From a bacterium (GTDB lineage Bacteria > Oederibacteriota > CAKKQC01): DNA of 64,000 nt. A model generated the notes under the pieces. The model worked only from the letters and a program-made list of their open reading frames with translations. It was not told the DNA's origin and did no database searches. Both the position numbers and the translations under genes were made by a program. Shown one piece after another: positions 1-64,000 of this stretch (the first letter of the stretch is position 1; each line of letters starts with the position of its first letter). The stretch covers positions 62,001 through 126,000 of the forward strand of contig CAKKQC010000007.1 of assembly GCA_919901855.1 (NCBI GenBank), given 5' to 3'.

Positions 1-1560
1 CCCGGCGAGCACTTCACGCCGCGTGACGTCGTCGCTCTCATGGTCCGTCTCTTGATCCGAGGGGACGAAGAACGGCTCCGGCGGAAAGGGGCGGTCGTGA
101 CGGCCTACGACCCCTGTTGCGGTAGCGGGGGCATGTTGAGCATTGCGAAGGAGCTCATTCGAGGAGACGGCAAGCCTGGTATCAATCCCAATGCAGACGT
201 TCACTTGTTCGGCCAGGAGGTCAATCCCGAGACGTTCGCCGTCTGTAAGTCCGATCTGTTCCTGAAGGATCCGCCCGGTCATGATGCCGATAACATCGCG
301 TTCGGCAGTACGCTTTCCGCCGACCGCCACGCCGGGCGGGGATTCGACTATCTCATCGCAAACCCACCGTACGGAAAAGATTGGAAACGGGACGAAGAAG
401 CCGTGCGTCTCGAGCACTCGCGAGGGACCGGTGGCCGCTTCGGAGTGGGGTTACCGCGGATAAGCGATGGCCAGTTGCTATTCCTTCAGCACATGCTCTC
501 GCATATGAACGCCCCGAAACAGGGCGGGTCGCGGGTGGCCATCATCATGAACGGCAGTCCGCTGTTCACTGGAGATGCGGGAAGCGGCGAGAGTGAGATC
601 AGGCGTTGGGTCTTGGAGAACGACTGGCTGGAGGCTTTGATCGCCCTGCCAGAGGAGATGTTCTACAACACCGGCATCGCCACGTATGTGTGGGTGCTCA
701 CGAACCGGAAGGCTGGCGAACGGCGGGGGAAGGTTCAGCTAATCGATGCCACTTCTGACGCGTTCTGGGAGAAGGAGGCTCCAAGCCTGGGCAAGAAGCG
801 GCGCAAGATCTCGGTGGAGAAGGCGCAGATCATTATCGATCTTGTTCGCTCATTCAAGGAGGGAGAATACAGCAAGGTGTATCCGACCGCGACATTTGGG
901 TTCCGGAAGATCGTGGTCGAGCGGCCCCTTCGGCTGAAGTTCGAGATCACGAAAGAGCGGCTGTCGAAACTGGAGGAGGAGCCGGCTTTCCGCGGGCTGG
1001 CGGAGAGCAAGAAGAAGGCGGGGAAGGCGCACGACGAGGAGATCGAAGAAGGTCGGGGCCGGCAGGCTGCGATTCGCAAGGTCCTCGGGTCACTGGAGGG
1101 CAGACGGTACACAAGTCGGGAGGCCTTCCTCAAGGATCTGACCGGGGCGGAGCATCCCAAGGACCTGAAATGGACCGACGCGCTCCAGAAGTCCCTCGTT
1201 CGTGCACTTGGCGAACCCGATGAACATGCCGATCTTTGCCGGGACAAGGATGGCCGGGTGGAGCCCGATTCCGAACTGCGGGACAACGAGAGCGTGCCGC
1301 TTGGAGAGTCCGTGGAGGAGTATTTCGTGAGGGAGGTCAAGCCCTTCGTGCCGGACGCCTGGATCAGCACCGAGAGCGATGCCAAGGATCCCAAGGATGG
1401 GCTGGTCGGGAAGGTCGGTTATGAGATCAACTTCAACCGGTACTTCTACAAGTATCAGCCGCCACGCCCTCTTGAGGAGATCGAGGCGGACATCAGGAAG
1501 ATCGAGGCAGATATTACAGGTTTGATGGCGAAGGGGGCTGCGGATCCGCCGAAGGGATAG
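1..1560 (+). CDS. hsdM: Type I restriction-modification DNA methylase (HsdM), 5' truncated by window edge
   Basis: N6-adenine methyltransferase subunit of a type I restriction-modification system; it would modify DNA together with a specificity subunit. The frame is open from base 1, and its first residues (PGEHFTPRDVV) match the conserved entry into the HsdM catalytic domain, so the N-terminal helical domain lies outside the window. Visible motifs are the SAM-binding DPCCGSGG (about codon 37 of the visible part) and the catalytic NPPY (about codon 121), followed by a charged C-terminal region. The 3' end is intact (TAG at 1558-1560). No hsdS or hsdR follows: the next gene is on the opposite strand and unrelated. 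The stop codon lies inside the left arm of an inverted repeat. Family assignment is firm; whether the system is complete cannot be seen. Confidence 0.9.
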   Translation, partial: PGEHFTPRDVVALMVRLLIRGDEERLRRKGAVVTAYDPCCGSGGMLSIAKELIRGDGKPGINPNADVHLFGQEVNPETFAVCKSDLFLKDPPGHDADNIAFGSTLSADRHAGRGFDYLIANPPYGKDWKRDEEAVRLEHSRGTGGRFGVGLPRISDGQLLFLQHMLSHMNAPKQGGSRVAIIMNGSPLFTGDAGSGESEIRRWVLENDWLEALIALPEEMFYNTGIATYVWVLTNRKAGERRGKVQLIDATSDAFWEKEAPSLGKKRRKISVEKAQIIIDLVRSFKEGEYSKVYPTATFGFRKIVVERPLRLKFEITKERLSKLEEEPAFRGLAESKKKAGKAHDEEIEEGRGRQAAIRKVLGSLEGRRYTSREAFLKDLTGAEHPKDLKWTDALQKSLVRALGEPDEHADLCRDKDGRVEPDSELRDNESVPLGESVEEYFVREVKPFVPDAWISTESDAKDPKDGLVGKVGYEINFNRYFYKYQPPRPLEEIEADIRKIEADITGLMAKGAADPPKG

Positions 1561-1608
1561 TATAAAAGGTCGGCACATAGACAAATAAGCATCCCTTTGA
1601 TACTATCC
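1555..1608. repeat. Imperfect 15-bp inverted repeat after hsdM
   Basis: Arms at 1555-1569 (GGATAGTATAAAAGG) and 1594-1608 pair at 14 of 15 positions around a 24-base loop. The block is AT-rich against a very GC-rich background and includes the hsdM stop codon. It could be a terminator-like structure, a tandem site for a regulator, or the end of a small inserted element. No open reading frame of recognisable function lies in 1561-1759. Confidence 0.55.
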
Positions 1609-1712
1609 TGGTAAGGGTCATGCTTCCAGATGTGTTCCGCCCCAGCGACCTCGTCAAAGAGGGTCTTTCCGTCCGCCATCTTGCGACCATGCTCCGCCGC
1701 GGAGAAGGGAGC

Positions 1713-1734
1713 GAAGCCGCCGCAAGGCGGCTTC
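1713..1734. terminator. 9-bp perfect hairpin with GCAA tetraloop between convergent genes
   Basis: GAAGCCGCC (1713-1721), loop GCAA, GGCGGCTTC (1726-1734). A GNRA-type loop on a GC-rich stem between the ends of hsdM (+) and the fucosidase gene (-) suits a transcription terminator or RNA-stabilising hairpin. There is no long U tract on either side, so intrinsic termination is uncertain. Confidence 0.5.
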
Positions 1735-1759
1735 TGCGTTATCAGGGATCTGCCGCCGG

Positions 1760-3517
1760 CTACCGGAGAGGGGTTATGACGATGCTCCGAAGATTCATGA
1801 CCGCGTAGCCGGGCATCTTGACCGGAGCGACCACGACCTTCCGGCGGCCGGCCTTGAGCGTGAACTCGCCGAGCGGTTCGGTCACGAACGACGTCCAGGA
1901 GCCTGTCGCGCCGGTGTCCTTCACGACAAGTTTCGTCCGGGTGCCGCCGATCTCGACCGTGCATTCGGCGCCCGCCGTATCCTTCTCGCACGCGTACGTG
2001 ATCGCGGCCGTGAACCGGCCGGGCTTCGCGACCTCGACCTCCCATTCGACGCGGTCCTTGGGGTCGGTCCAGAACCCGATGCAGTCCTTGCCGGCGCTCG
2101 ACTCATACCTAGCCTGCGAGCCCTTGATGGTGGCATCCGCCGCCCCGAGCCGGATGGTGCCGTCGTCGTTCTGCTTTAGCCGCTGGGGTTCGATGTCGGG
2201 CGCGCCCTTGATGGCGACCACGACCACGGACGAGATCGGATCCGGGGCGTTGGCCGGGACCTCGACGGTCCAGCCGGTGCCCGTCTTCGCGACCTTGAGC
2301 AAGGTGCCGGGATTGGCGAGAAGCCAGGCCTTCGTGACCTTGTTCTTCAACCCAGGGATTTCGAGCAGGCCCTTGGGCCAGTCGAAGACATGAAAATAGA
2401 GGAATCCGGGCTTCGTCGTGCTCCGGCCCCAGGGGAGTCGCCGGAACGGGCTCGGTCCTGTTCCATATACGGCCTCGCCATTGGCGCGCATCCACGCGCC
2501 GACCTCGCGCAACCGGGTGACCGACTCCTCCGGGATGATGCCTTCGGATGTCGGTCCCACGTTGAGGAGGTAGTTCCCGCCCTTGCTGACGATGTCGATC
2601 AGGTTCCGGATCAGCGCGGCCGTGGGTTTCCAGTTGTGGTCGTCGGACTTGAACCCCCACGTGTCGTTCATGGTCATGCAGGTCTCCCAGTCGCGGCCGG
2701 GCATTCCGGTCGCCGGGATCTCCTGTTCGGGTGTGCCCGTGTCTCCCGCGAATCCGCCGCCGAGCCGGTCGTTCGTGACGATCCCGGGGGCGAGCTCGAG
2801 CAGCGGCACGAACCGCTCGGCGCGCTCCTTCGTCATGTCCGCGGGCGTGTCCCACCACAGGATCGAGAGGGGGCCGTAGCCCGTGAGGAGTTCGCGGACC
2901 TGCGGGACGGCGATGTCGCGGAGGTAGTCGTCCATGCTCCCGTCCTGGGCCTGGTCCCAGTGCCCGCTGTAGGCCGCGCCGCCGGGGTGGTGCCAGTCCT
3001 GGGCCTGTGAGTAGTAGACCCCGAACCGGAGTCCCGCCCGGCGGACGGCGTCGCCGAGCTCCCGGATGACGTCCCGGCGGAACGGCGTCGCATCCACGAC
3101 GTTGTACGGCGTCACCTTGGACCCGAACATGGCGAACCCGTCGTGGTGCTTGGCGGTTATGACCACGTACTTCATCCCCGCCTCCTTGGCCATCTTCGCC
3201 CACGCGTCGGCGTCGAACTTCGCCGGGTTGAACGACTTCGCGAAGGCGGCGTAGTCGGCGACCGGGATCTTGGCGTTGTTCATGATCCACTCGCCGATCC
3301 CGCCGACCTCCTTGCCCTGCCACCGTCCGGCGGGGACCGAGTAGATGCCCCAGTGAATGAAGAGGCCGAACTTGGCCTCGCGCCACCACGCCATCCGGGC
3401 GTCACGCTGTTTCGCGGTTTCCATCCTTGGGGTGGCTCCTTTCGGCGGATCCGCCGGCCGGGCGGGCTGGGGCGCGGCGAGGGCTGCGAGCAGGATGAGC
3501 ACGGGGAAGGCCTTCAT
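1760..3517 (-). CDS. Secreted alpha-L-fucosidase, GH29 family, with C-terminal carbohydrate-binding-like domain
   Basis: Predicted to remove alpha-L-fucose from glycans outside the cytoplasm. The N-terminus is a signal peptide ending near ARPAD (about residue 22). The GH29 hallmark FGLFIHWGIYSVP is at residues 50-62, the paired histidines of TAKHHDGF at 124-125, and the probable nucleophile is D223 in ILWWDTP. The catalytic barrel ends near residue 400. The last roughly 110 residues form a beta-rich module (DRVEWEVEVAKPGRF onward) like those attached to fucosidases for carbohydrate binding. Its ATG overlaps the TGA of the upstream pirin gene (ATGA on the minus strand at 3517-3514), so the two are probably co-translated. 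Length (585 aa) is normal for a GH29 enzyme with an added module. Confidence 0.93.
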   Translation of the reverse strand: MKAFPVLILLAALAAPQPARPADPPKGATPRMETAKQRDARMAWWREAKFGLFIHWGIYSVPAGRWQGKEVGGIGEWIMNNAKIPVADYAAFAKSFNPAKFDADAWAKMAKEAGMKYVVITAKHHDGFAMFGSKVTPYNVVDATPFRRDVIRELGDAVRRAGLRFGVYYSQAQDWHHPGGAAYSGHWDQAQDGSMDDYLRDIAVPQVRELLTGYGPLSILWWDTPADMTKERAERFVPLLELAPGIVTNDRLGGGFAGDTGTPEQEIPATGMPGRDWETCMTMNDTWGFKSDDHNWKPTAALIRNLIDIVSKGGNYLLNVGPTSEGIIPEESVTRLREVGAWMRANGEAVYGTGPSPFRRLPWGRSTTKPGFLYFHVFDWPKGLLEIPGLKNKVTKAWLLANPGTLLKVAKTGTGWTVEVPANAPDPISSVVVVAIKGAPDIEPQRLKQNDDGTIRLGAADATIKGSQARYESSAGKDCIGFWTDPKDRVEWEVEVAKPGRFTAAITYACEKDTAGAECTVEIGGTRTKLVVKDTGATGSWTSFVTEPLGEFTLKAGRRKVVVAPVKMPGYAVMNLRSIVITPLR

Positions 3518-4368
3518 TGATAGAACCTCCGGTGGACTTCGCCTGGTTGGGTTTGAATGAACGTCCCGCGGTCGAGATCGTCGAACGCGCGGTCGAGCTC
3601 GGCCTGGGTGTTCATGACGATGGGGCCGCCCCAGGCCACGGGTTCCTCGATCGGCACGCCGGACCCGAAGAGCAGACGCCCACCCGCAGGCCCCGCAGTC
3701 ACTTCAAGGGCGCTGGCGTCCGCGAGGTGGGCGAGCGTCTCCGGGCCCAGCGTGTCCCCGGCAAGGCGCACCTCGCCGGAGATCACGTACGCGAACGAGT
3801 TGCGGTCGGCCGGAATCGGTCGTTTCCAGGTCGCGCCTGCGTCGAGCAGGATCTCCATGTACTCGACCTCGACGATCAGGTCCTGCACGGGCCCACGGGT
3901 GCCGTCGACGGTGCCGCTCACGAGCTTGACGGTGACCCCCTGCGCGGGGGTGGCGGCAGGGATCGACGAGGCCTTCACGTCGCGGTACCGGGGTTCCATC
4001 ATCTTTTGCGCCGCCGGGAGGTTGACCCAGAGCTGGAACCCCCGGGTCCGGCCCTCGGAGCGCTGGGGCATCTCCTGGTGAATGATCCCGCCGCCGGCGG
4101 TCATCCATTGGACGTCCCCGTCCCCGATCACGCCGCGATTCCCCATGCTGTCCCCGTGCGCGACGGCGCCATGAAGAATGTAGGTCACGGTCTCGATCCC
4201 CCGGTGCGGATGCCACGGGAAACCCGCGAGGTAGTCGGCGGGGTCGTCGGAGCCGAAATCGTCGAGGAGGAGGAAGGGGTCGAACCGGGGCACGTCGTGG
4301 AAGGCGAAGGCGCGGCGCAGCTTGACCCCCGCTCCGTCGCTCGTCGGCTGGCTCTTCCGGGGCCTCAT
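3514..4368 (-). CDS. Pirin family bicupin protein
   Basis: Cytoplasmic metal-binding bicupin. The pirin metal ligands are present: H53 and H55 in PWHPHRGIET, H97 and E99 in GGGIIHQEM, matching the His-His-His-Glu set of human pirin and E. coli YhhW. Some pirins show quercetinase activity and others act in redox sensing or regulation; which applies here is unknown. At 284 aa it is of usual length. No signal peptide is seen, unlike its coupled partner, the GH29 fucosidase whose ATG overlaps this stop codon. A TACAAT box sits 9 bases before the ATG, implying a leaderless transcript. Confidence 0.92.
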   Translation of the reverse strand: MRPRKSQPTSDGAGVKLRRAFAFHDVPRFDPFLLLDDFGSDDPADYLAGFPWHPHRGIETVTYILHGAVAHGDSMGNRGVIGDGDVQWMTAGGGIIHQEMPQRSEGRTRGFQLWVNLPAAQKMMEPRYRDVKASSIPAATPAQGVTVKLVSGTVDGTRGPVQDLIVEVEYMEILLDAGATWKRPIPADRNSFAYVISGEVRLAGDTLGPETLAHLADASALEVTAGPAGGRLLFGSGVPIEEPVAWGGPIVMNTQAELDRAFDDLDRGTFIQTQPGEVHRRFYQ

Positions 4369-4377
4369 CCCGCCGGC

Positions 4378-4383
4378 ATTGTA
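4378..4383 (-). promoter_or_regulatory. Start-proximal -10 (TACAAT) of the pirin-fucosidase operon
   Basis: TACAAT on the minus strand ends 9 bases before the pirin ATG (4368). Transcription should begin at or within about two bases of the ATG. No convincing -35 hexamer is visible at 16-18 bases upstream. Confidence 0.5.
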
Positions 4384-4412
4384 GCACCGGGGGCCGGACG
4401 CGAACCCGCCCT

Positions 4413-4435
4413 CCCGGGTGTGTTAGCCTCTGGAG
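4413..4435 (+). promoter_or_regulatory. Weak start-proximal promoter of the amidohydrolase gene
   Basis: CCCGGGTG followed by TGTTAG (4421-4426) and 9 bases to the ATG at 4436. The hexamer is a poor -10, but its CCCGGG prefix and N9 spacing resemble the stronger promoters at 5796 and 18888. No separate ribosome-binding site is present; GGAG abuts the ATG directly. Confidence 0.3.
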
Positions 4436-5785
4436 ATGACGAAACGCCACTGGGGCCTCGCGTCGGCCTTCGGCCTGCTCGCCGCAACGACGGCGGCGGC
4501 AGCGGGCGGACCGCGGGAAGGAGTGGACAGCGTGAGGGAACGGCTGGAAGCGAAGCTGGCGGCGATTCCGTACGTCGACACCCATACCCACCTGCCGGAC
4601 CCCCGTCCCTTCCGCGAGTCGCTCAAGACCTCGAAGTACGACGTGACCCGGCTCCTTGGGGGGAGCACATACGTCGCGGAGTTCACGTCGGGCAGCACGT
4701 GGGATGAGGTCAAGGCGAACCTCGCCGCCAACGCCCAGCATCCCTACTACCGGGTGATCCGCGAGGCGTTCGTGGACCTCTACGGGCTCGCCCCGGGGGC
4801 CGAGCTCACCGACGAATCGGCCCGCACGGTCTCCGAGCGCATGGACGCCGCCCACCGCGATCCCGGGTGGTACGACGAGGTGCTCCGGAAGCGGATGAAC
4901 GTGACCCACCTGATCTGGCTCGGGGGCGGGCGTCGCGGGTCCGAGATGCCTGCCCCGTACTATCACCCGGTCTGGAACATCGACGGGTTCGTCTTCGTGG
5001 CCGGCCGCGACGAGAAGGCCAAGGGCAAGCCCTGGACCCTCGACACGCTGGCCAAACGGTTCGGCGTGAAGCTCGCGCGGCTGTCCGATCTCGAGAAACT
5101 CATCGCCGCCGAGATCGAGGGCTTTTTCGCCGGGGGCGGCGTGTCGCTCAAGAGCACGGCCGCCTACTACCGCACGCTCGATTTCGACGACACCGTTCCG
5201 CGCCCGCGGGCCGACCGCGCCTTCGCGAAGGTCGTCCGGCACGAGGCGCTGGCGCCGGCGGAGCAGAAGGCGCTCGAGGACTGGCTCATGACCCGGGTGC
5301 TCACGTCGCTGGCGAAGCTCAAGAAGCCGATCCAATTCCACACCGGGAACCAGCAGAACTGGAACACGGTTGCCAACTCCAACCCGTTGGGGCTCAACCG
5401 GCTCCTCGTGACGGGGAAGTGGTGGGACGTCAAGTTCGTCGTGCTGCACGGCGGCTACCCGTACACGCGGGAGGCGATCACGATGACCCGGTACTTCGGC
5501 AACTGCTACCTGGACCTGGCCTGGATGGTCCTCTTCTCCCCGGCGGCCGCCACGAGCGCGCTCGCGGAGGCGATCGACCTCCTGCCGGGAAACCAGTTGA
5601 CGATCGGCACCGACACCGCCAACCTCGAGGAGATGTACGGGACGGTCAAGTTCACGCGGCGGGTGCTCGCGTCGGTCCTGGCGGAGAAGGTGGCCGGCGG
5701 ATACCTCACCGAGGAGGTCGCGCTCGCCGTGGCACGCCGGGTCCTGCACGACAACGCCATGGCCCTGTACGGACTGACGGACTGA
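4436..5785 (+). CDS. Exported amidohydrolase-superfamily enzyme (TIM-barrel metal-dependent hydrolase)
   Basis: A 449-residue protein with a short N-terminal signal sequence (about residues 1-24). Metal-ligand motifs of the amidohydrolase superfamily are in place: H50 and H52 in VDTHTHL, H302 in IQFHTG, H338 in VLHGGYP, and the late aspartate D393 in IGTDTAN. The order and spacing resemble the amidohydrolase-2 / uronate isomerase-like branch. The substrate is not predictable from motifs. It could be a hydrolase, decarboxylase or lactonase acting on a sugar acid or aromatic compound. It is divergent from pirin-fucosidase and is followed 34 bases later by the GH50-like gene, so a role in carbohydrate breakdown is plausible but inferred. 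Confidence 0.8.
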   Translation: MTKRHWGLASAFGLLAATTAAAAGGPREGVDSVRERLEAKLAAIPYVDTHTHLPDPRPFRESLKTSKYDVTRLLGGSTYVAEFTSGSTWDEVKANLAANAQHPYYRVIREAFVDLYGLAPGAELTDESARTVSERMDAAHRDPGWYDEVLRKRMNVTHLIWLGGGRRGSEMPAPYYHPVWNIDGFVFVAGRDEKAKGKPWTLDTLAKRFGVKLARLSDLEKLIAAEIEGFFAGGGVSLKSTAAYYRTLDFDDTVPRPRADRAFAKVVRHEALAPAEQKALEDWLMTRVLTSLAKLKKPIQFHTGNQQNWNTVANSNPLGLNRLLVTGKWWDVKFVVLHGGYPYTREAITMTRYFGNCYLDLAWMVLFSPAAATSALAEAIDLLPGNQLTIGTDTANLEEMYGTVKFTRRVLASVLAEKVAGGYLTEEVALAVARRVLHDNAMALYGLTD

Positions 5786-5815
5786 CCGCCCCCGAGCCCG
5801 GGAGTATAATCGGGC
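5782..5815 (+). promoter_or_regulatory. Promoter with TATAAT in the loop of a GCCCG/CGGGC inverted repeat
   Basis: CTGACC (5782-5787), 17 bases, TATAAT (5805-5810), 9 bases, ATG (5820). The -10 lies between GCCCG (5796-5800) and CGGGC (5811-5815). The core GCCCGGGAGTATAATC (5796-5811) differs by one base from the promoter at 18888. The spacing implies a leaderless or near-leaderless mRNA for the downstream GH50-like gene. The inverted repeat is a good candidate operator. Confidence 0.7.
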
Positions 5816-5819
5816 GGAC

Positions 5820-7907
5820 ATGATGCTGACGGGACTGCTGGTGGCGGCTTCCGTGCTCGCGGCGCCTTCGGGCTCGGCCCCGAAAGCAGCTCCGACCCTC
5901 TTGGATTTTGCATCACCCGCGGTACTGAAGGGGGCGGGGGACTCCGGCCTGTCGGCCTCGGTGATCGCGGACGCCTCGGGCAATCCCGTCGGGGCCGAGG
6001 TCCGGTTCCCGGGCGGCGACGCGTGGCGGGGGCTCGTCCTGCGCGTGCCCGCCGAGATCCCGCGCGCCGACTGGAACGGGTGGGAGGGTGTCGTCCTCGA
6101 TCTCGAGAACCGGGAATCCGCCGAGGTCCGGGTCGCGTTCTCGATCCGCAACGCCGCGGACACATGGGAGGACGGCAAGATCGCGCACTTCGCGGTCGGG
6201 ATTCCGGCGAACACGCGCGTAAGCTGGCCGGTGCGGCTCTTCCACCTTCGTTACACACTCGGCTGGGATTGGCCCGCGCTGCCCTGGGGCGGCCGCACTG
6301 CGGCGTGGGGGCGGGCGGACCCGGGCGCGATCACGGAGGTCTGGATCGGGATCGAGGACCAGAAGGGGCCGGTCCGGCTCGGGCTCTACCGGCTGGCGCT
6401 GTCGACTCCCGTCGCTTCGACGGGGTGGATCGACCGGTGGGGCCAGCGGGGGAATCTCGAGTGGCCGCTCAAGGTCCACAAGGACGCGGACCTCAAGTCC
6501 GCCGACCGCCGGGAGATGGACGCTCTGACGGCCGCGAAGCGCGCTCCGGCCTTCGACACCTGGCATGCCTGGGCGAAAGGGCCGCTCCGGCAGGCGACCG
6601 GGTTCTTCCGCGTCGAGGAGGTCGACGGCCGGTGGTGGCTGGTCGCCCCGAACGGCCGGCTCTTCTTCATGACCGGGATCGACTGCGTGGGCCCGTGGAG
6701 TTCCCCGCGGGTGGATGACCGGGTCCGGGCGGCCCATGCGTGGTGGCCGCCGGAGAAGGGGCTGCTCGCGGGCGCCTGGGGTTTCTGGTGGGACGGGAAG
6801 TATTATCCCAAGGGTGGGCCCTCGTTCTACCGCGCCAACCTGATCCGGAAGTGGGGGCCCGAGAGCCTCGACGACAAGGGACTCCGGCGCGCGATGTCCC
6901 GGCTCCTCGCCTGGCAGTTCTCGTCGATCGGTAACTGGTCCGACGACCGGATGTTCCGGATGAAGAAGCTCGCGTACGTGACCGTCGGTCCGCCGACGTG
7001 GGACGTGAATACCCCCCGGGCGACGGAGAAGCTCCACGACCCGTTCCACCCGGCGTTTGCCGCGGAAGCCCGGGCGGCGGCGGCCAAGCTGGCGGGGTTC
7101 AAGGACGATCCCTGGTGCATCGGCCATTTCATCGACAACGAGGTGGACTGGAGCAACGTGGCCCCCATGGTGCTGGCCGCCGAGCCCGGCCTTATGGCCC
7201 GCGCCCGGTGGGTCGAGACCCTTCGGCGTAAATACGGCGAGCTGGGCCGCCTGGACCTCGCCTGGGGGACGAGCGCGACGACGTGGGAGACCCTGCGGTT
7301 CCCGAGGCGGGAGTTCGCGACCGCGACGGCGTGGGCCGACGCCGCGGCGTTCCGGGGCGAGTTCGCGGACGCGTGGTACCGGATCTGGGGCGAGGCCGTG
7401 CGCGCGGCCGACCCCAACCACCTCGTCCTGGGCAGCCGGCTGCATGGCGGCAACCGGCCCGACGAGGTCGTGGCCGCCTGCGGACGGTGGATGGACGTCG
7501 TCTCGTTCAACCACTATGACGAGGAGCCTACGAGGGAGGAGTTCGACCGCTACTACGCGCTCGCTAAGAAGCCGTTCCTGATCGGGGAGTACGGGTTCAA
7601 CAGCCTCGACGACGGGCTCCTGACGGCGGCGGTGCCGGTCGCCAGCCGGGAGGAGCGCGGCGCCGGGTACCGGTTCTACACCGAGCACCTGGCGGCGCTT
7701 CCGTACTTCGTCGGGGGGCATTACTTCCAGTGGATCGACGAGCCCGTCACGGGCCGGGGCGACGGGGAGACCTCGTACAACGGTTTCGTGAAGGTGACCG
7801 ATCTGCCCGATCCGTTCCTCGTGGAGGCCGCGAAGGCCACGAACCCCCGGGTCTGCGAAATCCATGCCGGACTTATCGCCCCTATCGAGCGGAGGCCCAA
7901 ACGATGA
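5820..7907 (+). CDS. Secreted GH50-like (beta-agarase-type) glycoside hydrolase
   Basis: Two adjacent ATGs (5820, 5823) start a signal peptide ending near residue 20. An N-terminal beta-sandwich region is followed, from about residue 255, by a TIM barrel opened by FFRVEEVDGRWWLVAPNGR, the pattern seen where GH50 agarases enter their catalytic domain. The probable acid/base is E441 (HFIDNEVDWSN) and the probable nucleophile E590 (LIGEYGFNS), as expected for clan GH-A. It most likely cleaves beta-linked galactose-containing polymers, but the exact linkage is an inference. The stop overlaps the start of the sialate O-acetylesterase gene (ATGA, 7904-7907). A paralogue lies at 49205-51556. Confidence 0.75.
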   Translation: MMLTGLLVAASVLAAPSGSAPKAAPTLLDFASPAVLKGAGDSGLSASVIADASGNPVGAEVRFPGGDAWRGLVLRVPAEIPRADWNGWEGVVLDLENRESAEVRVAFSIRNAADTWEDGKIAHFAVGIPANTRVSWPVRLFHLRYTLGWDWPALPWGGRTAAWGRADPGAITEVWIGIEDQKGPVRLGLYRLALSTPVASTGWIDRWGQRGNLEWPLKVHKDADLKSADRREMDALTAAKRAPAFDTWHAWAKGPLRQATGFFRVEEVDGRWWLVAPNGRLFFMTGIDCVGPWSSPRVDDRVRAAHAWWPPEKGLLAGAWGFWWDGKYYPKGGPSFYRANLIRKWGPESLDDKGLRRAMSRLLAWQFSSIGNWSDDRMFRMKKLAYVTVGPPTWDVNTPRATEKLHDPFHPAFAAEARAAAAKLAGFKDDPWCIGHFIDNEVDWSNVAPMVLAAEPGLMARARWVETLRRKYGELGRLDLAWGTSATTWETLRFPRREFATATAWADAAAFRGEFADAWYRIWGEAVRAADPNHLVLGSRLHGGNRPDEVVAACGRWMDVVSFNHYDEEPTREEFDRYYALAKKPFLIGEYGFNSLDDGLLTAAVPVASREERGAGYRFYTEHLAALPYFVGGHYFQWIDEPVTGRGDGETSYNGFVKVTDLPDPFLVEAAKATNPRVCEIHAGLIAPIERRPKR

Positions 7908-9895
7908 AGCTCCTGACCGTGGTGATCCTGGTCCTGGCCGCGGTCGCGGCCGTGGCCGCCACCGTTCGGGCCGCGACGGCGAAGGCCGCGAAGCCGTTCC
8001 TCCACCCGCTATTCTGCGACCACGCCGTGCTCCAGCGCGACGCCAGGGTCCCCATCTGGGGCTGGGCGCCGAAGGGCACGAAGGTGACAGTGAAGTTCCA
8101 GAGCCTCGAGACGTCCACGAAAGCCGATGCCAAGGGCCGCTGGCAGGCCGTCATCGGTCCGTTCCCGGCCGGGGGGCCGTATGAGCTCGAGGTCGCGAGC
8201 GCGACGAAGACGGTCAAGCTCTCGGACCTCATGCTGGGCGACGTCTGGATCTGCTCGGGCCAGTCGAACATGGAGCAGGGGATCGGGGCGGCGGGGAACC
8301 CGGAGCGCGAGATCGCGGCGGCGAACTACCCCGGCATCCGGCTCTTCACCGTCCCCAAGCGGATCGAGTTCGAGCCGCAGGAGACCGTGGACGGGAGCTG
8401 GGCCGTGTGCACGCCCGAGACGATCGCGAAGGACGGCTGGGGCGGGTTCTCGGCCGCCGCCTACTACTTCGGCCGACGGCTCCACCAGGATCTCAAGGTG
8501 CCCGTGGGGCTCATCCATACCTCGTGGGGCGGTACGATTGCGGAAGCCTGGGTCAGCGCCGGGGGGCTGAAGCCCGTCGGGGACTTCGACAAGGCGGTCG
8601 CGGGGCTGGGCGCGGAAGCGAAGGAGCGGCGAAAGGGGCTCGGCGGCTACTGGCCCCGGATGCAGAAGTGGTACGCAGAGAGCGATCCCGGGTCGAAGGG
8701 GAAGCTCGGGTGGGCGGCGGCCGCGCTCGACCTGGCGGAGTGGAAGACCATGGCGCTCCCGACGAAGTGGGAGGACGCGGGCCTGCCGGACTTCGACGGC
8801 GTCGTCTGGTTCCGGCTCGAGGTCGATCTGCCCGCGGGATGGGCCGGCCGGGCCGCGATTCTGCATCTCGGGCCGATCGACGACCGCGACACGACGTGGG
8901 TCAACGGCAAGCTGGTCGGGCATCTCGACATGTACAACGCGCCCCGGGACTACGAGGTCCCGCAGGGAGTGTTGAAGGCGGGGAAGAACGAGATCGCGGT
9001 CCGCGTCCTCGACACCGGCGGCGCGGGCGGGCTGTGGGGCAAGCCGGAAGATATGACGCTCGAGGCGACGGGCGAGTCGGCGCCGGGGGCCGTGTCCCTG
9101 GCCGGGGCCTGGCGGTACCGGGTCGGCGTCGCGCTTGGCGACGTGGCGCCGCCGCCGGCGGCGGACGCGAACAACCCGCACGTGGTCACCGTGCTCTACA
9201 ACGGCATGGTTGCTCCCCTGATTCCCTTCGCCATCAAGGGCGCGATCTGGTACCAGGGCGAGTCGAACGTCGGCCGCGCGCCGCAGTACCGGCGCCTGCT
9301 GGCGGCCCTGATCCGCGACTGGCGGGCCCGGTTCGGGGTCGGCGACTTCGGGTTCTACATCGTCCAGCTCGCCGGCTTCGGGGACCCCCGGCCCGAGGCC
9401 GGGGACGATTCGTGGGCGGAGCTCCGGGAGGCGCAGTGGCTGGTCTCGCGCGAGGTGCCGGCGACCGGGCTGGCCACCGCGATCGACATTGGCGAGTCGA
9501 AGGACATCCATCCGAAGAACAAGCAGGACGTCGGCGCGCGGCTCGCGCTCGCGGCGGAGGCGCTCACCTACGGGATGAAGGTCGAGGCGTCCGGACCGTC
9601 GTTCCGGGGAATGAAGAAGGAAGGCGCCGCGATCCGGATCGAGTTCGACCATGTAGGCGGCGGGCTCATCGCCATGGACGGCAAGCCGCTCGCCGGGTTC
9701 TCGATCGCGGGAGCCGATGGGAAGTGGGCCTGGGGCGACGCCCGGATCGACGGGGAGACCCTGGTCGTCTCGTCGCCGAAGGTCCCGGACCCCGTGGCAG
9801 TCCGGTACGCGTGGACGGCCTTCATGGAGTGCAACTTCTACAGCAAGGAGGGCCTCCCGGCCCTGCCGTTCCGGACGGACGCCCCGGCCCGGTAG
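7904..9895 (+). CDS. Secreted sialate O-acetylesterase-like SGNH esterase with inserted GH2-type jelly-roll
   Basis: Removes O-acetyl groups from sugars; a carbohydrate deacetylase role is known for this family. The ATG at 7904 is chosen because it begins a clear signal peptide (hydrophobic run, residues 3-22) and overlaps the preceding TGA; an in-frame start further upstream would lie inside the previous gene. Motifs: catalytic S121 in CSGQSNM, the QGESN block near residue 450, and the Asp/His pair near residue 535 (KDIHPKNK). Between about residues 265 and 400 a galactose-binding-like jelly-roll is inserted (DGVVWFRLEVDLP, TTWVNGKLVGH), a known architecture in this family. 663 aa is typical of that two-domain form. 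Co-translation with the GH50-like enzyme suggests the two attack one acetylated polysaccharide. Confidence 0.88.
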   Translation: MKLLTVVILVLAAVAAVAATVRAATAKAAKPFLHPLFCDHAVLQRDARVPIWGWAPKGTKVTVKFQSLETSTKADAKGRWQAVIGPFPAGGPYELEVASATKTVKLSDLMLGDVWICSGQSNMEQGIGAAGNPEREIAAANYPGIRLFTVPKRIEFEPQETVDGSWAVCTPETIAKDGWGGFSAAAYYFGRRLHQDLKVPVGLIHTSWGGTIAEAWVSAGGLKPVGDFDKAVAGLGAEAKERRKGLGGYWPRMQKWYAESDPGSKGKLGWAAAALDLAEWKTMALPTKWEDAGLPDFDGVVWFRLEVDLPAGWAGRAAILHLGPIDDRDTTWVNGKLVGHLDMYNAPRDYEVPQGVLKAGKNEIAVRVLDTGGAGGLWGKPEDMTLEATGESAPGAVSLAGAWRYRVGVALGDVAPPPAADANNPHVVTVLYNGMVAPLIPFAIKGAIWYQGESNVGRAPQYRRLLAALIRDWRARFGVGDFGFYIVQLAGFGDPRPEAGDDSWAELREAQWLVSREVPATGLATAIDIGESKDIHPKNKQDVGARLALAAEALTYGMKVEASGPSFRGMKKEGAAIRIEFDHVGGGLIAMDGKPLAGFSIAGADGKWAWGDARIDGETLVVSSPKVPDPVAVRYAWTAFMECNFYSKEGLPALPFRTDAPAR

Positions 9896-9952
9896 GGTAT
9901 TGGCGTACTCACGCGTTTCGCGTCGCCGGGGGTGAGGCTGTAGGGGAGAGGG

Positions 9953-10375
9953 TCAGAACAGGCTGACCGGGATCCGGCGGCGCATCGCGGCCTTGGCCAG
10001 CGCGCGATCAGTGGTGTAGAGCCGGGCCGAGAGCATCTCGGCGGTGGCGGCTGCAAACCGGTCCGCGAGCGAGGTCCCCTCGAGCGAGGCGAGTTCCGCC
10101 ACCCGGCGGGCCACCCCGGCGTCGGGGGAGTGCACGGATACCCGGAAACCGGTCAGCAGATCGAGCGGACTCACGCCGGTCACCTCACTGAACCGGTGCG
10201 CGTGGGTCAGGACCTCGGCGAGATTCACCGCCGAGATTGCGAGGGAAATGTGACCGTCCCGGCACCGGTCCAGGATGGCTCGCGCGGCCCGGTGCGCGGG
10301 GTGATCGGTTTCCAGCCGCGCCAGGACGACCCCGGCGTCAAGGACGCCGGAGGTTCTTCTCGGAGATCCGCTCAC
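9953..10375 (-). CDS. PIN-domain ribonuclease toxin (VapC-like)
   Basis: Predicted Mg-dependent RNase toxin. The four acidic PIN residues are visible: D13 (VLDAGVV), E54 (NLAEVL), D105 (LADRFA) and D123 (YTTDRAL). It starts with GTG at 10375 and overlaps the end of the antitoxin gene by 38 bases, the usual coupling in vapBC modules. At 140 aa it is of normal length. Its 3' end faces the sialate O-acetylesterase gene, with a 57-base gap and no clear terminator. A free-standing PIN RNase is possible, but the adjacent AbrB-type gene makes a toxin-antitoxin pair much more likely. Confidence 0.9.
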   Translation of the reverse strand: MSGSPRRTSGVLDAGVVLARLETDHPAHRAARAILDRCRDGHISLAISAVNLAEVLTHAHRFSEVTGVSPLDLLTGFRVSVHSPDAGVARRVAELASLEGTSLADRFAAATAEMLSARLYTTDRALAKAAMRRRIPVSLF

Positions 10376-10619
10376 GCTCGCGCTCGCGGTGCAGGGCGCC
10401 GACCAGGCTGATGCGCTGCTGCCGGAGCCAGTCGGCTCCCCTAGCCAGCCGTTGTTCGAGGTCGTCCGGCCCGGGTCCGCGCAGGATGAGGGTCCGGTCC
10501 CTGACGGAACCCAGCTCGATGGACAGCCGGTCGCCGGGATTCAGCCGGAGACGGCGGCGGGCCGAGGCGGGGATCACGACCTGGCCCTTGGTGCTGAGAC
10601 GGGTCGTCATGGTGGGCAT
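10338..10619 (-). CDS. AbrB/SpoVT-type antitoxin (VapB-like)
   Basis: A 93-residue protein with an N-terminal swapped-hairpin DNA-binding domain (TTRLSTKGQVVIPASARRRL, then PGDRLSI) and a charged helical C-terminal tail that should bind and block the PIN toxin. Starts are possible at 10619 or at the in-frame ATG at 10610. It is first in the operon and overlaps the toxin gene. Its promoter carries a perfect 8-bp inverted repeat over the -10, which fits the autoregulation typical of such antitoxins. The whole module lies antisense in the gap upstream of the GH2 gene. Confidence 0.9.
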   Translation of the reverse strand: MPTMTTRLSTKGQVVIPASARRRLRLNPGDRLSIELGSVRDRTLILRGPGPDDLEQRLARGADWLRQQRISLVGALHRERERERISEKNLRRP

Positions 10620-10622
10620 GAT

Positions 10623-10656
10623 GGGTAAGATAACACCGTCTTACCCAGTCTGTCAA
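10623..10656 (-). promoter_or_regulatory. Autoregulated vapBC promoter: TTGACA-N18-TATCTT with palindromic operator
   Basis: On the minus strand, a consensus -35 TTGACA (10656-10651), 18 bases, TATCTT (10632-10627), then 7 bases to the ATG at 10619. A perfect inverted repeat GGGTAAGA (10623-10630) / TCTTACCC (10639-10646) with an 8-base spacer covers the -10 and part of the spacer. This is the expected position for antitoxin-toxin repression. Confidence 0.75.
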
Positions 10657-10767
10657 TCCGGCATCTGGAGGAAGAAGCGGTTGGCGAGCCGCACAGGGCG
10701 GGCGGTTCTGGTACCGTACCGGAGTGACGGGGTGGTTCGGGGGGAGACGCTGAAGGCAGGAGGGCAG

Positions 10768-13530
10768 ATGAAGAGGACGGCATTGCTCGCGGCGGCATGG
10801 GTGGTGGCGACGACCGCTTCCGCTCGGGAGCGGCTCTTCCTCGACGAGGGCTGGCGGTTCCGGCTTGGCGAGACCGAGGCGTTCTCGGTGGTGCCGGAAG
10901 GGACGCCCATCGCGGGCTGGGAGATTCTGCCCGTGCCGGGCAAGGTCGCGGGCGACGATCCGCTCAAGATCCCGCGGCCGAAGCCTTCGGCCACCGGTTG
11001 GCGGGCGGCCGCGGTGGACGAGGACGTGCTCGGCGGGCGAAAGGAGTTCATCTGGTTCCGGACGACGCTCCCCGACGTGCCCGGCCCGGATCGGGGAATC
11101 TGGTTCACGATGGTCGACGACAACGGCACTTTCTACCTGAACGGGATCCGGATCGGCCAGCACAACGGGTGGGACGACCCCTTCGAGCTGAAGCTGTCGA
11201 AAGGATGGAAACCGGGCGGGCCGAACGTGCTCGAGGTCCTCGTCGAGAACTCCGGGGCGGGGCCCTGCCGGATCGGCCGGGCCGCGATCTATAAGGGGGC
11301 GGCGAAGCTTGCGACGATGAGCGCCCCGTGCGTGGCGACCGGGTTCGACGACTCGGGCTGGCGGCGGGTGGACGTCCCGCACGACTTCGTGGTCGAGGGC
11401 GAGTTCACGCGCGACGCGGACCGGGGGCACGGGTACCTGCCGGCCGGGGTTGGGTGGTACCGGCGCAGCTTCGACCTGCCCGCGTCCGACGCGGGGAAGC
11501 GGCTCATGCTCGAGTTCGACGGCGTGTATCACGACTCGACCGTGTGGCTCAACGGCGTCCTGCTCGGCGGCAACCGGAGTGGGTACACGAGCTTCTGGTT
11601 CGACGCGACCGCGGCGGCGAATCCGGGTGGCCGCAACATCCTCGTCGTCCGGTGCGACGCCCGGCAGAACGAGGGCTGGTGGTACGAGGGCGGCGGCATC
11701 TACCGGCACGTGTGGCTGACGCGGACGGACCCCGTGCACGTCGACCACTGGGGGACGTTCGTCTCGACGCCGGAGGTAGGCCCCAAGGGGGCGAAGACCC
11801 GGATTCGGACCTCGGTCCGGAATGACGGGACGGCGCCGGTGGAATGCGTTGTCGTGAGCACGATCCTGGACCCGGCGGGGAAGGAAGCCGGCCGGGCGGA
11901 GACCCGCAAGCGGCTGGCGCCCGGGACGGGAACCGAGTTCACCCAGTCGGTGACCGTGAAAGGGCCCGCGCTCTGGTCCCCGGAGACCCCCGTTCTCTAC
12001 AGCCTGCGGACTTCTGTCCGCGCGAACGGGGCCGAGACCGACACGGAGGAGACGCCGTTCGGGATCCGCACGATCCGGTTCGACGCGGTGAAGGGGTTCT
12101 TCCTCAACGGGAAGCCGGTCAAGATCAACGGCACGTGCAACCACCAGGACTTCGCCGGGGTCGGCGTCGCCCTCCCCGACCGGCTGAACTGGTTCAAGAT
12201 CGAGACGCTGAAAGCTTGGGGCGTCAACGGCTACCGGTGCTCGCACCACCCGCCGACGCCGGAGATTCTCGAGGCCTGCGACCGGCTGGGGATGCTCGTC
12301 ATGGACGAGAACCGGCACCTCGGGGACTCGGCCGACATCCTCGGCCAGGTCGAGTCCATGGTCCGCCGCGACCGTAACCATCCGAGCATCGTGATCTGGT
12401 CCACGTGCAACGAGGAGGGCCATCAGGGCACGGATCTGGCGAAGCGGCAAGGGGCCGCGATCCGGGACGTGATCCGGCGGTGGGACGGCACCCGTCCCGT
12501 GACCTCGGCCATGAACCAGCGGCCGATGTGGGGGAAGGGGCTCACCCTCGTCGAGGATGTGCAGGGTACGAACTATAACCCCGAGGGGTACGACGAGTTC
12601 CACAAGAAGCATCCCCGCATGCCGATGGTGTCCACGGAGTCGCACAGCACGACGACCACGCGCGGGATCTACTGGACCGATACGACGGCCGGGTTCTGCA
12701 GCAGCTACAACGACCACACCCAATACTGCTGGTGGATGGTCGCGACGCGTCCGTTCGTGGCCGGGACCTTCGTCTGGACCGGTTTCGACTACCGGGGCGA
12801 GCCCTCGCCGTACGATTGGCCGTGCATCAACTCCCACTTCGGGTTCCTGGATACATGTGGATTCCCCAAGGACGACGCGTGGTACTACAAGGCTTGGTGG
12901 GGGACGAGCCCGAGCGTGCATGTCTTCCCGCACTGGAATCCCGATGGGAAGACGGCGGGGAAGCCCGTCAACGTCCGGTGTTACGCCAACACCGACGAGG
13001 TCGAACTCTTCGTGAACGGGACGAGCGCGGGGAAGAAGAAGATCCTGCCGCAGTCGCGCGTGGACTGGGAGGTCCCGTACACGCCCGGGTCCCTGGTCGT
13101 GAAAGGCTTCACGAAGGGCGTCGAAGTGGCCTCCGAGACCACGGAGACGACGGGAGCCCCGGCGGCCGTCCGGCTCGTGGCCGACCGCGCGACGCTCAAG
13201 GCCGACCGCGAGGACGTCTCCGTGGTCCGGGTCGAGATCGTGGATGCGAAAGGTCGGGTGGTGCCGGTGGCCGACAATGAGGTCTCATTCTCGGTGGCGG
13301 GCGTGGGCCGCATCATCGGCGTCGGGAACGGGAATCCCTCGAGCCATGAGCCGGACAAGGCGGCGCGCCGCAAGGCCTTCAACGGGCTCTGCCTGGTGCT
13401 CGTCCAGTCCACGGCCCAGCCGGGCACCGCGACGCTGACCGCGACCGCACCGGGGCTGACCCCCGCGACCGCGACGCTGACGATGTCCCCTGCGCCCCAG
13501 CGTCCGAGCCTTCCTGCGGAGGTGAAGTGA
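10768..13530 (+). CDS. Secreted GH2 family beta-galactosidase-like enzyme
   Basis: A 920-residue exported enzyme. The ATG at 10768 follows an AGGAGGGCAG ribosome site and starts a signal peptide (about residues 1-20); the frame stays open upstream, but that stretch lies opposite the vapBC module and is not coding. The order is an N-terminal jelly-roll, an immunoglobulin-like domain, the GH2 TIM barrel and C-terminal beta domains. The probable acid/base is E549 in WSTCNEEG and the nucleophile E624 in VSTESHS. FTMVDDNGTFYLNG near residue 110 suggests an extra sugar-binding sandwich split by the GH2 sandwich. Substrate is probably a beta-galactoside, though other beta-glycosides cannot be excluded. 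It heads a GH2-GH9-FAD oxidoreductase operon; its TGA overlaps the next ATG. Confidence 0.9.
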   Translation: MKRTALLAAAWVVATTASARERLFLDEGWRFRLGETEAFSVVPEGTPIAGWEILPVPGKVAGDDPLKIPRPKPSATGWRAAAVDEDVLGGRKEFIWFRTTLPDVPGPDRGIWFTMVDDNGTFYLNGIRIGQHNGWDDPFELKLSKGWKPGGPNVLEVLVENSGAGPCRIGRAAIYKGAAKLATMSAPCVATGFDDSGWRRVDVPHDFVVEGEFTRDADRGHGYLPAGVGWYRRSFDLPASDAGKRLMLEFDGVYHDSTVWLNGVLLGGNRSGYTSFWFDATAAANPGGRNILVVRCDARQNEGWWYEGGGIYRHVWLTRTDPVHVDHWGTFVSTPEVGPKGAKTRIRTSVRNDGTAPVECVVVSTILDPAGKEAGRAETRKRLAPGTGTEFTQSVTVKGPALWSPETPVLYSLRTSVRANGAETDTEETPFGIRTIRFDAVKGFFLNGKPVKINGTCNHQDFAGVGVALPDRLNWFKIETLKAWGVNGYRCSHHPPTPEILEACDRLGMLVMDENRHLGDSADILGQVESMVRRDRNHPSIVIWSTCNEEGHQGTDLAKRQGAAIRDVIRRWDGTRPVTSAMNQRPMWGKGLTLVEDVQGTNYNPEGYDEFHKKHPRMPMVSTESHSTTTTRGIYWTDTTAGFCSSYNDHTQYCWWMVATRPFVAGTFVWTGFDYRGEPSPYDWPCINSHFGFLDTCGFPKDDAWYYKAWWGTSPSVHVFPHWNPDGKTAGKPVNVRCYANTDEVELFVNGTSAGKKKILPQSRVDWEVPYTPGSLVVKGFTKGVEVASETTETTGAPAAVRLVADRATLKADREDVSVVRVEIVDAKGRVVPVADNEVSFSVAGVGRIIGVGNGNPSSHEPDKAARRKAFNGLCLVLVQSTAQPGTATLTATAPGLTPATATLTMSPAPQRPSLPAEVK

Positions 13531-15464
13531 TGCCGCTCGCGACCCTTCTCGTGTGTGCGGCTGCGTGGGCCGCGGAGCCACAGGGACTCGCAGAGACCAT
13601 CGTCGTCGACCAGTTCGGGTGGCGGCCGGCGGACCGGAAGATCGTCGTCTTCGCCCAGCCGGTCAAGGGGTACAACGTCGCGGCGTGGGGGACGTTCGTC
13701 CCCGGCGACACGTTCGTCGTCTGCCGGGCCTCGGACGGCGCCAGCGTGTTCGCGGGACCCGTGACGATCTGGAACTCGGGGACCGTGCACGAGCAGTCCG
13801 GCGACCGGGCGTGGCACGGGGACTTCTCGGCGCTCACCTCGCCCGGGACCTACTACGTCCAGGTGCCCGGCGGGACCCGGCCGGGTGCGCGGTCGTTCGA
13901 CTTCCGGATCGCGGACGACGTCTACGCCGTCCCGCTTCGGGCCGCTTGCCGGAGCTATTACTACCAGCGGTGCGGCACGGACCTCACGGAAGCGTTCGGG
14001 GGGCACTGGGTGCACCAGGCCTGTCACGTCGGGCCGGGGCAGGATCTCGGCGCCTCCGTCTACGACGGTGGCCCCCAGGGCTCTCCCCGCGATGTCCATG
14101 GCGGCTGGCACGACGCCGGCGACTACCGCAAATACGTGCCGTTCACGTACGCCACGCTCTTCGACCTCCTGACCGCGGTGGAGTGGTTCCCGGCCGCGTT
14201 CGGCGATGCGACCGGCATCCCGGAGTCCGGGAACGGCGTCCCCGACCTCCTCGACGAGGTGAAGTGGGAGCTCGACTGGATGCTGAGGATGCAGTACCCG
14301 GATGGCAGCGTCGCTACCACCGTGGGCGTGACCGGCGGTGACGGAGGCAGCCCGCCCGAGGTCGACAAGGGGCTCCGGTACCAGGCGGGCGTCTCGTCGC
14401 CGGCGGCGTCCTCGCTGGCCCGCGCCTGCGCGCAGGCGTCCCGTCTCTTCGCCTCGTACGAGTCCGTGTACCATGGCTACGCGAAGACACTTCGGAAGGC
14501 GGCGGTCGCGTCGTGGGGCTGGCTCGAGAAGCACCCGACGAACGTGCGCTACCGGCACCAGGGCTTTTCGCAGGCGAACGCGAACGTGGGGGACGCGGAC
14601 GACCAGGACCGCCGGATCGGCGCCGCGGCCGAGCTGTTCCGGCTCACGGGGGACGTCCGGGTCCGGCGGTTCATCGATGACCGCTACGCCCGGTTCGCGC
14701 CCCGTAAGAAGGGCGACCACCACCCGATGACCCGGGGCTACTTCGACGCCAGCGCGTCCATGGATCTCCAGATGGGCCTCGTCACCTACGCACTCGCCCC
14801 CGGGGCGACCCCGAAGGTGGTCAAGGCGATCAAGAAGTCGCTCGCGGGAGGCGTCTCGACGGTCATGGCCTACGCGGACGCGGACCCGTACCTCGCCCAC
14901 ATGTGGGACGGCCACTACTGCTGGGGCTCGAACTCGATGAAGGGGAAGTGGGGGATCCTGCCCATCTGGGCGATCCGGCTGGGCGTGAACCCGACCATGC
15001 ACGTCGCCTACCGGGCGCGCGCGGCCGAGTACCTGCACTACCTCCACGGCCGCAACCCGCTGAACCTCGTGTATCTTTCGAATATGGGGTCGCAGGAGCG
15101 ACCCTTAACGGCGCCCATGGCGCCGTCGGGGCCCCGCGGCGCGAACGCGGGAGTGGGGAAGTCCGTGACCGCGTTCTTCCACGGCTGGTTCTGCGACAAG
15201 TGCCCGCTCTACAACGGCGCGGGGTCGACCTGGGGGCCCGCGCCCGGGTTCCTGACCGGCGGCCCGAACATGTTCTACAAGCCCGACCGGAACCCCGACG
15301 GCCATCTCGATCACGACATCGTGCCGCCCCAGAACCAGCCGCCCATGAAGTCGTACCTCGACTGGGGCGCCGGTTGGCCCGAGAACTCGTGGGAGGTCAC
15401 CGAGAACGGGATCTACTACGAGGCCTCCTACATCCTGCTCGCGGCCGCATTCGCGGCGCCATGA
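13530..15464 (+). CDS. Secreted GH9 glycoside hydrolase (cellulase-type endoglucanase)
   Basis: A 644-residue enzyme with a short signal peptide, an N-terminal Ig-like CelD_N domain (ETIVVDQFGWRPADRKIVVF) and an (alpha/alpha)6 GH9 barrel. Signatures are GGWHDAGDY with catalytic-base aspartates D195 and D198, ESGNGVPDLLDEVKWELDWML, the late HGRNPLN block, and the probable acid E625 near the C-terminus. The expected activity is hydrolysis of beta-1,4-glucan or glucosamine chains; members differ. The ATG at 13530 overlaps the GH2 stop (TGATG), with GGAGG upstream at about 13518; a GTG one codon earlier is also possible. The stop overlaps the start of the FAD oxidoreductase gene. Confidence 0.9.
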   Translation: MPLATLLVCAAAWAAEPQGLAETIVVDQFGWRPADRKIVVFAQPVKGYNVAAWGTFVPGDTFVVCRASDGASVFAGPVTIWNSGTVHEQSGDRAWHGDFSALTSPGTYYVQVPGGTRPGARSFDFRIADDVYAVPLRAACRSYYYQRCGTDLTEAFGGHWVHQACHVGPGQDLGASVYDGGPQGSPRDVHGGWHDAGDYRKYVPFTYATLFDLLTAVEWFPAAFGDATGIPESGNGVPDLLDEVKWELDWMLRMQYPDGSVATTVGVTGGDGGSPPEVDKGLRYQAGVSSPAASSLARACAQASRLFASYESVYHGYAKTLRKAAVASWGWLEKHPTNVRYRHQGFSQANANVGDADDQDRRIGAAAELFRLTGDVRVRRFIDDRYARFAPRKKGDHHPMTRGYFDASASMDLQMGLVTYALAPGATPKVVKAIKKSLAGGVSTVMAYADADPYLAHMWDGHYCWGSNSMKGKWGILPIWAIRLGVNPTMHVAYRARAAEYLHYLHGRNPLNLVYLSNMGSQERPLTAPMAPSGPRGANAGVGKSVTAFFHGWFCDKCPLYNGAGSTWGPAPGFLTGGPNMFYKPDRNPDGHLDHDIVPPQNQPPMKSYLDWGAGWPENSWEVTENGIYYEASYILLAAAFAAP

Positions 15465-16750
15465 CCGGGTTCGTGGCCGAGCCGGCGCGGCAGACGCCGG
15501 TGCGCGGCGACTACGATGTCATCGTCGCCGGCGGCGGCCCGGCCGGATTCGCGACGGCCGTCTGGGCCGCGCGCACGGGGGCGAAGACGCTCCTCATCGA
15601 GGAGGCGGGCGCGGTCGGGGGCATGGCCACGACGGGGATGATGTCGCACTGGACCGGGGCCACGGCCGGCGGCTTCTACGACGAGATCCTGCGGCGAAGC
15701 GCGGACAATGTCCCGGGCGTGTGGCAATCGGTCATCAACACCGAGCGGCTCAAGGGCGTCATGCTCGAGATGCTCGACGAGGCGGGGGCGCAGGTCCGGC
15801 TGCACACGCTGGCCTGTCTGCCGATCCTCGAGGCGGGGGTGGTCACCGGGGTCATCACCGAGAGTAAGTCGGGCCGGGAGGCCTTCCGGGCTCCCGTGGT
15901 CGTGGATGCCTCGGGCGACGGCGACCTCGCGGCCCGGGCGGGGGTGCCGTTCCACCAGGGCCGGGAAGCGGACGGGAAGATGCAGCCGTTGACGCTCATG
16001 TTCCGGGTGGCCGGCGTGGACACCGCCCGCGCGGTCTTCCTCGGCGGGTTCGAGGACGACTTCGAGACGCCGCAGGGATCGCTGCAGGCGCTCGCGCGCA
16101 CGTACCTGCCCCATCCGGCCGGCCACGTCCTCCTCTACAAGTCGTCCCTCCCGGGCGTCGTGACCTGCAACATGACGAACGCGATCGATCTCGACGGGAC
16201 GGACGCGGACGACCTCACCAGGGCGGAGCGGATCTGCCGGTCGCAGATGGGACCCATCGTCGGGTTCCTCCGCCGGTTCGCGCCCGGGTACGAGCAGTGC
16301 TACCTGCTCGAAGCCGGCGCGACCGTGGGCGTGCGCGAGACCCGGCATTTCGCGTGCGGGTACGCGCTGACCGACCGGGATATCCTCGAGGCGCGGGTCT
16401 TCGACGACTGGATCGTGACGAAGGCCCACTTCAACTTCGACGTGCACGCGCTGGCGGGGGCGGGGCTCGACCCGACCGGGGTGCAGAAGAAATTCCCGCA
16501 GTCGCGCGGGTACACGATTCCCTACCGGTGCCTGGTCCCGCAGGGAGTCGAGGGCCTGCTCCTGGCGGGGCGGTCCATCGGGGGCACGCACCTGGCGCAC
16601 TCGAGCTTCCGCGTCATGCCGATCTGCGCGAACCTCGGCGCTGCGGCCGGAATCGCGGCCGCGTTGTGCGCGGCGAAGGGCGTGCGGCCGCGGGCCCTGC
16701 CGGCCGCCGAGGTGCAGGCGGTCCTCCGCCGCGGCGGGGTCGAGCCCTGA
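15461..16750 (+). CDS. FAD-dependent oxidoreductase (FAD_oxidored family)
   Basis: A 429-residue flavoprotein without a signal peptide. The Rossmann dinucleotide-binding motif is at residues 24-29 (GGGPAG), with the ribose-binding acidic residue in LLIEE and a GMATTGM block typical of the FAD-dependent oxidoreductases often found beside carbohydrate genes in planctomycetes and related bacteria. A second FAD contact (VVDASGDGDLAARAG) and a conserved C-terminal GLLLAGRSIGGTHLAHSSFRV are present. Substrate unknown. It starts within the GH9 stop codon (ATGA, 15461-15464). It may oxidise a released sugar or derivative inside the cell, but that rests on context only. Confidence 0.85.
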   Translation: MTGFVAEPARQTPVRGDYDVIVAGGGPAGFATAVWAARTGAKTLLIEEAGAVGGMATTGMMSHWTGATAGGFYDEILRRSADNVPGVWQSVINTERLKGVMLEMLDEAGAQVRLHTLACLPILEAGVVTGVITESKSGREAFRAPVVVDASGDGDLAARAGVPFHQGREADGKMQPLTLMFRVAGVDTARAVFLGGFEDDFETPQGSLQALARTYLPHPAGHVLLYKSSLPGVVTCNMTNAIDLDGTDADDLTRAERICRSQMGPIVGFLRRFAPGYEQCYLLEAGATVGVRETRHFACGYALTDRDILEARVFDDWIVTKAHFNFDVHALAGAGLDPTGVQKKFPQSRGYTIPYRCLVPQGVEGLLLAGRSIGGTHLAHSSFRVMPICANLGAAAGIAAALCAAKGVRPRALPAAEVQAVLRRGGVEP

Positions 16751-16784
16751 TACGCCGGTCTTCCCAAGGCGGGCTATCGAGCGG

Positions 16785-17549
16785 CTATGGCGAACCGGCG
16801 GACGAATCCGCCGGCGAGTTCTGCGGACGGTAGGGCGGGGGCGTACCGGCCTCGATCCGTTCGACCGCCGAGAAGATGCGCGGGAAGAGCACGTTGTTCT
16901 CCTTGTGGATGTGCAGGCGCAGGTCGTACTCCAGCGCCTCCAGGCCCTTCAGGAGCGCCCGGTGGTGCCGGGACGCGTCCGGCGGCGGCGCATAGCCGGC
17001 CGTGAGCCGCCGCATGCGCCGCAGGGCTTCGCTGGCGTGGTAGTGCTCCTCGAGCATGACGAGAAGCGGGGCGCGCATCGGCGGCACCCGGCCGGAATCG
17101 ACGGTCCGGATGGCGGGGAAGAGGATCTCCTCCTCCTTGTAGAGGTGCTCGTTGATCTCCTTGTGCAGCCCGGAGAATACGAGGTCCAGCTCGCGCACGT
17201 CCGGGTGTCCGGCGGCGAGGGCGTGCGCCACCGCGTCCATGATCCCCTGGAGGCGCGGCAGTTCCCGCTTCAGGTGCCGGTGGTGCGTGGCCACGAGATA
17301 GTCGACCATCCCCGTGTTCGAGAGCGCGTGCCAGTCGTTCTCCGTCCCCTCGCCCGCCTCGTCGCCCGACGTCAACTCGCGCATCGTGGCGGCCGCATCG
17401 AGACCGAGCTCGGCGCACAGGCTGTTCAGCGGACGGTCGCCCTGTCCGCAGAAGTCGATGTCCAGGCGGATAAGGGCCGCGACCGCGGCCGGGTAGGCTT
17501 CGACGAACGAGGACACGGCGGATGATTCCGTCAGCGCGGTCTGGGTCAC
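16785..17549 (-). CDS. Di-iron iron-sulfur cluster repair protein (RIC/ScdA/YtfE family), copy A
   Basis: A cytoplasmic di-iron hemerythrin-like protein of 254 aa that is expected to help repair Fe-S clusters after nitric oxide or oxidative damage. It has the N-terminal ScdA domain with its characteristic cysteine (LDIDFCGQGDRPLNSL), then a four-helix domain with repeated His/Glu ligands (THHRHLKRELPRL, HKEINEHLYKEEEILFPAI, EEHYHASE, HIHKENNVLFPRI). It starts with GTG at 17549 behind AAGAGGTG. It lies 96 bases downstream of a close paralogue on the same strand, both divergent from an Rrf2 regulator. Two adjacent RIC genes suggest duplication and possible division of labour. Confidence 0.92.
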   Translation of the reverse strand: MTQTALTESSAVSSFVEAYPAAVAALIRLDIDFCGQGDRPLNSLCAELGLDAAATMRELTSGDEAGEGTENDWHALSNTGMVDYLVATHHRHLKRELPRLQGIMDAVAHALAAGHPDVRELDLVFSGLHKEINEHLYKEEEILFPAIRTVDSGRVPPMRAPLLVMLEEHYHASEALRRMRRLTAGYAPPPDASRHHRALLKGLEALEYDLRLHIHKENNVLFPRIFSAVERIEAGTPPPYRPQNSPADSSAGSP

Positions 17550-17645
17550 GGCGCGGTCACCTCTTCCCGGCCCCCGGGCGGCCCCGTCCGGTCTTCCTGA
17601 GCAAACGGAGGGGGGCCCGGGATAGTGCCGAAGGTTAAGGGGAAC

Positions 17646-18368
17646 CTACCCGGCCCGGGAAACCGGCACCGGCTCCCCCGGGGACAGCACGCGCGGGAAC
17701 AGGACGTGGTTCTCCTTGTGAATATGGAGGTGCAGGTCGGCCTCGACGGCGGCCAGTCCCTCCAGGAGGGCGCGGTAGCTGCGGCAGCCGCCTGCCGGGA
17801 CCGCGTATCCGCCGGTGAGTTCCCGCATCCGGCGGAGCTCCGCGCCGGCGTGCAGGTGCTCCTCGAGCATGACCTGGATCGGGCCGCGCAGGGAGGGAAC
17901 CTGTCCCTGGACGATCGCCCGGATGGCGGGGAAGAGGATCGCTTCCTCCTTGTACATGTGCTCGTTGATCTCCTTGTGGAGGCGCGCGAAGACCTGGTCC
18001 AGTTCCGCTAGCTCCGGATGGTCGTCGCCGTGGGCTCCGAGTACCTTCTCCATCAGGGCCTCGAGCCGCGGAAGCTCGCGCTGGAGGAAGGCGTGGTGCG
18101 TGGCGAGGATGTGGTCGACGAGCCCCGTGACGGGCAGGCTCTCCCAGTCGTTGACGGCCGGGGCCGGGGCCGCCCCGGCGGCCGGCTCCAGCAGTTCCCG
18201 GAGAACCGCGCCGGCGTCGAGCCCGAGCTCGCCGCAGGCCTCCGCGAGCGGGCGGTTCCCGCGGCAGCAGAAATCGATACCCAGGCGCTCGAAAATCCGC
18301 ACCCGGGCGGGATCGGCTTCGACCAGGGCGGCGATCGTGGACGCGGCGTTCAGGGTCTCGGTGCTCAT
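17646..18368 (-). CDS. Di-iron iron-sulfur cluster repair protein (RIC/ScdA/YtfE family), copy B
   Basis: A 240-residue paralogue of the downstream gene. The start at 18368 is preferred because GGAGGCAACGTC precedes it directly, whereas the longer reading frame would run into the promoter region. The N-terminal domain carries the two-cysteine version LGIDFCCRGNRPL, and the di-iron ligands recur in THHAFLQRELPRL, HKEINEHMYKEEAILFPAI, EEHLHAGAE and HIHKENHVLFPRV. It is the first gene of the minus-strand pair and is divergent from the Rrf2 regulator. Control by that regulator, probably through nitric oxide, is the simplest reading. Confidence 0.92.
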   Translation of the reverse strand: MSTETLNAASTIAALVEADPARVRIFERLGIDFCCRGNRPLAEACGELGLDAGAVLRELLEPAAGAAPAPAVNDWESLPVTGLVDHILATHHAFLQRELPRLEALMEKVLGAHGDDHPELAELDQVFARLHKEINEHMYKEEAILFPAIRAIVQGQVPSLRGPIQVMLEEHLHAGAELRRMRELTGGYAVPAGGCRSYRALLEGLAAVEADLHLHIHKENHVLFPRVLSPGEPVPVSRAG

Positions 18369-18390
18369 GACGTTGCCTCCTTCAGGATGA

Positions 18391-18447
18391 TTGACCGTAC
18401 CCAGTGTGGCATGGTACAATCAGGATGTCAAGGTCCTGATATCCTGA
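18391..18447 (+). promoter_or_regulatory. rrf2 promoter and palindromic operator in the RIC/rrf2 divergent region
   Basis: TTGACC (18391-18396), 18 bases, TACAAT (18415-18420) drives the Rrf2 gene. A palindrome directly overlaps the -10 and the expected start: TCAGGAT (18420-18426) and ATCCTGA (18441-18447), with a further internal TCCTGA. TCAGGATG also occurs at 18382-18389, so two half-sites sit about 38 bases apart. On the minus strand TTGACA (18431-18426) could serve as the -35 for the RIC genes. Binding here would repress both directions. Confidence 0.7.
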
Positions 18448-18469
18448 AGATCGGGAGGTGGACGGAGGA

Positions 18470-18874
18470 GTGATCTCGCAGACGGCCGAATACGCCCTCC
18501 GGGCGGCGGCGGCGCTGGGCCGCCGGCCGGAGGAGGCCATGACGATCCAGGTGCTGGCGCGGGAGACGCGACTGCCCGCCGGCTACCTCGCGAAGGTCCT
18601 GCAAACGCTCACGCGCGGCGGGATCGTGCGGTCGCGCCGCGGCGTGGGGGGCGGATTCTCGCTGGCGAGGCCGCCGGCGCGGATCACGCTGCTCGATATC
18701 GTGAACGCCGTTGACCCGATCCGGCGGATCTGCGCGTGCCCGGCGGGCCGGCCCGAGCACCGGGGGAAGCTGTGCGCCCTCCACCGGCGGCTGGACGAGG
18801 CCGTCGTGGCCGCCGAGCGGATTTACGGGTCCACCACGGTCGCCCACCTCGCGGCGGAGCCGGCCGGCCGGTAG
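18470..18874 (+). CDS. Rrf2 family transcriptional regulator with three cysteines (NsrR/IscR-like)
   Basis: A small winged-helix repressor. Counting from the GTG at 18470 (GGGAGG lies 11 bases upstream; a GTG at 18458 would add four residues), it opens with the Rrf2 signature ISQTAEYALRAAAAL, then LARETRLPAGYLAKVLQ, the recognition helix and the wing (SRRGVGGGFSLARPP). Candidate Fe-S ligands are C88, C90 and C102 in the loop before LCALH. The Cys-X-Cys start of this cluster differs from the wider spacing usual in NsrR. The divergent RIC pair points to nitric-oxide or Fe-S status sensing. 134 aa is slightly short for the family. Confidence 0.9.
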   Translation: MISQTAEYALRAAAALGRRPEEAMTIQVLARETRLPAGYLAKVLQTLTRGGIVRSRRGVGGGFSLARPPARITLLDIVNAVDPIRRICACPAGRPEHRGKLCALHRRLDEAVVAAERIYGSTTVAHLAAEPAGR

Positions 18875-18887
18875 ACGTCCGGCTCCC

Positions 18888-18909
18888 GCCCGGGCGTATA
18901 ATCCCGGGC
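18888..18909 (+). promoter_or_regulatory. TATAAT in the loop of a perfect 7-bp inverted repeat (GH5-like gene promoter)
   Basis: GCCCGGG (18888-18894), CG TATAAT (18897-18902), CCCGGGC (18903-18909), then 5 bases to the ATG at 18915; the -10 ends 12 bases before the start. The stretch GCCCGGGCGTATAATC matches the promoter at 5796 at 15 of 16 bases. A weak TAGACG -35 lies 19 bases upstream. The match between two glycoside-hydrolase genes 13 kb apart suggests a shared regulator or a preferred promoter type. Confidence 0.7.
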
Positions 18910-18914
18910 AGCTC

Positions 18915-21716
18915 ATGTCCCGGTTCCGCGTCCTGCTCCCCGCGGCGCTCCTCGGCGCCGCCGCCATCCTGCCCGCGGAAATCCCGGCCGCTCCCGTCCC
19001 CCTCGACGCGCTCATGGACGCGACCGGATCGATCCGCGTGACCGACGGCAGTCGCGAGATCTGCACGATCCAGCCGGGCACCGCGCTGGCCGGCTGGCAG
19101 GGCCTGCCGGCGAAGGGGCCGGAACCGCTGGCCGGCGGGCGCACGGGCAGACGGTACCGCCTCGACGGGGGAGGTGAGGTCACGATCGAGGCAACCGGGG
19201 TCAGGAAGGGTAACGTCTTCACGATCACCTACCGGCTGGCGACTACCGCGACGCTGGCCATGGAGTCCGTGCACGCGAGCGTGAACTTCCCCGTCGAGCC
19301 GTGGGTCGGGGCGGCGTTCGCGGTGGGCAAGCTCAAGGGCCGGGTGCCCGCGACCGCAAGCGAGGTCAGGTTGTCGGAGGCGGTCGCCACGCAGGTGGCC
19401 CTCGGCCCCTCGGCCATGCTCGGCGGGCTCACGTTCACGGTCGCCACCAACCGGCGGCTTCCGCTGCTGGTCCAGGACAGCCGGAAGTGGTGGCCGAACC
19501 TCGAGCTGAGGATCATCGACCCGCACGAGGGCGCGGCTCCCTGGACCTGGGGCCCCGGGCACCCCGTGACCTTCCGGTTCACGGCGTCGGCCAACCGGCC
19601 GATCCGTTTTGCCGTGGACGCTCCGGTGACGATCAAGGCCGGGAAGGAATGGATTCCCCTGCGCGAGGGGCTCGAGGTCGAGCCGGGCTCGGCACTGGAT
19701 TTTTCGGGAATGGGGCTCACGCGCACGCCCGCCGGCGCCCTCGGCCGACTCCGGGCGAGCGCCGGGAGCCCGGGCACGCTCGAGTTCGAGGGGGAGCCCG
19801 GCCGGCCGGTGCGGATGTACGGAAACAACCTCGGGCTGTCGGCCTGCTCGCCCACGCATGAGGAGGCGGAGCGGCTCGCCGACCGGTTCCGCCGCCGCGG
19901 CTACTCGATCATCCGCATCCATCACTATGAGATGCCACCGTGGGATCCCAGGAACGGTCTCATGGACCCGGAGGCGCCGGACTCGCTGACGTTCAACCCG
20001 GAGCATCTCGAGAAGTTCGACTACCTCGTGGCGGCGCTCAAGCGGCGGGGGATCTACGTCTCGACCGACCTCTACGTCAGCCGGGCCGTGCGGTCTTCCG
20101 AGATCTTCCCCGGCACCGCGGGGCGGCTCACGGATCGCGGCTACCAGTTCAAGCAGCTCGTCTGCGTGAGCGACGCGGCGATGGCGAACTGGAAGGCGTT
20201 CGCGAAACTCCTCCTCACCCACGTCAATCCCTACACGGGGCTAGCGTACCGGGATGATCCGGCGCTGGCGTTCCTCGTGCTCGTGAACGAGGGGAACCTG
20301 CCGAACGAGGACGTCGAGGGCCTGCGCCGCGACCCGCGGTGGGCGCCGCTCTGGGAGTCCGCCTGGGCGACGTGGAAGACGGCGAGGGGCGTGACCGGCG
20401 AGTGGGGCGGTCCGGAGTTCCACCGGTTCCTGTGGGAGATGCACCGCCGGGCCGAGGCGGAGCAGATCCGGTACCTGAAGACCGAGCTCGGGGTGAAGGC
20501 CATGGTCTCGGACCTCAACGGCTGGACCGACGAGTGGGGGACCCAGCTCTGCCGGACGGCCTTCGACTGGGTGGACAACCACTCCTACTGGGACCACCCG
20601 GCGTGGGTCGAAAAGGAATGGGAGCTGCCCTCGCGCGGGTCGAGCGGGGGCGGGAGCGCGACAGCCGCGGGCTGGCTGGCGGGGGTTGCGCCGCTCACGC
20701 GGCTCCTCGACCGCCCGTTCTCGATCTCGGAGTACAACTTCTGCCCGCCCAACAGCTACCGCGGCGAGGGCGGGCTCCTCTTCGGGGCGGGGGCCGCGCT
20801 CCAGGGCTGGGGGGTCGTCTGGCGGTTCTCGTATGCGGGGAGCGCGAAGGGCAGCTTCGAGCCGGGACCGGTCAGCTACTTCGACACCGTGGACGATCCG
20901 CTGTCGCAGGCGGCCGAATTCGCGGCGGTCGCGCTCTTCGTCCGCGGCGACCTCGAGCCGGCCGTTCACGCGGTTGCGCTCACGGGCACGGCGGAGCGGC
21001 TCGGCGCGCTCGCAGGGGAGCGGCTGCCCGGGGACCTCGCCCGGCTCGCCTGGGTGGTGCGGGTCGGGAGCCTCGTGGGCACGCCCGCGGAGGTGCCCGG
21101 GCTGACCGTGGTTCCCGTCGAGCCGCAGATGGACGGGCCGGCGGTCGTGGCCCGGATCGTGCGCCGGCTCCGCGCGGACGGCGTCCTATCGCGGGGAAAC
21201 GCCACCGACCCGGCGCGGGGAATCTGGGAGAGCGCGGACGGCCGGGTGAAGCTCGAGGCCGGGCTTCCGGTCATGACGGTGGTGACGCCGCGCACGGAGG
21301 GGATCGCGGGCCCGGCCGGGACGGCGCGGAAGCTGGGGAGCCTGGCGGTGGATCTGCGCGACACGTGGACGACGCTATGGGCGTCGAGCCTCGACGGCCG
21401 CCCGCTGGGGACGAGCCGCCGGATCCTCGTCGCGCACCTGACCGACGTCAAGAACTCGGGGATGAGGTTCCGGGGCCGGGACCTCAGGATCCTCGAGGCC
21501 TGGGGAACGAAGCCGTACCTGGCGCGGGCGGGCCGGGCGACCGTGACGCTGGTCCACGACGCGCCGGCCTCGCTGCGAGTCTGGCGGCTGAACCTGACCG
21601 GCAGGCGCCTGGCGCCCGTGCGAGCGAAAGCCTCGAAGAAGACGCTGGTCTTCGACGCCGTGACGGCCACGAAGCCGGAGGCCACCCTCTTCTACGAAAT
21701 CGCCGCCATGCCCTGA
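18915..21716 (+). CDS. Large secreted clan GH-A (GH5-like) glycoside hydrolase
   Basis: A 933-residue exported protein with a signal peptide (about residues 1-25). The ATG at 18915 is chosen because it starts that signal peptide and follows a start-proximal -10; upstream the frame overlaps the Rrf2 gene. The N-terminal third is beta-rich. From about residue 315 a TIM barrel follows (RMYGNNLGLSACSPTHEE, YSIIRIHHYEMPPWD). The probable acid/base is E459 (LVLVNEGNLPNED) and the probable nucleophile E606 (FSISEYNFCPP). The C-terminal part is a long beta region. Similar large proteins occur in planctomycete/verrucomicrobial-type genomes without defined activity, so the substrate is left open. Confidence 0.75.
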   Translation: MSRFRVLLPAALLGAAAILPAEIPAAPVPLDALMDATGSIRVTDGSREICTIQPGTALAGWQGLPAKGPEPLAGGRTGRRYRLDGGGEVTIEATGVRKGNVFTITYRLATTATLAMESVHASVNFPVEPWVGAAFAVGKLKGRVPATASEVRLSEAVATQVALGPSAMLGGLTFTVATNRRLPLLVQDSRKWWPNLELRIIDPHEGAAPWTWGPGHPVTFRFTASANRPIRFAVDAPVTIKAGKEWIPLREGLEVEPGSALDFSGMGLTRTPAGALGRLRASAGSPGTLEFEGEPGRPVRMYGNNLGLSACSPTHEEAERLADRFRRRGYSIIRIHHYEMPPWDPRNGLMDPEAPDSLTFNPEHLEKFDYLVAALKRRGIYVSTDLYVSRAVRSSEIFPGTAGRLTDRGYQFKQLVCVSDAAMANWKAFAKLLLTHVNPYTGLAYRDDPALAFLVLVNEGNLPNEDVEGLRRDPRWAPLWESAWATWKTARGVTGEWGGPEFHRFLWEMHRRAEAEQIRYLKTELGVKAMVSDLNGWTDEWGTQLCRTAFDWVDNHSYWDHPAWVEKEWELPSRGSSGGGSATAAGWLAGVAPLTRLLDRPFSISEYNFCPPNSYRGEGGLLFGAGAALQGWGVVWRFSYAGSAKGSFEPGPVSYFDTVDDPLSQAAEFAAVALFVRGDLEPAVHAVALTGTAERLGALAGERLPGDLARLAWVVRVGSLVGTPAEVPGLTVVPVEPQMDGPAVVARIVRRLRADGVLSRGNATDPARGIWESADGRVKLEAGLPVMTVVTPRTEGIAGPAGTARKLGSLAVDLRDTWTTLWASSLDGRPLGTSRRILVAHLTDVKNSGMRFRGRDLRILEAWGTKPYLARAGRATVTLVHDAPASLRVWRLNLTGRRLAPVRAKASKKTLVFDAVTATKPEATLFYEIAAMP

Positions 21717-21817
21717 TCCGCAAACCCCGCCTGCGGCATGGTCCCGGGCGGGCCGTTGTGCTACCGTATTCGGGCACTCGTGATATTCCGAGAGCAGTAT
21801 CCCTGAAGGAGGAGACC

Positions 21818-22939
21818 ATGGCCGACATGAAGGTTCCGTTCTACGGGCATCAGCGCCAGTACCACAGCATCAAGGCGGACATCGACAACGCCATCAGCAC
21901 CGTCCTCGAGAGCGGGGCGTACGTGCAGGGGCCGACGCTGAAGCGGTTCGAGGGCGAGCTGGCCGCCTACGCGGGCACCAAGCACGCGATCGGGCTGAAC
22001 TCCGGGACGGACGCGCTCTGGCTCGTCTTCATGGGGCTGGGTTTGAAACCGGGCGACGAAGTCATCACGATGCCGAACACGTTCTTCGCGACCGCCGAGG
22101 CGATCTGGATCGCGGGCGGCAAGGCCGTGTTCGTGGACTGCGACCCGAAGACGAAGAACATCGACCCGGCCAAGATCGAGGCCGCGATCACGCCGAAGAC
22201 GGTCGGGATCGTGCCGGTCCACCTCTACGGCCAGTGCGCGGACATGAAGGCCATCGACGCCATCGCCAAGAAGCACAAGCTGTGGGTGGTCGAGGACGCG
22301 GCGCAGAGCATCGACGCGGCCGGGCCGGGCTGGAAGATGGGGGACTACTCGGTGGCCGTCGCCACGAGCTTCATCATTCAGAAGAACCTGGGCTGCTTCG
22401 GTGACGGCGGCGCGGTATTCACGAACCGGCCGGACCTCGACACGTTCTGCCGCCGGATGCGCAACCACGGGTCGCTCGCGCGCGACCACCACTCCTACGG
22501 GTTCAACAGCCGGCTGGACGACATCCACGCGGGCGTCCTGTCGGTGAAGCTCAAGCACATCGGGAAGTGGAGCGACCGGCGCCGCGCGATCGCGGCCCGG
22601 CTCACCGCCGGGCTCAAGGGCACGAAGTTCCAGCTTCCTTACGAGGCGCCCGGCTACCGGCACGTCTTCCATCTGTACGTGATCGAGACCCCGAAGCGCG
22701 ACCAGTGCGTCAAGGACCTCGTGGCCGCGGGCGTGGACGCCAAGACCCACTACTCGATCGCGATCCACCACCAGGACGGCTATCCGTGGGGCAAGGACGC
22801 GGCGATTCCCTTCCCCGTGCCCAACGCGGAGAAGAACGCGGCCCAGTGCATATCGCTCCCGATGTTCCCCGAGCTGACGGACGCCGAGGTCGACATCATG
22901 ATCGACGTCGTCTGTAAGTGGGACAAGGCTAACCACTGA
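21818..22939 (+). CDS. DegT/DnrJ/EryC1/StrS family PLP-dependent sugar aminotransferase
   Basis: Transfers an amino group to a keto-sugar or keto-cyclitol. Of 373 residues, the PLP-binding lysine is K189 in SFIIQKNLGCFGDGG, D160 (VVEDAAQS) contacts the pyridine nitrogen, and LNSGTDAL at 60-67 is the phosphate-binding turn. The ATG at 21818 follows a strong GAAGGAGGA site, in contrast to the leaderless-looking genes around it. It overlaps the next gene, a Gfo/Idh/MocA dehydrogenase (TGATG at 22937-22941). This pairing, dehydrogenase making a ketone and aminotransferase aminating it, is known in amino-sugar and aminocyclitol synthesis. The product here cannot be named. Confidence 0.92.
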   Translation: MADMKVPFYGHQRQYHSIKADIDNAISTVLESGAYVQGPTLKRFEGELAAYAGTKHAIGLNSGTDALWLVFMGLGLKPGDEVITMPNTFFATAEAIWIAGGKAVFVDCDPKTKNIDPAKIEAAITPKTVGIVPVHLYGQCADMKAIDAIAKKHKLWVVEDAAQSIDAAGPGWKMGDYSVAVATSFIIQKNLGCFGDGGAVFTNRPDLDTFCRRMRNHGSLARDHHSYGFNSRLDDIHAGVLSVKLKHIGKWSDRRRAIAARLTAGLKGTKFQLPYEAPGYRHVFHLYVIETPKRDQCVKDLVAAGVDAKTHYSIAIHHQDGYPWGKDAAIPFPVPNAEKNAAQCISLPMFPELTDAEVDIMIDVVCKWDKANH

Positions 22940-24003
22940 TGCCGTACCGCGTCGTCGTCGTCGGCACGGGCAAGCGCGGGGTCCATCACGCCCAGGCCTT
23001 CTCGAAGAACAAGCGCTTCGAGGTGGTGGCGGTATCGGACCCCGTCCAGGCCCAGCTCGACAAGTTCCCGGCCGAGATCGGGCCGGTGAAGAAGTACGCC
23101 GACGCGGGTGTCATGGTGAAGGAGATGAAGCCGGACCTGTTCTGCTTCACGACTCCCCCCAAGATCCGCCTTCCGCTGATCAAGCTCGGGATCGAGTCCG
23201 GGGCGAAGCTGATCGCGTACGAGAAGCCGATGTCCTTGTCGATGAACGAGGCGATCGAGATCCGGAAGGCCGTCCAGGCGGCCGGGATCAAGACCGTGGT
23301 CAGCCACCAGCACCGGTACGGGGCCCATTACCGCAAGGTCAAGGAAGTCGTGTCGGCGGGCAAGATCGGCCGCGTCACGAACGTGTACGGCTCGACGCCG
23401 GGCTGGATGGCGCACATGATCACGCACTTCGTCGATCTCATGCGGTGGTACAACGGCGAGGCCGAAGTGCAGTGGGTGCTGGGCGCCGCCTCCGGCAAGG
23501 GCAAGTTCGCGGACGTGCATCCGTCGCCCGACTACATCGCGGGGCTCATCCAGTACGCGAACGGCGTGCGCGGCGTGGTCGAGTGCGGCGCGGGCGTGCC
23601 GGACGTGCCCGAGGTCGAGAAGTGGTGGTACAAGAACCGCGTGGGCGCCCAGGGCACCGAAGGCTACGTCGAGGCGATCACGGGCGGCGGCTGGCGCGGG
23701 GCGGGCAAGGACGGCCTCATGGGCGGTCCGGGCGCCATGAGCTACGACGCCGACATGCCCCCGTACGTGGACGAGATGGCCGACTGGCTGGACGACGACA
23801 AGAAGGTCCACCAGTGCAACGGCGAGAACGCGTACAAGGGCTTCGAGGTGGCGATGGCGGTCATCCGGAGCGTCGTCGACCGCTGCCAGGTCGCGCTCCC
23901 GCTGGGGCCGGGCGAACCCGAGATCGAGGCGCTGAAGCGGGTCCTGCCCGAAAAGCCGGTCCTGCTCTCGGGCGAGTTCAACCGGAAGGAATTCCTGGGC
24001 TGA
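22939..24003 (+). CDS. Gfo/Idh/MocA family NAD(P)-dependent sugar dehydrogenase
   Basis: A 354-residue oxidoreductase with an N-terminal Rossmann fold (VVVVGTGKRG, glycine motif at residues 9-14) and the family EKP motif with catalytic K96 (LIAYEKPMSL). The C-terminal domain carries GWMAHMITHFVDLMRWY, the histidine-bearing helix usual near the active site. No export signal. It starts in the stop codon of the aminotransferase gene, so the two should be made in step. Likely role: oxidation of a sugar or inositol hydroxyl to the ketone used by its partner. The gene ends 25 bases before the convergent barrel-protein gene. Confidence 0.92.
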   Translation: MPYRVVVVGTGKRGVHHAQAFSKNKRFEVVAVSDPVQAQLDKFPAEIGPVKKYADAGVMVKEMKPDLFCFTTPPKIRLPLIKLGIESGAKLIAYEKPMSLSMNEAIEIRKAVQAAGIKTVVSHQHRYGAHYRKVKEVVSAGKIGRVTNVYGSTPGWMAHMITHFVDLMRWYNGEAEVQWVLGAASGKGKFADVHPSPDYIAGLIQYANGVRGVVECGAGVPDVPEVEKWWYKNRVGAQGTEGYVEAITGGGWRGAGKDGLMGGPGAMSYDADMPPYVDEMADWLDDDKKVHQCNGENAYKGFEVAMAVIRSVVDRCQVALPLGPGEPEIEALKRVLPEKPVLLSGEFNRKEFLG

Positions 24004-24028
24004 GCCGCGGGGGCTTCAATGCCCGTTC

Positions 24029-25366
24029 CTACCGGAGCGTCTTGGCGACGGCCTTTCGGTAGAGCGTCTCGCCGTTGGCGAAAACCTGGATCGTGTATGC
24101 CATGTTGTATCTGGCGGGAATCCGGTGCTCGAGCAATCCGTCCCACTCTGCGGAGTAGGTGCCGGGGCCGATGCGGTGCAGTTCCACGAGGATGCGGAGC
24201 GGCTTCCCTTCCTGGTCCAGAAGCCGGGCGCCGAAGTCCGAGGCGGTGGTCACCTCGATCGTGATCCGCGCCTTCTCCCCCCGCTCGGGGAAGAAATAGA
24301 CCAAGTCCTCTTCCGTCGGGAGCATGGCTGGCTCCGGGACCGGCAGGTGCGGGACGGGCGCGGGGATGGTTTCGGGCCCGGGTTCGGATTTGGGCGCGGG
24401 CGGACGGGGGGGCTTGGCACGTGCCGGCGCGAGCCGGATTCCCAGCGTGCCGTAGTGGCAGACCCCCAGGCTGCCGACGGGCACCATGGCGTAGTCGAAC
24501 TGCAGGCCCAGTCCGGACGGCCGGCGCCACAACAGGCCGAGTCCGACGCGCGGCTGGACAACCTGCACGCTCACGGGGGTGTAGCGGAAGCCCGAGCGGA
24601 GGTAGAACGTGACCCCGGCGCCGCCGGGATACCCGAACCAGTAGAGGGCGCCCATCCCGCCGTGCATGAACCCCTCCCGGAGGACTTGGCCCTCGGCCCC
24701 CGCCGAGAACCCCTCCGGGCCGCCGAACAGGCCGCGGGGGAAGACGCTGAGAAGTCCGGCGCCGCCGACGAACTGGCCCGTATACGACCGGCCCGCGCCG
24801 CGTCCGAGCGGCCCGGCCAACCCCCAGACCATGAGAGCCTCGGAGGGTTGCAGCATGTGGCGCGCCTGCACGCCCACCTCGGCGGCAGCTCCCGAGTTGG
24901 AGACATCCGGCAGGTCCTGGAGGATGCCGTTGATCCTGCCGACGGCGGCCACCCGGGATGGCCCCGTGTCCACGAGCATGACCTGGGCGACCGCCCGGCC
25001 GCCCCATTCGCTCGCCGACGCGTTCCCCTCCTCGCCGCGGTAGGATCCGTCGGCGTTCTCGATGGTCCTGGGCACGCCCACGGCGCTGAAGAGGAACGCC
25101 TCGCCGCCGAGTCGCAGGATCTCGCCCACTCCTCCCTGGTAGCCGAGGCCGAACCACCGCATCCCGGGGCTCATCAGGATCGTGCTGGTCTCGATGAGCG
25201 ACCCCTCGCGCCAGGGATCCTCGAGCGCAAGGCCCCCGGATCCCGCCTGCCGGGCGGAGGTCAGCACGGAAAGACTCTCGCCGAAGCCCGTGCCCACGTT
25301 GGCGGGCCATCCCGGACGATCCGGGACGGACAGGGCGAGGGCGAGCACGAGCCCGAGGCGTCTCAT
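24029..25366 (-). CDS. Outer-membrane beta-barrel protein (PorV/PorQ-like) with FlgD-like C-terminal domain
   Basis: A 445-residue protein with a signal peptide (RRLGLVLALALSVPDRPGWPA). Residues about 25-330 show repeated amphipathic glycine-rich strands ending in LQFDYAMVPVGSLGVCHYG, a pattern close to the last strands of PorV/PorQ barrels. A proline-rich linker follows (about 335-365). The last 80 residues (ARITIEVTTASDFGARLLD, then YSAEWDGLLEHRIPARYNMA) resemble the FlgD-like Ig fold found at the ends of exported cargo proteins. Its ATG overlaps the TGA of the 3585-residue subtilase gene upstream (25363-25366), so it is probably that protein's dedicated export or anchoring partner. Barrel assignment is moderate. 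Confidence 0.65.
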   Translation of the reverse strand: MRRLGLVLALALSVPDRPGWPANVGTGFGESLSVLTSARQAGSGGLALEDPWREGSLIETSTILMSPGMRWFGLGYQGGVGEILRLGGEAFLFSAVGVPRTIENADGSYRGEEGNASASEWGGRAVAQVMLVDTGPSRVAAVGRINGILQDLPDVSNSGAAAEVGVQARHMLQPSEALMVWGLAGPLGRGAGRSYTGQFVGGAGLLSVFPRGLFGGPEGFSAGAEGQVLREGFMHGGMGALYWFGYPGGAGVTFYLRSGFRYTPVSVQVVQPRVGLGLLWRRPSGLGLQFDYAMVPVGSLGVCHYGTLGIRLAPARAKPPRPPAPKSEPGPETIPAPVPHLPVPEPAMLPTEEDLVYFFPERGEKARITIEVTTASDFGARLLDQEGKPLRILVELHRIGPGTYSAEWDGLLEHRIPARYNMAYTIQVFANGETLYRKAVAKTLR

Positions 25367-28300
25367 TCCACGATCAGCCTTCCCTGGTCCCGGAAGGCTC
25401 CGGCCTCGACCGTCCAGAAGAAGACGCCGGGCGCGACCGGCCGGTTCGCCGAGTTCCGTCCGTTCCATTCGGCCGAGCAGTCGGGCGCCGGTACCGCGGA
25501 CCAGACGCGCAGACCGCGCAGCGTGTAGACCGCGACCGTGCTCCCGGGCGGCAGGCCCTGGAACTTGACCGTGCCCCGGACGGCCCGGCGCGGGTTGTAC
25601 GGATTGGGGTAGACCCGGAACGGTACGCCGCAGTACGAGGGCGGCGGGGGAACGTACGGGTCTAGGATGGCGACCGAGACGATGTTGCTCTCGACCTCGC
25701 GGTATGTCCCATCCACCACGCCATGAAACGCGGCCGTCGTCCAGTTGTCTCCGAGGGGCTTCCCGGTGACGGAGACGGTCAGGGTCACGCTCCCGGCCGC
25801 TCCGGGCGGCAGGTCGGGCAGTGACCAGTCCACCTTCGTGCCGTCGAAGACACACCCCGTGCCGCAGTGGTCGAATACCGCGCCCGCCGGAATCGTGTCC
25901 CAGACCTTGAACGCCATGGCCGTGTCCCGGCAATGGTTGGCGAACTCGATCGTGTAGGTGAGCAGGTCGCCCCGCAGGACGCCGGGCCGGGAGGACCGCT
26001 TCGTCAGCGTGACGCCCGTGTCCCGGACCTCGACGGGTGGCGCCGCGGCGGTGACGACGGGCTGGGGCGTGCCGCAGCCGTTCCGGAACGACGCCGACGC
26101 CGCGTGCGAGAGCGAGAAGACGCTGCAGGTCGGCACGGGCGCCACGGTGAGCAGTACCGTCAAGCGCGCGCCGGGCGCGAGCGGAGGCAGCGTCCAGGAT
26201 GCCACGGAACCGGAGAGCGTGCCTCCCGCCACCCACGTGGACCCGGCCGGCACCGTATCCCAGAGCGCGAGGTTCGCGATCGTGTCGGTTCCCGTGTTCG
26301 TGCAGGTCAGGGCGAAGACGACGGTGCCGGCGGAGGACGCCTGGAAGATGCTGGGCACGATCCCGAGGTCCAGCCGGGCCTGCACGACTCCCACCGTGCA
26401 CGTGTTGCTCCAGGCCGGCGGCTGCGGGATCGCCGCGCTGTTCGCCAGGTCCGCCCGGGCGCCGTGGACCCCGAGCGAGCCGGTCACGGTGACGGTCAGG
26501 AATAACCCCGCACCGGCGCCGGGTGGCAGGTTTGGCAGGATCCAGGTGGTGTGTGTGCCGTCGAACGAGCATCCGGTGCCTCCGCCGCACGACCCGTACA
26601 GCGCCCCCGCGGGCAGGGTGTCGGTGACCGTTACGCTCGTGGCGGTGTCCGTCCCCGTGTTGGTAATCGAGAATCCGTACACGAGGAGGCCGCCGAGGCA
26701 GGCCGGGGCCGGGGCGGGAATCTGCCGGATAGCCAGCCGGGCCTGCGTGATCGCCACCGTGACGGGGTTGCTGATGGCGGAGCCGGGGGCGAGGGCGGTG
26801 TTCGTGAACCAGGCGGAGAACCGGTTCGACGGAGTCGTGGCCGTGATCGTCGCCGTGAACCAGACCTCGACCGTCCGGCCCGGGCCGAGGTCGGCCAGGG
26901 CCCAGCCCACGCGAACACCGTCGAACGCGCCGCCGTCGCAGTGGTCGTACACGACGCCCGCGGGCAGGGTGTCCAGCAGGCTGATCCCGATCGCGGTGTC
27001 GGAGCCGGCGTTGAAGGTCCGGAGCGTGTACGTGACGAGACTGCCGTCGGGGACGGGGGAGCCCGAGACGGTCTTCGTGAGCACGAGGTTCGCCCGGCGA
27101 ACCGCCACGCAGGCCGCCGGACTCGAGCGCGGGCGGGCGTCGAACAGGAGCGTCGCGGAAGCCGCGTTGCACACGGTGTCACCCTCGGCGAGCGTGGCCG
27201 AGGTGCGCACCCGGAAGGCGAGCCAGCCGGAGGCGCCGGGATACGCGCGGTCCACGGTCCAGCGGAGGACGAGGGGAGGCGCCGTGCCGTCCGCCGGCTC
27301 GCCGGCCGTCCAGGGGCCGGCCGTCGACGGCCCGTAGGCGGACGCCGTGAGAGAGGGGGTGCCTGCCGGGTCCGGGTATGCGAGGAACCCGAGGCTGGGG
27401 GCGGCGTACCGGGTGCCGGGCGGCATGGTGTCCGTGATGACGAGGCCGCGCGCGATCCCTCCGGCCGTGTTCGTCCATCGGATCGTGTAGAGGATCTCGC
27501 CGCCAGCGGGCACGCCGTACGCGGGCAGGGCCTCCTTCACCAGCTCGGGCGACCCCGGCGTCACCGCCACCGTGACGGGGTTGCTGATGGCGGAGCCGGG
27601 GGCGAGGGCGGTGTTCGTGAACCAGGCGGAGAACCGGTTCGACGGAGTCGTGGCCGTGATCGTCGCCGTGAACCAGACCTCGACCGTCCGGCCCGGGCCG
27701 AGGTCGGCCAGGGCCCAGCCCACGCGAACACCGTCGAACGCGCCGCCGTCGCAGTGGTCGTACACGACGCCCGCGGGCAGGGTGTCCAGCAGGCTGATCC
27801 CGATCGCGGTGTCGGAGCCGGCGTTGAAGGTCCGGAGCGTGTACGTGACGAGACTGCCGTCGGGAACGGGGGAGCCCGAGACGGTCATCGTGAGCACGAG
27901 GTTCGCCCGGCGGACGAGCGTGCAGGCCTCCGGGCTCGGGCGCGGAGGGGCGTCGAACAGGAGGGTCGCGGACGCGGCGTTGCAGACCGGATCGCCTTCC
28001 GCGAGCGTGGCCGAGGTGCGCACCCGGAACGCGAGCCAGCCGGAGGAGCCGGGATACGCGCGGTCCACGGTCCAGCGGAGGACGAGGGGGGCAGGTGTTC
28101 CGCCCGGCGGCTCGCCCGCCGTCCAGGGGCCGGCCGTCGACGGAGCATAGGCGGACGCTGTGAGCGAGGGGGCGCCCGCCCAGTCCGGATACGCGGCGAA
28201 CGCGAGGCTCGCCGGCGAATACGACGTGCCGGGCGGCAGGGCGTCCGTGATGACGAGACCGCGCACGATCCCTCCGGCCGTGTTGGTCCACCGGATCGTG

Positions 28301-31300
28301 TAGAGGATCTCGCCGCCGGCGGGCACGCCGTCCGCGGGCAGGGCCTCCTTCACCAGCTCGGGTGACCCCGGCGCGATGGCCACCGTGACGGGGTTGCTGG
28401 TCACGGGACCCAGCCATTGGGTCGCGCTGTCAAGGAATCCGGCTGCCCCGCGGTTGATTGCCCCGTCCAGCGCGCCGGTGGCGCTGACCGTGACCGCGAG
28501 CGTGGCGGCTGCTCCCGGCACGAGCTGATCGATGGTGAACACCACCTTCGTCCCGTCGAAGGCGCACGTGGTGCCCCCGGAGCACGCGACGAAGCCGGCT
28601 CCGGGCGGCAGCGTATCCCAGACCACGATGTCGCGCGCGCGGTCCGTACCCCAGTTCGTGATCTGGAGGTAGTAGTCGAGGAGACTCCCGTCCGGAACGA
28701 CTTCCTGGCTCGCGAACTTGGCCAGGGCGATCCGGGGCGTCACGAGGAAGACGCTGACGGGATTGCTCGGCTTGTCCGGTGCGACCTTCCCGGCCTCGTC
28801 CCGGTACCCGAACCGGGCGATGTTGGGTCCGAGCGTAAGGCCAGATCCGTTGGCCGAAACGGTCACGGACACGGTGCCGGACGAGCCGGGCGGAAGATCC
28901 GGCGGCAGTTGCCATGTCACGATGCCCTCGTGCACGGTACACGACAGGCCGCCGCTGCAGGCGACGAAGTCGGCGCCCGGGGGAAGCGTGTCCCAGAGGG
29001 CGACCTGGCTGGCCGTCATCGCCCCCGCGTTCGCGTAATCGATGGTGTAGGCGAAGGGCATGCCCCGGTTCAGGATCCAGCCGCTCGGGGTCTTGGTGAG
29101 CCGGATATCGATCCCGACCGGGTTGACGACCTCGTTGCTGATCGACGTCCGCGAGCCGAGGAACACCGTAGCCGAGGCGCTGTTCGCAATCACCGCGCCT
29201 GGCTCGAACGCGGTGGCCGACACGACCAGCCGGTACCGGATGAAGCCGCTCCGGTCCGGGGCGGCCCGGTCCACGACCCATCTCAACAGGAGCGGCACGT
29301 CGGCCAGGTCGGGCGGCTCCCCGGCGGTCCACGGCCCGTCGATGGACGGACTCCACGCCACTCCGGCGAGCGACGGCGTCCCCAGGTCGTCCGGCCTCGC
29401 CCAGAACTCGAGGCTGGGAGAGCGGTATCGCGTGAGGGCCGGCAGGTTGTCCGTGATCGTGAGGCCGTAGAGGGTGTCCCCGCCCACGGTCCTCCAGGAG
29501 ATGGTGTAGGTCAGCTCGGTGCCGTCCAGGACCGCCCCACTCGGCGAGGAGTCCTTGAAGAGCGACGCCGTGCTCCGGAGCGATCCGATCTCGGTGGTCA
29601 CGTATTGGGTGAAGGAGAAGGACTCGCCGGGACCGATGGTGAGCGGTGCGGTCTTGCCCCAGTAGTAGACCATGGCGCTGTCGGTGCCCGAACCCGTGTT
29701 GACGAAGTCCCAGGCTTCCCCGACGGACGTTCCCCATGACGCGTACCGGAGCTCGTCGGGCTGGGTGGCGGGCCGGGCCACGTCGCACCCGCTCACGCTC
29801 CCGAACACGCTGAAGGTCGGCGAAGAGGGGAAGTCCACCTGCTCGTACCGCGGGAAGTCCGGCGGCGCGAACGTGACGAAGGTGTCGCTGAAAACCCCGT
29901 CGGGATCGCGCGACCTGAACCACGAATCGTCGCTGCTCGCGATCATCCAGTCCCAGAGGTACCGGACGCCGTACTGGCGCGCGGATGCCGTAATGTTGTT
30001 TACCGAGACGGTGTGCCGGACCTTGGAATCCGCCAGGCTGCTGCCCGAGATCGCGACATCCTCGATCACGATGTAGTCCGGCAGGTTGTAGGTGGCCCGG
30101 AACTCCTTCGGCCCGAGCGCGGTCAGGGAGCAGGGGTAATCCGACATCCTGCCGGCCGTGTAACCCGCCTCGACGGTCGGGTAGCCGTCCTCGTTGGTCC
30201 ACACGGTCAGGCCGTCGACGTCGCGCACGCTGAAGTACGAGGTGGACTGGGAGGGATAGATGACGTTCTGGTTCGGGTGGGGATGGTCCTCCCCGGTGCG
30301 GACCGTGAACTGGCCCATCCCCGCGTTGTCGGCGCTCTCTCCGGTACACTCGACGGTCAGGATGCCGTTCGTGAACACGCACGGAATCGCGCACCCGTCG
30401 GAATCCTCGCCGGACACCGGCAATCCCGTCAGCTGGTCGATCCCGGTCGCGGTCGCCGTGAACTGCACGTTCCCGACGCCGGTGACGCTGAAGGTCCACA
30501 GGAAGGTCTGGCTCGCCCCCGGCCCCAGGGCCACGGGACCGGGCGGAACGGGGCCGGCCAGGAGCTGCATGGCCAGCGGGTTGACCGGGATCCAGATGGA
30601 GGGCGACACCCCGGTCAGGGTCCCCGTCCCCGGGTTCTCGGCCGTCAGCGCCGCCAGCACGATGTCGCCCATGGCGGGATTGGGCGGCGTCACGGTGAGG
30701 CTGACGACCACGCAGGCCGAGGTGGGGCGGTACCGGATCACGCGCCAGTTTTCGGCCTGGCCGGCGTCGGAACGGTCCTCGCTGCCCGCCAGGAGAATGT
30801 CGCCGGAGGGGGCGATGGCCACTCCGTATGCCTCGTCGTAGCCTCCCGCCGGACCGTCGTAGCTGACGGACCACAACTCCTCCCCGGTCGAGTCGAACAG
30901 GACCATGCGCCAGTCGTAGTTCGTGCCCAGGTCGGCCCGATACTCGCTCCCGGCGAGGAGGACCCGGCCGTTGACGTCGACGGAGACCGCGTGGGCCGTG
31001 TCGTACCCGTTCCCGGGGTCGTTGTACGACTTCGTCCAGAGCAGGTTGCCCGCGGCGTCGTACGTTCGCACGAGCTGGTCGGAGTCCTGGCCGATGTCCC
31101 ACCGGTATTCGGATCCGGCCACGACGATGCGGCCGGCGGGGTCGATCGCGACGGCGGTGGCCTGGTCCGTGCTGTTGGCCGGGCTGTTGTACGACCGTTC
31201 CCAGAGGAGGGATCCGTCGGGATCGTACCGGCGCACGAGCCAGTTGTTGCCCTGCCCGAGGTCGAGGCGATTCTCGTACCCCGCGACGACGATGTCGCCG

Positions 31301-34300
31301 GCGGAATCCACGGCGACGCCCTCCGCCCGGTCGGAGCCGCTCCCGGGTCCGGTGTATGAACGGCTCCAGAGGAGGGCGCCATCGGGATCGTACTTGAGGA
31401 TCCGCCAGTTGTCTCCCTGGCCGAGGTCCGTGCGGGCTTCGTATCCGGCCACAACGATGTTCCCCGCGGCATCCGCCGCCACTGCGACGGCCTGATCGTC
31501 GCCGTTGCCGGGGCTGTTGTAGGAACGGCTCCAGAGGAGGGCGCCGTCGGAATCGTACTTGCGCACATGCCAGTTGTTGCCCTGGAGGAGGTCCCAGCGT
31601 GCCTCGGCTCCCGCGACGATGATATTGCCTCCGCCATCGATTGCCACGGCGTAGGCGCGGTCGAAGTAGTGGGCGGGAGAGTCGTAGGTCACGGTCCAGA
31701 TCAGGTTGCCCGCGGGCCCGTACTTCCGGATCAGCCAGTTGCCGTCCTGGAAGATGTCGTACCGGCTCTCATGGCCGGCGACGACGGCGTTGCCCGCCCC
31801 GTCCACGGCCACAGCCGCCGCAGCGTCGGCGTAGTTCGCGGGGGAGTCGTAGTCCACGCTCCACACCTCGTTGGGCGGGCACCGCGCGGCGACCAGGGCG
31901 GTCGCGATGTCCAGCCTCACGCTGTGGACCGAGACCGGACGGTGCAGGCACGCATCCTCGCCCGTCACGGTGGCCGTGAACACGACGGATCCCGCCGCAT
32001 CGGCGAGGTAGGTCCAGGTGAACGAGACCGATCCGCCGGGGTCGAGGACCACGGGACCGGCTGGCGTCGGACCGGTGACCAGGCTGGCGGCGCCCCCGGC
32101 CGGATGGCATACGAGCGCGGGGCTGAGGTCGAACAGCGGACCGGTGCCCGGGTTCGAGGCGTCCAGCACGACCGTGACCGGTTGGCCGACCGCCGCGGTC
32201 GAGGGCGACACCGTGAGCGTGGAGGCCAGCTCGCCGGCGGTGCCGGTGACGAGGGTGCCGGACGAGATGGCGGCGAGCAGGCATTCGGTGACCGGATCCG
32301 CCGCCTGCGCCCTGCCGGTCAGCGCCACCGCGCCCTGCCCCGATACGCTCAGGGTCCAGACGAAGACTTGGCGGCTCCCTGCCGCGATCGTGACCGGACC
32401 GGACGGTGAGGGCCCGCTGATCGATTCGACCAGCCCCGCGCCCTGGTCGAGCGTGAGCCAGGGGGTGACGCCCGGAATGTCGACCGCGGCCGTGTCAGTG
32501 ACCGTGAGCGCGACCTCGAACCAGCGCCCCGTGCAGGCGCCGGCCGGGATCGAGAGGCTTCCGGTGAGCCATGCCGAGGCCAGCACCGTGATCGCGGGGG
32601 ATACCCAAGGCCCCGTGTCGAGCGGACTCCCGCTGTTCGCGTCCCGGCCCGCGACGGTCGCGGTGAACTCGACGCTTCCGCCGGCGGTCGCCCGGTAGAC
32701 CCAGGTCAGGCTCGTGCGCTGGCCTCCCTCGAGCCGGGCGACGGGAGGGGGGGAGGAGACGAGTGCGATCCCGCCGCTTCCTCCCGGTGAGAGGGCGGGC
32801 CCACCGACATCCAGCGCGGCGGCCTCCCCCGTGTTGGTGACGGTCGCGACGACGCTGACCAGGTTTCCGCCGCACACGGGGTCGGGCTGGGCCGTCAGCG
32901 GCCCTCCTTCCAGGACGGCGGGACGCTGGACGGTCAGCACGACCGCGGGGTGCGCGGCCGGCATGGCCACGCCCGAGTTGGCGTCCGCAGCGGTGACCGT
33001 GGTCGAGAAGCGGACGGGCCCGGCCAGGGTCGCCGTGAATGTCCACGTGAACACGATCGCGGAACCGCCGGGCAGGCTCAAGGGAGGCACGGGCCACGGT
33101 CCCGCGAGGAGGCCCGCGTTCCCGGTGCCCGCGAGCAGGAGCGGCTCCATGGTGAGCCCGGCCAGGGCGGCCTGTCCGGTGTTGGTGACAGTCAGTGTGA
33201 CCATGAAGGACTGGCCGGTGCTGGCCGGGTTCGGCACCGCCGCCAGCCGGGCATCCATGAGGGCCGGGACCTGGACGAGCGTTCCGGCCGCGTCGCCGTC
33301 GCACGGGTTGGCTCCCGCCGTCGCGTTGAACGCCGCCCGGCCCGTTCCGGTCGCCAGGAAGTGCCACGTAAACGTCTGCGCGCTTCCCGCCGGGACCGGG
33401 AACGGGCCGGCGGGAACGGGCCCCGACACGAGGGTGACCAGCCCCGCGGCGGGCACGACGGCGATGGCGGGAGACGCCGCCGTCGTGCCGCTGCCGGTGT
33501 TCGTCACCGTAAGCGTGACGTCGAAGGACTGCCCGGAGGAGACCGTGTCCGGCGCGGCCGCGTGCGTGTCGAAGGGAACCGGATCGTCCACGAGGTTCGC
33601 CGCGGGGTCGGACGGGAACGCACGGCTCTCGCCCGTAAACGTGGCCGAGGCCCGGTTCGTGACGAGCGATCCCTGGGCGAGGGCGGAGGACACCGCGATC
33701 CGGTAGCCGATCGATCCCGACCGGCCCGGCGCGACCCGGTCCACGACCCAGCGCAGGACCAGGGGCGCCGCCGTGCCGGGGGCCGGGAGGCCGGGCGTCC
33801 ACGGGCCGGCCGCCGAGGAGGCCCATGCCGATGACGTGAGAGCCGGCGTCCCGAGCGCGTCGGCCTGCGCGAAGAGACCGGGCTGGCCGGACGAGAACGC
33901 GGTGCCGTTCGGCAGGGTATCGGTGATGGTGAGCGCGAACGCGTTGGTCCACCCCCCCTTGGTCCACGAGATCGCGTAATCGACCGTCCGGCCCGCGCAG
34001 ACATATCCGGCGGGGTTCGCCTGCTTGCGCACGACCAGCCGCGGCACGCCCGTGACCGTGGCCGTCGTCGAGACGTCCGCAAACCGGGGATCGTCCACGC
34101 GGGCGACGACCAGGTGGCGTCCCGGAGTCGCCGACAGGACGAGTGACGTCGTGAACCGGGGCGGGGTGCCCGCCGTGGTCCCCGTGGCCGGCACGATCGC
34201 GGCTCCCGGCGGGGAGGACACCAGCGTGGCGCGCACGGGGACACCCCGGATGGCGGCTCCGGTTCCGTCCCGGGCGACGATCTCGAGGGCCGTGATGAGG

Positions 34301-36120
34301 CCCGCCTCGTTCGGATCAGGGACGGCCTTCACCTCGAGGGAAGCCGGGGACAGTCCCGGGATCGTGAAGGCGGGGAGGGGCATCCACAGGGGGGATTCGC
34401 TGTCCCAGTCGGTCAGGTAGGCGTCCGGCACGCAGGTCACGGGGGCGTAGCCCTCGTTGGGGTTGATGGCGAGCGTCGTCGAATACGAGCTGATGGTGGC
34501 GGCCATCCAGGTCTCCAAGAGGAAGCCCTCCTGGTCGCCTCCGTCCGACCGGTGGATGACGACCCGGCCGCTGGCGATGGCCCACTCGGGGTCGTCGCAC
34601 AGCAACGAGAAGACGGCGAAGCCCGCGCCGCTGTCCGGGAACTCGTGACGCGAGACCGGGTCCGGGCCGGCCGCGGGGGTGAGCGCCGTCACGGATTCGT
34701 ACAGGTACGCGGACGCGAAGTAGTACGGAGTGCGGCCCAGTCCGCCCAGCGCGTGGTAGGCGTTCAGCCTTCCGTGTCCCATGTGCTGCTCGAATCCGTC
34801 GCCGTTGTAGTAGTTCCCGGCGGGCGGCGCTATCCGGTCGGCCGTACCGATAAGCCGCCGCCGCACGGTTTCGGGGGCCCAGTCCGGATTCTGGCTCAGG
34901 GCCAGCGCGGCGACGCCGGCCGTGATCGGGGAGGCGAACGAGGTGCCGTTCGCGGCGTCGTAGGCCCCGCCGGGGTAGGTGCTGATCAGCCCGGGCGTCC
35001 CCTGGCCCGGGGCCACCAGGGCCAGCGGGGGGCCGAAGCACGAGAAGCTGGAGAGCTGGTCGTGCTCGTCCACGCTGCCCACGGCGATGACTTCCGGATA
35101 GGCTCCCGGATAGTTGACGGCGTTGGCGGAGTTGCCCGCCGCGGCGATGATCACGATGCCGACGGAGGCCAGGTCCCGGACCGCCTCGCGCATGGCCAGC
35201 GAGGACGCGGGGCCTCCGAGGCTCATGTTGACGACATGGGCCCCGTGGTCCTTCGCGAACTCGATTCCCTCGACGATGTCGGCCCAGTTTCCCCATCCCT
35301 GCGGGCTCATGACCTTGATGGGCATGATCCGAGGTTCCCACGTGACGCCTGCGATCCCGATCGCGTTGTTCGTGGCCGCGCCGATGAACCCCGCCACCAT
35401 CGTGCCGTGCATGTTGTCGTCCATCGGGTCGTCGTCTCCATTGAAAGCGTCCCGGCCGACTACGAAGCCCCCGGTCAGCGCGGGGCCGGGGCCGGACGGG
35501 GCCGTCAGGATGCGCGAAGCCCCGCTCCCGGGATCGAAGTCGGGATGAGTGTAATCCACGCCCGTGTCCACGACGGCGACGACGAGGGAGGCGGATCCCT
35601 TCGATCCCGTGAGCAGGGGGTCGTTCCAGGCCTTGTCGGCCAGTATCTGGGTCAGGTAGGTCTGGGCGGGCAGGAGCGTGCCCTGATAATAGGGGTCGTT
35701 GGGGGACGAGAAGGGCATGGCCCGCATGATCCCGTTGGGCTCCGCCCATTCCACGTTCGGGTTCCTTACCAGCGCGTCGAGGACCGCCTCGAGGGACCGC
35801 CCGCCACCCGCATGGAGGAGCTGGACCCGGGCCGGGCGCAGGTCGCGGAGATGCGCCAGGCCCAGCGCGCCGGCCAGCGCCGTCCGGTCGGCGGCACCCG
35901 TACCCGCCTTCCACCGGATGATGACTTCGTCGGCTATGGCCTCGATGCGCCCGCCCTGCCATGCGATCTCGCGGATCGCGGATGCGTCCCGCGAGCGGGC
36001 CGGCGCGGCATGGGCGGTGAGGTCGGGAAGTGGGAGCACCAGCCACGCGAGCACGACGAGCGCTTTGCGCCCGGCGGTGCGCGACCGCGGAAGCCGGGGC
36101 GCATGGGATGTCAGGACCAC
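25363..36120 (-). CDS. Giant exported subtilisin-like protease with propeller, DUF11-like modules and sorting-like C-terminus
   Basis: A 3585-residue exported protein. It starts at GTG 36120, with a signal anchor around residues 18-38 (KALVVLAWLVLPLPDLTAHA). The S8 protease domain has the full triad: D185 (VVDTGVDYTHPDF), H238 (MHGTMVAG) and S394 (NGTSFASP), with oxyanion N330. An inhibitor-like propeptide precedes it. CARDB/Ig-like repeats run to about residue 1400. Seven 55-residue beta-propeller repeats follow (about 1414-1800), then a long series of DUF11-type modules, two of them nearly identical. The last 80 residues (VYPNPYNPRR, AEWNGRNSANRPVAPGVFFW) form a FlgD-like, type IX-like sorting domain. 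Co-translated with the barrel gene downstream. It may act as a surface-bound adhesin-protease. Confidence 0.9.
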   Translation of the reverse strand: MVLTSHAPRLPRSRTAGRKALVVLAWLVLPLPDLTAHAAPARSRDASAIREIAWQGGRIEAIADEVIIRWKAGTGAADRTALAGALGLAHLRDLRPARVQLLHAGGGRSLEAVLDALVRNPNVEWAEPNGIMRAMPFSSPNDPYYQGTLLPAQTYLTQILADKAWNDPLLTGSKGSASLVVAVVDTGVDYTHPDFDPGSGASRILTAPSGPGPALTGGFVVGRDAFNGDDDPMDDNMHGTMVAGFIGAATNNAIGIAGVTWEPRIMPIKVMSPQGWGNWADIVEGIEFAKDHGAHVVNMSLGGPASSLAMREAVRDLASVGIVIIAAAGNSANAVNYPGAYPEVIAVGSVDEHDQLSSFSCFGPPLALVAPGQGTPGLISTYPGGAYDAANGTSFASPITAGVAALALSQNPDWAPETVRRRLIGTADRIAPPAGNYYNGDGFEQHMGHGRLNAYHALGGLGRTPYYFASAYLYESVTALTPAAGPDPVSRHEFPDSGAGFAVFSLLCDDPEWAIASGRVVIHRSDGGDQEGFLLETWMAATISSYSTTLAINPNEGYAPVTCVPDAYLTDWDSESPLWMPLPAFTIPGLSPASLEVKAVPDPNEAGLITALEIVARDGTGAAIRGVPVRATLVSSPPGAAIVPATGTTAGTPPRFTTSLVLSATPGRHLVVARVDDPRFADVSTTATVTGVPRLVVRKQANPAGYVCAGRTVDYAISWTKGGWTNAFALTITDTLPNGTAFSSGQPGLFAQADALGTPALTSSAWASSAAGPWTPGLPAPGTAAPLVLRWVVDRVAPGRSGSIGYRIAVSSALAQGSLVTNRASATFTGESRAFPSDPAANLVDDPVPFDTHAAAPDTVSSGQSFDVTLTVTNTGSGTTAASPAIAVVPAAGLVTLVSGPVPAGPFPVPAGSAQTFTWHFLATGTGRAAFNATAGANPCDGDAAGTLVQVPALMDARLAAVPNPASTGQSFMVTLTVTNTGQAALAGLTMEPLLLAGTGNAGLLAGPWPVPPLSLPGGSAIVFTWTFTATLAGPVRFSTTVTAADANSGVAMPAAHPAVVLTVQRPAVLEGGPLTAQPDPVCGGNLVSVVATVTNTGEAAALDVGGPALSPGGSGGIALVSSPPPVARLEGGQRTSLTWVYRATAGGSVEFTATVAGRDANSGSPLDTGPWVSPAITVLASAWLTGSLSIPAGACTGRWFEVALTVTDTAAVDIPGVTPWLTLDQGAGLVESISGPSPSGPVTIAAGSRQVFVWTLSVSGQGAVALTGRAQAADPVTECLLAAISSGTLVTGTAGELASTLTVSPSTAAVGQPVTVVLDASNPGTGPLFDLSPALVCHPAGGAASLVTGPTPAGPVVLDPGGSVSFTWTYLADAAGSVVFTATVTGEDACLHRPVSVHSVRLDIATALVAARCPPNEVWSVDYDSPANYADAAAAVAVDGAGNAVVAGHESRYDIFQDGNWLIRKYGPAGNLIWTVTYDSPAHYFDRAYAVAIDGGGNIIVAGAEARWDLLQGNNWHVRKYDSDGALLWSRSYNSPGNGDDQAVAVAADAAGNIVVAGYEARTDLGQGDNWRILKYDPDGALLWSRSYTGPGSGSDRAEGVAVDSAGDIVVAGYENRLDLGQGNNWLVRRYDPDGSLLWERSYNSPANSTDQATAVAIDPAGRIVVAGSEYRWDIGQDSDQLVRTYDAAGNLLWTKSYNDPGNGYDTAHAVSVDVNGRVLLAGSEYRADLGTNYDWRMVLFDSTGEELWSVSYDGPAGGYDEAYGVAIAPSGDILLAGSEDRSDAGQAENWRVIRYRPTSACVVVSLTVTPPNPAMGDIVLAALTAENPGTGTLTGVSPSIWIPVNPLAMQLLAGPVPPGPVALGPGASQTFLWTFSVTGVGNVQFTATATGIDQLTGLPVSGEDSDGCAIPCVFTNGILTVECTGESADNAGMGQFTVRTGEDHPHPNQNVIYPSQSTSYFSVRDVDGLTVWTNEDGYPTVEAGYTAGRMSDYPCSLTALGPKEFRATYNLPDYIVIEDVAISGSSLADSKVRHTVSVNNITASARQYGVRYLWDWMIASSDDSWFRSRDPDGVFSDTFVTFAPPDFPRYEQVDFPSSPTFSVFGSVSGCDVARPATQPDELRYASWGTSVGEAWDFVNTGSGTDSAMVYYWGKTAPLTIGPGESFSFTQYVTTEIGSLRSTASLFKDSSPSGAVLDGTELTYTISWRTVGGDTLYGLTITDNLPALTRYRSPSLEFWARPDDLGTPSLAGVAWSPSIDGPWTAGEPPDLADVPLLLRWVVDRAAPDRSGFIRYRLVVSATAFEPGAVIANSASATVFLGSRTSISNEVVNPVGIDIRLTKTPSGWILNRGMPFAYTIDYANAGAMTASQVALWDTLPPGADFVACSGGLSCTVHEGIVTWQLPPDLPPGSSGTVSVTVSANGSGLTLGPNIARFGYRDEAGKVAPDKPSNPVSVFLVTPRIALAKFASQEVVPDGSLLDYYLQITNWGTDRARDIVVWDTLPPGAGFVACSGGTTCAFDGTKVVFTIDQLVPGAAATLAVTVSATGALDGAINRGAAGFLDSATQWLGPVTSNPVTVAIAPGSPELVKEALPADGVPAGGEILYTIRWTNTAGGIVRGLVITDALPPGTSYSPASLAFAAYPDWAGAPSLTASAYAPSTAGPWTAGEPPGGTPAPLVLRWTVDRAYPGSSGWLAFRVRTSATLAEGDPVCNAASATLLFDAPPRPSPEACTLVRRANLVLTMTVSGSPVPDGSLVTYTLRTFNAGSDTAIGISLLDTLPAGVVYDHCDGGAFDGVRVGWALADLGPGRTVEVWFTATITATTPSNRFSAWFTNTALAPGSAISNPVTVAVTPGSPELVKEALPAYGVPAGGEILYTIRWTNTAGGIARGLVITDTMPPGTRYAAPSLGFLAYPDPAGTPSLTASAYGPSTAGPWTAGEPADGTAPPLVLRWTVDRAYPGASGWLAFRVRTSATLAEGDTVCNAASATLLFDARPRSSPAACVAVRRANLVLTKTVSGSPVPDGSLVTYTLRTFNAGSDTAIGISLLDTLPAGVVYDHCDGGAFDGVRVGWALADLGPGRTVEVWFTATITATTPSNRFSAWFTNTALAPGSAISNPVTVAITQARLAIRQIPAPAPACLGGLLVYGFSITNTGTDTATSVTVTDTLPAGALYGSCGGGTGCSFDGTHTTWILPNLPPGAGAGLFLTVTVTGSLGVHGARADLANSAAIPQPPAWSNTCTVGVVQARLDLGIVPSIFQASSAGTVVFALTCTNTGTDTIANLALWDTVPAGSTWVAGGTLSGSVASWTLPPLAPGARLTVLLTVAPVPTCSVFSLSHAASASFRNGCGTPQPVVTAAAPPVEVRDTGVTLTKRSSRPGVLRGDLLTYTIEFANHCRDTAMAFKVWDTIPAGAVFDHCGTGCVFDGTKVDWSLPDLPPGAAGSVTLTVSVTGKPLGDNWTTAAFHGVVDGTYREVESNIVSVAILDPYVPPPPSYCGVPFRVYPNPYNPRRAVRGTVKFQGLPPGSTVAVYTLRGLRVWSAVPAPDCSAEWNGRNSANRPVAPGVFFWTVEAGAFRDQGRLIVE
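26752..27864 (-). repeat. Tandem DUF11-module duplication, 813-bp period with 300 bp read as identical
   Basis: The segments 26752-27051 and 27565-27864, offset by exactly 813 bp (271 codons), read as identical base for base. The rest of the repeat unit differs at scattered positions. Each unit encodes one pair of DUF11-like modules (GSPELVKEALPA onward). Identity of the third codon positions points to a recent duplication or gene conversion inside the giant subtilase gene. Confidence 0.85.
30720..31880 (-). repeat. Seven 165-bp repeats encoding a seven-bladed beta-propeller
   Basis: Within the subtilase gene, seven successive units of 55 codons each carry the pattern SYxSPxNxxDxAxAVAVDxxG, VVAGYE and LGQGxNWxxxKYDxxGxLLW (SBBP-type repeat). 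Seven blades close a single propeller. Similar units recur in the gene at 40166-45844, where two propellers can be counted. Confidence 0.85.
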
Positions 36121-36375
36121 TTCCAGACCTTCCTGCCGCCGTTCATCCGTTCGCCGATCCCTCCCGTCGATTGGAACCCAACGCCTCCACGCACCGGGGA
36201 CGTGGTCCGGCTCGGCCCAAGCATCCGTGCCTACCTAATAATATGCACGCGCCGTGCCGGGATGAGCCGTCGCCGTTGCTGGGGATCGGGGAGGCGGGGT
36301 GGGGAGAAAATTCCCGGGGGCGGGGTGCCAGCGCCCCACCGCTGTCAGGTGTCAGTCAGCGCGCCAGCCGCGCTT
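36121..36375. promoter_or_regulatory. 255-bp gap upstream of the giant subtilase gene, with candidate -10 TATTAT
   Basis: The only AT-rich patch, TATTAT on the minus strand (36243-36238), could be the -10 of the subtilase gene and would give a leader of about 110 bases. The remainder is G/C-rich with an imperfect hairpin around 36325-36350 (GGGGTGCCAGCGCCCC) that could end transcription of the ketoacyl-synthase gene. No reading frame is convincing here. Confidence 0.35.
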
Positions 36376-37632
36376 TCAGGACAGGCTGGAGGGAGCGGTG
36401 ACGGCGAGACAGCCGCAGAATCCGCCGAACCCGTATGCGCACACGAGCGCGACCCTGGGGGGGCGATCCTCCGCCGACCTCGTGTAGCGCAGCGCGCAGT
36501 CCGGATCGCGCTCGCCCCAGTTCACGGTCGTCGGCACGATCCCGGCGTCCATCATGAGGACCAGCAATGCGGCCTCGACCGCGCCGCTCGCGCCCAGCGT
36601 GTGGCCCGTCAGCGGCTTCGTCCCCACGACGAGAGGCCGGGAGGCGTCCGGCCCGAACACGGCGCCGAGTACCGTGCTCTCGTAGGCGTCGTTCACCCGG
36701 GTGCCGGTGCCGTGCGCGACGATCGTGTCGATGCCCGCCGGCGCGAGTCCGGCGTCGAGCAGGCAGGCGCCCATGGCATCCGTCCCCCCGCTGCCGGCCG
36801 GGTCGAAATCGAAGTACCCGTGGGCCTCGCCGGCGAGCCCCGACCCCGCGAGCTCCGCACGGACTCTGGCGCCGCGGCGCATGGCATGCTCCCGCGATTC
36901 GATGACGAGGACGGCGGCACCCTCGCCGAGGACCATGCCCCGGCGGCGCCGGTCGAACACGTAGTAGGGATCGCCCGGCTCCGCGGTTGCGAGCACGCCT
37001 AGCGAGGCGAAAGACGCGAGCGTAAACGGCGTGACCGGAGCCTCGGCGGCCCCCGCCAGCACGAGATCCGCCCGCCCCAGCCGCACGAGGTCGGCCGCAT
37101 GGGCGAGCGAGAACAGTCCCGTGGCGGAGGCGCACGAGAAGCCCAGCGTGGGGCCGCGCACTCCGTGCCGGATGCCGACGGCGGCGGGGACGAAGCTCGC
37201 GTCATGGCGCCGTGGTTTCACCGCCCCGGGTCCGTGCTCGATCAGGGCGCGCATGGCGTCCTCGGAGGCGGCCGCGCCGCCCTTGCCCGACGACACCGTG
37301 ACGGCCACCCGGCGGGGGTCCCAGCTTCCCGGCGCGAGCGCGGCGTCGCGAACGGCGAGGTCCGAGGCGGCGACGGCGAGGTGCAGGACCCGGTCCTGGC
37401 GCATCAGAGTGCGGCGATCCAGGAATGCGGCGGGATCGAACCCCGGCGCGAGCCCGGCCACCCGGGAGGGGAACGGTGCGGCGTCGAATCCGGTGATGGC
37501 CGTCAGTCCCGGCCGGTCCGCGCGCAGCGCGGCGGTGACGGCTTCGCGGCCCGTCCCCAACGCGCAGATGATCCCGACGCCCGTGATGACTGGCGTACGA
37601 TCACCGGAAACCCCTGCCAATTCGGCGTGCAT
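36376..37632 (-). CDS. Beta-ketoacyl synthase (KAS I/II, FabF-like)
   Basis: Condensing enzyme of fatty-acid or polyketide type; 418 aa from the ATG at 37632. The Cys-His-His triad is C167 (LGFSCASATG), H307 (IVAHGTGT) and H344 (KPLTGHTLGASG). It lacks a neighbouring acyl carrier protein, ketoreductase or dehydratase, so it is a solitary KAS, as in some glycolipid or aryl-polyene-like pathways; it could also serve central fatty-acid synthesis. It is divergent from a membrane glycosyltransferase with only 21 bases between the two start codons, and the two promoters share an overlapping -10. A lipid-linked glycosylation link is possible but inferred. Confidence 0.9.
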   Translation of the reverse strand: MHAELAGVSGDRTPVITGVGIICALGTGREAVTAALRADRPGLTAITGFDAAPFPSRVAGLAPGFDPAAFLDRRTLMRQDRVLHLAVAASDLAVRDAALAPGSWDPRRVAVTVSSGKGGAAASEDAMRALIEHGPGAVKPRRHDASFVPAAVGIRHGVRGPTLGFSCASATGLFSLAHAADLVRLGRADLVLAGAAEAPVTPFTLASFASLGVLATAEPGDPYYVFDRRRRGMVLGEGAAVLVIESREHAMRRGARVRAELAGSGLAGEAHGYFDFDPAGSGGTDAMGACLLDAGLAPAGIDTIVAHGTGTRVNDAYESTVLGAVFGPDASRPLVVGTKPLTGHTLGASGAVEAALLVLMMDAGIVPTTVNWGERDPDCALRYTRSAEDRPPRVALVCAYGFGGFCGCLAVTAPSSLS

Positions 37633-37653
37633 GACGCGGGTATGATACCACTC
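37633..37653. promoter_or_regulatory. Ultra-compact bidirectional promoter with overlapping -10 elements
   Basis: The 21 bases between two divergent ATGs contain TATGATA (37641-37647). On the plus strand TATGAT (37641-37646) lies 7 bases before the ATG at 37654. On the minus strand TATCAT (37647-37642) lies 9 bases before the ATG at 37632. Both transcripts would be leaderless, and only one polymerase could bind at a time. Confidence 0.6.
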
Positions 37654-40149
37654 ATGGCATTTGCGCCCTGGCTCGCCGCGGTCTGGGGCCTCCTCGTCTG
37701 GGGCAACTGGTACCGGGTCAACTGCGCGCTCGACCATCCCGCCTGGCTCGACCACGTGCGGCAGGCCTTCCTCCTCTGGACGTACGTCGACACCAGAAGC
37801 CTCGCGGCCTGGGGCACTCATCTCGGCCAGCTCGCCCTCCTCGGCGTGCTCGGAATTGCAGCGGCCGGCGCGGGTGAGCGGGGGCTGAACTGGTGCGGGC
37901 GGCGCGGCCGCGACCGGGGCATCCTCGATGCGACGGCCCTCGGCGCCGGGCTCGCGGCACTCGCGATGCTGGGCGCGGGATTGGCCGGGCTGGCCCGGTT
38001 CCTTCCCGTCGCCGCAGTGGTGGCGGTCGCGGGCGTGGCCGGTCTGCCCTCAGCCCGCCGCGCCGGGCGGCGTGGGTGGGACGCATTTCGGCGGACGGAT
38101 GCGGGGACCCGGTGGATCGCCCTGGGGCTGGCAGCCGCGCTCGCGGTCCCACTCCTGGGCGCGCTCGCCCCTGAGACCTCGGTCGACGCGCAACTACACC
38201 ACCTCGCCCAGCCCGCGCTCTTCGCCTCCCTCGGCCGGATCGTCGCCCTGCCCTTCAACGAGTTCTCGCTCCATCCCGCGCTCGTCCACATGCAGTTCCT
38301 GATCGCGTTCGTCCTCGGCGGCGGGGAGGTCGTGGCCAAGCTCGTGCACTTCGGGTGGGGCGTTCTCGTGGCCGCGCTCGTCGCGGTCTGGGCCGGCCGG
38401 CGGCTGGGCGCGCGCTGGGGCCTGGCGGCGTCCGCCGCGTTCGTTCTCCTGCCGTACACGCAGGTCGTGGCCATCCGCGCGTACGTCGAGCTGGCGACGG
38501 TCGCGTACCTGACGCTCCTGATCCGAGACCTCGTGGCACCGGGTGCCAATCCCGTTCTCGTCGGTGTCTGGGGCGGCCTCTGCGCCGGGACCAAGGTCAA
38601 CGGGCTCATGGCGCCCGCGCTGGCGGCGGGGGCATTGGCCCTGCGGCGGGCGCCGTGGCGGGTCTGGGGGGCGTGGGCGCTGGCCGGCACCGCCGCGGTC
38701 GCGCCGTGGGCTGTCAAGAACGCCCTCGCCTGCGGCAATCCCACCGGGCGGCTCCTGCCCGGCGTCTTCCCGACGATGTGGTTGGACCCGGAGAACCTGC
38801 GTCGGCACGTGATCGAGCTCGTGGGGGCCGGCCGGGAGCCGATGGCCTTGCCCGGGGCCGCGGGCCTGCTTGCCCGGCCCTGGAACGTGAGCATCCTCAA
38901 CACCGGGGTCATGGATCCCCACAGCGGGATGGGCGGCTGGTTCCTCTGGATTGCGCCGTTCTGTCTGCTCGCCTCCGGCGTCGGGCCGCTCGCCGCGCTC
39001 GTGGGCGGCGGGCTCGTGCTCTGGCAGATCATGCCGCACCTCGTCCGGTACTCGATGCCGCTCTGGCCGGCAATGAGCGTCCTCGGCGCGCAGGGCCTGC
39101 GGGCGCTGTCCGCGCGCGGCTCCGGTGGCCGCGCCGTCGTTGCAGCCGCCGGGCTGGTGCTGGCCGTGCACCTGCCGCTCGCGGTCGCGCGCGAGTTCTC
39201 GATCGCGAACCCCTTCGGCGTCGTCTTCGGTCTCGAGACCCGGAACCACTATCTCGCCCGTGGGTTCCCGGAGCGGGGGCGGACGGTGGCGGCGCAAGCC
39301 TGGCTGGCCCCCGAGATCGGACGTAGCCGGGTCCTCCTGCTCACGCCGACCGGGCTCTGGCTTCACTGGGGGCCGCGGACGGTTGTTCAGTCGCTGTTCG
39401 ACACTGCGCTCATCGAGCGGTTCGCCCGCGAGGAGCGGGACGCGGCGGGGATCGCGAAGCGATTCCGGCAGACCGGGATCGGCTGGACAATCTACCTGCC
39501 GCAATCGGGCTGGGCGCTCGAGCGGACATATGGCACGTGGGCGTTTGAGGAAGGGGCGGCGGCGCGGTGGCGCGCATTCTGGGAAACCCGGGCGGTTCTC
39601 GCGCACGCGGAGGGGGACCGGATCGTGATCCACCGGCTCCTGCTTGGAGGGTCCGTGCCGCCTAATCCGCCGGATGGGTACCTGCCGGGGCTCGATGAGC
39701 GGTGGCTGGCCGAGACCGCGGGGCTCGCGGACCGGGGCGACCCCGGCGTGGTGGGCCGGTTCGAGGCCATCGCCCGTGCGACCGGATCGGCGGCGGCGTG
39801 GGAACAGGCGGCCGCCGCGATCCTGAAGGCGGGCGACGAGAAGAAGGCGCTGGCGGCGTTCCGCGAGGCCGAACGCCGCGGCCGGCGCACGGTGGCGACC
39901 GCGGCCGCCGTAGGCATGCTCGAGGCCCGCGCTGGGCGTCTTCGCCCGGCCGCGGATGCACTGGACATCGCAGTCGCCATCGACCCCTCCCGCGAGGACA
40001 TCCGGCTCCTGGACGTGCGCGTGCTCCTCGGCCTTCGCAGGCTCCAGGACGCCGCCCGCGTGCTGGATGACGGGCTCAAGCTCAACCCGGGCTCCGCCGC
40101 CCTCGGGGCCGCGTGGCGCGACCTCACTGGCCGTCCATACCTGAGATAA
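37654..40149 (+). CDS. GT-C fold membrane glycosyltransferase (PMT/ArnT-like) with C-terminal TPR region
   Basis: About 831 residues. Roughly the first 500 form ten or more transmembrane helices with arginine-rich loops. The first large loop contains ETSVDAQLHHLAQPA and FNEFSLHPALVHMQF, the acidic/aromatic pattern that binds polyprenyl-phosphate sugar donors in GT-C enzymes. After the membrane part comes a soluble domain, then TPR-like helices (AAAILKAGDEKKALAAFREA and on). It should move a sugar from a lipid carrier to a protein or glycolipid on the outer face of the inner membrane. An alternative ATG lies at 37642, but 37654 fits the -10 spacing. It is 16 bases upstream of the second giant surface-protein gene, a possible substrate. 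Confidence 0.8.
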   Translation: MAFAPWLAAVWGLLVWGNWYRVNCALDHPAWLDHVRQAFLLWTYVDTRSLAAWGTHLGQLALLGVLGIAAAGAGERGLNWCGRRGRDRGILDATALGAGLAALAMLGAGLAGLARFLPVAAVVAVAGVAGLPSARRAGRRGWDAFRRTDAGTRWIALGLAAALAVPLLGALAPETSVDAQLHHLAQPALFASLGRIVALPFNEFSLHPALVHMQFLIAFVLGGGEVVAKLVHFGWGVLVAALVAVWAGRRLGARWGLAASAAFVLLPYTQVVAIRAYVELATVAYLTLLIRDLVAPGANPVLVGVWGGLCAGTKVNGLMAPALAAGALALRRAPWRVWGAWALAGTAAVAPWAVKNALACGNPTGRLLPGVFPTMWLDPENLRRHVIELVGAGREPMALPGAAGLLARPWNVSILNTGVMDPHSGMGGWFLWIAPFCLLASGVGPLAALVGGGLVLWQIMPHLVRYSMPLWPAMSVLGAQGLRALSARGSGGRAVVAAAGLVLAVHLPLAVAREFSIANPFGVVFGLETRNHYLARGFPERGRTVAAQAWLAPEIGRSRVLLLTPTGLWLHWGPRTVVQSLFDTALIERFAREERDAAGIAKRFRQTGIGWTIYLPQSGWALERTYGTWAFEEGAAARWRAFWETRAVLAHAEGDRIVIHRLLLGGSVPPNPPDGYLPGLDERWLAETAGLADRGDPGVVGRFEAIARATGSAAAWEQAAAAILKAGDEKKALAAFREAERRGRRTVATAAAVGMLEARAGRLRPAADALDIAVAIDPSREDIRLLDVRVLLGLRRLQDAARVLDDGLKLNPGSAALGAAWRDLTGRPYLR

Positions 40150-40150
40150 T
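40145..40150 (+). promoter_or_regulatory. Candidate -10 (GATAAT) of the 1892-residue surface-protein gene
   Basis: GATAATC lies 15 bases before the ATG at 40166 and overlaps the TGA... end of the glycosyltransferase gene (stop at 40147-40149). TTGGGAG between box and ATG could act as a ribosome-binding site, so a short leader is more likely than a leaderless start. Confidence 0.4.
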
Positions 40151-40165
40151 CGCCTTGGGAGTCCC

Positions 40166-43100
40166 ATGAATCACCGATGGCGAACGGTCCTGGCTCTGGC
40201 GGTCCTGGCCGCGGCCGGGATTTCCCGCCCCGCCTCCGCTGCCTGTCCCGACCTCATCCTGCTGGGCACCACGGACTACAACGGATCGGCAAACGACCAC
40301 GATGCGGCTTGGGCCGTGGCCGTCGACGGGAGCGGGAATGTCGTGGTCGTGGGCTATGAGTTCATCTCACCAACGAAGGCTAACTGGCGGATTCGGAAAT
40401 ACGACGCCTCGCTGACGACACTGTTGGCAACGACGGACTACGACGGGGGGGCCGTCAACGGCACCGACGCCGCCCATGCCGTCGCCATCGACGGATCCGG
40501 GAACATTCTGGTGGCTGGGAGTATGTACAGCGGCGGGACGCACTGTATGATCCGCAAGTACGACCCGATGCTCACGACGCTGTTGGCTGCGACCGAGTAC
40601 GCGGCTGCGGCCGACGCCAGGGGTCTCATCCTCGACGGCAGCGGCAACGTCGTCGTGGCGGGCGAGGGGGGGAGTCCCGCCAGCGGGAACGACTGGCGGA
40701 TCACGAAGTTCGACCCCGCCTTGACCACGGTCCTGACGACCACGGACTTCAGCAGTCCCGGGTTTGCTTACGACATGCTGTGGGCGCTTGCGCAGGACGG
40801 GTCCGGGAACATCATCGCCGCGGGGACCGAGGGCGACCAGTTCTCCCCCTTTACCGAGAAGTGGCGCATCCGGAAGTACGACGCGTCGTTGACGACCCTG
40901 CTCGCGTCGACGGACTACATCGCGGGCACTGGATTCTCCAACGCTCCTTCTGCCGTCGTTGTTGGCGCCGGCGGGAACATACTTGTAGTCGGAATCGAAG
41001 ATGGGGTCTGGCAGATGCGGATCAGGGAGTACAACGCGTCGTTGACGACGCTGCTGGCAACGACAGTCTACGCCGGGCCGGGAACCAACGAGCTGGGTCG
41101 ATCCGCCGCCCTCGACAGCAGAGGGAACCTGGTGGTGGTCGGGGAGGAGCAGGGGTTGAGTTGCGGATCGAACTGGAGGATCGGGAAGTACGATGCCTCG
41201 CTGACGACGATGCTGGCGACCACGACCTACGAAGCCTGCCACAATCCGGGGGACAACGCCGGCCCGTGGGCGATCGCGGTTGACGGCCGGGACAACCTCA
41301 TGGTGGCCGGATACGAGACGGACTCCACGGGGTATCACAACTGGCGCATCAACAAGTACGGCCAGCCGGCGTGCCTCGATGCGGTGCTGGCGTTCTCGCG
41401 GACGATCGTGTCGCCGGGGCAGTGGGTCACGGTCATGCTCACGGTCACGAACGCGGGCGGGGCGGTCCTGAACGGAATTCCGACACTGGGGCAGGACGCG
41501 GGCCCCGGCACGGGCGCGATCACGGCGGGGCCGACGCCGTCGGCGACGACCGTCCTACCGACCGGCCAGTCGATGACGTTCACGTGGTCGTTCTCGGCGT
41601 CGGGCGCCGGACTCGTCGAGCTGACCGGGACCTTGACCGGCTGGGATCTGTCGCTGTCGGCGACCACGTGGGTGCAGGCCACGGGTTCCTTCCTGATCCA
41701 GAAGCGGCCGGCGCTGTCGGCGTCGCTGGTCATGACCTCGGCTTCCAGTCTATTGCCGGGCGACGCCATCGTCCTCGTCTTCACGGTCAGCAACTCGGGG
41801 GAGGCGGGGGCGACGGTTACACCGCGGCTGCCCAAGGTCTCGGGGTCGGGGACCGGCTACCTCGCGCTCAGTCCGGTGGCCCTGGTCGTGCCCGGCGGCG
41901 GCAGCGTCTCGTTCACCTGGGTCTACACCGCCGGGCCCGCGGCGTCCTCGCTCTCGTTCACGGCTTCCGGAAACGGCACCGACGTCAACTCCGGGGTCGC
42001 GGTTCCGGTGCCGCAGGGGGCGGCGGGGCCGGTCGTCGTCACCGCTCCGTCCACGCCATGCGTTTCCGCGCCGACCCGGATCACGTTCTACGACGGCCGG
42101 GCCAACGGGGACGACGAGGGCAACGGGATAGCGGTGCCGTCCTCGGGATCGATCTTCGTCGCCTGCGAGGAGAACCGCGAGGAGAGCGGCCGGCTGACGG
42201 ACTGCCTCGTGATCGGCTACCCGCCAGGCGGCGGCGCTCTCTACTGGGCGGGCGAGTACGGGGCCGTCGGGAGCGTGGCGGACGCCGCGTACGGGGTTAC
42301 GACGGGCCCGGACGGCTCCGTCTACTCGGTCGGCCATTCGGGGAACAGCGCGTGGATAGAGCGCTGGGACCCGTTCCCGCCGGGCGCCATGGACTGGATC
42401 CTGCTCCTGGCGGAGTCGCCCGGGGGGCCCGACGAGCTCAGGTCCGTGATGTTCGCCCCCGACGGGAATCTCGTCGTTGCCGGAAAGCAGCGGCGCACGG
42501 ATATCGGCCATGGCGACGACGTCTGGGTCGCGAAGTACGACCCGACGGGCGGGCTCGTCTGGTCGGTCAACTACAACAGCCCCGCTAACTCGGACGACCT
42601 GGCCTACGCCGTGACCGTGGACCTGTCTGGATCGATCTACGTCGCGGGAGCCGAAACCCGGACGGATCTCGGCCAGGGACGGAACATCCTCGTGCTCAAA
42701 TACAGTGCCTCCGGCGCCCTGCTCTGGACCCGGTCGTACACGAGCCCGGGGATCGCCAACGACGAGGGGCGCGCGATCGCCGTGGACGGGACCGGGAATC
42801 TCTACGTGGGAGGCTACGAGACGCGCAACGATCTCGGGCAGGGCGAGAACGGCTGGGTCCGCAAGTGCTCGCCCGCGGGCACGCCCCTCTGGACGGCCAC
42901 CTTCAACTCGCCGATGACGCGGTTCGGCGGGCCGAACGACCGGGCGCTCGGGATCGCGGTGGACCCCGTCAACGGCGACGTCTTCGCGACCGGGCGGGTG
43001 GAGCGTCCCGGACAGGCGGCCAACGTCCTGTTCGCCCGGTGGGACGCGTCGGGGACGCTCCTCGATCTCCAGACCCGGAACGGGCCGAACAACGGCAACG

Positions 43101-45844
43101 ATGAGGGCCGCGCGATCACGGTCGGTCCCGGCGACGACCTCTACGTGGCCGGGTTCGAGAACTGGGACAACCTGGCCCAGAAGGAGAACGTGACGACGTA
43201 CCAGTGGCCGCGGCCCGGGTGCCTCAAGGCGGCGCTGTCGGTATCGCCGGTACCCGTCTGGTCGGGACTGCCGATCGAGGTCGTGCTCACGGTCACGAAC
43301 ACGGGGGCGAACGCGGTCACGTCGGTGACGCCCGTGCTCACGATCGCGCCCGGCGCCGGGCTCCTGTCGCTGCTGACCGCGCCCTCGCCGCTCGCCAGCC
43401 TCGGCCCGGGCGCGTCCGCGTTCTTCACCTGGACCTACGCGACCGCGGGGACGGGGCCCGTGGCGTGCACGGCGACCGTGACCGGCGTCGAGTCCGTGAG
43501 CGGGCTGTCCATGACGGCCTGGGGGTACGCCGAGACCCTCGTGCAGGGCGCCGCGAGTCTGGCGGGCGCGGTCAGCCTGCCGGCATCGACCTGCCAGGCG
43601 ATGCCGTTCACGCTGGCGGTGACAATCACCAACACCGGGCTGGGCGGCGCGTGGCTGGGAAGCGCGACCGTGCTCGTCACCGGGTTGCCCGCGTCCGCCC
43701 TCGGCGGCCCGGTGCCGCCGCTGCCGCTCACGCTCGGGGTGGGGAACGCGGTCACGCTCGCCTGGACGTGGTCGGCGGCGGGCGCGGGCGCCGCGACTTT
43801 CTCGGTGACCGTGACCGGCGCGGATCTCACTGGCGGCGGCGGGCTGGCCGTGGGGCCGCTGGGCGCCGATATCGCCGTCACGGGGCGCGCGGCACTCGAG
43901 GCGAGTGCTCGCGCCACCCCGGCCGCGGCCGTGGGAGGCGGGATCACGGTGGAGCTCACGGTGACGAACACCGGGCTCACCATGGCGACCGGCCTCACCC
44001 CCGCCCTCGCGGTCTCTCCGCCCGGCGCGCCCGTTCTCGGCTGGGCCGGTCCGTCGCCACCGGGCCCGGTCGCCCTCGCCCCCGGCGCGGCCCAGACCTT
44101 CGCCTGGTCGTACACGGCGACGGGATGGGGGACCGTGACCTTTGCGATGACGGTGGCCGGGGCTGATTCCTGTGGCGCGATCTCATCGGCGGCGACCGCA
44201 ACTGCGTTCCTCGGGACACCAGCCACGCTCGTCGGGTCCGTCGTGTCCGCGATCGCCTCCCCGCTCTGTGTCGGATCGTATGTCCTTGTCGTTGTCTCGG
44301 TCACGAACACTGGGAATGCTCCTGCCGTTGGCGTTGCGGGAACGACGACCCTGTTCATCGAGGGCCCGGGCACCGCGTCGCTCCAGTTTGTGTCGAACCC
44401 GGTGGCGTCGCTCGGACCAGGCGCCTCGGCTCACTTCACTTGGCAATACGCGACTACCGGTGTGGGAGCGATTCGGTTCACCGCGACCGTAGCCGGTACG
44501 GATGCGGCTTTGGGGGGGCCGGTGCGGACGGCGCCGTTGACCACCCCGACTACGGATCTTACCGTGCCAGCCAATATCTGGATACATCCGGCGGTGTCGC
44601 CGGTGGTGGCGATGCTGGGCCAGTTGGTTACCGTGACTTTGACGGTGACCAACATGGGAGGGGACGCCGCTGGGGTTTCGGCGGCTGCGTGGACAATCGA
44701 ACCCGGCATGACCACGCGGATATCCGGGCCCTCACCTCCGGGTCCCATTGCCCTACCGTCCGCGGCGTCCCAGACGTTCAGCTGGACGTTCTCCGCGTCC
44801 GGAGCAGGGGTGTCAACTTTCACCTTCAGCGTAACGGGATCGTCATGCGGAGGCCCGGTTGCGTTTATGCGCGGTGACGTTCGCCCATTCTGGATTGTCC
44901 GGCCCGCCCTCCTGGTCGCGAGCGGCCTCACGCTGGCCCCCGGCAGTCCCGGGGCGGGTGCGACCGTCGTGGCCACGATGGTACTGCGCAACGACGGCGA
45001 CCTCGATCTCACGGTCACCTCGTTCTCGCGCACGGTAGTCGGCGTCGCCGGGCTTGGGGCGCCGGGGGCGCCGACGCCGGGGCCGGGGTTCATGCTCACG
45101 GCGGGCGGCTCGCAGTCGGTCACGTGGACGCAGACGACGACAGCGCCGTGTGGAGTGGCTGCGGAAACCGTCAGCGCCGCCGGCGTCGAGTTCAGCACCG
45201 GGCGGATCTTGTCGTCCAATACGGTGACCTCGAACGCGGTTTCGATCACGGGCACCGCGACGGGCTTCACGCTCTCCGCCTCCGCCGCGAAGGCGAACGT
45301 GGGAACTCCGGTCACGCTGACGGCCATGGTAACCGACGCGTGCGGCGGGGCCGTGCCCAACCTGACCGTGACGTTCACCGTGAGCGCCGGCGGCGGGTGG
45401 CTCTCGGCCGTCACGGGGACCACGAACTTCTCCGGGCGGGTCACGGTCACGCTCACGCTCGGGCTCGACGAGGGGCGCAACACCGTGGTGGCATACGTGG
45501 GCGGGACGACGCTGACCGCCCTCGTGGCCGTCGAGGCCGTGAACCCGCTCGTCCTCACGTCGCCGGGCGCGGCGCTCGACAAGAACGTCCTCGTCCTCAA
45601 CTCGGGGCAGGTCGTGCTGGCCCGCATCTGGCCGCTCAATGGCGACCCCATCGTGACCCGCATCTTCACCGCATCGGGGAGGTTGGTCCGCACGCTCAGG
45701 AAGCTGACGCCCTCCGGCCGCGGCCAGTTCCTCGTCGAGTGGGACGGGCTGAGCGAGGACGAGTTCGCGGTCGCCCGCGGCGTCTACCTCGTGGACGTCG
45801 AGGGCGGCGGCATCCACCAGATCCTGAAGGTGTTGGTTCGCTGA
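40166..45844 (+). CDS. Giant exported surface protein with two SBBP beta-propellers, CARDB/Ig repeats and FlgD-like C-terminus
   Basis: 1892 residues with a clear signal peptide (RWRTVLALAVLAAAGISRPASA). Seven propeller repeats span about residues 30-400 (AVAVDGSGNVVVVGYE, NWRIRKYDASLTTLLA). CARDB-like Ig modules follow, then a second set of seven propeller repeats (about 635-1015) closely like the propeller of the giant subtilase (NYNSPANSDDLAYAVTVD). More Ig/CARDB modules run to about 1800. The last 80 residues (IFTASGRLVRTLRKL, VEWDGLSEDEFAVARGVYL) form a FlgD-like sorting domain. There is no catalytic domain, so adhesion, binding or display are the likely jobs. It shares domain stock with 25363-36120 but has no adjacent barrel gene. 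Confidence 0.88.
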   Translation: MNHRWRTVLALAVLAAAGISRPASAACPDLILLGTTDYNGSANDHDAAWAVAVDGSGNVVVVGYEFISPTKANWRIRKYDASLTTLLATTDYDGGAVNGTDAAHAVAIDGSGNILVAGSMYSGGTHCMIRKYDPMLTTLLAATEYAAAADARGLILDGSGNVVVAGEGGSPASGNDWRITKFDPALTTVLTTTDFSSPGFAYDMLWALAQDGSGNIIAAGTEGDQFSPFTEKWRIRKYDASLTTLLASTDYIAGTGFSNAPSAVVVGAGGNILVVGIEDGVWQMRIREYNASLTTLLATTVYAGPGTNELGRSAALDSRGNLVVVGEEQGLSCGSNWRIGKYDASLTTMLATTTYEACHNPGDNAGPWAIAVDGRDNLMVAGYETDSTGYHNWRINKYGQPACLDAVLAFSRTIVSPGQWVTVMLTVTNAGGAVLNGIPTLGQDAGPGTGAITAGPTPSATTVLPTGQSMTFTWSFSASGAGLVELTGTLTGWDLSLSATTWVQATGSFLIQKRPALSASLVMTSASSLLPGDAIVLVFTVSNSGEAGATVTPRLPKVSGSGTGYLALSPVALVVPGGGSVSFTWVYTAGPAASSLSFTASGNGTDVNSGVAVPVPQGAAGPVVVTAPSTPCVSAPTRITFYDGRANGDDEGNGIAVPSSGSIFVACEENREESGRLTDCLVIGYPPGGGALYWAGEYGAVGSVADAAYGVTTGPDGSVYSVGHSGNSAWIERWDPFPPGAMDWILLLAESPGGPDELRSVMFAPDGNLVVAGKQRRTDIGHGDDVWVAKYDPTGGLVWSVNYNSPANSDDLAYAVTVDLSGSIYVAGAETRTDLGQGRNILVLKYSASGALLWTRSYTSPGIANDEGRAIAVDGTGNLYVGGYETRNDLGQGENGWVRKCSPAGTPLWTATFNSPMTRFGGPNDRALGIAVDPVNGDVFATGRVERPGQAANVLFARWDASGTLLDLQTRNGPNNGNDEGRAITVGPGDDLYVAGFENWDNLAQKENVTTYQWPRPGCLKAALSVSPVPVWSGLPIEVVLTVTNTGANAVTSVTPVLTIAPGAGLLSLLTAPSPLASLGPGASAFFTWTYATAGTGPVACTATVTGVESVSGLSMTAWGYAETLVQGAASLAGAVSLPASTCQAMPFTLAVTITNTGLGGAWLGSATVLVTGLPASALGGPVPPLPLTLGVGNAVTLAWTWSAAGAGAATFSVTVTGADLTGGGGLAVGPLGADIAVTGRAALEASARATPAAAVGGGITVELTVTNTGLTMATGLTPALAVSPPGAPVLGWAGPSPPGPVALAPGAAQTFAWSYTATGWGTVTFAMTVAGADSCGAISSAATATAFLGTPATLVGSVVSAIASPLCVGSYVLVVVSVTNTGNAPAVGVAGTTTLFIEGPGTASLQFVSNPVASLGPGASAHFTWQYATTGVGAIRFTATVAGTDAALGGPVRTAPLTTPTTDLTVPANIWIHPAVSPVVAMLGQLVTVTLTVTNMGGDAAGVSAAAWTIEPGMTTRISGPSPPGPIALPSAASQTFSWTFSASGAGVSTFTFSVTGSSCGGPVAFMRGDVRPFWIVRPALLVASGLTLAPGSPGAGATVVATMVLRNDGDLDLTVTSFSRTVVGVAGLGAPGAPTPGPGFMLTAGGSQSVTWTQTTTAPCGVAAETVSAAGVEFSTGRILSSNTVTSNAVSITGTATGFTLSASAAKANVGTPVTLTAMVTDACGGAVPNLTVTFTVSAGGGWLSAVTGTTNFSGRVTVTLTLGLDEGRNTVVAYVGGTTLTALVAVEAVNPLVLTSPGAALDKNVLVLNSGQVVLARIWPLNGDPIVTRIFTASGRLVRTLRKLTPSGRGQFLVEWDGLSEDEFAVARGVYLVDVEGGGIHQILKVLVR

Positions 45845-45891
45845 CCGGCAGCCGGTCAGCGAATTCGAGTTTCGGCGGACGCCGAAACTCG
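45840..45891. terminator. Tandem hairpins between convergent genes
   Basis: First hairpin: GCTGACCGG (45840-45848), loop CAG, CCGGTCAGC (45852-45860), beginning in the stop codon of the surface-protein gene. Second: CGAGTTTCGGC (45866-45876), loop GGAC, GCCGAAACTCG (45881-45891). The minus-strand acetyltransferase gene ends at 45899, so the pair can stop transcription from both sides. Confidence 0.65.
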
Positions 45892-45898
45892 TCGTGCG

Positions 45899-47125
45899 CT
45901 AAAAGGCGTCAATCTCCCAGAACACGGGCCGGCCCCGGGGGAAGAGGGCGTCGAGGAGGACGATCTCGCGGTCGCCGACCGTGGACGCGCGGGCGAAGGG
46001 CTGGAGCGAGAACGGTTTCGCGCCGCTGAAGACCTCGATCCACCGCGCCGGCTCCAGCACCGCCCGCGGCAGCTCCCCGGACGCCGTCGCCTCCACCTCG
46101 ACGCGGTCCTCGTTGAGCCGCACAGTCGCGGTCTGGTCGCGGTACCCGATTACGACGGCGCCACGGGCCACGCCCGCCCGCGCGGCGCGCGCGGCAAGCT
46201 CGGGGGCGAGGGCGCGGAGGAAACCTGCGAGGTACGCGATACGGAGCAGGATCCAGTCGGCGGGGATGTCGACCGGAGCTTCGGTGAACGGGGCGAGCGC
46301 GGCTCCCAGCTCGAAGCACGGGGCGGGATACTGGAGTCCGCGCACGCCCCGGAGAAACGCCTCGCGCAAATAGGCGCGCGCGAGGGCGCGGGTGGACTCC
46401 TCGGCGCCGGGCAGGGTGCCGAACTCGAGGACCTTGGACCACGTATGGTCGGGGTCCGCCGTCGCGCGGAGGTAGGCGGCCGGCTGGGCGTGGCTGTCCT
46501 CGGCGACCAGCGCGCACGCGGGCTCCTCCTTCGGATACACGGTCGTCCACTCGGGCTGCCGCTCCCATACGGCTTCGGCCGCCGGGATCGTGCCCGTGAA
46601 CCCGGCCGCGTACCGGCTCCGGATCGCGAGCAGGGCCGCGCGGTCGCGACCGAAGTCGATCGCGCGGACCACGGGGCCGGGGCCGGCGCCGGCGGGCGGC
46701 CGGAGCCGGAGCAGGTGCGTCTCCCGGCGCGGCGACGGTTCGTACCCGAGCGGCTGGTAGAAACCCGGGATCTGGGTCGAGAGCAGGGAGAGGGGACGGC
46801 CGTCCGCGCGCATGAGTTCGTGGGCGGCGGCCAGGAGCCGCCGCGCGAGCCCGCGCTTGCGCCACGCGGGATCCGTGACGACGTTCGCGATACCGCCGCA
46901 GGGCACCCGGGCGGACCCGAACGCGAGGTCGAACCCGATGGCGTGGACGGTCGAGACGACCCGGCCGGCGTCCCGGACCACGAGCGGCGCGCCCGGCAGG
47001 TTCTGGGGGTCCCGGCGCATCCGGGTCGCGAAGTACGCGGCGCCGACGCCGAGCTCGCGGGCGCAAAGCGCCGCGATGCCGTCGAACTCCTCCGGGCGTG
47101 CCGGTTCCACCGTGAGGTCCGTCAT
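45899..47125 (-). CDS. Eis-like GNAT N-acetyltransferase (copy 1)
   Basis: 408 residues with an N-terminal GNAT fold: acetyl-CoA-binding stretch VVTDPAWRKRGLARRLLAAA, then LSTQIPGFYQPLGYE, which is typical of the Eis family. A second GNAT-like domain and a C-terminal SCP2-like region follow, again as in Eis. Such enzymes acetylate amines of aminoglycosides, peptides or polyamines; the substrate here is unknown. No signal peptide. A TACACT box 9 bases before the ATG lies in the loop of a 7-bp inverted repeat. A second, divergent paralogue is at 51615-52772. Confidence 0.85.
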   Translation of the reverse strand: MTDLTVEPARPEEFDGIAALCARELGVGAAYFATRMRRDPQNLPGAPLVVRDAGRVVSTVHAIGFDLAFGSARVPCGGIANVVTDPAWRKRGLARRLLAAAHELMRADGRPLSLLSTQIPGFYQPLGYEPSPRRETHLLRLRPPAGAGPGPVVRAIDFGRDRAALLAIRSRYAAGFTGTIPAAEAVWERQPEWTTVYPKEEPACALVAEDSHAQPAAYLRATADPDHTWSKVLEFGTLPGAEESTRALARAYLREAFLRGVRGLQYPAPCFELGAALAPFTEAPVDIPADWILLRIAYLAGFLRALAPELAARAARAGVARGAVVIGYRDQTATVRLNEDRVEVEATASGELPRAVLEPARWIEVFSGAKPFSLQPFARASTVGDREIVLLDALFPRGRPVFWEIDAF

Positions 47126-47128
47126 GCC

Positions 47129-47147
47129 GCCCTGAGTGTATCAGGGC
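47129..47147 (-). promoter_or_regulatory. Start-proximal -10 (TACACT) inside a perfect 7-bp inverted repeat
   Basis: GCCCTGA (47129-47135), GTGTA, TCAGGGC (47141-47147). On the minus strand TACACT (47140-47135) lies 9 bases before the acetyltransferase ATG at 47125. The repeat centred on the -10 is a candidate operator. Confidence 0.55.
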
Positions 47148-47221
47148 CATGGATTGACGGCCCTGTCGCATTGCAGGGAAGGGGTTTCAGCGTTCCCCGG
47201 GATCTCCGGGGCTTGTCCGGT

Positions 47222-47252
47222 TTGACACTTTCCGGCCCAAGCCTTCTATAAT
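47222..47252 (+). promoter_or_regulatory. Consensus promoter TTGACA-N19-TATAAT
   Basis: TTGACA (47222-47227), 19 bases, TATAAT (47247-47252). Both hexamers are perfect; the spacer is two bases longer than optimal. The start should fall near 47259, giving a leader of about 24 bases with an AGGAGG ribosome site before the ATG at 47283. GCCT/AGGC flanks the -10. This is the strongest conventional promoter seen in the window. Confidence 0.75.
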
Positions 47253-47282
47253 CAGGCCATCGAGGGACGAGGAGGTGCGGGT

Positions 47283-48239
47283 ATGCACAAGCGGGCGGGG
47301 GCGGGCATTCTGAAGCTGGCATCAATCATCGTGGTCGCCGGGATGGTGGCGGGCGCCGCGCGCGCCTCGGACCTGCTGGGTCCCATCTGGCATCTCAACG
47401 GCAAGCACATCGGCGACGCCGATCCGCTGGTGTGGACGATCGAGTACTACGACGAATGGGGCCGCACGGTCGTCGACGCCGCGGGCGGACATTTCTACCA
47501 CGACCGGTGCTGCGGCGGCGTGGTCACGCACGATCCATCGTGGGTTTACCCCGCGAAGTACTACGGCCAGTACAAGATGTACTACATCGGGACCACGATG
47601 CGGTACCGGATCACGCTCACGAATCCCGGCAATCGCAGCTACACGAACCTGCGCATCGTCGCGATCCAGGAGTACCTGACGAACGACGGGACGTGGGGCG
47701 AGTGGATTTCGCCCGACGCCGCGAAGGACTGGTATATCACCGAACTCCGGTCGGGCCAGACGGTGGTGTTCGAGGGCGACCTCTACATCCCCTACGGGGC
47801 GCATGGCGGCCTCGACCAGACGCACCTGCAGGTCCAGCACTTCGATCCGAACAATCCCACCGGCGGGGGCGCGGTCATCCTCGACGACGCGCAGGCCGCC
47901 ATCTGGTGCCCGCCGGACCTCCAGCAGGGCGCCACGGCCCCGGCGCCGGGCGGCATTCTCGTGAAGGCCGGCGATCGCGGCTGGGTCCAGCCGGGCTCCG
48001 GCTCACCGGCGCGGATCGAGGTCGGCGCGACCGACGCGGGGCAGATCTCGCTCCGCATCTACGACCGCCGCGGCACGCTGGCCCGCGAGATGTTCGCCTA
48101 CGCGAGCGGCGAGGGTACGGTCGTGTTCTCGTGGGACGGCACGCTGTCGTCCGGCCAGCCCGCGGCCCCCGGCGTCTACCTCGTCGTGGCCGACGGCTCC
48201 GGCGTCCACGCCAAGGAGAAGCTCGCGGTCGTCAGGTAG
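47283..48239 (+). CDS. Small exported protein with FlgD-like C-terminal sorting-type domain
   Basis: 318 residues. A signal peptide (about residues 1-28, ending AGAARAS) is followed by an unrecognised beta-rich domain (HFYHDRCCGG, TMRYRITLTNPGNRSYTNLRI), probably Ig-like, with a vicinal cysteine pair. After a short linker the last 75 residues (ISLRIYDRRGTLAREMF, VVFSWDGTLSSGQPAAPGVY, EKLAVVR) form a FlgD-like domain like those ending both giant proteins. A consensus promoter and an AGGAGG site suggest high expression. It is followed by a terminator and then a PorV/PorQ-like barrel gene. Function is unknown; a surface or secreted structural protein is likely. Confidence 0.75.
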   Translation: MHKRAGAGILKLASIIVVAGMVAGAARASDLLGPIWHLNGKHIGDADPLVWTIEYYDEWGRTVVDAAGGHFYHDRCCGGVVTHDPSWVYPAKYYGQYKMYYIGTTMRYRITLTNPGNRSYTNLRIVAIQEYLTNDGTWGEWISPDAAKDWYITELRSGQTVVFEGDLYIPYGAHGGLDQTHLQVQHFDPNNPTGGGAVILDDAQAAIWCPPDLQQGATAPAPGGILVKAGDRGWVQPGSGSPARIEVGATDAGQISLRIYDRRGTLAREMFAYASGEGTVVFSWDGTLSSGQPAAPGVYLVVADGSGVHAKEKLAVVR

Positions 48240-48242
48240 CCC

Positions 48243-48290
48243 AAGGGCGGGAGGCGTTGCGACGGTGAACGCCTCCCGCCCTTTCGTTTT
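48243..48290 (+). terminator. Strong intrinsic terminator overlapping the next gene's start
   Basis: A 14-bp perfect stem, GGGCGGGAGGCGTT (48245-48258) and AACGCCTCCCGCCC (48268-48281), extends to 16 bp with flanking AA/TT. The loop is nine bases (48259-48267) and TTTCGTTTT follows. It begins four bases after the stop of the exported-protein gene. The GTG start (48265) of the PorV-like gene lies in the loop and its GGGAGG ribosome site in the stem. Confidence 0.85.
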
Positions 48291-49182
48291 CCTCCCGGTC
48301 CTCGTGGCGTGCGCGTGTTCGCGCCCCGCCCTCGCCGACGACGCTTCCAATCCCCTCGACCTCGTCGAGCCCGCGCGTATCCAGGCACTCGGCGGCGCCG
48401 CCGCCGCCGTTGACCGCGACGCCACCGGCGTCTGGCTCAATCCCGCCGCGCCGTCCGGGAGCGGCCGGTCCGTGACCCTCGGCGGCCAGCGGGGGTTCAT
48501 CGAGGACCAGACCTGGCAGATCTCGGGGGCGGCTCCCGCGGGCCCCCTGACCGCCGCGGCCGGCCTCGCGTACTACGACTCGGGAAGCATCACGCTCCGC
48601 AACACCGACGGGGGTGCCCGGCGGGTATCGGGGCAGCGGGACATCCTCGCCCTCGCCAACGCCAGCGGCGTCTTCGGGGGCGTCGTGAGCCTGGGGGGAT
48701 CGGTCAAGATCCTGCGCAGCGACCTCCTCGACCAGTTTCACGCGACGACGGTGGCCGCCGACGCCGGCCTCGTCGTGCGGCCGGCGGAGGACTTCGCGGC
48801 GGGCGTCAGTGTCGTCAACGTGGGGCGAAGGGTGCGGTACGCGGACGAGCGGGTGCCCCTGCCGGCGGCGGTCCGGGCGGGCGGATCGGCGGCGACGCCG
48901 GTCGAGGGCGATGGCGGGATCTCGCCCGACCGGCTTGCGGGGTTCTTGGACGCCGTCTGGCTCCTCCGCGAGCGCCGGGTCGAGTGGCGGGGCGGGGTGG
49001 AGGCGTACTGGACGCAGACGCTGGCCGCGCGGGCGGGTGTGAGCCCGTCGCGCGGCAACGAGTCCTGGCGCGCCGCCCTCGGGGTCGGGGTCTTCATCGG
49101 AAAACTGCGCATCGACTACGCGATCCAGCTCTCGGGCCCGTCTTCCCTCCCGCAGGTCCTGAGCCTCACCGTGCGGTTGTGA
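48265..49182 (+). CDS. PorV/PorQ family outer-membrane beta-barrel protein
   Basis: 305 residues from GTG 48265. That start is required to give a signal peptide (SRPFVFLPVLVACACSRPALA); a later GTG would leave it too short. The mature N-terminus carries the family signature IQALGGAAAAVDRDATGVWLNPAA, and glycine-rich alternating strands end in IDYAIQLSGPSSLPQVLSLTVRL, the usual PorV/PorQ closing strand. In type IX systems PorV shuttles cargo to the attachment complex. Its first codons lie in the terminator of the upstream exported-protein gene, which has a FlgD-like tail and may be its cargo. Confidence 0.88.
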   Translation: MNASRPFVFLPVLVACACSRPALADDASNPLDLVEPARIQALGGAAAAVDRDATGVWLNPAAPSGSGRSVTLGGQRGFIEDQTWQISGAAPAGPLTAAAGLAYYDSGSITLRNTDGGARRVSGQRDILALANASGVFGGVVSLGGSVKILRSDLLDQFHATTVAADAGLVVRPAEDFAAGVSVVNVGRRVRYADERVPLPAAVRAGGSAATPVEGDGGISPDRLAGFLDAVWLLRERRVEWRGGVEAYWTQTLAARAGVSPSRGNESWRAALGVGVFIGKLRIDYAIQLSGPSSLPQVLSLTVRL

Positions 49183-49189
49183 CCCGGAC

Positions 49190-49195
49190 TATAAT
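49190..49195 (+). promoter_or_regulatory. Start-proximal TATAAT of the second GH50-like gene
   Basis: TATAATC, 9 bases before the ATG at 49205, directly after the stop of the PorV-like gene. No good -35 is visible. CCG and CGG flank the box, a weak version of the inverted repeats at 5796 and 18888. Confidence 0.55.
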
Positions 49196-49204
49196 CGGCA
49201 CAGC

Positions 49205-51556
49205 ATGACCCGATCCCCGACTCCCCGCCTGCTGGCCCTGCTCCTCGTGGCCGTTCCCGCGCTCTCGTTCGCCGGGTCCTGGCGCGTCGTCGAGGAGCAC
49301 GGCGTGTGGTGGTTCGAGCGCGCCGACGGGACGCGCATGCTCTCGCGGGGCGTGGACTGCACGGGGCCGGGTGTGGAGGCGAAGGCGTACGATCCCGCGA
49401 AGCCGGAATACTCGTTCGCCCTCCGCAAGCGCGACACCTACGCCGACTGGCAGTCGCGAACGCTCAAGCGGTTCGACCTGTGGGGGTTCAACACGATCGC
49501 GGGCTGGTCCGATTCCCGGGTCGAGAAGGCGGGGCTCCCGTACACGCCGGTCCTGCACCTCGGCATCCAGGCGGGCGCGCCGTGGGGGGACCTCTGGGAT
49601 CCCGCGTTCGGGACCAATATCCGGCGGCTCGCCGGGGACCTCATGGCGACTCATCGCGGGGACCCGAACGTGCTCGGCTACTTCCTCGACAACGAGTTCG
49701 GGTGGGGTGACGAATGGTTCCTCGGGATCGCGCTGGGCTGGGGGTCGGAGGCGCCGGGCAAGCACCGGGTCGTCGACGTGCTCAAGGGGGTCTACCGTAA
49801 CGACTGGAAGGCGTTCCTCAAGGACTTCGAGACGACGGCGAAGAACTGGGACGGCCTGCTGACGGCGACCACGACGGGCACCCGACCCGGGCGCGGCCAC
49901 CGGGCGATCGACGCGTGGACGTTCGAGGTCGCGCGCAAGTATTACGCGGTCTGCGCGGGGGTGGTCCGGGAGGTGCATCCGGGGGCGCTCGTGCTGGGCG
50001 ACCGTTTCCGCCAGTTCTACCCGCAGGCGGTCGCGCGCGCGGCGAGGGGACTGCTCGACGCGATCTCGACCAACTACGAGTCGACGACGACGGACGGCTG
50101 GGTCTCGCCGTGCTACTTCCGGACCATGCACGAGCTTTCGGGGCTTCCCGTCGTGGTCGGCGAGTACTACGCGACGGCGCGGCAGAACCGGAGCGGCCTC
50201 AGGAACCACGGGGGCGAGTTCACGCTCGTGGACACCCAGACCCAGCGCGGGGTGGCGGCGGCCGCCCAGTTGCGCGCGTTCGCGTCGTTCCCGTTCGTTA
50301 TCGGCTGGCACTGGTTCCAGTGGTGCGACGAGCCCACCTTCGGGCGCGGGGACGGCGAGGACTACAACATGGGGCTCGTCGACATCTACGACGAGCCGTA
50401 CGCGGACTTCCTCGCCGCGGTGGTCCCGGCGAACCGGGAGGCCGACCGCATCCACGCGGCGGCGCGGGAGCCGGCGGCGCCGTCCCTCCCCGTCTCCGTG
50501 CGGCGACAGACGGGGCTGGTCGCCGACGGGAAACTCGGCGACTGGGACAAGTCGAGGCCGGTGCCCCGGGCGCTGATCAAGACCGATTCGCCGCTCGTGC
50601 CGTTCGGGGACGTCTTCCTGGCCTGGGACGACGCGAACCTCTGGATCGCGGTGCGGGCCTACGATTTCACGATCCCGGCCCGGGTCGCGCCGGACCCCCG
50701 GGACGCCGCGAGCTGGGGCGAGTTGCACCGGATCTCGGCGCGCGTGGACGACTGGCGGTGCCGGGCGGCGACGGGGAAGGTGTCGAGCGGGAAGAAGGAC
50801 GACGAGGGCCGTTCCGTGCTCTACGCCGTGCCGCCCGCCCGGGGGAGCTGGTCCGGCGCCCTGTCCTCGTGGGTCGATGCGTGGCACTACGTCTGGGAGA
50901 TCGCGGTTCCGGCCGAGGCGCTCGGCGGCACCCCGGTCCCGGGCCGGAAGTACCGGCTCGCGCTCGTGATCGAGAACCGTGGCGACTTCGAGAAGATGTG
51001 GCTGGATTTCGACATCGAGCTCGAGGGCCGGCCGGAGCCCGCCCGGGAGCGGTCGTACTGGTATCCCGCGGACGAGCCGATGCCGGTCCGGGACGAGCCC
51101 GCCATCCGCGTGATCTCCCCGCCTCCGCCGCTCGAGGGGGGCCCGCTGGACGACACCCGTCCCAGGTACCGGAGTCCGGTGCGGCCGGTCGCGCCGGCGG
51201 GGGCGGGTCCGGTGGCTCCGCCGGGCGTGGCGCCCGCCGACGACCGCGGGCCTACCATGCATGTACCGAAGAAGGTGGTCCGGCCCCCGGGGACGAAGCC
51301 GGGAGCTAAGCCCGTCGCCCCTCCGCCGGCCGTCACTCCTGTGACGCCTCCGCCGACGGAGTCTGCCGCGGACGAGGGGACGACGGGGCCTGCGACGGAG
51401 CCCGCGGCGAAGCCACCGGCGGACAAGGGCAAACCGGCGAAGGAGAAACACGAACCAGAGAAGCCGGCTACGCCCGAGACGAAGTCACCGGTGGATGAAA
51501 CCAAAGTGGTGCCGGGGAATCCGCCTGCCGAGAACCCCGGGCAGGCCGCGCCGTAG
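49205..51556 (+). CDS. Secreted GH50-like glycoside hydrolase with CBM9-like domain and proline-rich tail
   Basis: 783 residues. A signal peptide ends near residue 21 (LSFAGS). The catalytic domain opens with RVVEEHGVWWFERADGTRM and carries the probable acid/base E164 (YFLDNEFGWGDEW) and nucleophile E320 (VVVGEYYATA). Residues about 435-615 form a DOMON/CBM9-like sugar-binding domain (ADGKLGDWDKSRPV, FLAWDDANLWIAVRAYDF). The last roughly 130 residues are rich in Pro, Ala, Lys and Glu and are probably a disordered linker or wall-contact tail. It is a paralogue of 5820-7907 but has a different accessory domain. It ends one base before a 25-bp palindrome. Confidence 0.75.
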   Translation: MTRSPTPRLLALLLVAVPALSFAGSWRVVEEHGVWWFERADGTRMLSRGVDCTGPGVEAKAYDPAKPEYSFALRKRDTYADWQSRTLKRFDLWGFNTIAGWSDSRVEKAGLPYTPVLHLGIQAGAPWGDLWDPAFGTNIRRLAGDLMATHRGDPNVLGYFLDNEFGWGDEWFLGIALGWGSEAPGKHRVVDVLKGVYRNDWKAFLKDFETTAKNWDGLLTATTTGTRPGRGHRAIDAWTFEVARKYYAVCAGVVREVHPGALVLGDRFRQFYPQAVARAARGLLDAISTNYESTTTDGWVSPCYFRTMHELSGLPVVVGEYYATARQNRSGLRNHGGEFTLVDTQTQRGVAAAAQLRAFASFPFVIGWHWFQWCDEPTFGRGDGEDYNMGLVDIYDEPYADFLAAVVPANREADRIHAAAREPAAPSLPVSVRRQTGLVADGKLGDWDKSRPVPRALIKTDSPLVPFGDVFLAWDDANLWIAVRAYDFTIPARVAPDPRDAASWGELHRISARVDDWRCRAATGKVSSGKKDDEGRSVLYAVPPARGSWSGALSSWVDAWHYVWEIAVPAEALGGTPVPGRKYRLALVIENRGDFEKMWLDFDIELEGRPEPARERSYWYPADEPMPVRDEPAIRVISPPPPLEGGPLDDTRPRYRSPVRPVAPAGAGPVAPPGVAPADDRGPTMHVPKKVVRPPGTKPGAKPVAPPPAVTPVTPPPTESAADEGTTGPATEPAAKPPADKGKPAKEKHEPEKPATPETKSPVDETKVVPGNPPAENPGQAAP

Positions 51557-51614
51557 GGGACGTACTTTCAATTCTGCGATTATCCCGAGAATCGCAGAAT
51601 TGAAAGTACGTCCC
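51557..51614. repeat. Perfect 25-bp inverted repeat (REP/IS200-type palindrome)
   Basis: The arms 51557-51581 (starting GGGACGTACTTTCAATTC) and 51590-51614 are exact reverse complements around an 8-base loop, ATCCCGAG. The block is only about 45% GC, far below its surroundings, and fills the whole gap between two convergent stop codons. It resembles REP-like palindromes mobilised by IS200/IS605-family (RAYT) transposases. It can also act as a two-way terminator. Confidence 0.8.
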
Positions 51615-52772
51615 TCAATAACGGTCGGCGCAGAGGGTGTAAGGGAGCGCGGGCGGGAAGAGCGCCGAGAGCGGCTCTACCGCGTCACCTGGAATCCTGA
51701 CCCCGGGCTCCAACATCGCGTCCCCGACGGTCCGGTACCCGATCAGCAGCTGGGTCAGGATGCCCTGCGGAATCGTGGCCCGCAGGCCGGAGGCGCCGGG
51801 CAGGACCCGCACCCGCCCGTCTGCCGCCGCCAGCCGGACCTCGCCGAGCTCGCACCCGATCCGGACGGCGAACTGCGACCGCGCCAGTCCCGAGGCCCGC
51901 AGCCGCCGCGTCAGCTCACCCTCGCAGTCGCGGAAGGTCTTCTCGAGGCACATGATCCGCGCCATCCCGTCGCCGTTCCGCCAGTAGTGGAGCGTGACGT
52001 CGAGCGCGAACCGCCTCAGGTACCGGGCGTAGGCGTGGTCGGGCGGGACATGAAGCGTCATGTCGGGAACCCGTCGCGCCTTCGCCCGCTTCGCGAACTC
52101 GGCCGCGAGGGCGGGAAACACCTCGGGGGTCCGGTAGCCGGCCTCGGTCACGATCAGGGCCTTCCGGTCCTGGTCGTTGACGCCGTAGCCCTCGACGCGT
52201 CCGCCGCGGAGTACGACAAACGACTCCGCCCGGCGGAACCACCACGAGCCCAGGCGGAACCCCCGCCAGTGGCGGGCCGGGGGGCGCACGACCGAGAGTG
52301 GGCGAAGCGCCTCGTTGGCGGCGTAGAGGGCGAGGACCTGGGATCCGTGCCGGTCGCGATTGAACGGCACGATGCGGTAGCCGGCCGGCATCGTCGAAGG
52401 CGCGGCGCCGGTCGCGAGCTTGAGCCGCGGCTCCGGGATCGCCTGCGCGTAGCCCCAGCGATGGTAGAAGTTCGGGATGCCGAAGAGCGCCGTGAGGTGA
52501 AAACCGTCCCGTTCCATGATTTCGAGGCACTTGAGCATGCAGAGCGAGGAGTAGCCCTTGTTCCGGTGCTCCTTGGCCGTGCCCACGCCCCCGATGCCGC
52601 CGACGCGGAGCCGGGCCTCCCCGACGCGCATGATGAAGTGGTTGATCATGATCCAACTCACCTTATCCGCGCGGTGGTAGAGGTTCACGACGGTCATGGG
52701 CCACCGGCCTTCCCTATGAATGTAGAAGGCGAGGTCGGGGCCGAGCCGGCTGTCGGGGGAGGCGTGTACCAT
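51615..52772 (-). CDS. Eis-like GNAT N-acetyltransferase with SCP2-like C-terminal domain (copy 2)
   Basis: 385 residues, no signal peptide. The N-terminal GNAT domain has the acetyl-CoA loop VGTAKEHRNKGYSSLCMLKC and FGIPNFYHRWGYAQAIPE, characteristic of Eis-type enzymes. A second GNAT-like domain spans about residues 150-280, and the last 100 residues look SCP2-like (RRIGCELGEVRLAAADGRV type). Substrate unknown. Its stop codon abuts a 25-bp palindrome. A TACCAT box lies 7 bases before the ATG. It shares architecture but not close sequence with copy 1 at 45899-47125. Confidence 0.85.
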   Translation of the reverse strand: MVHASPDSRLGPDLAFYIHREGRWPMTVVNLYHRADKVSWIMINHFIMRVGEARLRVGGIGGVGTAKEHRNKGYSSLCMLKCLEIMERDGFHLTALFGIPNFYHRWGYAQAIPEPRLKLATGAAPSTMPAGYRIVPFNRDRHGSQVLALYAANEALRPLSVVRPPARHWRGFRLGSWWFRRAESFVVLRGGRVEGYGVNDQDRKALIVTEAGYRTPEVFPALAAEFAKRAKARRVPDMTLHVPPDHAYARYLRRFALDVTLHYWRNGDGMARIMCLEKTFRDCEGELTRRLRASGLARSQFAVRIGCELGEVRLAAADGRVRVLPGASGLRATIPQGILTQLLIGYRTVGDAMLEPGVRIPGDAVEPLSALFPPALPYTLCADRY

Positions 52773-52779
52773 GGGTCCT

Positions 52780-52785
52780 ATGGTA
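52780..52785 (-). promoter_or_regulatory. Start-proximal -10 (TACCAT) of acetyltransferase copy 2
   Basis: TACCAT on the minus strand ends 7 bases before the ATG at 52772. No good -35 is visible. The gap 52773-52849 must also hold the start signals of the divergent GH141-like gene. Confidence 0.4.
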
Positions 52786-52849
52786 CGCCTTCGGCCCGGA
52801 TCGTCTCGCGAGTGGAGCGGCTGAACTGGTCGCCGCCCTGCTGGTCGCC

Positions 52850-55486
52850 ATGACCGCGTTCGCGGCTCCGCATGCCGCTTTCTACGTCGCGACGACGGGG
52901 AACGACGGCTGGACGGGGAAGCTGGCGGCGCCGAACGCGGCGGCCACCGACGGCCCGTTCGCGACGCTCGACCGCGCCCGGCGGGCGGTCCGGGAGCTCA
53001 AGACGAAAGGGAAGAAGCCGGTCACGGTCCTGATCCGGGGCGGGACCTACGAGCTGTCCGCCCCCGTCGTCTTCGAGCCCGGAGACTCCGGGACCGCGAA
53101 GGCGCCGGTCATGTATGCCGCCTTCCCGGGCGAGACCCCGGTCCTGAGCGGTGGGACCCGGATCGCGGGATGGACGGTCACGACGGGCGGCCGGTGGGAG
53201 GCGAAGCTCGCCTCTCCGTGGGATTTCAGCCAGCTCTGGGTCGGCGGCACCCGGCGGTTTCGGCCCCGGCTCCCGCGCGAGGGCACCTTCTACCTGGCCG
53301 GTGGCCTGCCGCCGTCGCCCGCGGCCAGGGGCGTTGGGTTCGACCGGGTCAGGGTCTTCCCGGGAGACGTACCGGAGTTGTTGCGGCCGGGCGAGGTCGA
53401 GGTCTGCGTCTTCCACAAGTGGGTCATGCCAAGGATGCGAATCGGCTCCCTCGACCGGGCCCGGGGTGTGCTCCCGTTCGCAGCGCCGTTCGGCGTGGAC
53501 CAGGACTGGGCCGAGTTCAGCCGCGGCGACCGGTACTTCCTCGACAACGTCCGGGAGGCGCTCGGCGCGCCCGGCGACTGGTACCTCGACGCCGAAGGCG
53601 GCACGATCACGTACGTCCCCCTCCCGGGCGAGGCGCCGGACTCCACCGAGGTCGTGGCCCCGCGCCTGCCGCGGCTCCTCGAGCTTCGCGGGGACCCGGC
53701 GGCGAAGGCGTGGGTGCGCGGACTCGAGTTCCGGGGGCTCACGCTCGCGCACACGAACTGGACCTGCCCGCCCGAAGGCCACGGCACGGGTCAGGCGGAG
53801 GTGGACCTCGGCGGTGCCGTCACGGCCCGGGGCGCCCGGGACTGCGCATTCACGGACTGCACGGTCGTCCATACGGGCGAATACGGGCTCGAGCTGGTGG
53901 AGGGATGCCGGAACGTCGCGGTCACCCGGTGCGTCCTGGCCGATCTCGGCGGCGGGGGGATCAAGATCGGGACCTTCCGGTGGGGCTCGTCCGGCGGTCC
54001 GGAGACGGAGACCGGCTGGATCACGGTGCGTGACTGCGCGCTCGCGCACGGCGGCCGGATGCATCCCGCGGCCGTCGGGATCCTTATCGGCCACTCGCCG
54101 CACAACACGATCGACCACGATGACATCGACGACTTCTTCTACACGGGCATCTCCGTGGGCTGGTCGTGGGGCTACGGCCCCAGCGCCGCCCACCACAACG
54201 CCGTGACCGCGAACCGGGTCGGCGGGATCGGGCAGGAACAGCTCTCGGACATGGGCGGCATCTACACGCTGGGCACCGGCGCCGGAAACGTCGTCCGCGA
54301 CAACGTCTTCCATGACATCGCCGCGTTCGACTACGGCGGCTGGGGCATCTACTTCGACGAGGGCTCGACGGGCATGGTGGCCGAGCGGAACCTCGTGTAC
54401 CGGACAAAGAGCGCGGGGTTCCACCAGCACTACGGCCGGGACAACATCGTGCGGAACAACATCTTCGCCTACGGCACCGAGGCCGTGCTCATGCGCACGC
54501 GCGCCGAGCCCCACCGGTCGTTCACGTTGGAGCGGAACCTCGTCGTCGCGAACGGCTCGCCGCTGCTCGGGAGCAACTGGTCGGGTACCGGGTACGCGAT
54601 CGACCGCAACCTATACTGGGACGAGGCCGGTCCGCCGGCGGGACCGCGGCGGGGCGTTACGTGGGACCAGTGGCGCGCGGCGGGGCACGACCGGCACTCG
54701 ATCGTGGCCGATCCCGGGTTCCGGGACCCCGGGCACGGCGACTTCCGGCTGAAGCCGGGGTCACCGGCCGCGAAGATCGGGTTCAAGGCATTCGATACCT
54801 CGAAGGCGGGGCGGCGGGGCGGACCCATCGTGCCAGAAGCCGGGCCGGTCTTCCCGTGGCCGGCCGCCCGGCACGGCGTGCTTCCCGTCAGCGAAGACTT
54901 CGAGGATTCGGAGCCGGGGGAGAAGGCCTCCGGGCTCGTGACCTTCGAAGACGAGGGGGCGACGGCCCGGGTCACGGAGGAGACGGCGGCGTCGGGCAAA
55001 CGCAGCCTCTTATTCGTGAAGGCTGCGAACCAGCCTCAGCCGCACGACTACAACCCCCACGCGTACTGGGAGCCGGGCTTCACCTCGGGCGAAGTGTCCG
55101 GCCGGTTCTCGGTTCGGCTCGCGCCGGGCGCCACGTTCGCCCATGAGTGGCGGGACACCACGGGGCCGGGGAAGGGCGGGAGCTGGTACCGGGTCGGGCC
55201 GTCGCTCTACGTGGGCGGCGACGGGGTGCTCCAGGCGAACGGGAAGCGGCTGGACGCGCTCCCTGCCAACGCGTGGGTCGCCATCGAGATCCGGTACACG
55301 CTGGGGACGGCGACCTACACGATGACGGTGACCCCGCCCGGTGGTCGGGTCCTCCGCTACGCCGATCTGGCCTGCACGGAGCCGATCGCGAAGCTCACCT
55401 GGTGGGGGTTCATGGCCCTTGGGACCCGGCCGGGGCCCGCCTTCTTCCTCGACGACGTCTCGCTCGCCCCCGCGTCAAAACCGTAG
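52850..55486 (+). CDS. Secreted GH141-like right-handed beta-helix enzyme with C-terminal concanavalin-like domain
   Basis: 878 residues from the ATG at 52850. It opens [21 protein letters not shown] with [15 protein letters not shown], the usual start of secreted parallel beta-helix enzymes of the GH141 type (fucosidase or xylanase activities are known). The helix coils run to about residue 640 ([40 protein letters not shown]). A C-terminal sandwich (about 665-878; [14 protein letters not shown]) probably binds sugar. From 52850 the signal peptide is too short. The frame is open upstream and a CTG at 52826 would add LVAALLVA, so the true start may be non-standard. The gene overlaps the convergent release-factor-like gene by 12 bases. 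Confidence 0.8.
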
Positions 55487-55885
55487 GGGTTTTCGCAGCT
55501 CCTTCGTCTCCGCGTGCCGGTGCTTCTCGCGGAGCATCTTCTCCTTGGCCCGCTTCGACCGCTTGCGCTTCTGCTTCCGGATCTTCCAGATGGCCTGCTG
55601 TTTCGCCGAGGCTTCGCCCTTCACGCGGGATTCGATCTCATCCACGAGCCGGCGGCGGGCGAGGAACCGGTTGATGCCCTGCGACCGCTCGGACTGGCAA
55701 CGCACCGAGAGGCCCGTCGGCTTGTGGACGAGGATGACGAGCGTCTCGACCTTGTTCACGTTCTGCCCACCGGGCCCGGAGGACCGGCCGAAGGACTCCT
55801 CGAAGTCTGATTCCCTGATCCCGAGTTCGTCCATCTTGGCCTGGAGCTCGCGCAGCTTGGATTCGGATACGGGAAACGCTTGCAC
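55475..55885 (-). CDS. Peptide chain release factor-like protein (ArfB/RF-H type, GGQ domain only)
   Basis: 136 residues starting at GTG 55885, two bases after the URO-D stop. The GGQ peptidyl-tRNA hydrolysis motif is at residues 39-41 ([11 protein letters not shown]), followed by [17 protein letters not shown] and a long basic tail ([21 protein letters not shown]) that in ArfB-type proteins enters the mRNA channel of stalled ribosomes. There is no codon-recognition domain. Likely role: rescue of stalled ribosomes. Its place as the last gene of a mannosidase operon is odd. It overlaps the convergent GH141-like gene by 12 bases. Confidence 0.9.
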
Positions 55886-55887
55886 GG

Positions 55888-56967
55888 TCAGTCGCTCACC
55901 GCGCGGAGGACCGCGTCCGCGGCGGCGCGGTCGGGGACTTCGAGGCCGAGCAGGAACCGGTTGAGCTTCTTCCCGAACTCGCGCTTCATTGCCGCAAGCT
56001 TCTCGGGGGGGAACCAGTCGGAGAGCATGACCATCCGGCCGGCGTCCACGGTCTTGTGGTAGATCGGCCACCACTGCGGATGCCATGCCGGGGTGGCCGC
56101 GGCCCCGGGCGTCCATTGGAGCATCCGAATTCCGGGCACCGACAGGAGGTGGTCGTGGTGCGGGACCGCGCCGGGGCCGTCCCAGTGGTAGAGGACGAAA
56201 TCGAGCCGTTCGGTCATTCTGCGGAGCACGGGGACCATGAAATCCCCGAACATGGCGGGCGAGATCATGGCGGAGAAGTCGCACTGGAGCTTGGCGCACC
56301 GGCCCGGCGCCCATACCCAGAAATGGGTCCCGCCGCGCTCGTCCTTGAGGAGGTTGTAGAGGGGGTCGTAGTACGCGAAATACAGGTCCGTGATCTTGTC
56401 GAGGCAGTCGTGGACCCACGCCGGCTGGTCGATCAGGTCAGCGAGAAGGGCCTCGCCGCCACGCATGGCCGCGAGCGTGTCGAGCCCCTCGATGATGTCC
56501 GGGTATTGGACGAGGAACCTGCCCTTCCCGGCGCGCACGAGCTCGGTCGCGAGCCGGACCGTGAAGTCCCAGTAGAAGTTGTGGGGATCGTACCGGAAGG
56601 CCGCGGCCTCGGGACTGGCCATGCACGGCTCGAACCAGACCGTCCCCGGCATCTCGACGCCCCGGCATCCGAGGTAGAGGGCGAGGCAGTTGGGGCCGAG
56701 GTCCGCGGCCGTGACCGGCATCGACTCGCAGAGGTGGTCGTGCCAGAGGGACTCGCGAAGGCCCGCGTTCACCCGGTACTCGAAGCTCTTGGTCGAGTAG
56801 TGCGTGACCCAGCCGTCCGGGGTGGGCAGGGCGGGAACATCGGCCCACGGCTTCTCACGCCTCGCCTTGAGGAGCAGGGCCGGCCGGCCGAGATCGCCGC
56901 CGTTCCACCACGCGGCCAAACGGTCCCGGGCTGCGTCCGCGTCGGGCCGGTACTCGAGTCCGCTCAT
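55888..56967 (-). CDS. URO-D family protein (uroporphyrinogen decarboxylase-like / corrinoid methyltransferase-like)
   Basis: 359 residues, cytoplasmic, start overlapping the GH92 stop (ATGA, 56967-56964). TIM-barrel segments typical of the URO-D superfamily are visible ([70 protein letters not shown]). The N-terminal [18 protein letters not shown] resembles the branch often found next to glycoside hydrolases in uncultured bacteria rather than heme-pathway HemE. Its reaction is unknown; methyl transfer from a methylated sugar or small molecule to a corrinoid is one possibility. It sits between GH92 and the release-factor-like gene. Confidence 0.8.
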
Positions 56968-59900
56968 TTCGAGTAGAGGTTCTTGCGCGGGACGATGCCC
57001 TTCGGGATGGTGGGGCCGGACCAGCGCAGGTCGCACTGCGCCGTGTACGTGTTCTCGAAGAACTCCATCCAGATCTCGTAGACCTTCCCGGATTCCATGA
57101 ACACGGTGCCTGAGTGCTCGCCCGGTCGCTGGTCGTGCCACTCGTTCACGATCTTCCTGCCGTCCACCCAGAGCCGGACGCCGTCGTCCGTGAACGTGTA
57201 GAACGTCCAGACGCCGGTCTCCTCGGCCCGTACCCGGCCGCGCCACCGGACGCTGAACTTCTCCGGCGGCACCGCGGGGTCCGGAGAGTTCTCGCCCCAG
57301 TTGAAGTTGATCTCGGGGTCGATGCGCCGGATCGAGTGCCCGGTGAGGTCCATGCGGTCGAAGTAATCGGCCCGGAGGCCGTCGCCCTCGGGCAGGACCA
57401 TTAGCCGCGCGGGCGCCATCACGTTGGGCCTGGTGGCCCGGTCGCGCACGTTCTTGACGTCGAGCCGGCAGGTGCGATTCGCCGGCGGCGCGGTGGCCAG
57501 CTCGAGAGTCACGCTCCGGCCGTCCGTCGCGACCTTGAGGTCGCGGACCTGGAGGGGAGGATAAAAGGCGTAGTTCGGGGCGGACTTCGCGCTCGCCACC
57601 TCGACGGGCTCGGAGAAGCCCACGATCACGGAGGCCACCTGGTTCCCGGCGGTCGCGCGCTGGAGGAGGGCGGAGGTGGCCGCCGGCGCCGTCCGGTCCG
57701 GCTCCACGAAGAGCGTGGCTCCCCGGCTCTCGACGCCCCCGAAGGGGGAGTGCACGACGCAGGAGAAGACCGAGCCCGCCGCGTCGAGCGGCGTCACGGG
57801 GAGGTCGAGCTGGCGGCGGACCGCGCCGGGGATGTTCTGGCCGTTGTGCCGCCACTGGTACTCGAGGGGTCCCGTGCCGCCCGCGCGAATCGAGAACCGC
57901 GAGAGGGTTCCCTCGACGGCCGTCGTCTCCCACGGCTGTTCGCGGATCACGGGAGACCTCGGCGTGCCGCCCCACGCGCCCCGCTGCGGCCCCATCTCGC
58001 ACGCGAATACGGCGCCCTTCACGAGGTCGTCGAACCGGAGGTGCGGCGTGTTCGAGGGACGGCCGTTGAGCGTCGCCCACTGGATGTAGGGATGGAGCGG
58101 GCCGTTGCGGCCGGCGCGGATCGTGAGCGCCTTGCCCGGCCAGAACGCCGGGTCGAGCGCGACAGTCACCGCGTCGAACACGGGGGACCCGATTTCGTAG
58201 TCCCCCGAACCGGGGCAGACGGGGTAGAGCCCGATCATGGACCACACGATCCACCCCGAGGTCGCTCCCGTGTCGTCGTTCCCGGGCAGGCCCCGCGGGG
58301 TCGCCTTGAACGAGCTCGCCAGGGACTCGCGCACCAGCCGTTGCGTCCGCCACGCCTCGCCGTCGGCGTAGTCGAAGAGGTACGGCCAGGCGAAGTCCGG
58401 CTCGTTCCAGAGCGCGAAGTAGCCGGAGTCCACACACTCCTGGAGTTTCTCGGTGAACGCGTCCTGGTCGCCGTACAGGGCCATGAGGCCGGGCACGTCG
58501 TGCTGGACGAAAAACGCGTACTGCCAGGCGTTGCCCTCGACGTAACCCGGCCCGCCGGAGCCGGTCTGGTTCACGGCGGGGTCGAAGGGGCTGGACCACG
58601 ATCCGTCCCGGTTCCTCGGCCGCAGGAATCCCGTTCCCGCGTCGAAGAGGTTGCGGTAGCATCGTGCCCGCTCGAGCAGGGGTTCGGCCTCGGCCTTCCC
58701 GAGGTCCAGGGCGAGCCGGCCCGCGTGCCAGTCGGCGAGCGCGTACTCGAGGGTCGTCGAGACGGAGCCCCAGACCGGTCCGGCGGCGGGGTCGTCCTCG
58801 GGGATGTAGCCGTGCTTGAGGAAGGCGTCGAAACCCGGTCGCACGGGGTTCGGGGTCGCCATCGCGTTCCGCCGGACCGCCTCCCACGCGGCGTCGCGGT
58901 CGAGCCCCTTCAGGCGCTTGAGCGCGGCGTCGGCCACCACGATGGTACCGGGGTCGCCGACCATGACCCCGGTCTCGTTGCCCGCGAGCTCCCACTTGGG
59001 CAGCCAGCCTCCGTCCACGGCCATCTCGAGCATGGACTGGACCATCGCGAGCTGGCGCGCGGGGTAGGCAAGAGTAAGGAAGGGATGCACGGTCCGGTAC
59101 GTGTCCCAGAGCGAGAAGACCGAGTACTGGGCGCGCCCCGTGATCTTCCGGGGGCCGGAGCCGCGGAAGCCCGGGTACTCGCCGTTCACGTCCGAGATCA
59201 CGTTCGGGTGGATGAGCATGTGGTAGAGGGCGGTGTAGAAGATCTTCCGCTGGTCGGGGGTGCCGCCCTCCGCCCGGACGCGCGAGAGCTCGGTTTCCCA
59301 CGCGGCCCGGGCCCGCAGCCGGGCCCCGGGGAAATCCCAGTCCGGCAGCTCGGCCGCGAGGTTGGCGCGGGCGTTCGCGATGCTCACGTACGAGATGCCG
59401 ACCTTGACCATGATCGCCTCGCTCTTGGTCGTCGCCCAGGACATCAGGGCGCCGACCTTGGGCCCGCTGGCGTCGCCCGAGTTGAGCAGGGCGCCGTCGG
59501 ACCAGACCTTCGCCGAATCGGCGGGGCGCGAGAGGACGGCGGCGAAGTGGACCCGCTGGCGGCTGGAGGAGCCGCAGAACCCGCCGCTCTCGCTCCAGCC
59601 CGCGAGCTCGGTGGTGGAGACGATCCAGACCGCGCCGAGGTACGGGCTCGCACCCCCGCCGGGATCGGGGGAGAGCCGGGACCCCATGTCGAACAGGATG
59701 TTCGCGTCCCCGTGCGGGCGGGCCGGAAACGTGAACCGCGTGAACCCGGCCCGCTCGGTGGCCGTCGCCTCGACCGCCGTTCCCCACGTCGTAAGGTCGA
59801 CGCGGTAGAAGCCCGGGGCCGCGCGTTCGTTGTCGAACTGCGACCGGTACCGGTCGGGCTCGAAGCCCGACGGGCCGATCGTGGCCATGAGGCGGATGTT

Positions 59901-60170
59901 CCCCAGGTCGGAGCACCCGGCGCCGCTGATCTGGACGTGCCCGAAGCCGTAGAGGTACTTCCGGCCGTGGATGTAGCCGGAGGGGGCGGCGAGGTCCGTG
60001 TGGGGCGAAACCGAGACCATGCCCCAGGGCACCTGCGCGCCCGGGTACGTGTTCCCGCCGCCCTCGGTCCCGATGAACGGATCGACGAGGTCGCAGAAGG
60101 ATTCCGGCCGGGCGGGGGAACCCGCGCAGAGGGCGAGCAGCAGCGCGGCCCACGCCGGGTTCTTCAGCAT
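56964..60170 (-). CDS. Secreted GH92 alpha-1,2-mannosidase with C-terminal Ig-like and PA14 domains
   Basis: 1068 residues with a signal peptide (AWAALLLALCAGSPARP). The family opening DLVDPFIGTEGGGNTYPGA is followed by PWGMVSVSPHTD and, in the (alpha/alpha)6 part, LPGNDDTGATSGWIVWSMIGLYPVCPGS, all GH92 hallmarks. These Ca-dependent exo-enzymes trim mannose from N-glycan-like or mannan substrates. After about residue 770 come Ig-like modules and a final PA14 domain (LRADYFDRMDLTG, WTFYTFTDDGVRLWVDG), a sugar-binding module. Its stop overlaps the URO-D start. The cyclic-nucleotide-binding gene lies 49 bases upstream in the same direction, with a small hairpin between. Confidence 0.93.
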   Translation of the reverse strand: MLKNPAWAALLLALCAGSPARPESFCDLVDPFIGTEGGGNTYPGAQVPWGMVSVSPHTDLAAPSGYIHGRKYLYGFGHVQISGAGCSDLGNIRLMATIGPSGFEPDRYRSQFDNERAAPGFYRVDLTTWGTAVEATATERAGFTRFTFPARPHGDANILFDMGSRLSPDPGGGASPYLGAVWIVSTTELAGWSESGGFCGSSSRQRVHFAAVLSRPADSAKVWSDGALLNSGDASGPKVGALMSWATTKSEAIMVKVGISYVSIANARANLAAELPDWDFPGARLRARAAWETELSRVRAEGGTPDQRKIFYTALYHMLIHPNVISDVNGEYPGFRGSGPRKITGRAQYSVFSLWDTYRTVHPFLTLAYPARQLAMVQSMLEMAVDGGWLPKWELAGNETGVMVGDPGTIVVADAALKRLKGLDRDAAWEAVRRNAMATPNPVRPGFDAFLKHGYIPEDDPAAGPVWGSVSTTLEYALADWHAGRLALDLGKAEAEPLLERARCYRNLFDAGTGFLRPRNRDGSWSSPFDPAVNQTGSGGPGYVEGNAWQYAFFVQHDVPGLMALYGDQDAFTEKLQECVDSGYFALWNEPDFAWPYLFDYADGEAWRTQRLVRESLASSFKATPRGLPGNDDTGATSGWIVWSMIGLYPVCPGSGDYEIGSPVFDAVTVALDPAFWPGKALTIRAGRNGPLHPYIQWATLNGRPSNTPHLRFDDLVKGAVFACEMGPQRGAWGGTPRSPVIREQPWETTAVEGTLSRFSIRAGGTGPLEYQWRHNGQNIPGAVRRQLDLPVTPLDAAGSVFSCVVHSPFGGVESRGATLFVEPDRTAPAATSALLQRATAGNQVASVIVGFSEPVEVASAKSAPNYAFYPPLQVRDLKVATDGRSVTLELATAPPANRTCRLDVKNVRDRATRPNVMAPARLMVLPEGDGLRADYFDRMDLTGHSIRRIDPEINFNWGENSPDPAVPPEKFSVRWRGRVRAEETGVWTFYTFTDDGVRLWVDGRKIVNEWHDQRPGEHSGTVFMESGKVYEIWMEFFENTYTAQCDLRWSGPTIPKGIVPRKNLYSK

Positions 60171-60192
60171 GTCCCTAGCCTATCATGCGGCT

Positions 60193-60211
60193 CGCCCGAT
60201 TCCGGCGGGCG
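60193..60211 (-). terminator. 6-bp GC hairpin between the cNMP-binding gene and GH92
   Basis: CGCCCG (60193-60198), loop ATTCCGG, CGGGCG (60206-60211). No U tract follows on the minus strand. It may partially stop read-through from the upstream gene or simply mark the junction. A weak -10-like TAGGCT (60182-60177) lies 6 bases before the GH92 ATG. Confidence 0.35.
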
Positions 60212-60219
60212 GTGGAGGT

Positions 60220-60666
60220 CTAGAGGCCGCGGACCCGGTCGCGGGAGAGGTGGTATGCCGTGGACTGCTGGATGAGCGTCGCGATGCCGGGATTCCTGAG
60301 GAGGACCGCGTCGAAGGCCTTGCGCGAGAGGCTGTAGAGCTCGCCATCCTCGTCGCCGATGATGGTCGCGGTGCGGGGTGTGTTCCCGAGGAGCGCGACC
60401 TCGCCGAAGTATGTCCGCGGCCCCATGGTGTTGATCCGCTGCTTCATCAGGAACCTGGACTTGAAGACTCCGACCTTGCCGGATGCCACGATGTAGAACC
60501 GGTCGCCCACCTCGCCCTGCCGGATGATGACGTCGCCCTTCCGGTACGTCTGCTTCTCCATGGCGTTCAGGAGCGCGTCGAGTTCCGCCATCTTTAGGTT
60601 CTGGAAGAACGAGATCCTCTGAAGCAGGACCCGGAAGTCCGCGAGTTCGGAGCTGGTCGGTTCCAT
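60220..60666 (-). CDS. Cyclic-nucleotide-binding domain protein without DNA-binding domain
   Basis: 148 residues forming a single CRP-type beta-roll: FFQNLKMAELDALLNAME, GDVIIRQGEVGDRFYIVASG, then the phosphate-binding cassette FGEVALLGNTPRTATI with the Glu and Arg that contact the cyclic phosphate. There is no helix-turn-helix, so it is not a CRP-like regulator by itself. It may act by protein contact, or feed a signal to the divergent Ser/Thr kinase, whose start lies about 90 bases away. Its ATG is 9 bases from a TACAAT -10. Confidence 0.88.
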   Translation of the reverse strand: MEPTSSELADFRVLLQRISFFQNLKMAELDALLNAMEKQTYRKGDVIIRQGEVGDRFYIVASGKVGVFKSRFLMKQRINTMGPRTYFGEVALLGNTPRTATIIGDEDGELYSLSRKAFDAVLLRNPGIATLIQQSTAYHLSRDRVRGL

Positions 60667-60675
60667 GTCTTCGAT

Positions 60676-60704
60676 ATTGTAGGCCCAAATGTCCGCTGGG
60701 CCAA
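60676..60704 (-). promoter_or_regulatory. Leaderless promoter of the cNMP-binding gene: TTGGCC-N17-TACAAT-N9-ATG
   Basis: On the minus strand TTGGCC (60704-60699), 17 bases, TACAAT (60681-60676), 9 bases, ATG (60666). This is the best -35/-10 pairing among the start-proximal promoters and supports reading the others as real. Confidence 0.65.
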
Positions 60705-60709
60705 GGTGT

Positions 60710-60715
60710 TATACT
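60710..60715 (+). promoter_or_regulatory. -10 (TATACT) upstream of the mini-ORF and kinase
   Basis: TATACT lies 7 bases before the ATG (60723) of a 12-codon reading frame. No clear -35. The box sits inside the divergent cNMP-binding promoter region, so the two promoters overlap. Confidence 0.5.
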
Positions 60716-60722
60716 ACCGCCC

Positions 60723-60761
60723 ATGCCGGGCCCAGCGAGAGCGGCGATCCGCGCCCGATGA
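60723..60761 (+). CDS. Possible 12-residue leader peptide coupled to the kinase gene
   Basis: ATG 60723 reads MPGPARAAIRAR and stops at TGA 60759-60761, which overlaps the kinase ATG (60758-60760) as ATGA. With the -10 ending 7 bases before 60723, the first codon would be at or near the mRNA 5' end. No ribosome-binding site is seen for the kinase itself, so translation of this mini-ORF could be how ribosomes reach it. Coding status is inferred from position only. Confidence 0.4.
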   Translation: MPGPARAAIRAR

Positions 60762-63700
60762 CCAATCAGCCCTCGGGCCGCGGACCCCACCCCCCTCCGG
60801 ACGACTTCGACGGCACCCTGCGGCAGACCGACGATGCCGTCGGGAAGACCCGCGATCTATCCGTTCCCACCGGGGTCGAACAGCAGGCTAACGCGCCGCG
60901 CATAGCGGGGTATGTGCTGACGGCCCTGCTGGGGCAGGGGGCATACGCGCAGGTGTGGCGGGCATGGCAAGTCAGGACGCGGAAGTGGGTGGCCATCAAA
61001 TGCTTCCTGGCGCGCGGCGGGGTGAACTGGATGCTCCTCCAGCGGGAGATGGAGCGGCTGATCCGGCTGGACAAGCACCCGCACATCGTGTCCCTGCTGG
61101 ATGCCGACCTCACTTCGGACCCAGCCTGGTATGCGCTCGATCTCCTGGAAGCCGGATCGCTGGACCAATACGTGGACCCCACGAAGCTCGTGGGCGTGGA
61201 CCGGGCGGCGAAGTGGATGGAGGAGGTGGCGGAGGCGCTCTCGTACGTGCACTCGAAGGGGATCATTCACTGCGACCTCAAGCCCGCGAACGTCCTGCTC
61301 GACGACATGGGGCATGCGCGGGTGGCGGACTTCGGGCAGTCGAAGGTGCTGAACGAGTCGTCGGGCGCCCTGGGGACGCTCTTCTACATGGCGCCCGAGC
61401 AGGCGATGATTTCACACGGCGGGGCGGGCGTCCAGCCGGACGTGCGGTGGGACGTGTACGCGCTGGGGGCGAGCATGTACGCGGTGCTTACGGGGAAGGT
61501 ACCGAACCTGGAAAGCCTGAAGGCGCGGCTGACGGCGAGTGCCGGGCTGGAGGAGCGTCTGAACGCGTACCGGGAGCTGACGCGGGGAGCCGTGCTCCAG
61601 TCGTCGCGGGCGGTGCGCGGCCCGGTGGTGGACGAGGACCTGTCCGCGATCGTGGGCAAGTGCCTGGCGTACGACCCGAACCGGCGGTACGACTCGATGG
61701 GGGCGGTTCTGGCGGATCTCAAGGCGCGTCGCGAGTCGCGTCCGGTGACTCCCCTGGCGCATCGCCGCCTCTACCGCGTGCACAAGGCCCTGCGCAGGAA
61801 CCGCGTTGCCAACGCCGTCGCCGCCGTTGGGATCGCGTGCTTGGCCGTGGCGTTTGCCGAGATCGCGAGCGAACGGGATGCGGTCAAGAGCCAGATGGGC
61901 CTCCTGTACGGCGAGCGGGGGCGGCGGATGGCGGAGGCGAGTGACGACGCGTCGGCGTTCCTCTTCTTCGCCCGGGCGTACGCCATCTGCGGGACCGATG
62001 TGGCCCGCGCCAACGCGGCCTCCTTCGCGCGCGCCTTCCCCCTGCCCCTCGGCGTCCTCGAAGCCTCCCGGCCCGTGACGGGCGTCTGCTTCAGTCCCGA
62101 CGGGAAACGGGTCGCCGTGCTCGAGTTCAACCGGACCGTCCGGCTCTGGGACCCGGCCGCGATGGCCAGGATCGGCGCGCCCTTGGCGCACGCCTACTCC
62201 GTCCGCCGGATGGCGTTCAGCCCGGACGGCAGTCGGCTGGTGACGGCCGGCGCCGACGGGGTGGCGCGCGTCTGGGACGCGGAGACGGGTGCGGAACTGG
62301 GGGTGATCTTGCGGCACGAGGACGAGGTCACGGAGGCCGTCTTCGGCCCGGCGGGATCGTGGATCATGACGTCCGGGCTGGACGGGGTCGTATCCCGCTG
62401 GGACGCGAAGACCGGCAAGCGGCTGGGCACGGTCCGCACCGGATCGGCCGTGCTCGCGCTGGCGCTGAGTCCGGACAGGGCGACGTTCGCGACTGGGGGT
62501 GCGGATCGGACCGCGCGGCTGTGGCGGGCCGGGGGCATGACGCCGGCGGGGCCCCCCCTGCGGCATCGCGCCGCAGTGGCGGGAGTGGCTTTCAGCCCGG
62601 ATGGCGCGAACCTGCTGGCCTGGAGCGAGGACCAGATGGCCCGGCTCTGGTCGGCCGGCGGGGTGTCCAGGCGCGAGCAGGGAGGCGTGTCCCGAATCTT
62701 CGACCGGCCGTTCAGTCCCGACGGACGGCGGCTCATCCTGGCCATGGACGGCCGGACGCTCCAGCTCATGGACATGGCAACGTGGCGGGCCCTGCCGGGC
62801 GTGATGACCCACTCCGATTGCGTGAACGCCGCCGCCTTCAGTCCGGACGGCGCACTAATCGCCACGGCCTCGTCGGACGGAACGGTGAAGTTGTGGGACG
62901 GGCGGACCGCCGAGCCCACCGGCCGGAGCCTCCAGCACGACGGCGACGTCTACGCGGTCGCGTTCAGCGGAGACGGGAGACTGATCGTGAGCGGGGGAGC
63001 GGACCTCACCGCCCGCCTCTGGGGCAGGCCCGAAGCGGGGTCGCACCGGACGGAGCTCGCATTGCGGACCGCGCTGACCGCGGCGGCGCTCTCTCCGGAC
63101 GGGTCGCGCGTGGCGACGGGGGAGACCGGCAAGGTGATCCGGGTCCTGGATGCCCGCACGGGAACGGTACTGTGGACCCGACCGGTGAAGGAGATTCCCT
63201 CGCGGCTGGCGCTCAGCGGGGACGGCCGGTGGGTCGGCGCCGTCGTCGGCGGGACCTTCGTGGTCTTCGATGCGGCCTCGTCGGGTCCCCCGAAGGCCAT
63301 GGGACGCGTAGACGAGGCGGTTCCGCCGTGCCTCAGCCGGGACGGCGGCCGGGCCATGACCGTGGACGGCGGCCGGATCCGGCTTTGGAACGTCGCGACG
63401 GGCGCGGCGGCCGGCGACTTCGGGGGTGCGGACCCGGTGACCGCGGCGGAGCTGGACGCGGACGGCGTCACCGTCGCCTACGGGACGAGGGGCGGCGAGG
63501 CGGGCGTCTGGAACAGCCGGGGGGGGAAGAGGCAGGAACGGGCGACGCCCGCGGCGGGCGCCGCCGCCGGGGAGGACCGCCGGGCTGACAACCCCGTCGG
63601 CGCGGTGGCCCTCAGTCCGGACGGGCTGACCCTGGTATCGGCCGGTGCCGACCAGGCTGTCCGGGTCCGGGACGCCGCGTCCGGGGAAGAGACCGGGGTC

Positions 63701-64000
63701 GTCGTCCGGCCCGGCGGGACCGTCGTGCGCCTCGCCTTCTCGCCGGACGGCCGGGCGTTCGTGACCGCCTGCGACGACGGCTGGATCAGGATCTGGCACA
63801 CCGGCACCGGCGAACTGCTGGGGAAGCCGCTGCGGGCCGACGGCGCGGTCTCGGCCCTGGTCTGCGCCAGTCTGGGCGACGGCGTCGCGGTCGTCGCAGT
63901 CGACATGGAAGGAAGGACGCGGGCGTGGGACGCCGGGTGGCTGGCCGCCGCCGAGCCGCCCGCGGAGATCACGCGCAACGCGAACCTGGCGACCTTCCGC
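60758..64000 (+). CDS. Membrane Ser/Thr protein kinase (non-RD) fused to WD40 repeats, 3' end outside window
   Basis: 1081 codons are visible with no stop. The kinase domain (about residues 50-330) has the glycine loop LLGQGAYAQVW, K81 (WVAIK), catalytic D173 in IIHCDLKPANVLL, DFG at 191-193 and APE at 212-214. The usual HRD is HCD, so it is a non-RD kinase and may not need activation-loop phosphorylation. One membrane helix follows near residues 348-370 (VANAVAAVGIACLAVAFAEI), after which at least ten WD40 repeats extend to the edge (FSPDGKRVAV, TVRLWD and similar). The propeller therefore lies on the far side of the membrane. Its divergent neighbour binds cyclic nucleotides. Such kinase-WD40 fusions are common in planctomycetes and other large-genome bacteria. 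Confidence 0.92.
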   Translation, partial: MTNQPSGRGPHPPPDDFDGTLRQTDDAVGKTRDLSVPTGVEQQANAPRIAGYVLTALLGQGAYAQVWRAWQVRTRKWVAIKCFLARGGVNWMLLQREMERLIRLDKHPHIVSLLDADLTSDPAWYALDLLEAGSLDQYVDPTKLVGVDRAAKWMEEVAEALSYVHSKGIIHCDLKPANVLLDDMGHARVADFGQSKVLNESSGALGTLFYMAPEQAMISHGGAGVQPDVRWDVYALGASMYAVLTGKVPNLESLKARLTASAGLEERLNAYRELTRGAVLQSSRAVRGPVVDEDLSAIVGKCLAYDPNRRYDSMGAVLADLKARRESRPVTPLAHRRLYRVHKALRRNRVANAVAAVGIACLAVAFAEIASERDAVKSQMGLLYGERGRRMAEASDDASAFLFFARAYAICGTDVARANAASFARAFPLPLGVLEASRPVTGVCFSPDGKRVAVLEFNRTVRLWDPAAMARIGAPLAHAYSVRRMAFSPDGSRLVTAGADGVARVWDAETGAELGVILRHEDEVTEAVFGPAGSWIMTSGLDGVVSRWDAKTGKRLGTVRTGSAVLALALSPDRATFATGGADRTARLWRAGGMTPAGPPLRHRAAVAGVAFSPDGANLLAWSEDQMARLWSAGGVSRREQGGVSRIFDRPFSPDGRRLILAMDGRTLQLMDMATWRALPGVMTHSDCVNAAAFSPDGALIATASSDGTVKLWDGRTAEPTGRSLQHDGDVYAVAFSGDGRLIVSGGADLTARLWGRPEAGSHRTELALRTALTAAALSPDGSRVATGETGKVIRVLDARTGTVLWTRPVKEIPSRLALSGDGRWVGAVVGGTFVVFDAASSGPPKAMGRVDEAVPPCLSRDGGRAMTVDGGRIRLWNVATGAAAGDFGGADPVTAAELDADGVTVAYGTRGGEAGVWNSRGGKRQERATPAAGAAAGEDRRADNPVGAVALSPDGLTLVSAGADQAVRVRDAASGEETGVVVRPGGTVVRLAFSPDGRAFVTACDDGWIRIWHTGTGELLGKPLRADGAVSALVCASLGDGVAVVAVDMEGRTRAWDAGWLAAAEPPAEITRNANLATFR

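Follow-up and report, generated by a model that had tools for sequence, protein, structure and literature searches.

Does an exported protein that ends in a FlgD-like domain, and whose gene is followed directly by one for an outer-membrane barrel, travel with a carrier of its own? This question is raised by a stretch of 64,000 nucleotides (C7:62001-126000, hereafter the window) in a 4.7 Mb assembly, 93% complete, from a bacterium of the FCPU426/Goldiibacteriota group, which is not part of Bacteroidota; in NCBI, FCPU426 stands among the candidate phyla with the rank of phylum. The initial annotation had read the locus as possibly type IX-like, each cargo having a PorV-like barrel to itself, and our analyses support this reading, with a SprA/Sov gene above cut-off and PorV-family genes by the dozen.

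Layout of the window

The window contains three FlgD-tail genes, two of which have a barrel gene directly 3', and both the positions of these five genes and the two adjacencies were right as initially annotated. Cargo 1 (25363-36120, minus strand) is an exported subtilase (S8) of 3585 aa with DUF11 repeats and a delta-60/SBBP beta-propeller region (Pfam: Peptidase_S8, E 4.8e-51; DUF11, E 1.7e-99), and its translation shows the D, H and S motifs DTGVDYTHPDF, HGTMVAGF and GTSFASP. The protein ends in ...DQGRLIVE, and its C-terminal putative export tail (25366-25623, minus strand; YPNPYNP...GRLIVE) is type A/PorZ-like. Pfam FlgD_ig misses this tail. It does give a PorZ hit (E 1.4e-4), which lies in the C-terminal portion of that model, and it reaches 59.6 bits in a tail HMM trained without it and 84.5 bits in a second profile, A5. 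The ATG start of barrel 1 (24029-25366, minus strand), a divergent PorV-family outer-membrane barrel of 445 aa with a signal peptide, overlaps the cargo 1 stop codon (ATGA).

Cargo 3 (47283-48239, plus strand) is an exported protein of 318 aa that ends in ...EKLAVVR, with a signal-like N-terminal sequence (MHKRAGAGILKLASIIVVAGMVAGAARA) and a DUF11-like region that matches DUF11 weakly. Its C-terminal tail (47976-48236, plus strand; ...SWDGTLSSGQPAAPGVYLVVADGSGVHAKEKLAVVR) scores 84.5 bits with A5 and 40.4 bits with FlgD_ig, and is the only one of the three window tails to pass the FlgD_ig cut-off (27). Barrel 2 (48265-49182, plus strand), a PorV/PorQ-family outer-membrane barrel of 305 aa and the predicted partner of cargo 3, starts with GTG 25 nt 3' of it. 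Directly after barrel 2, on the same strand, lie two genes without a Pfam match at E<=1e-5 (49205-51553, plus strand, 783 aa; 51495-52850, plus strand, 452 aa).

The expectation of a dedicated barrel per cargo holds in the window for cargos 1 and 3 but not for cargo 2 (40166-45844, plus strand), an exported beta-propeller/Ig protein of 1892 aa that ends in ...LKVLVR and carries CARDB, Big_1 and delta-60 repeats. Its C-terminal tail (45581-45838, plus strand; ...ARGVYLVDVEGGGIHQILKVLVR) scores 57 bits with A5 and 25.5 bits with FlgD_ig (cut-off 27). No barrel gene adjoins cargo 2 on its 3' side, where the next gene, for an opposite-strand GNAT acetyltransferase (45902-47125, minus strand), separates it from the cargo 3/barrel 2 pair. 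The region is flanked by large glycoside hydrolases, a GH2 enzyme (10237-13527, plus strand) and a GH92 enzyme with PA14 (56967-60170, minus strand), and an export tail was detected on neither.

The tails resemble type IX C-terminal domains

When a profile of 21 tails was compared with the PDB, PorZ came first (E 3.5e-11), followed by FlgD (about 2e-6), the PorU tail (1.9e-4), and then HBP35 and the RgpB tail (0.06). At E<=0.1, the PorZ model was matched by 18 of the 21 tails (best 6e-13) and the type A sorting domain TIGR04183 by 15 (best 7.8e-7); single tails may fall under the curated TIGR04183 cut-off, as in one example with 20.4 against 23 bits. Across the genome, a search with a tail profile gave 84 matches. 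By these comparisons the tails match type IX C-terminal domains, with PorZ as the best match.

The tails look FlgD-like because they have the Ig fold and the WDG...G.Y motif in common with FlgD_ig of the flagellar hook cap (PF13860). We considered flagellar FlgD as an identity for them and rejected it, since the tails, unlike FlgD_ig, terminate signal-peptide proteins encoded beside barrels, and PorZ is the better PDB match.

The barrels belong with PorV and PorQ

A profile of the genome's barrels matched PorV in the PDB with E 2.5e-27 and FadL with about 1e-4, and 46 of 50 barrels matched the PorQ model and 27 of 50 the PorV model. Barrel 2 scored 66.9 bits against the PorV/PorQ family NF033709, below the cut-off of 90, and failed the NCBI equivalog cut-offs for both PorV (NF033710, 27.6 vs 250) and PorQ (NF033711, 48.9 vs 220), so that by sequence it would be at most a member of the wider PorV/PorQ family and not a PorV or PorQ equivalog. 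Its AF2 model (pLDDT 90.2, pTM 0.84) had its best PDB matches in Foldseek with PorV from the F. johnsoniae translocon (8gl6_F, E 1.9e-12, TM 0.75; 6h3i_F), with FadL and TodX ranking after PorV.

Barrel 1 matched no family in Pfam or NCBIfam. Together with its two paralogues (43% identity, both 3' of a tail gene) it forms a three-member family that aligned with 50 PorV-family barrels over the C-terminal half (hhalign 97.4%, E 9.6e-12). The AF2 model (pLDDT 79) shows a barrel of about 14 strands and a separate C-terminal Ig-like domain; Foldseek placed OmpG first, with PorV chains 8gl6_F (E 1e-5) and 6h3i_F among the matches. Since OmpG tops this list, assigning barrel 1 to the PorV family depends mainly on the sequence profile and on context. 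The FlgD-like domain that the initial annotation had given barrel 1 (24044-24301, minus strand, about residues 356-441) scores weakly in sequence (our own tail HMM, 16.6 bits, E 8.7e-4), yet AF2 predicts a beta domain there with confidence, with beta strands over 356-441 at a pLDDT mostly >90, and FlgD 3osv is among the Foldseek matches. C-terminal extensions like this one are also found on barrels of contig C40. One barrel 1 paralogue, on contig C21 (L274:7883-9754, plus strand), has a TAG right after the barrel part and is without the C-terminal Ig-like domain of the other two.

Four PorV-family barrels carry C-terminal fusions of OmpA, CsgG/LpoB-like or TPR type (L088:3726-6044, plus strand; L071:9390-11387, minus strand; L119:3955-5274, plus strand; L078:3548-4795, plus strand), and in one of these a FlgD_ig domain separates the barrel from OmpA. 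These ends are possible built-in cell-wall anchors, and barrels that bear them are compatible with fixed complexes. In an analogous case in P. gingivalis, PorP binds the outer-membrane-associated PorE (PMC9143113), which binds peptidoglycan (PMC12618676).

Cargo-barrel pairing is the rule of the genome

NF033709 finds 58 PorV-family genes in the genome, several of them above the cut-off of 90, and 48 of the 58 lie directly 3' of a same-strand gene with a matching tail end, a strongly positive outcome for the suggestion that other FlgD-tail genes might neighbor PorV-like genes. All three barrel-1-type genes are likewise directly 3' of a tail gene, for a total of 51 pairs among 61 barrels. The median distance from cargo stop to the start of the PorV match is 90 nt. 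Cargo comes first except in three cases where a barrel gene precedes a tail gene, at least two of which lead into the next cargo-barrel pair. The tail HMM was built with 22 of the 48 paired tails, themselves chosen independently by Pfam FlgD_ig; one paired tail outside this training set is weak (11.9 bits), and none of 2110 reversed control sequences matched at E<0.1. Pairing is far beyond chance and is the rule of this genome.

The barrel-1-type barrels all follow tails that end in VE, and the cargo bodies in front of them are one Kelch protein and otherwise DUF11 proteins, and thus tail and barrel have been kept together while the body changes.

Tails and barrels have diversified together

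Among the 48 pairs, tail distances correlated with barrel distances (Mantel r 0.67), with a maximum of 0.15 in 10,000 permutations. Clusters of tails and barrels agreed as well (adjusted mutual information about 0.57-0.67, permutation maximum about 0.18), and all 13 of the 13 GGGV-class tails go with one barrel cluster. Some similarity between cargo bodies was present in 347 of 1128 comparisons; in the 781 comparisons of cargos without detectable body similarity, r was 0.58 (permutation maximum 0.16), so joint duplication alone would not easily explain the tail-barrel coupling. Matching trees would also arise, with no binding involved, if whole gene pairs had been duplicated together, and the independence from the body argues against this as the whole cause. 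Correlation of individual barrel loops with tail type was scattered, high for L1 and L3 and about zero for the others, the extracellular loops being taken from an inferred topology.

The tail of cargo 2 belongs to a clade made up of orphan tails on contigs C42, C84 and C6 and one that is paired (C12:47489), with its barrel encoded at C12:47557-48438. Since some orphan type B cargos share one carrier (PMC12618676), we predict by analogy that this barrel is the partner of cargo 2.

One SprA/Sov gene and a partial type IX core

The genome has one SprA/Sov translocon gene of 1954 aa, which scores 263.6 bits with TIGR04189 against an equivalog cut-off of 200, and whose nearest relative (65-67% identity) is in a record labelled Candidatus Coatesbacteria. 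Here the SprA gene, a tail gene and a PorV-family gene stand in a row, and a SprA gene followed by a tail gene recurs in three FCPU426 relatives.

The initial annotation had counted an absence of type IX core genes as part of what would refute it, and the SprA/Sov gene and the many PorV-family genes show that such an absence does not hold. The search that it proposed gave no PorU-type peptidase: no C25 peptidase (PF01364) was found in this 93%-complete genome, and the PorU-type model NF033707 matches only the tail region in it. C25 was present in 2 of 13 genomes searched; the relatives carrying this gingipain/PorU-type enzyme are G002 (C195) and G011 (C10) (L069, L068), and the presence of the cutting enzyme may vary within the phylum. 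The PorP/SprF barrel model (TIGR03519) found nothing in this genome at E<=0.01. GldL and GldM (TIGR03513, TIGR03517) gave no match in 13 genomes at E<=0.01, and no control genome matched either, so that this part of the search is without a positive control. The GldK fold is too common to be diagnostic.

Related loci in other genomes and phyla

All 20 phylum relatives have PorV-family genes, with 6 to 53 matches per genome. Of the 63 distinct PorV genes sampled from these relatives, no more than 28 are paired, in a sample biased to the highest-scoring copies, and this count is evidence against our best explanation. Ten genomes were reached via SprA loci, from Elusimicrobiota, Firestonebacteria, Aerophobetes and Sumerlaeota (one Firestonebacteria genome is also among the relatives), with 7 to 33 PorV matches each. 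In these, 26 of 29 testable sampled PorV genes stand behind a tail gene, including 17 of 17 in Elusimicrobiota, and the reversed controls gave none.

The type IX system has recently been called exclusive to Bacteroidota (PMC12618676), and another account allows it at most in further FCB phyla and nowhere outside them (PMC11285876). In FCPU426/Goldiibacteriota we find the translocon together with the carrier family and this type of tail, and SprA and paired PorV genes occur also in Elusimicrobiota and others. In the open-access literature, we found no earlier description of FlgD with PorV, of secretion systems of FCPU426/Goldbacteria or of PorV in Elusimicrobia.

Discussion

The two cargo-carrier pairs of the window, along with its orphan cargo, are likely to belong to a type IX-like exporter of the outer membrane, in which a dedicated PorV/PorQ-like carrier would draw its cargo through a SprA/Sov-type channel and then probably anchor it. 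From the genes, homologies and predicted folds, the pairing genome-wide and across phyla, and the coupled diversification of tail and barrel that were observed or computed here, we infer that cargo is exported, that tails bind barrels, that the anchoring is permanent and that the motor is of an unrecognised type. A signal peptide would take each cargo into the periplasm, where the loops of the PorV/PorQ-like barrel encoded just 3' would take up the Ig-like tail inside the single SprA/Sov-type channel, much as the tail is held inside SprA by PorV loops in F. johnsoniae (PMC10994853). The barrel would then draw the cargo out via the side opening of the channel, with export powered by the unrecognised motor. 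Since a PorU-type peptidase was not found, the tail would probably stay uncut and each cargo would be kept at the surface by its own barrel, in the way that PorQ keeps PorZ. The tail of PorU stays bound to PorV and that of PorZ to PorQ (PMC10202324), which, taken with the missing PorU-type peptidase, suggests that barrel and cargo stay together. Against this explanation weigh the failure to find GldL, GldM, PorP/SprF and a C25 peptidase by sequence (the first two searched without a positive control, and all in a genome 93% complete), the score of barrel 2 below its cut-off and the lack of a family match for barrel 1.

Could these instead be type IX carriers of the usual kind, released once export is over like PorV, with an unrecognised peptidase cutting the tails and the pairing serving only to balance expression? 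The SprA and PorV homology would suit this, as would the cutting of many type IX tails by PorU (PMC10202324) and the C25 peptidase of some phylum relatives. We nevertheless think it unlikely, since C25 was not found in this genome, the tails are closer to the uncut PorZ and PorU tails than to the cut RgpB tail, recycled carriers would make one per cargo unnecessary, and the OmpA- or CsgG/LpoB-like ends fused on several barrels suit a fixed complex. Repeated duplication of one operon, without functional coupling of tail and barrel, is improbable: joint duplication does predict congruent distances, and the 347 of 1128 somewhat similar cargo-body comparisons fit it, but the r of 0.58 persists among the 781 body-unrelated comparisons and the same gene order recurs in several other phyla.

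Two further explanations give the barrels another role. They may be FadL-like small-molecule channels, with the neighboring cargo in the same pathway and the tails as structural Ig domains, as would agree with FadL and TodX being the next structural matches and with the Ig fold common to tails and flagellar FlgD; this is very improbable, because PorV is far ahead of FadL by profile (2.5e-27 vs about 1e-4) and because each type of tail keeps to its type of barrel across bodies as different as subtilase, Kelch and DUF11. We give the least credence to barrels that export their partners alone, like two-partner secretion, so that SprA is not needed. The strict cargo-then-barrel order would fit such export, but the predicted fold is of the narrow PorV/FadL type, with PorV of the SprA complex and not FhaC/CdiB as best match, and a SprA gene is present and sits with a tail-gene/PorV-gene pair.

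A dedicated carrier for each exported cargo has precedents. In the P. gingivalis attachment complex, PorZ-PorQ and PorU-PorV are, like the pairs proposed here, surface proteins with an uncut tail held by a PorV-family barrel of their own (PMC10202324), and the likeness to PorZ-PorQ extends to the tails, which match PorZ best, and to the barrels, which match PorQ more often than PorV. P. gingivalis has two such pairs, whereas here there are about 50 with varied cargo, and a PorU-type peptidase was not found. For type B tails in F. johnsoniae, the PorP/SprF carrier gene is, as here, directly 3' of the cargo gene, and the system has cognate specificity with some orphan cargos on one shared carrier (PMC12618676); the components differ, however, type B tails and PorP/SprF barrels there and type A/PorZ-like tails and PorV/PorQ barrels here. 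The type A cargo of Bacteroidota has a SprA channel, a PorV-family barrel and an Ig-like C-terminal tail in common with our system, but all type A tails there use PorV (PMC12618676), as opposed to about 61 PorV-family genes and one SprA gene here. Cargo with its own barrel is therefore already known for type B tails and SprF, and retention of the tail has a forerunner in PorZ-PorQ, which makes the present system a fresh version of a known arrangement. New here are the dozens of PorV-family/type-A-like pairs, the use of PorV/PorQ barrels, the lack of a detected PorU-type peptidase and the location outside the Bacteroidota group. A broader reading, possible but more tentative, is of a peptidase-free type IX-like system in several phyla outside that group, with an own PorV/PorQ-type barrel per cargo as carrier and permanent anchor and a motor other than GldLM.

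These functional statements are all read from sequence, and at that strength the bacterium probably moves and holds its surface proteins with one dedicated carrier per cargo. Dozens of matched tail-barrel pairs served by one channel would amount to a natural experiment on tail recognition, from which specificity rules and type IX evolution may be read, and how these uncultured phyla equip their surface could be tested directly through the pairs.
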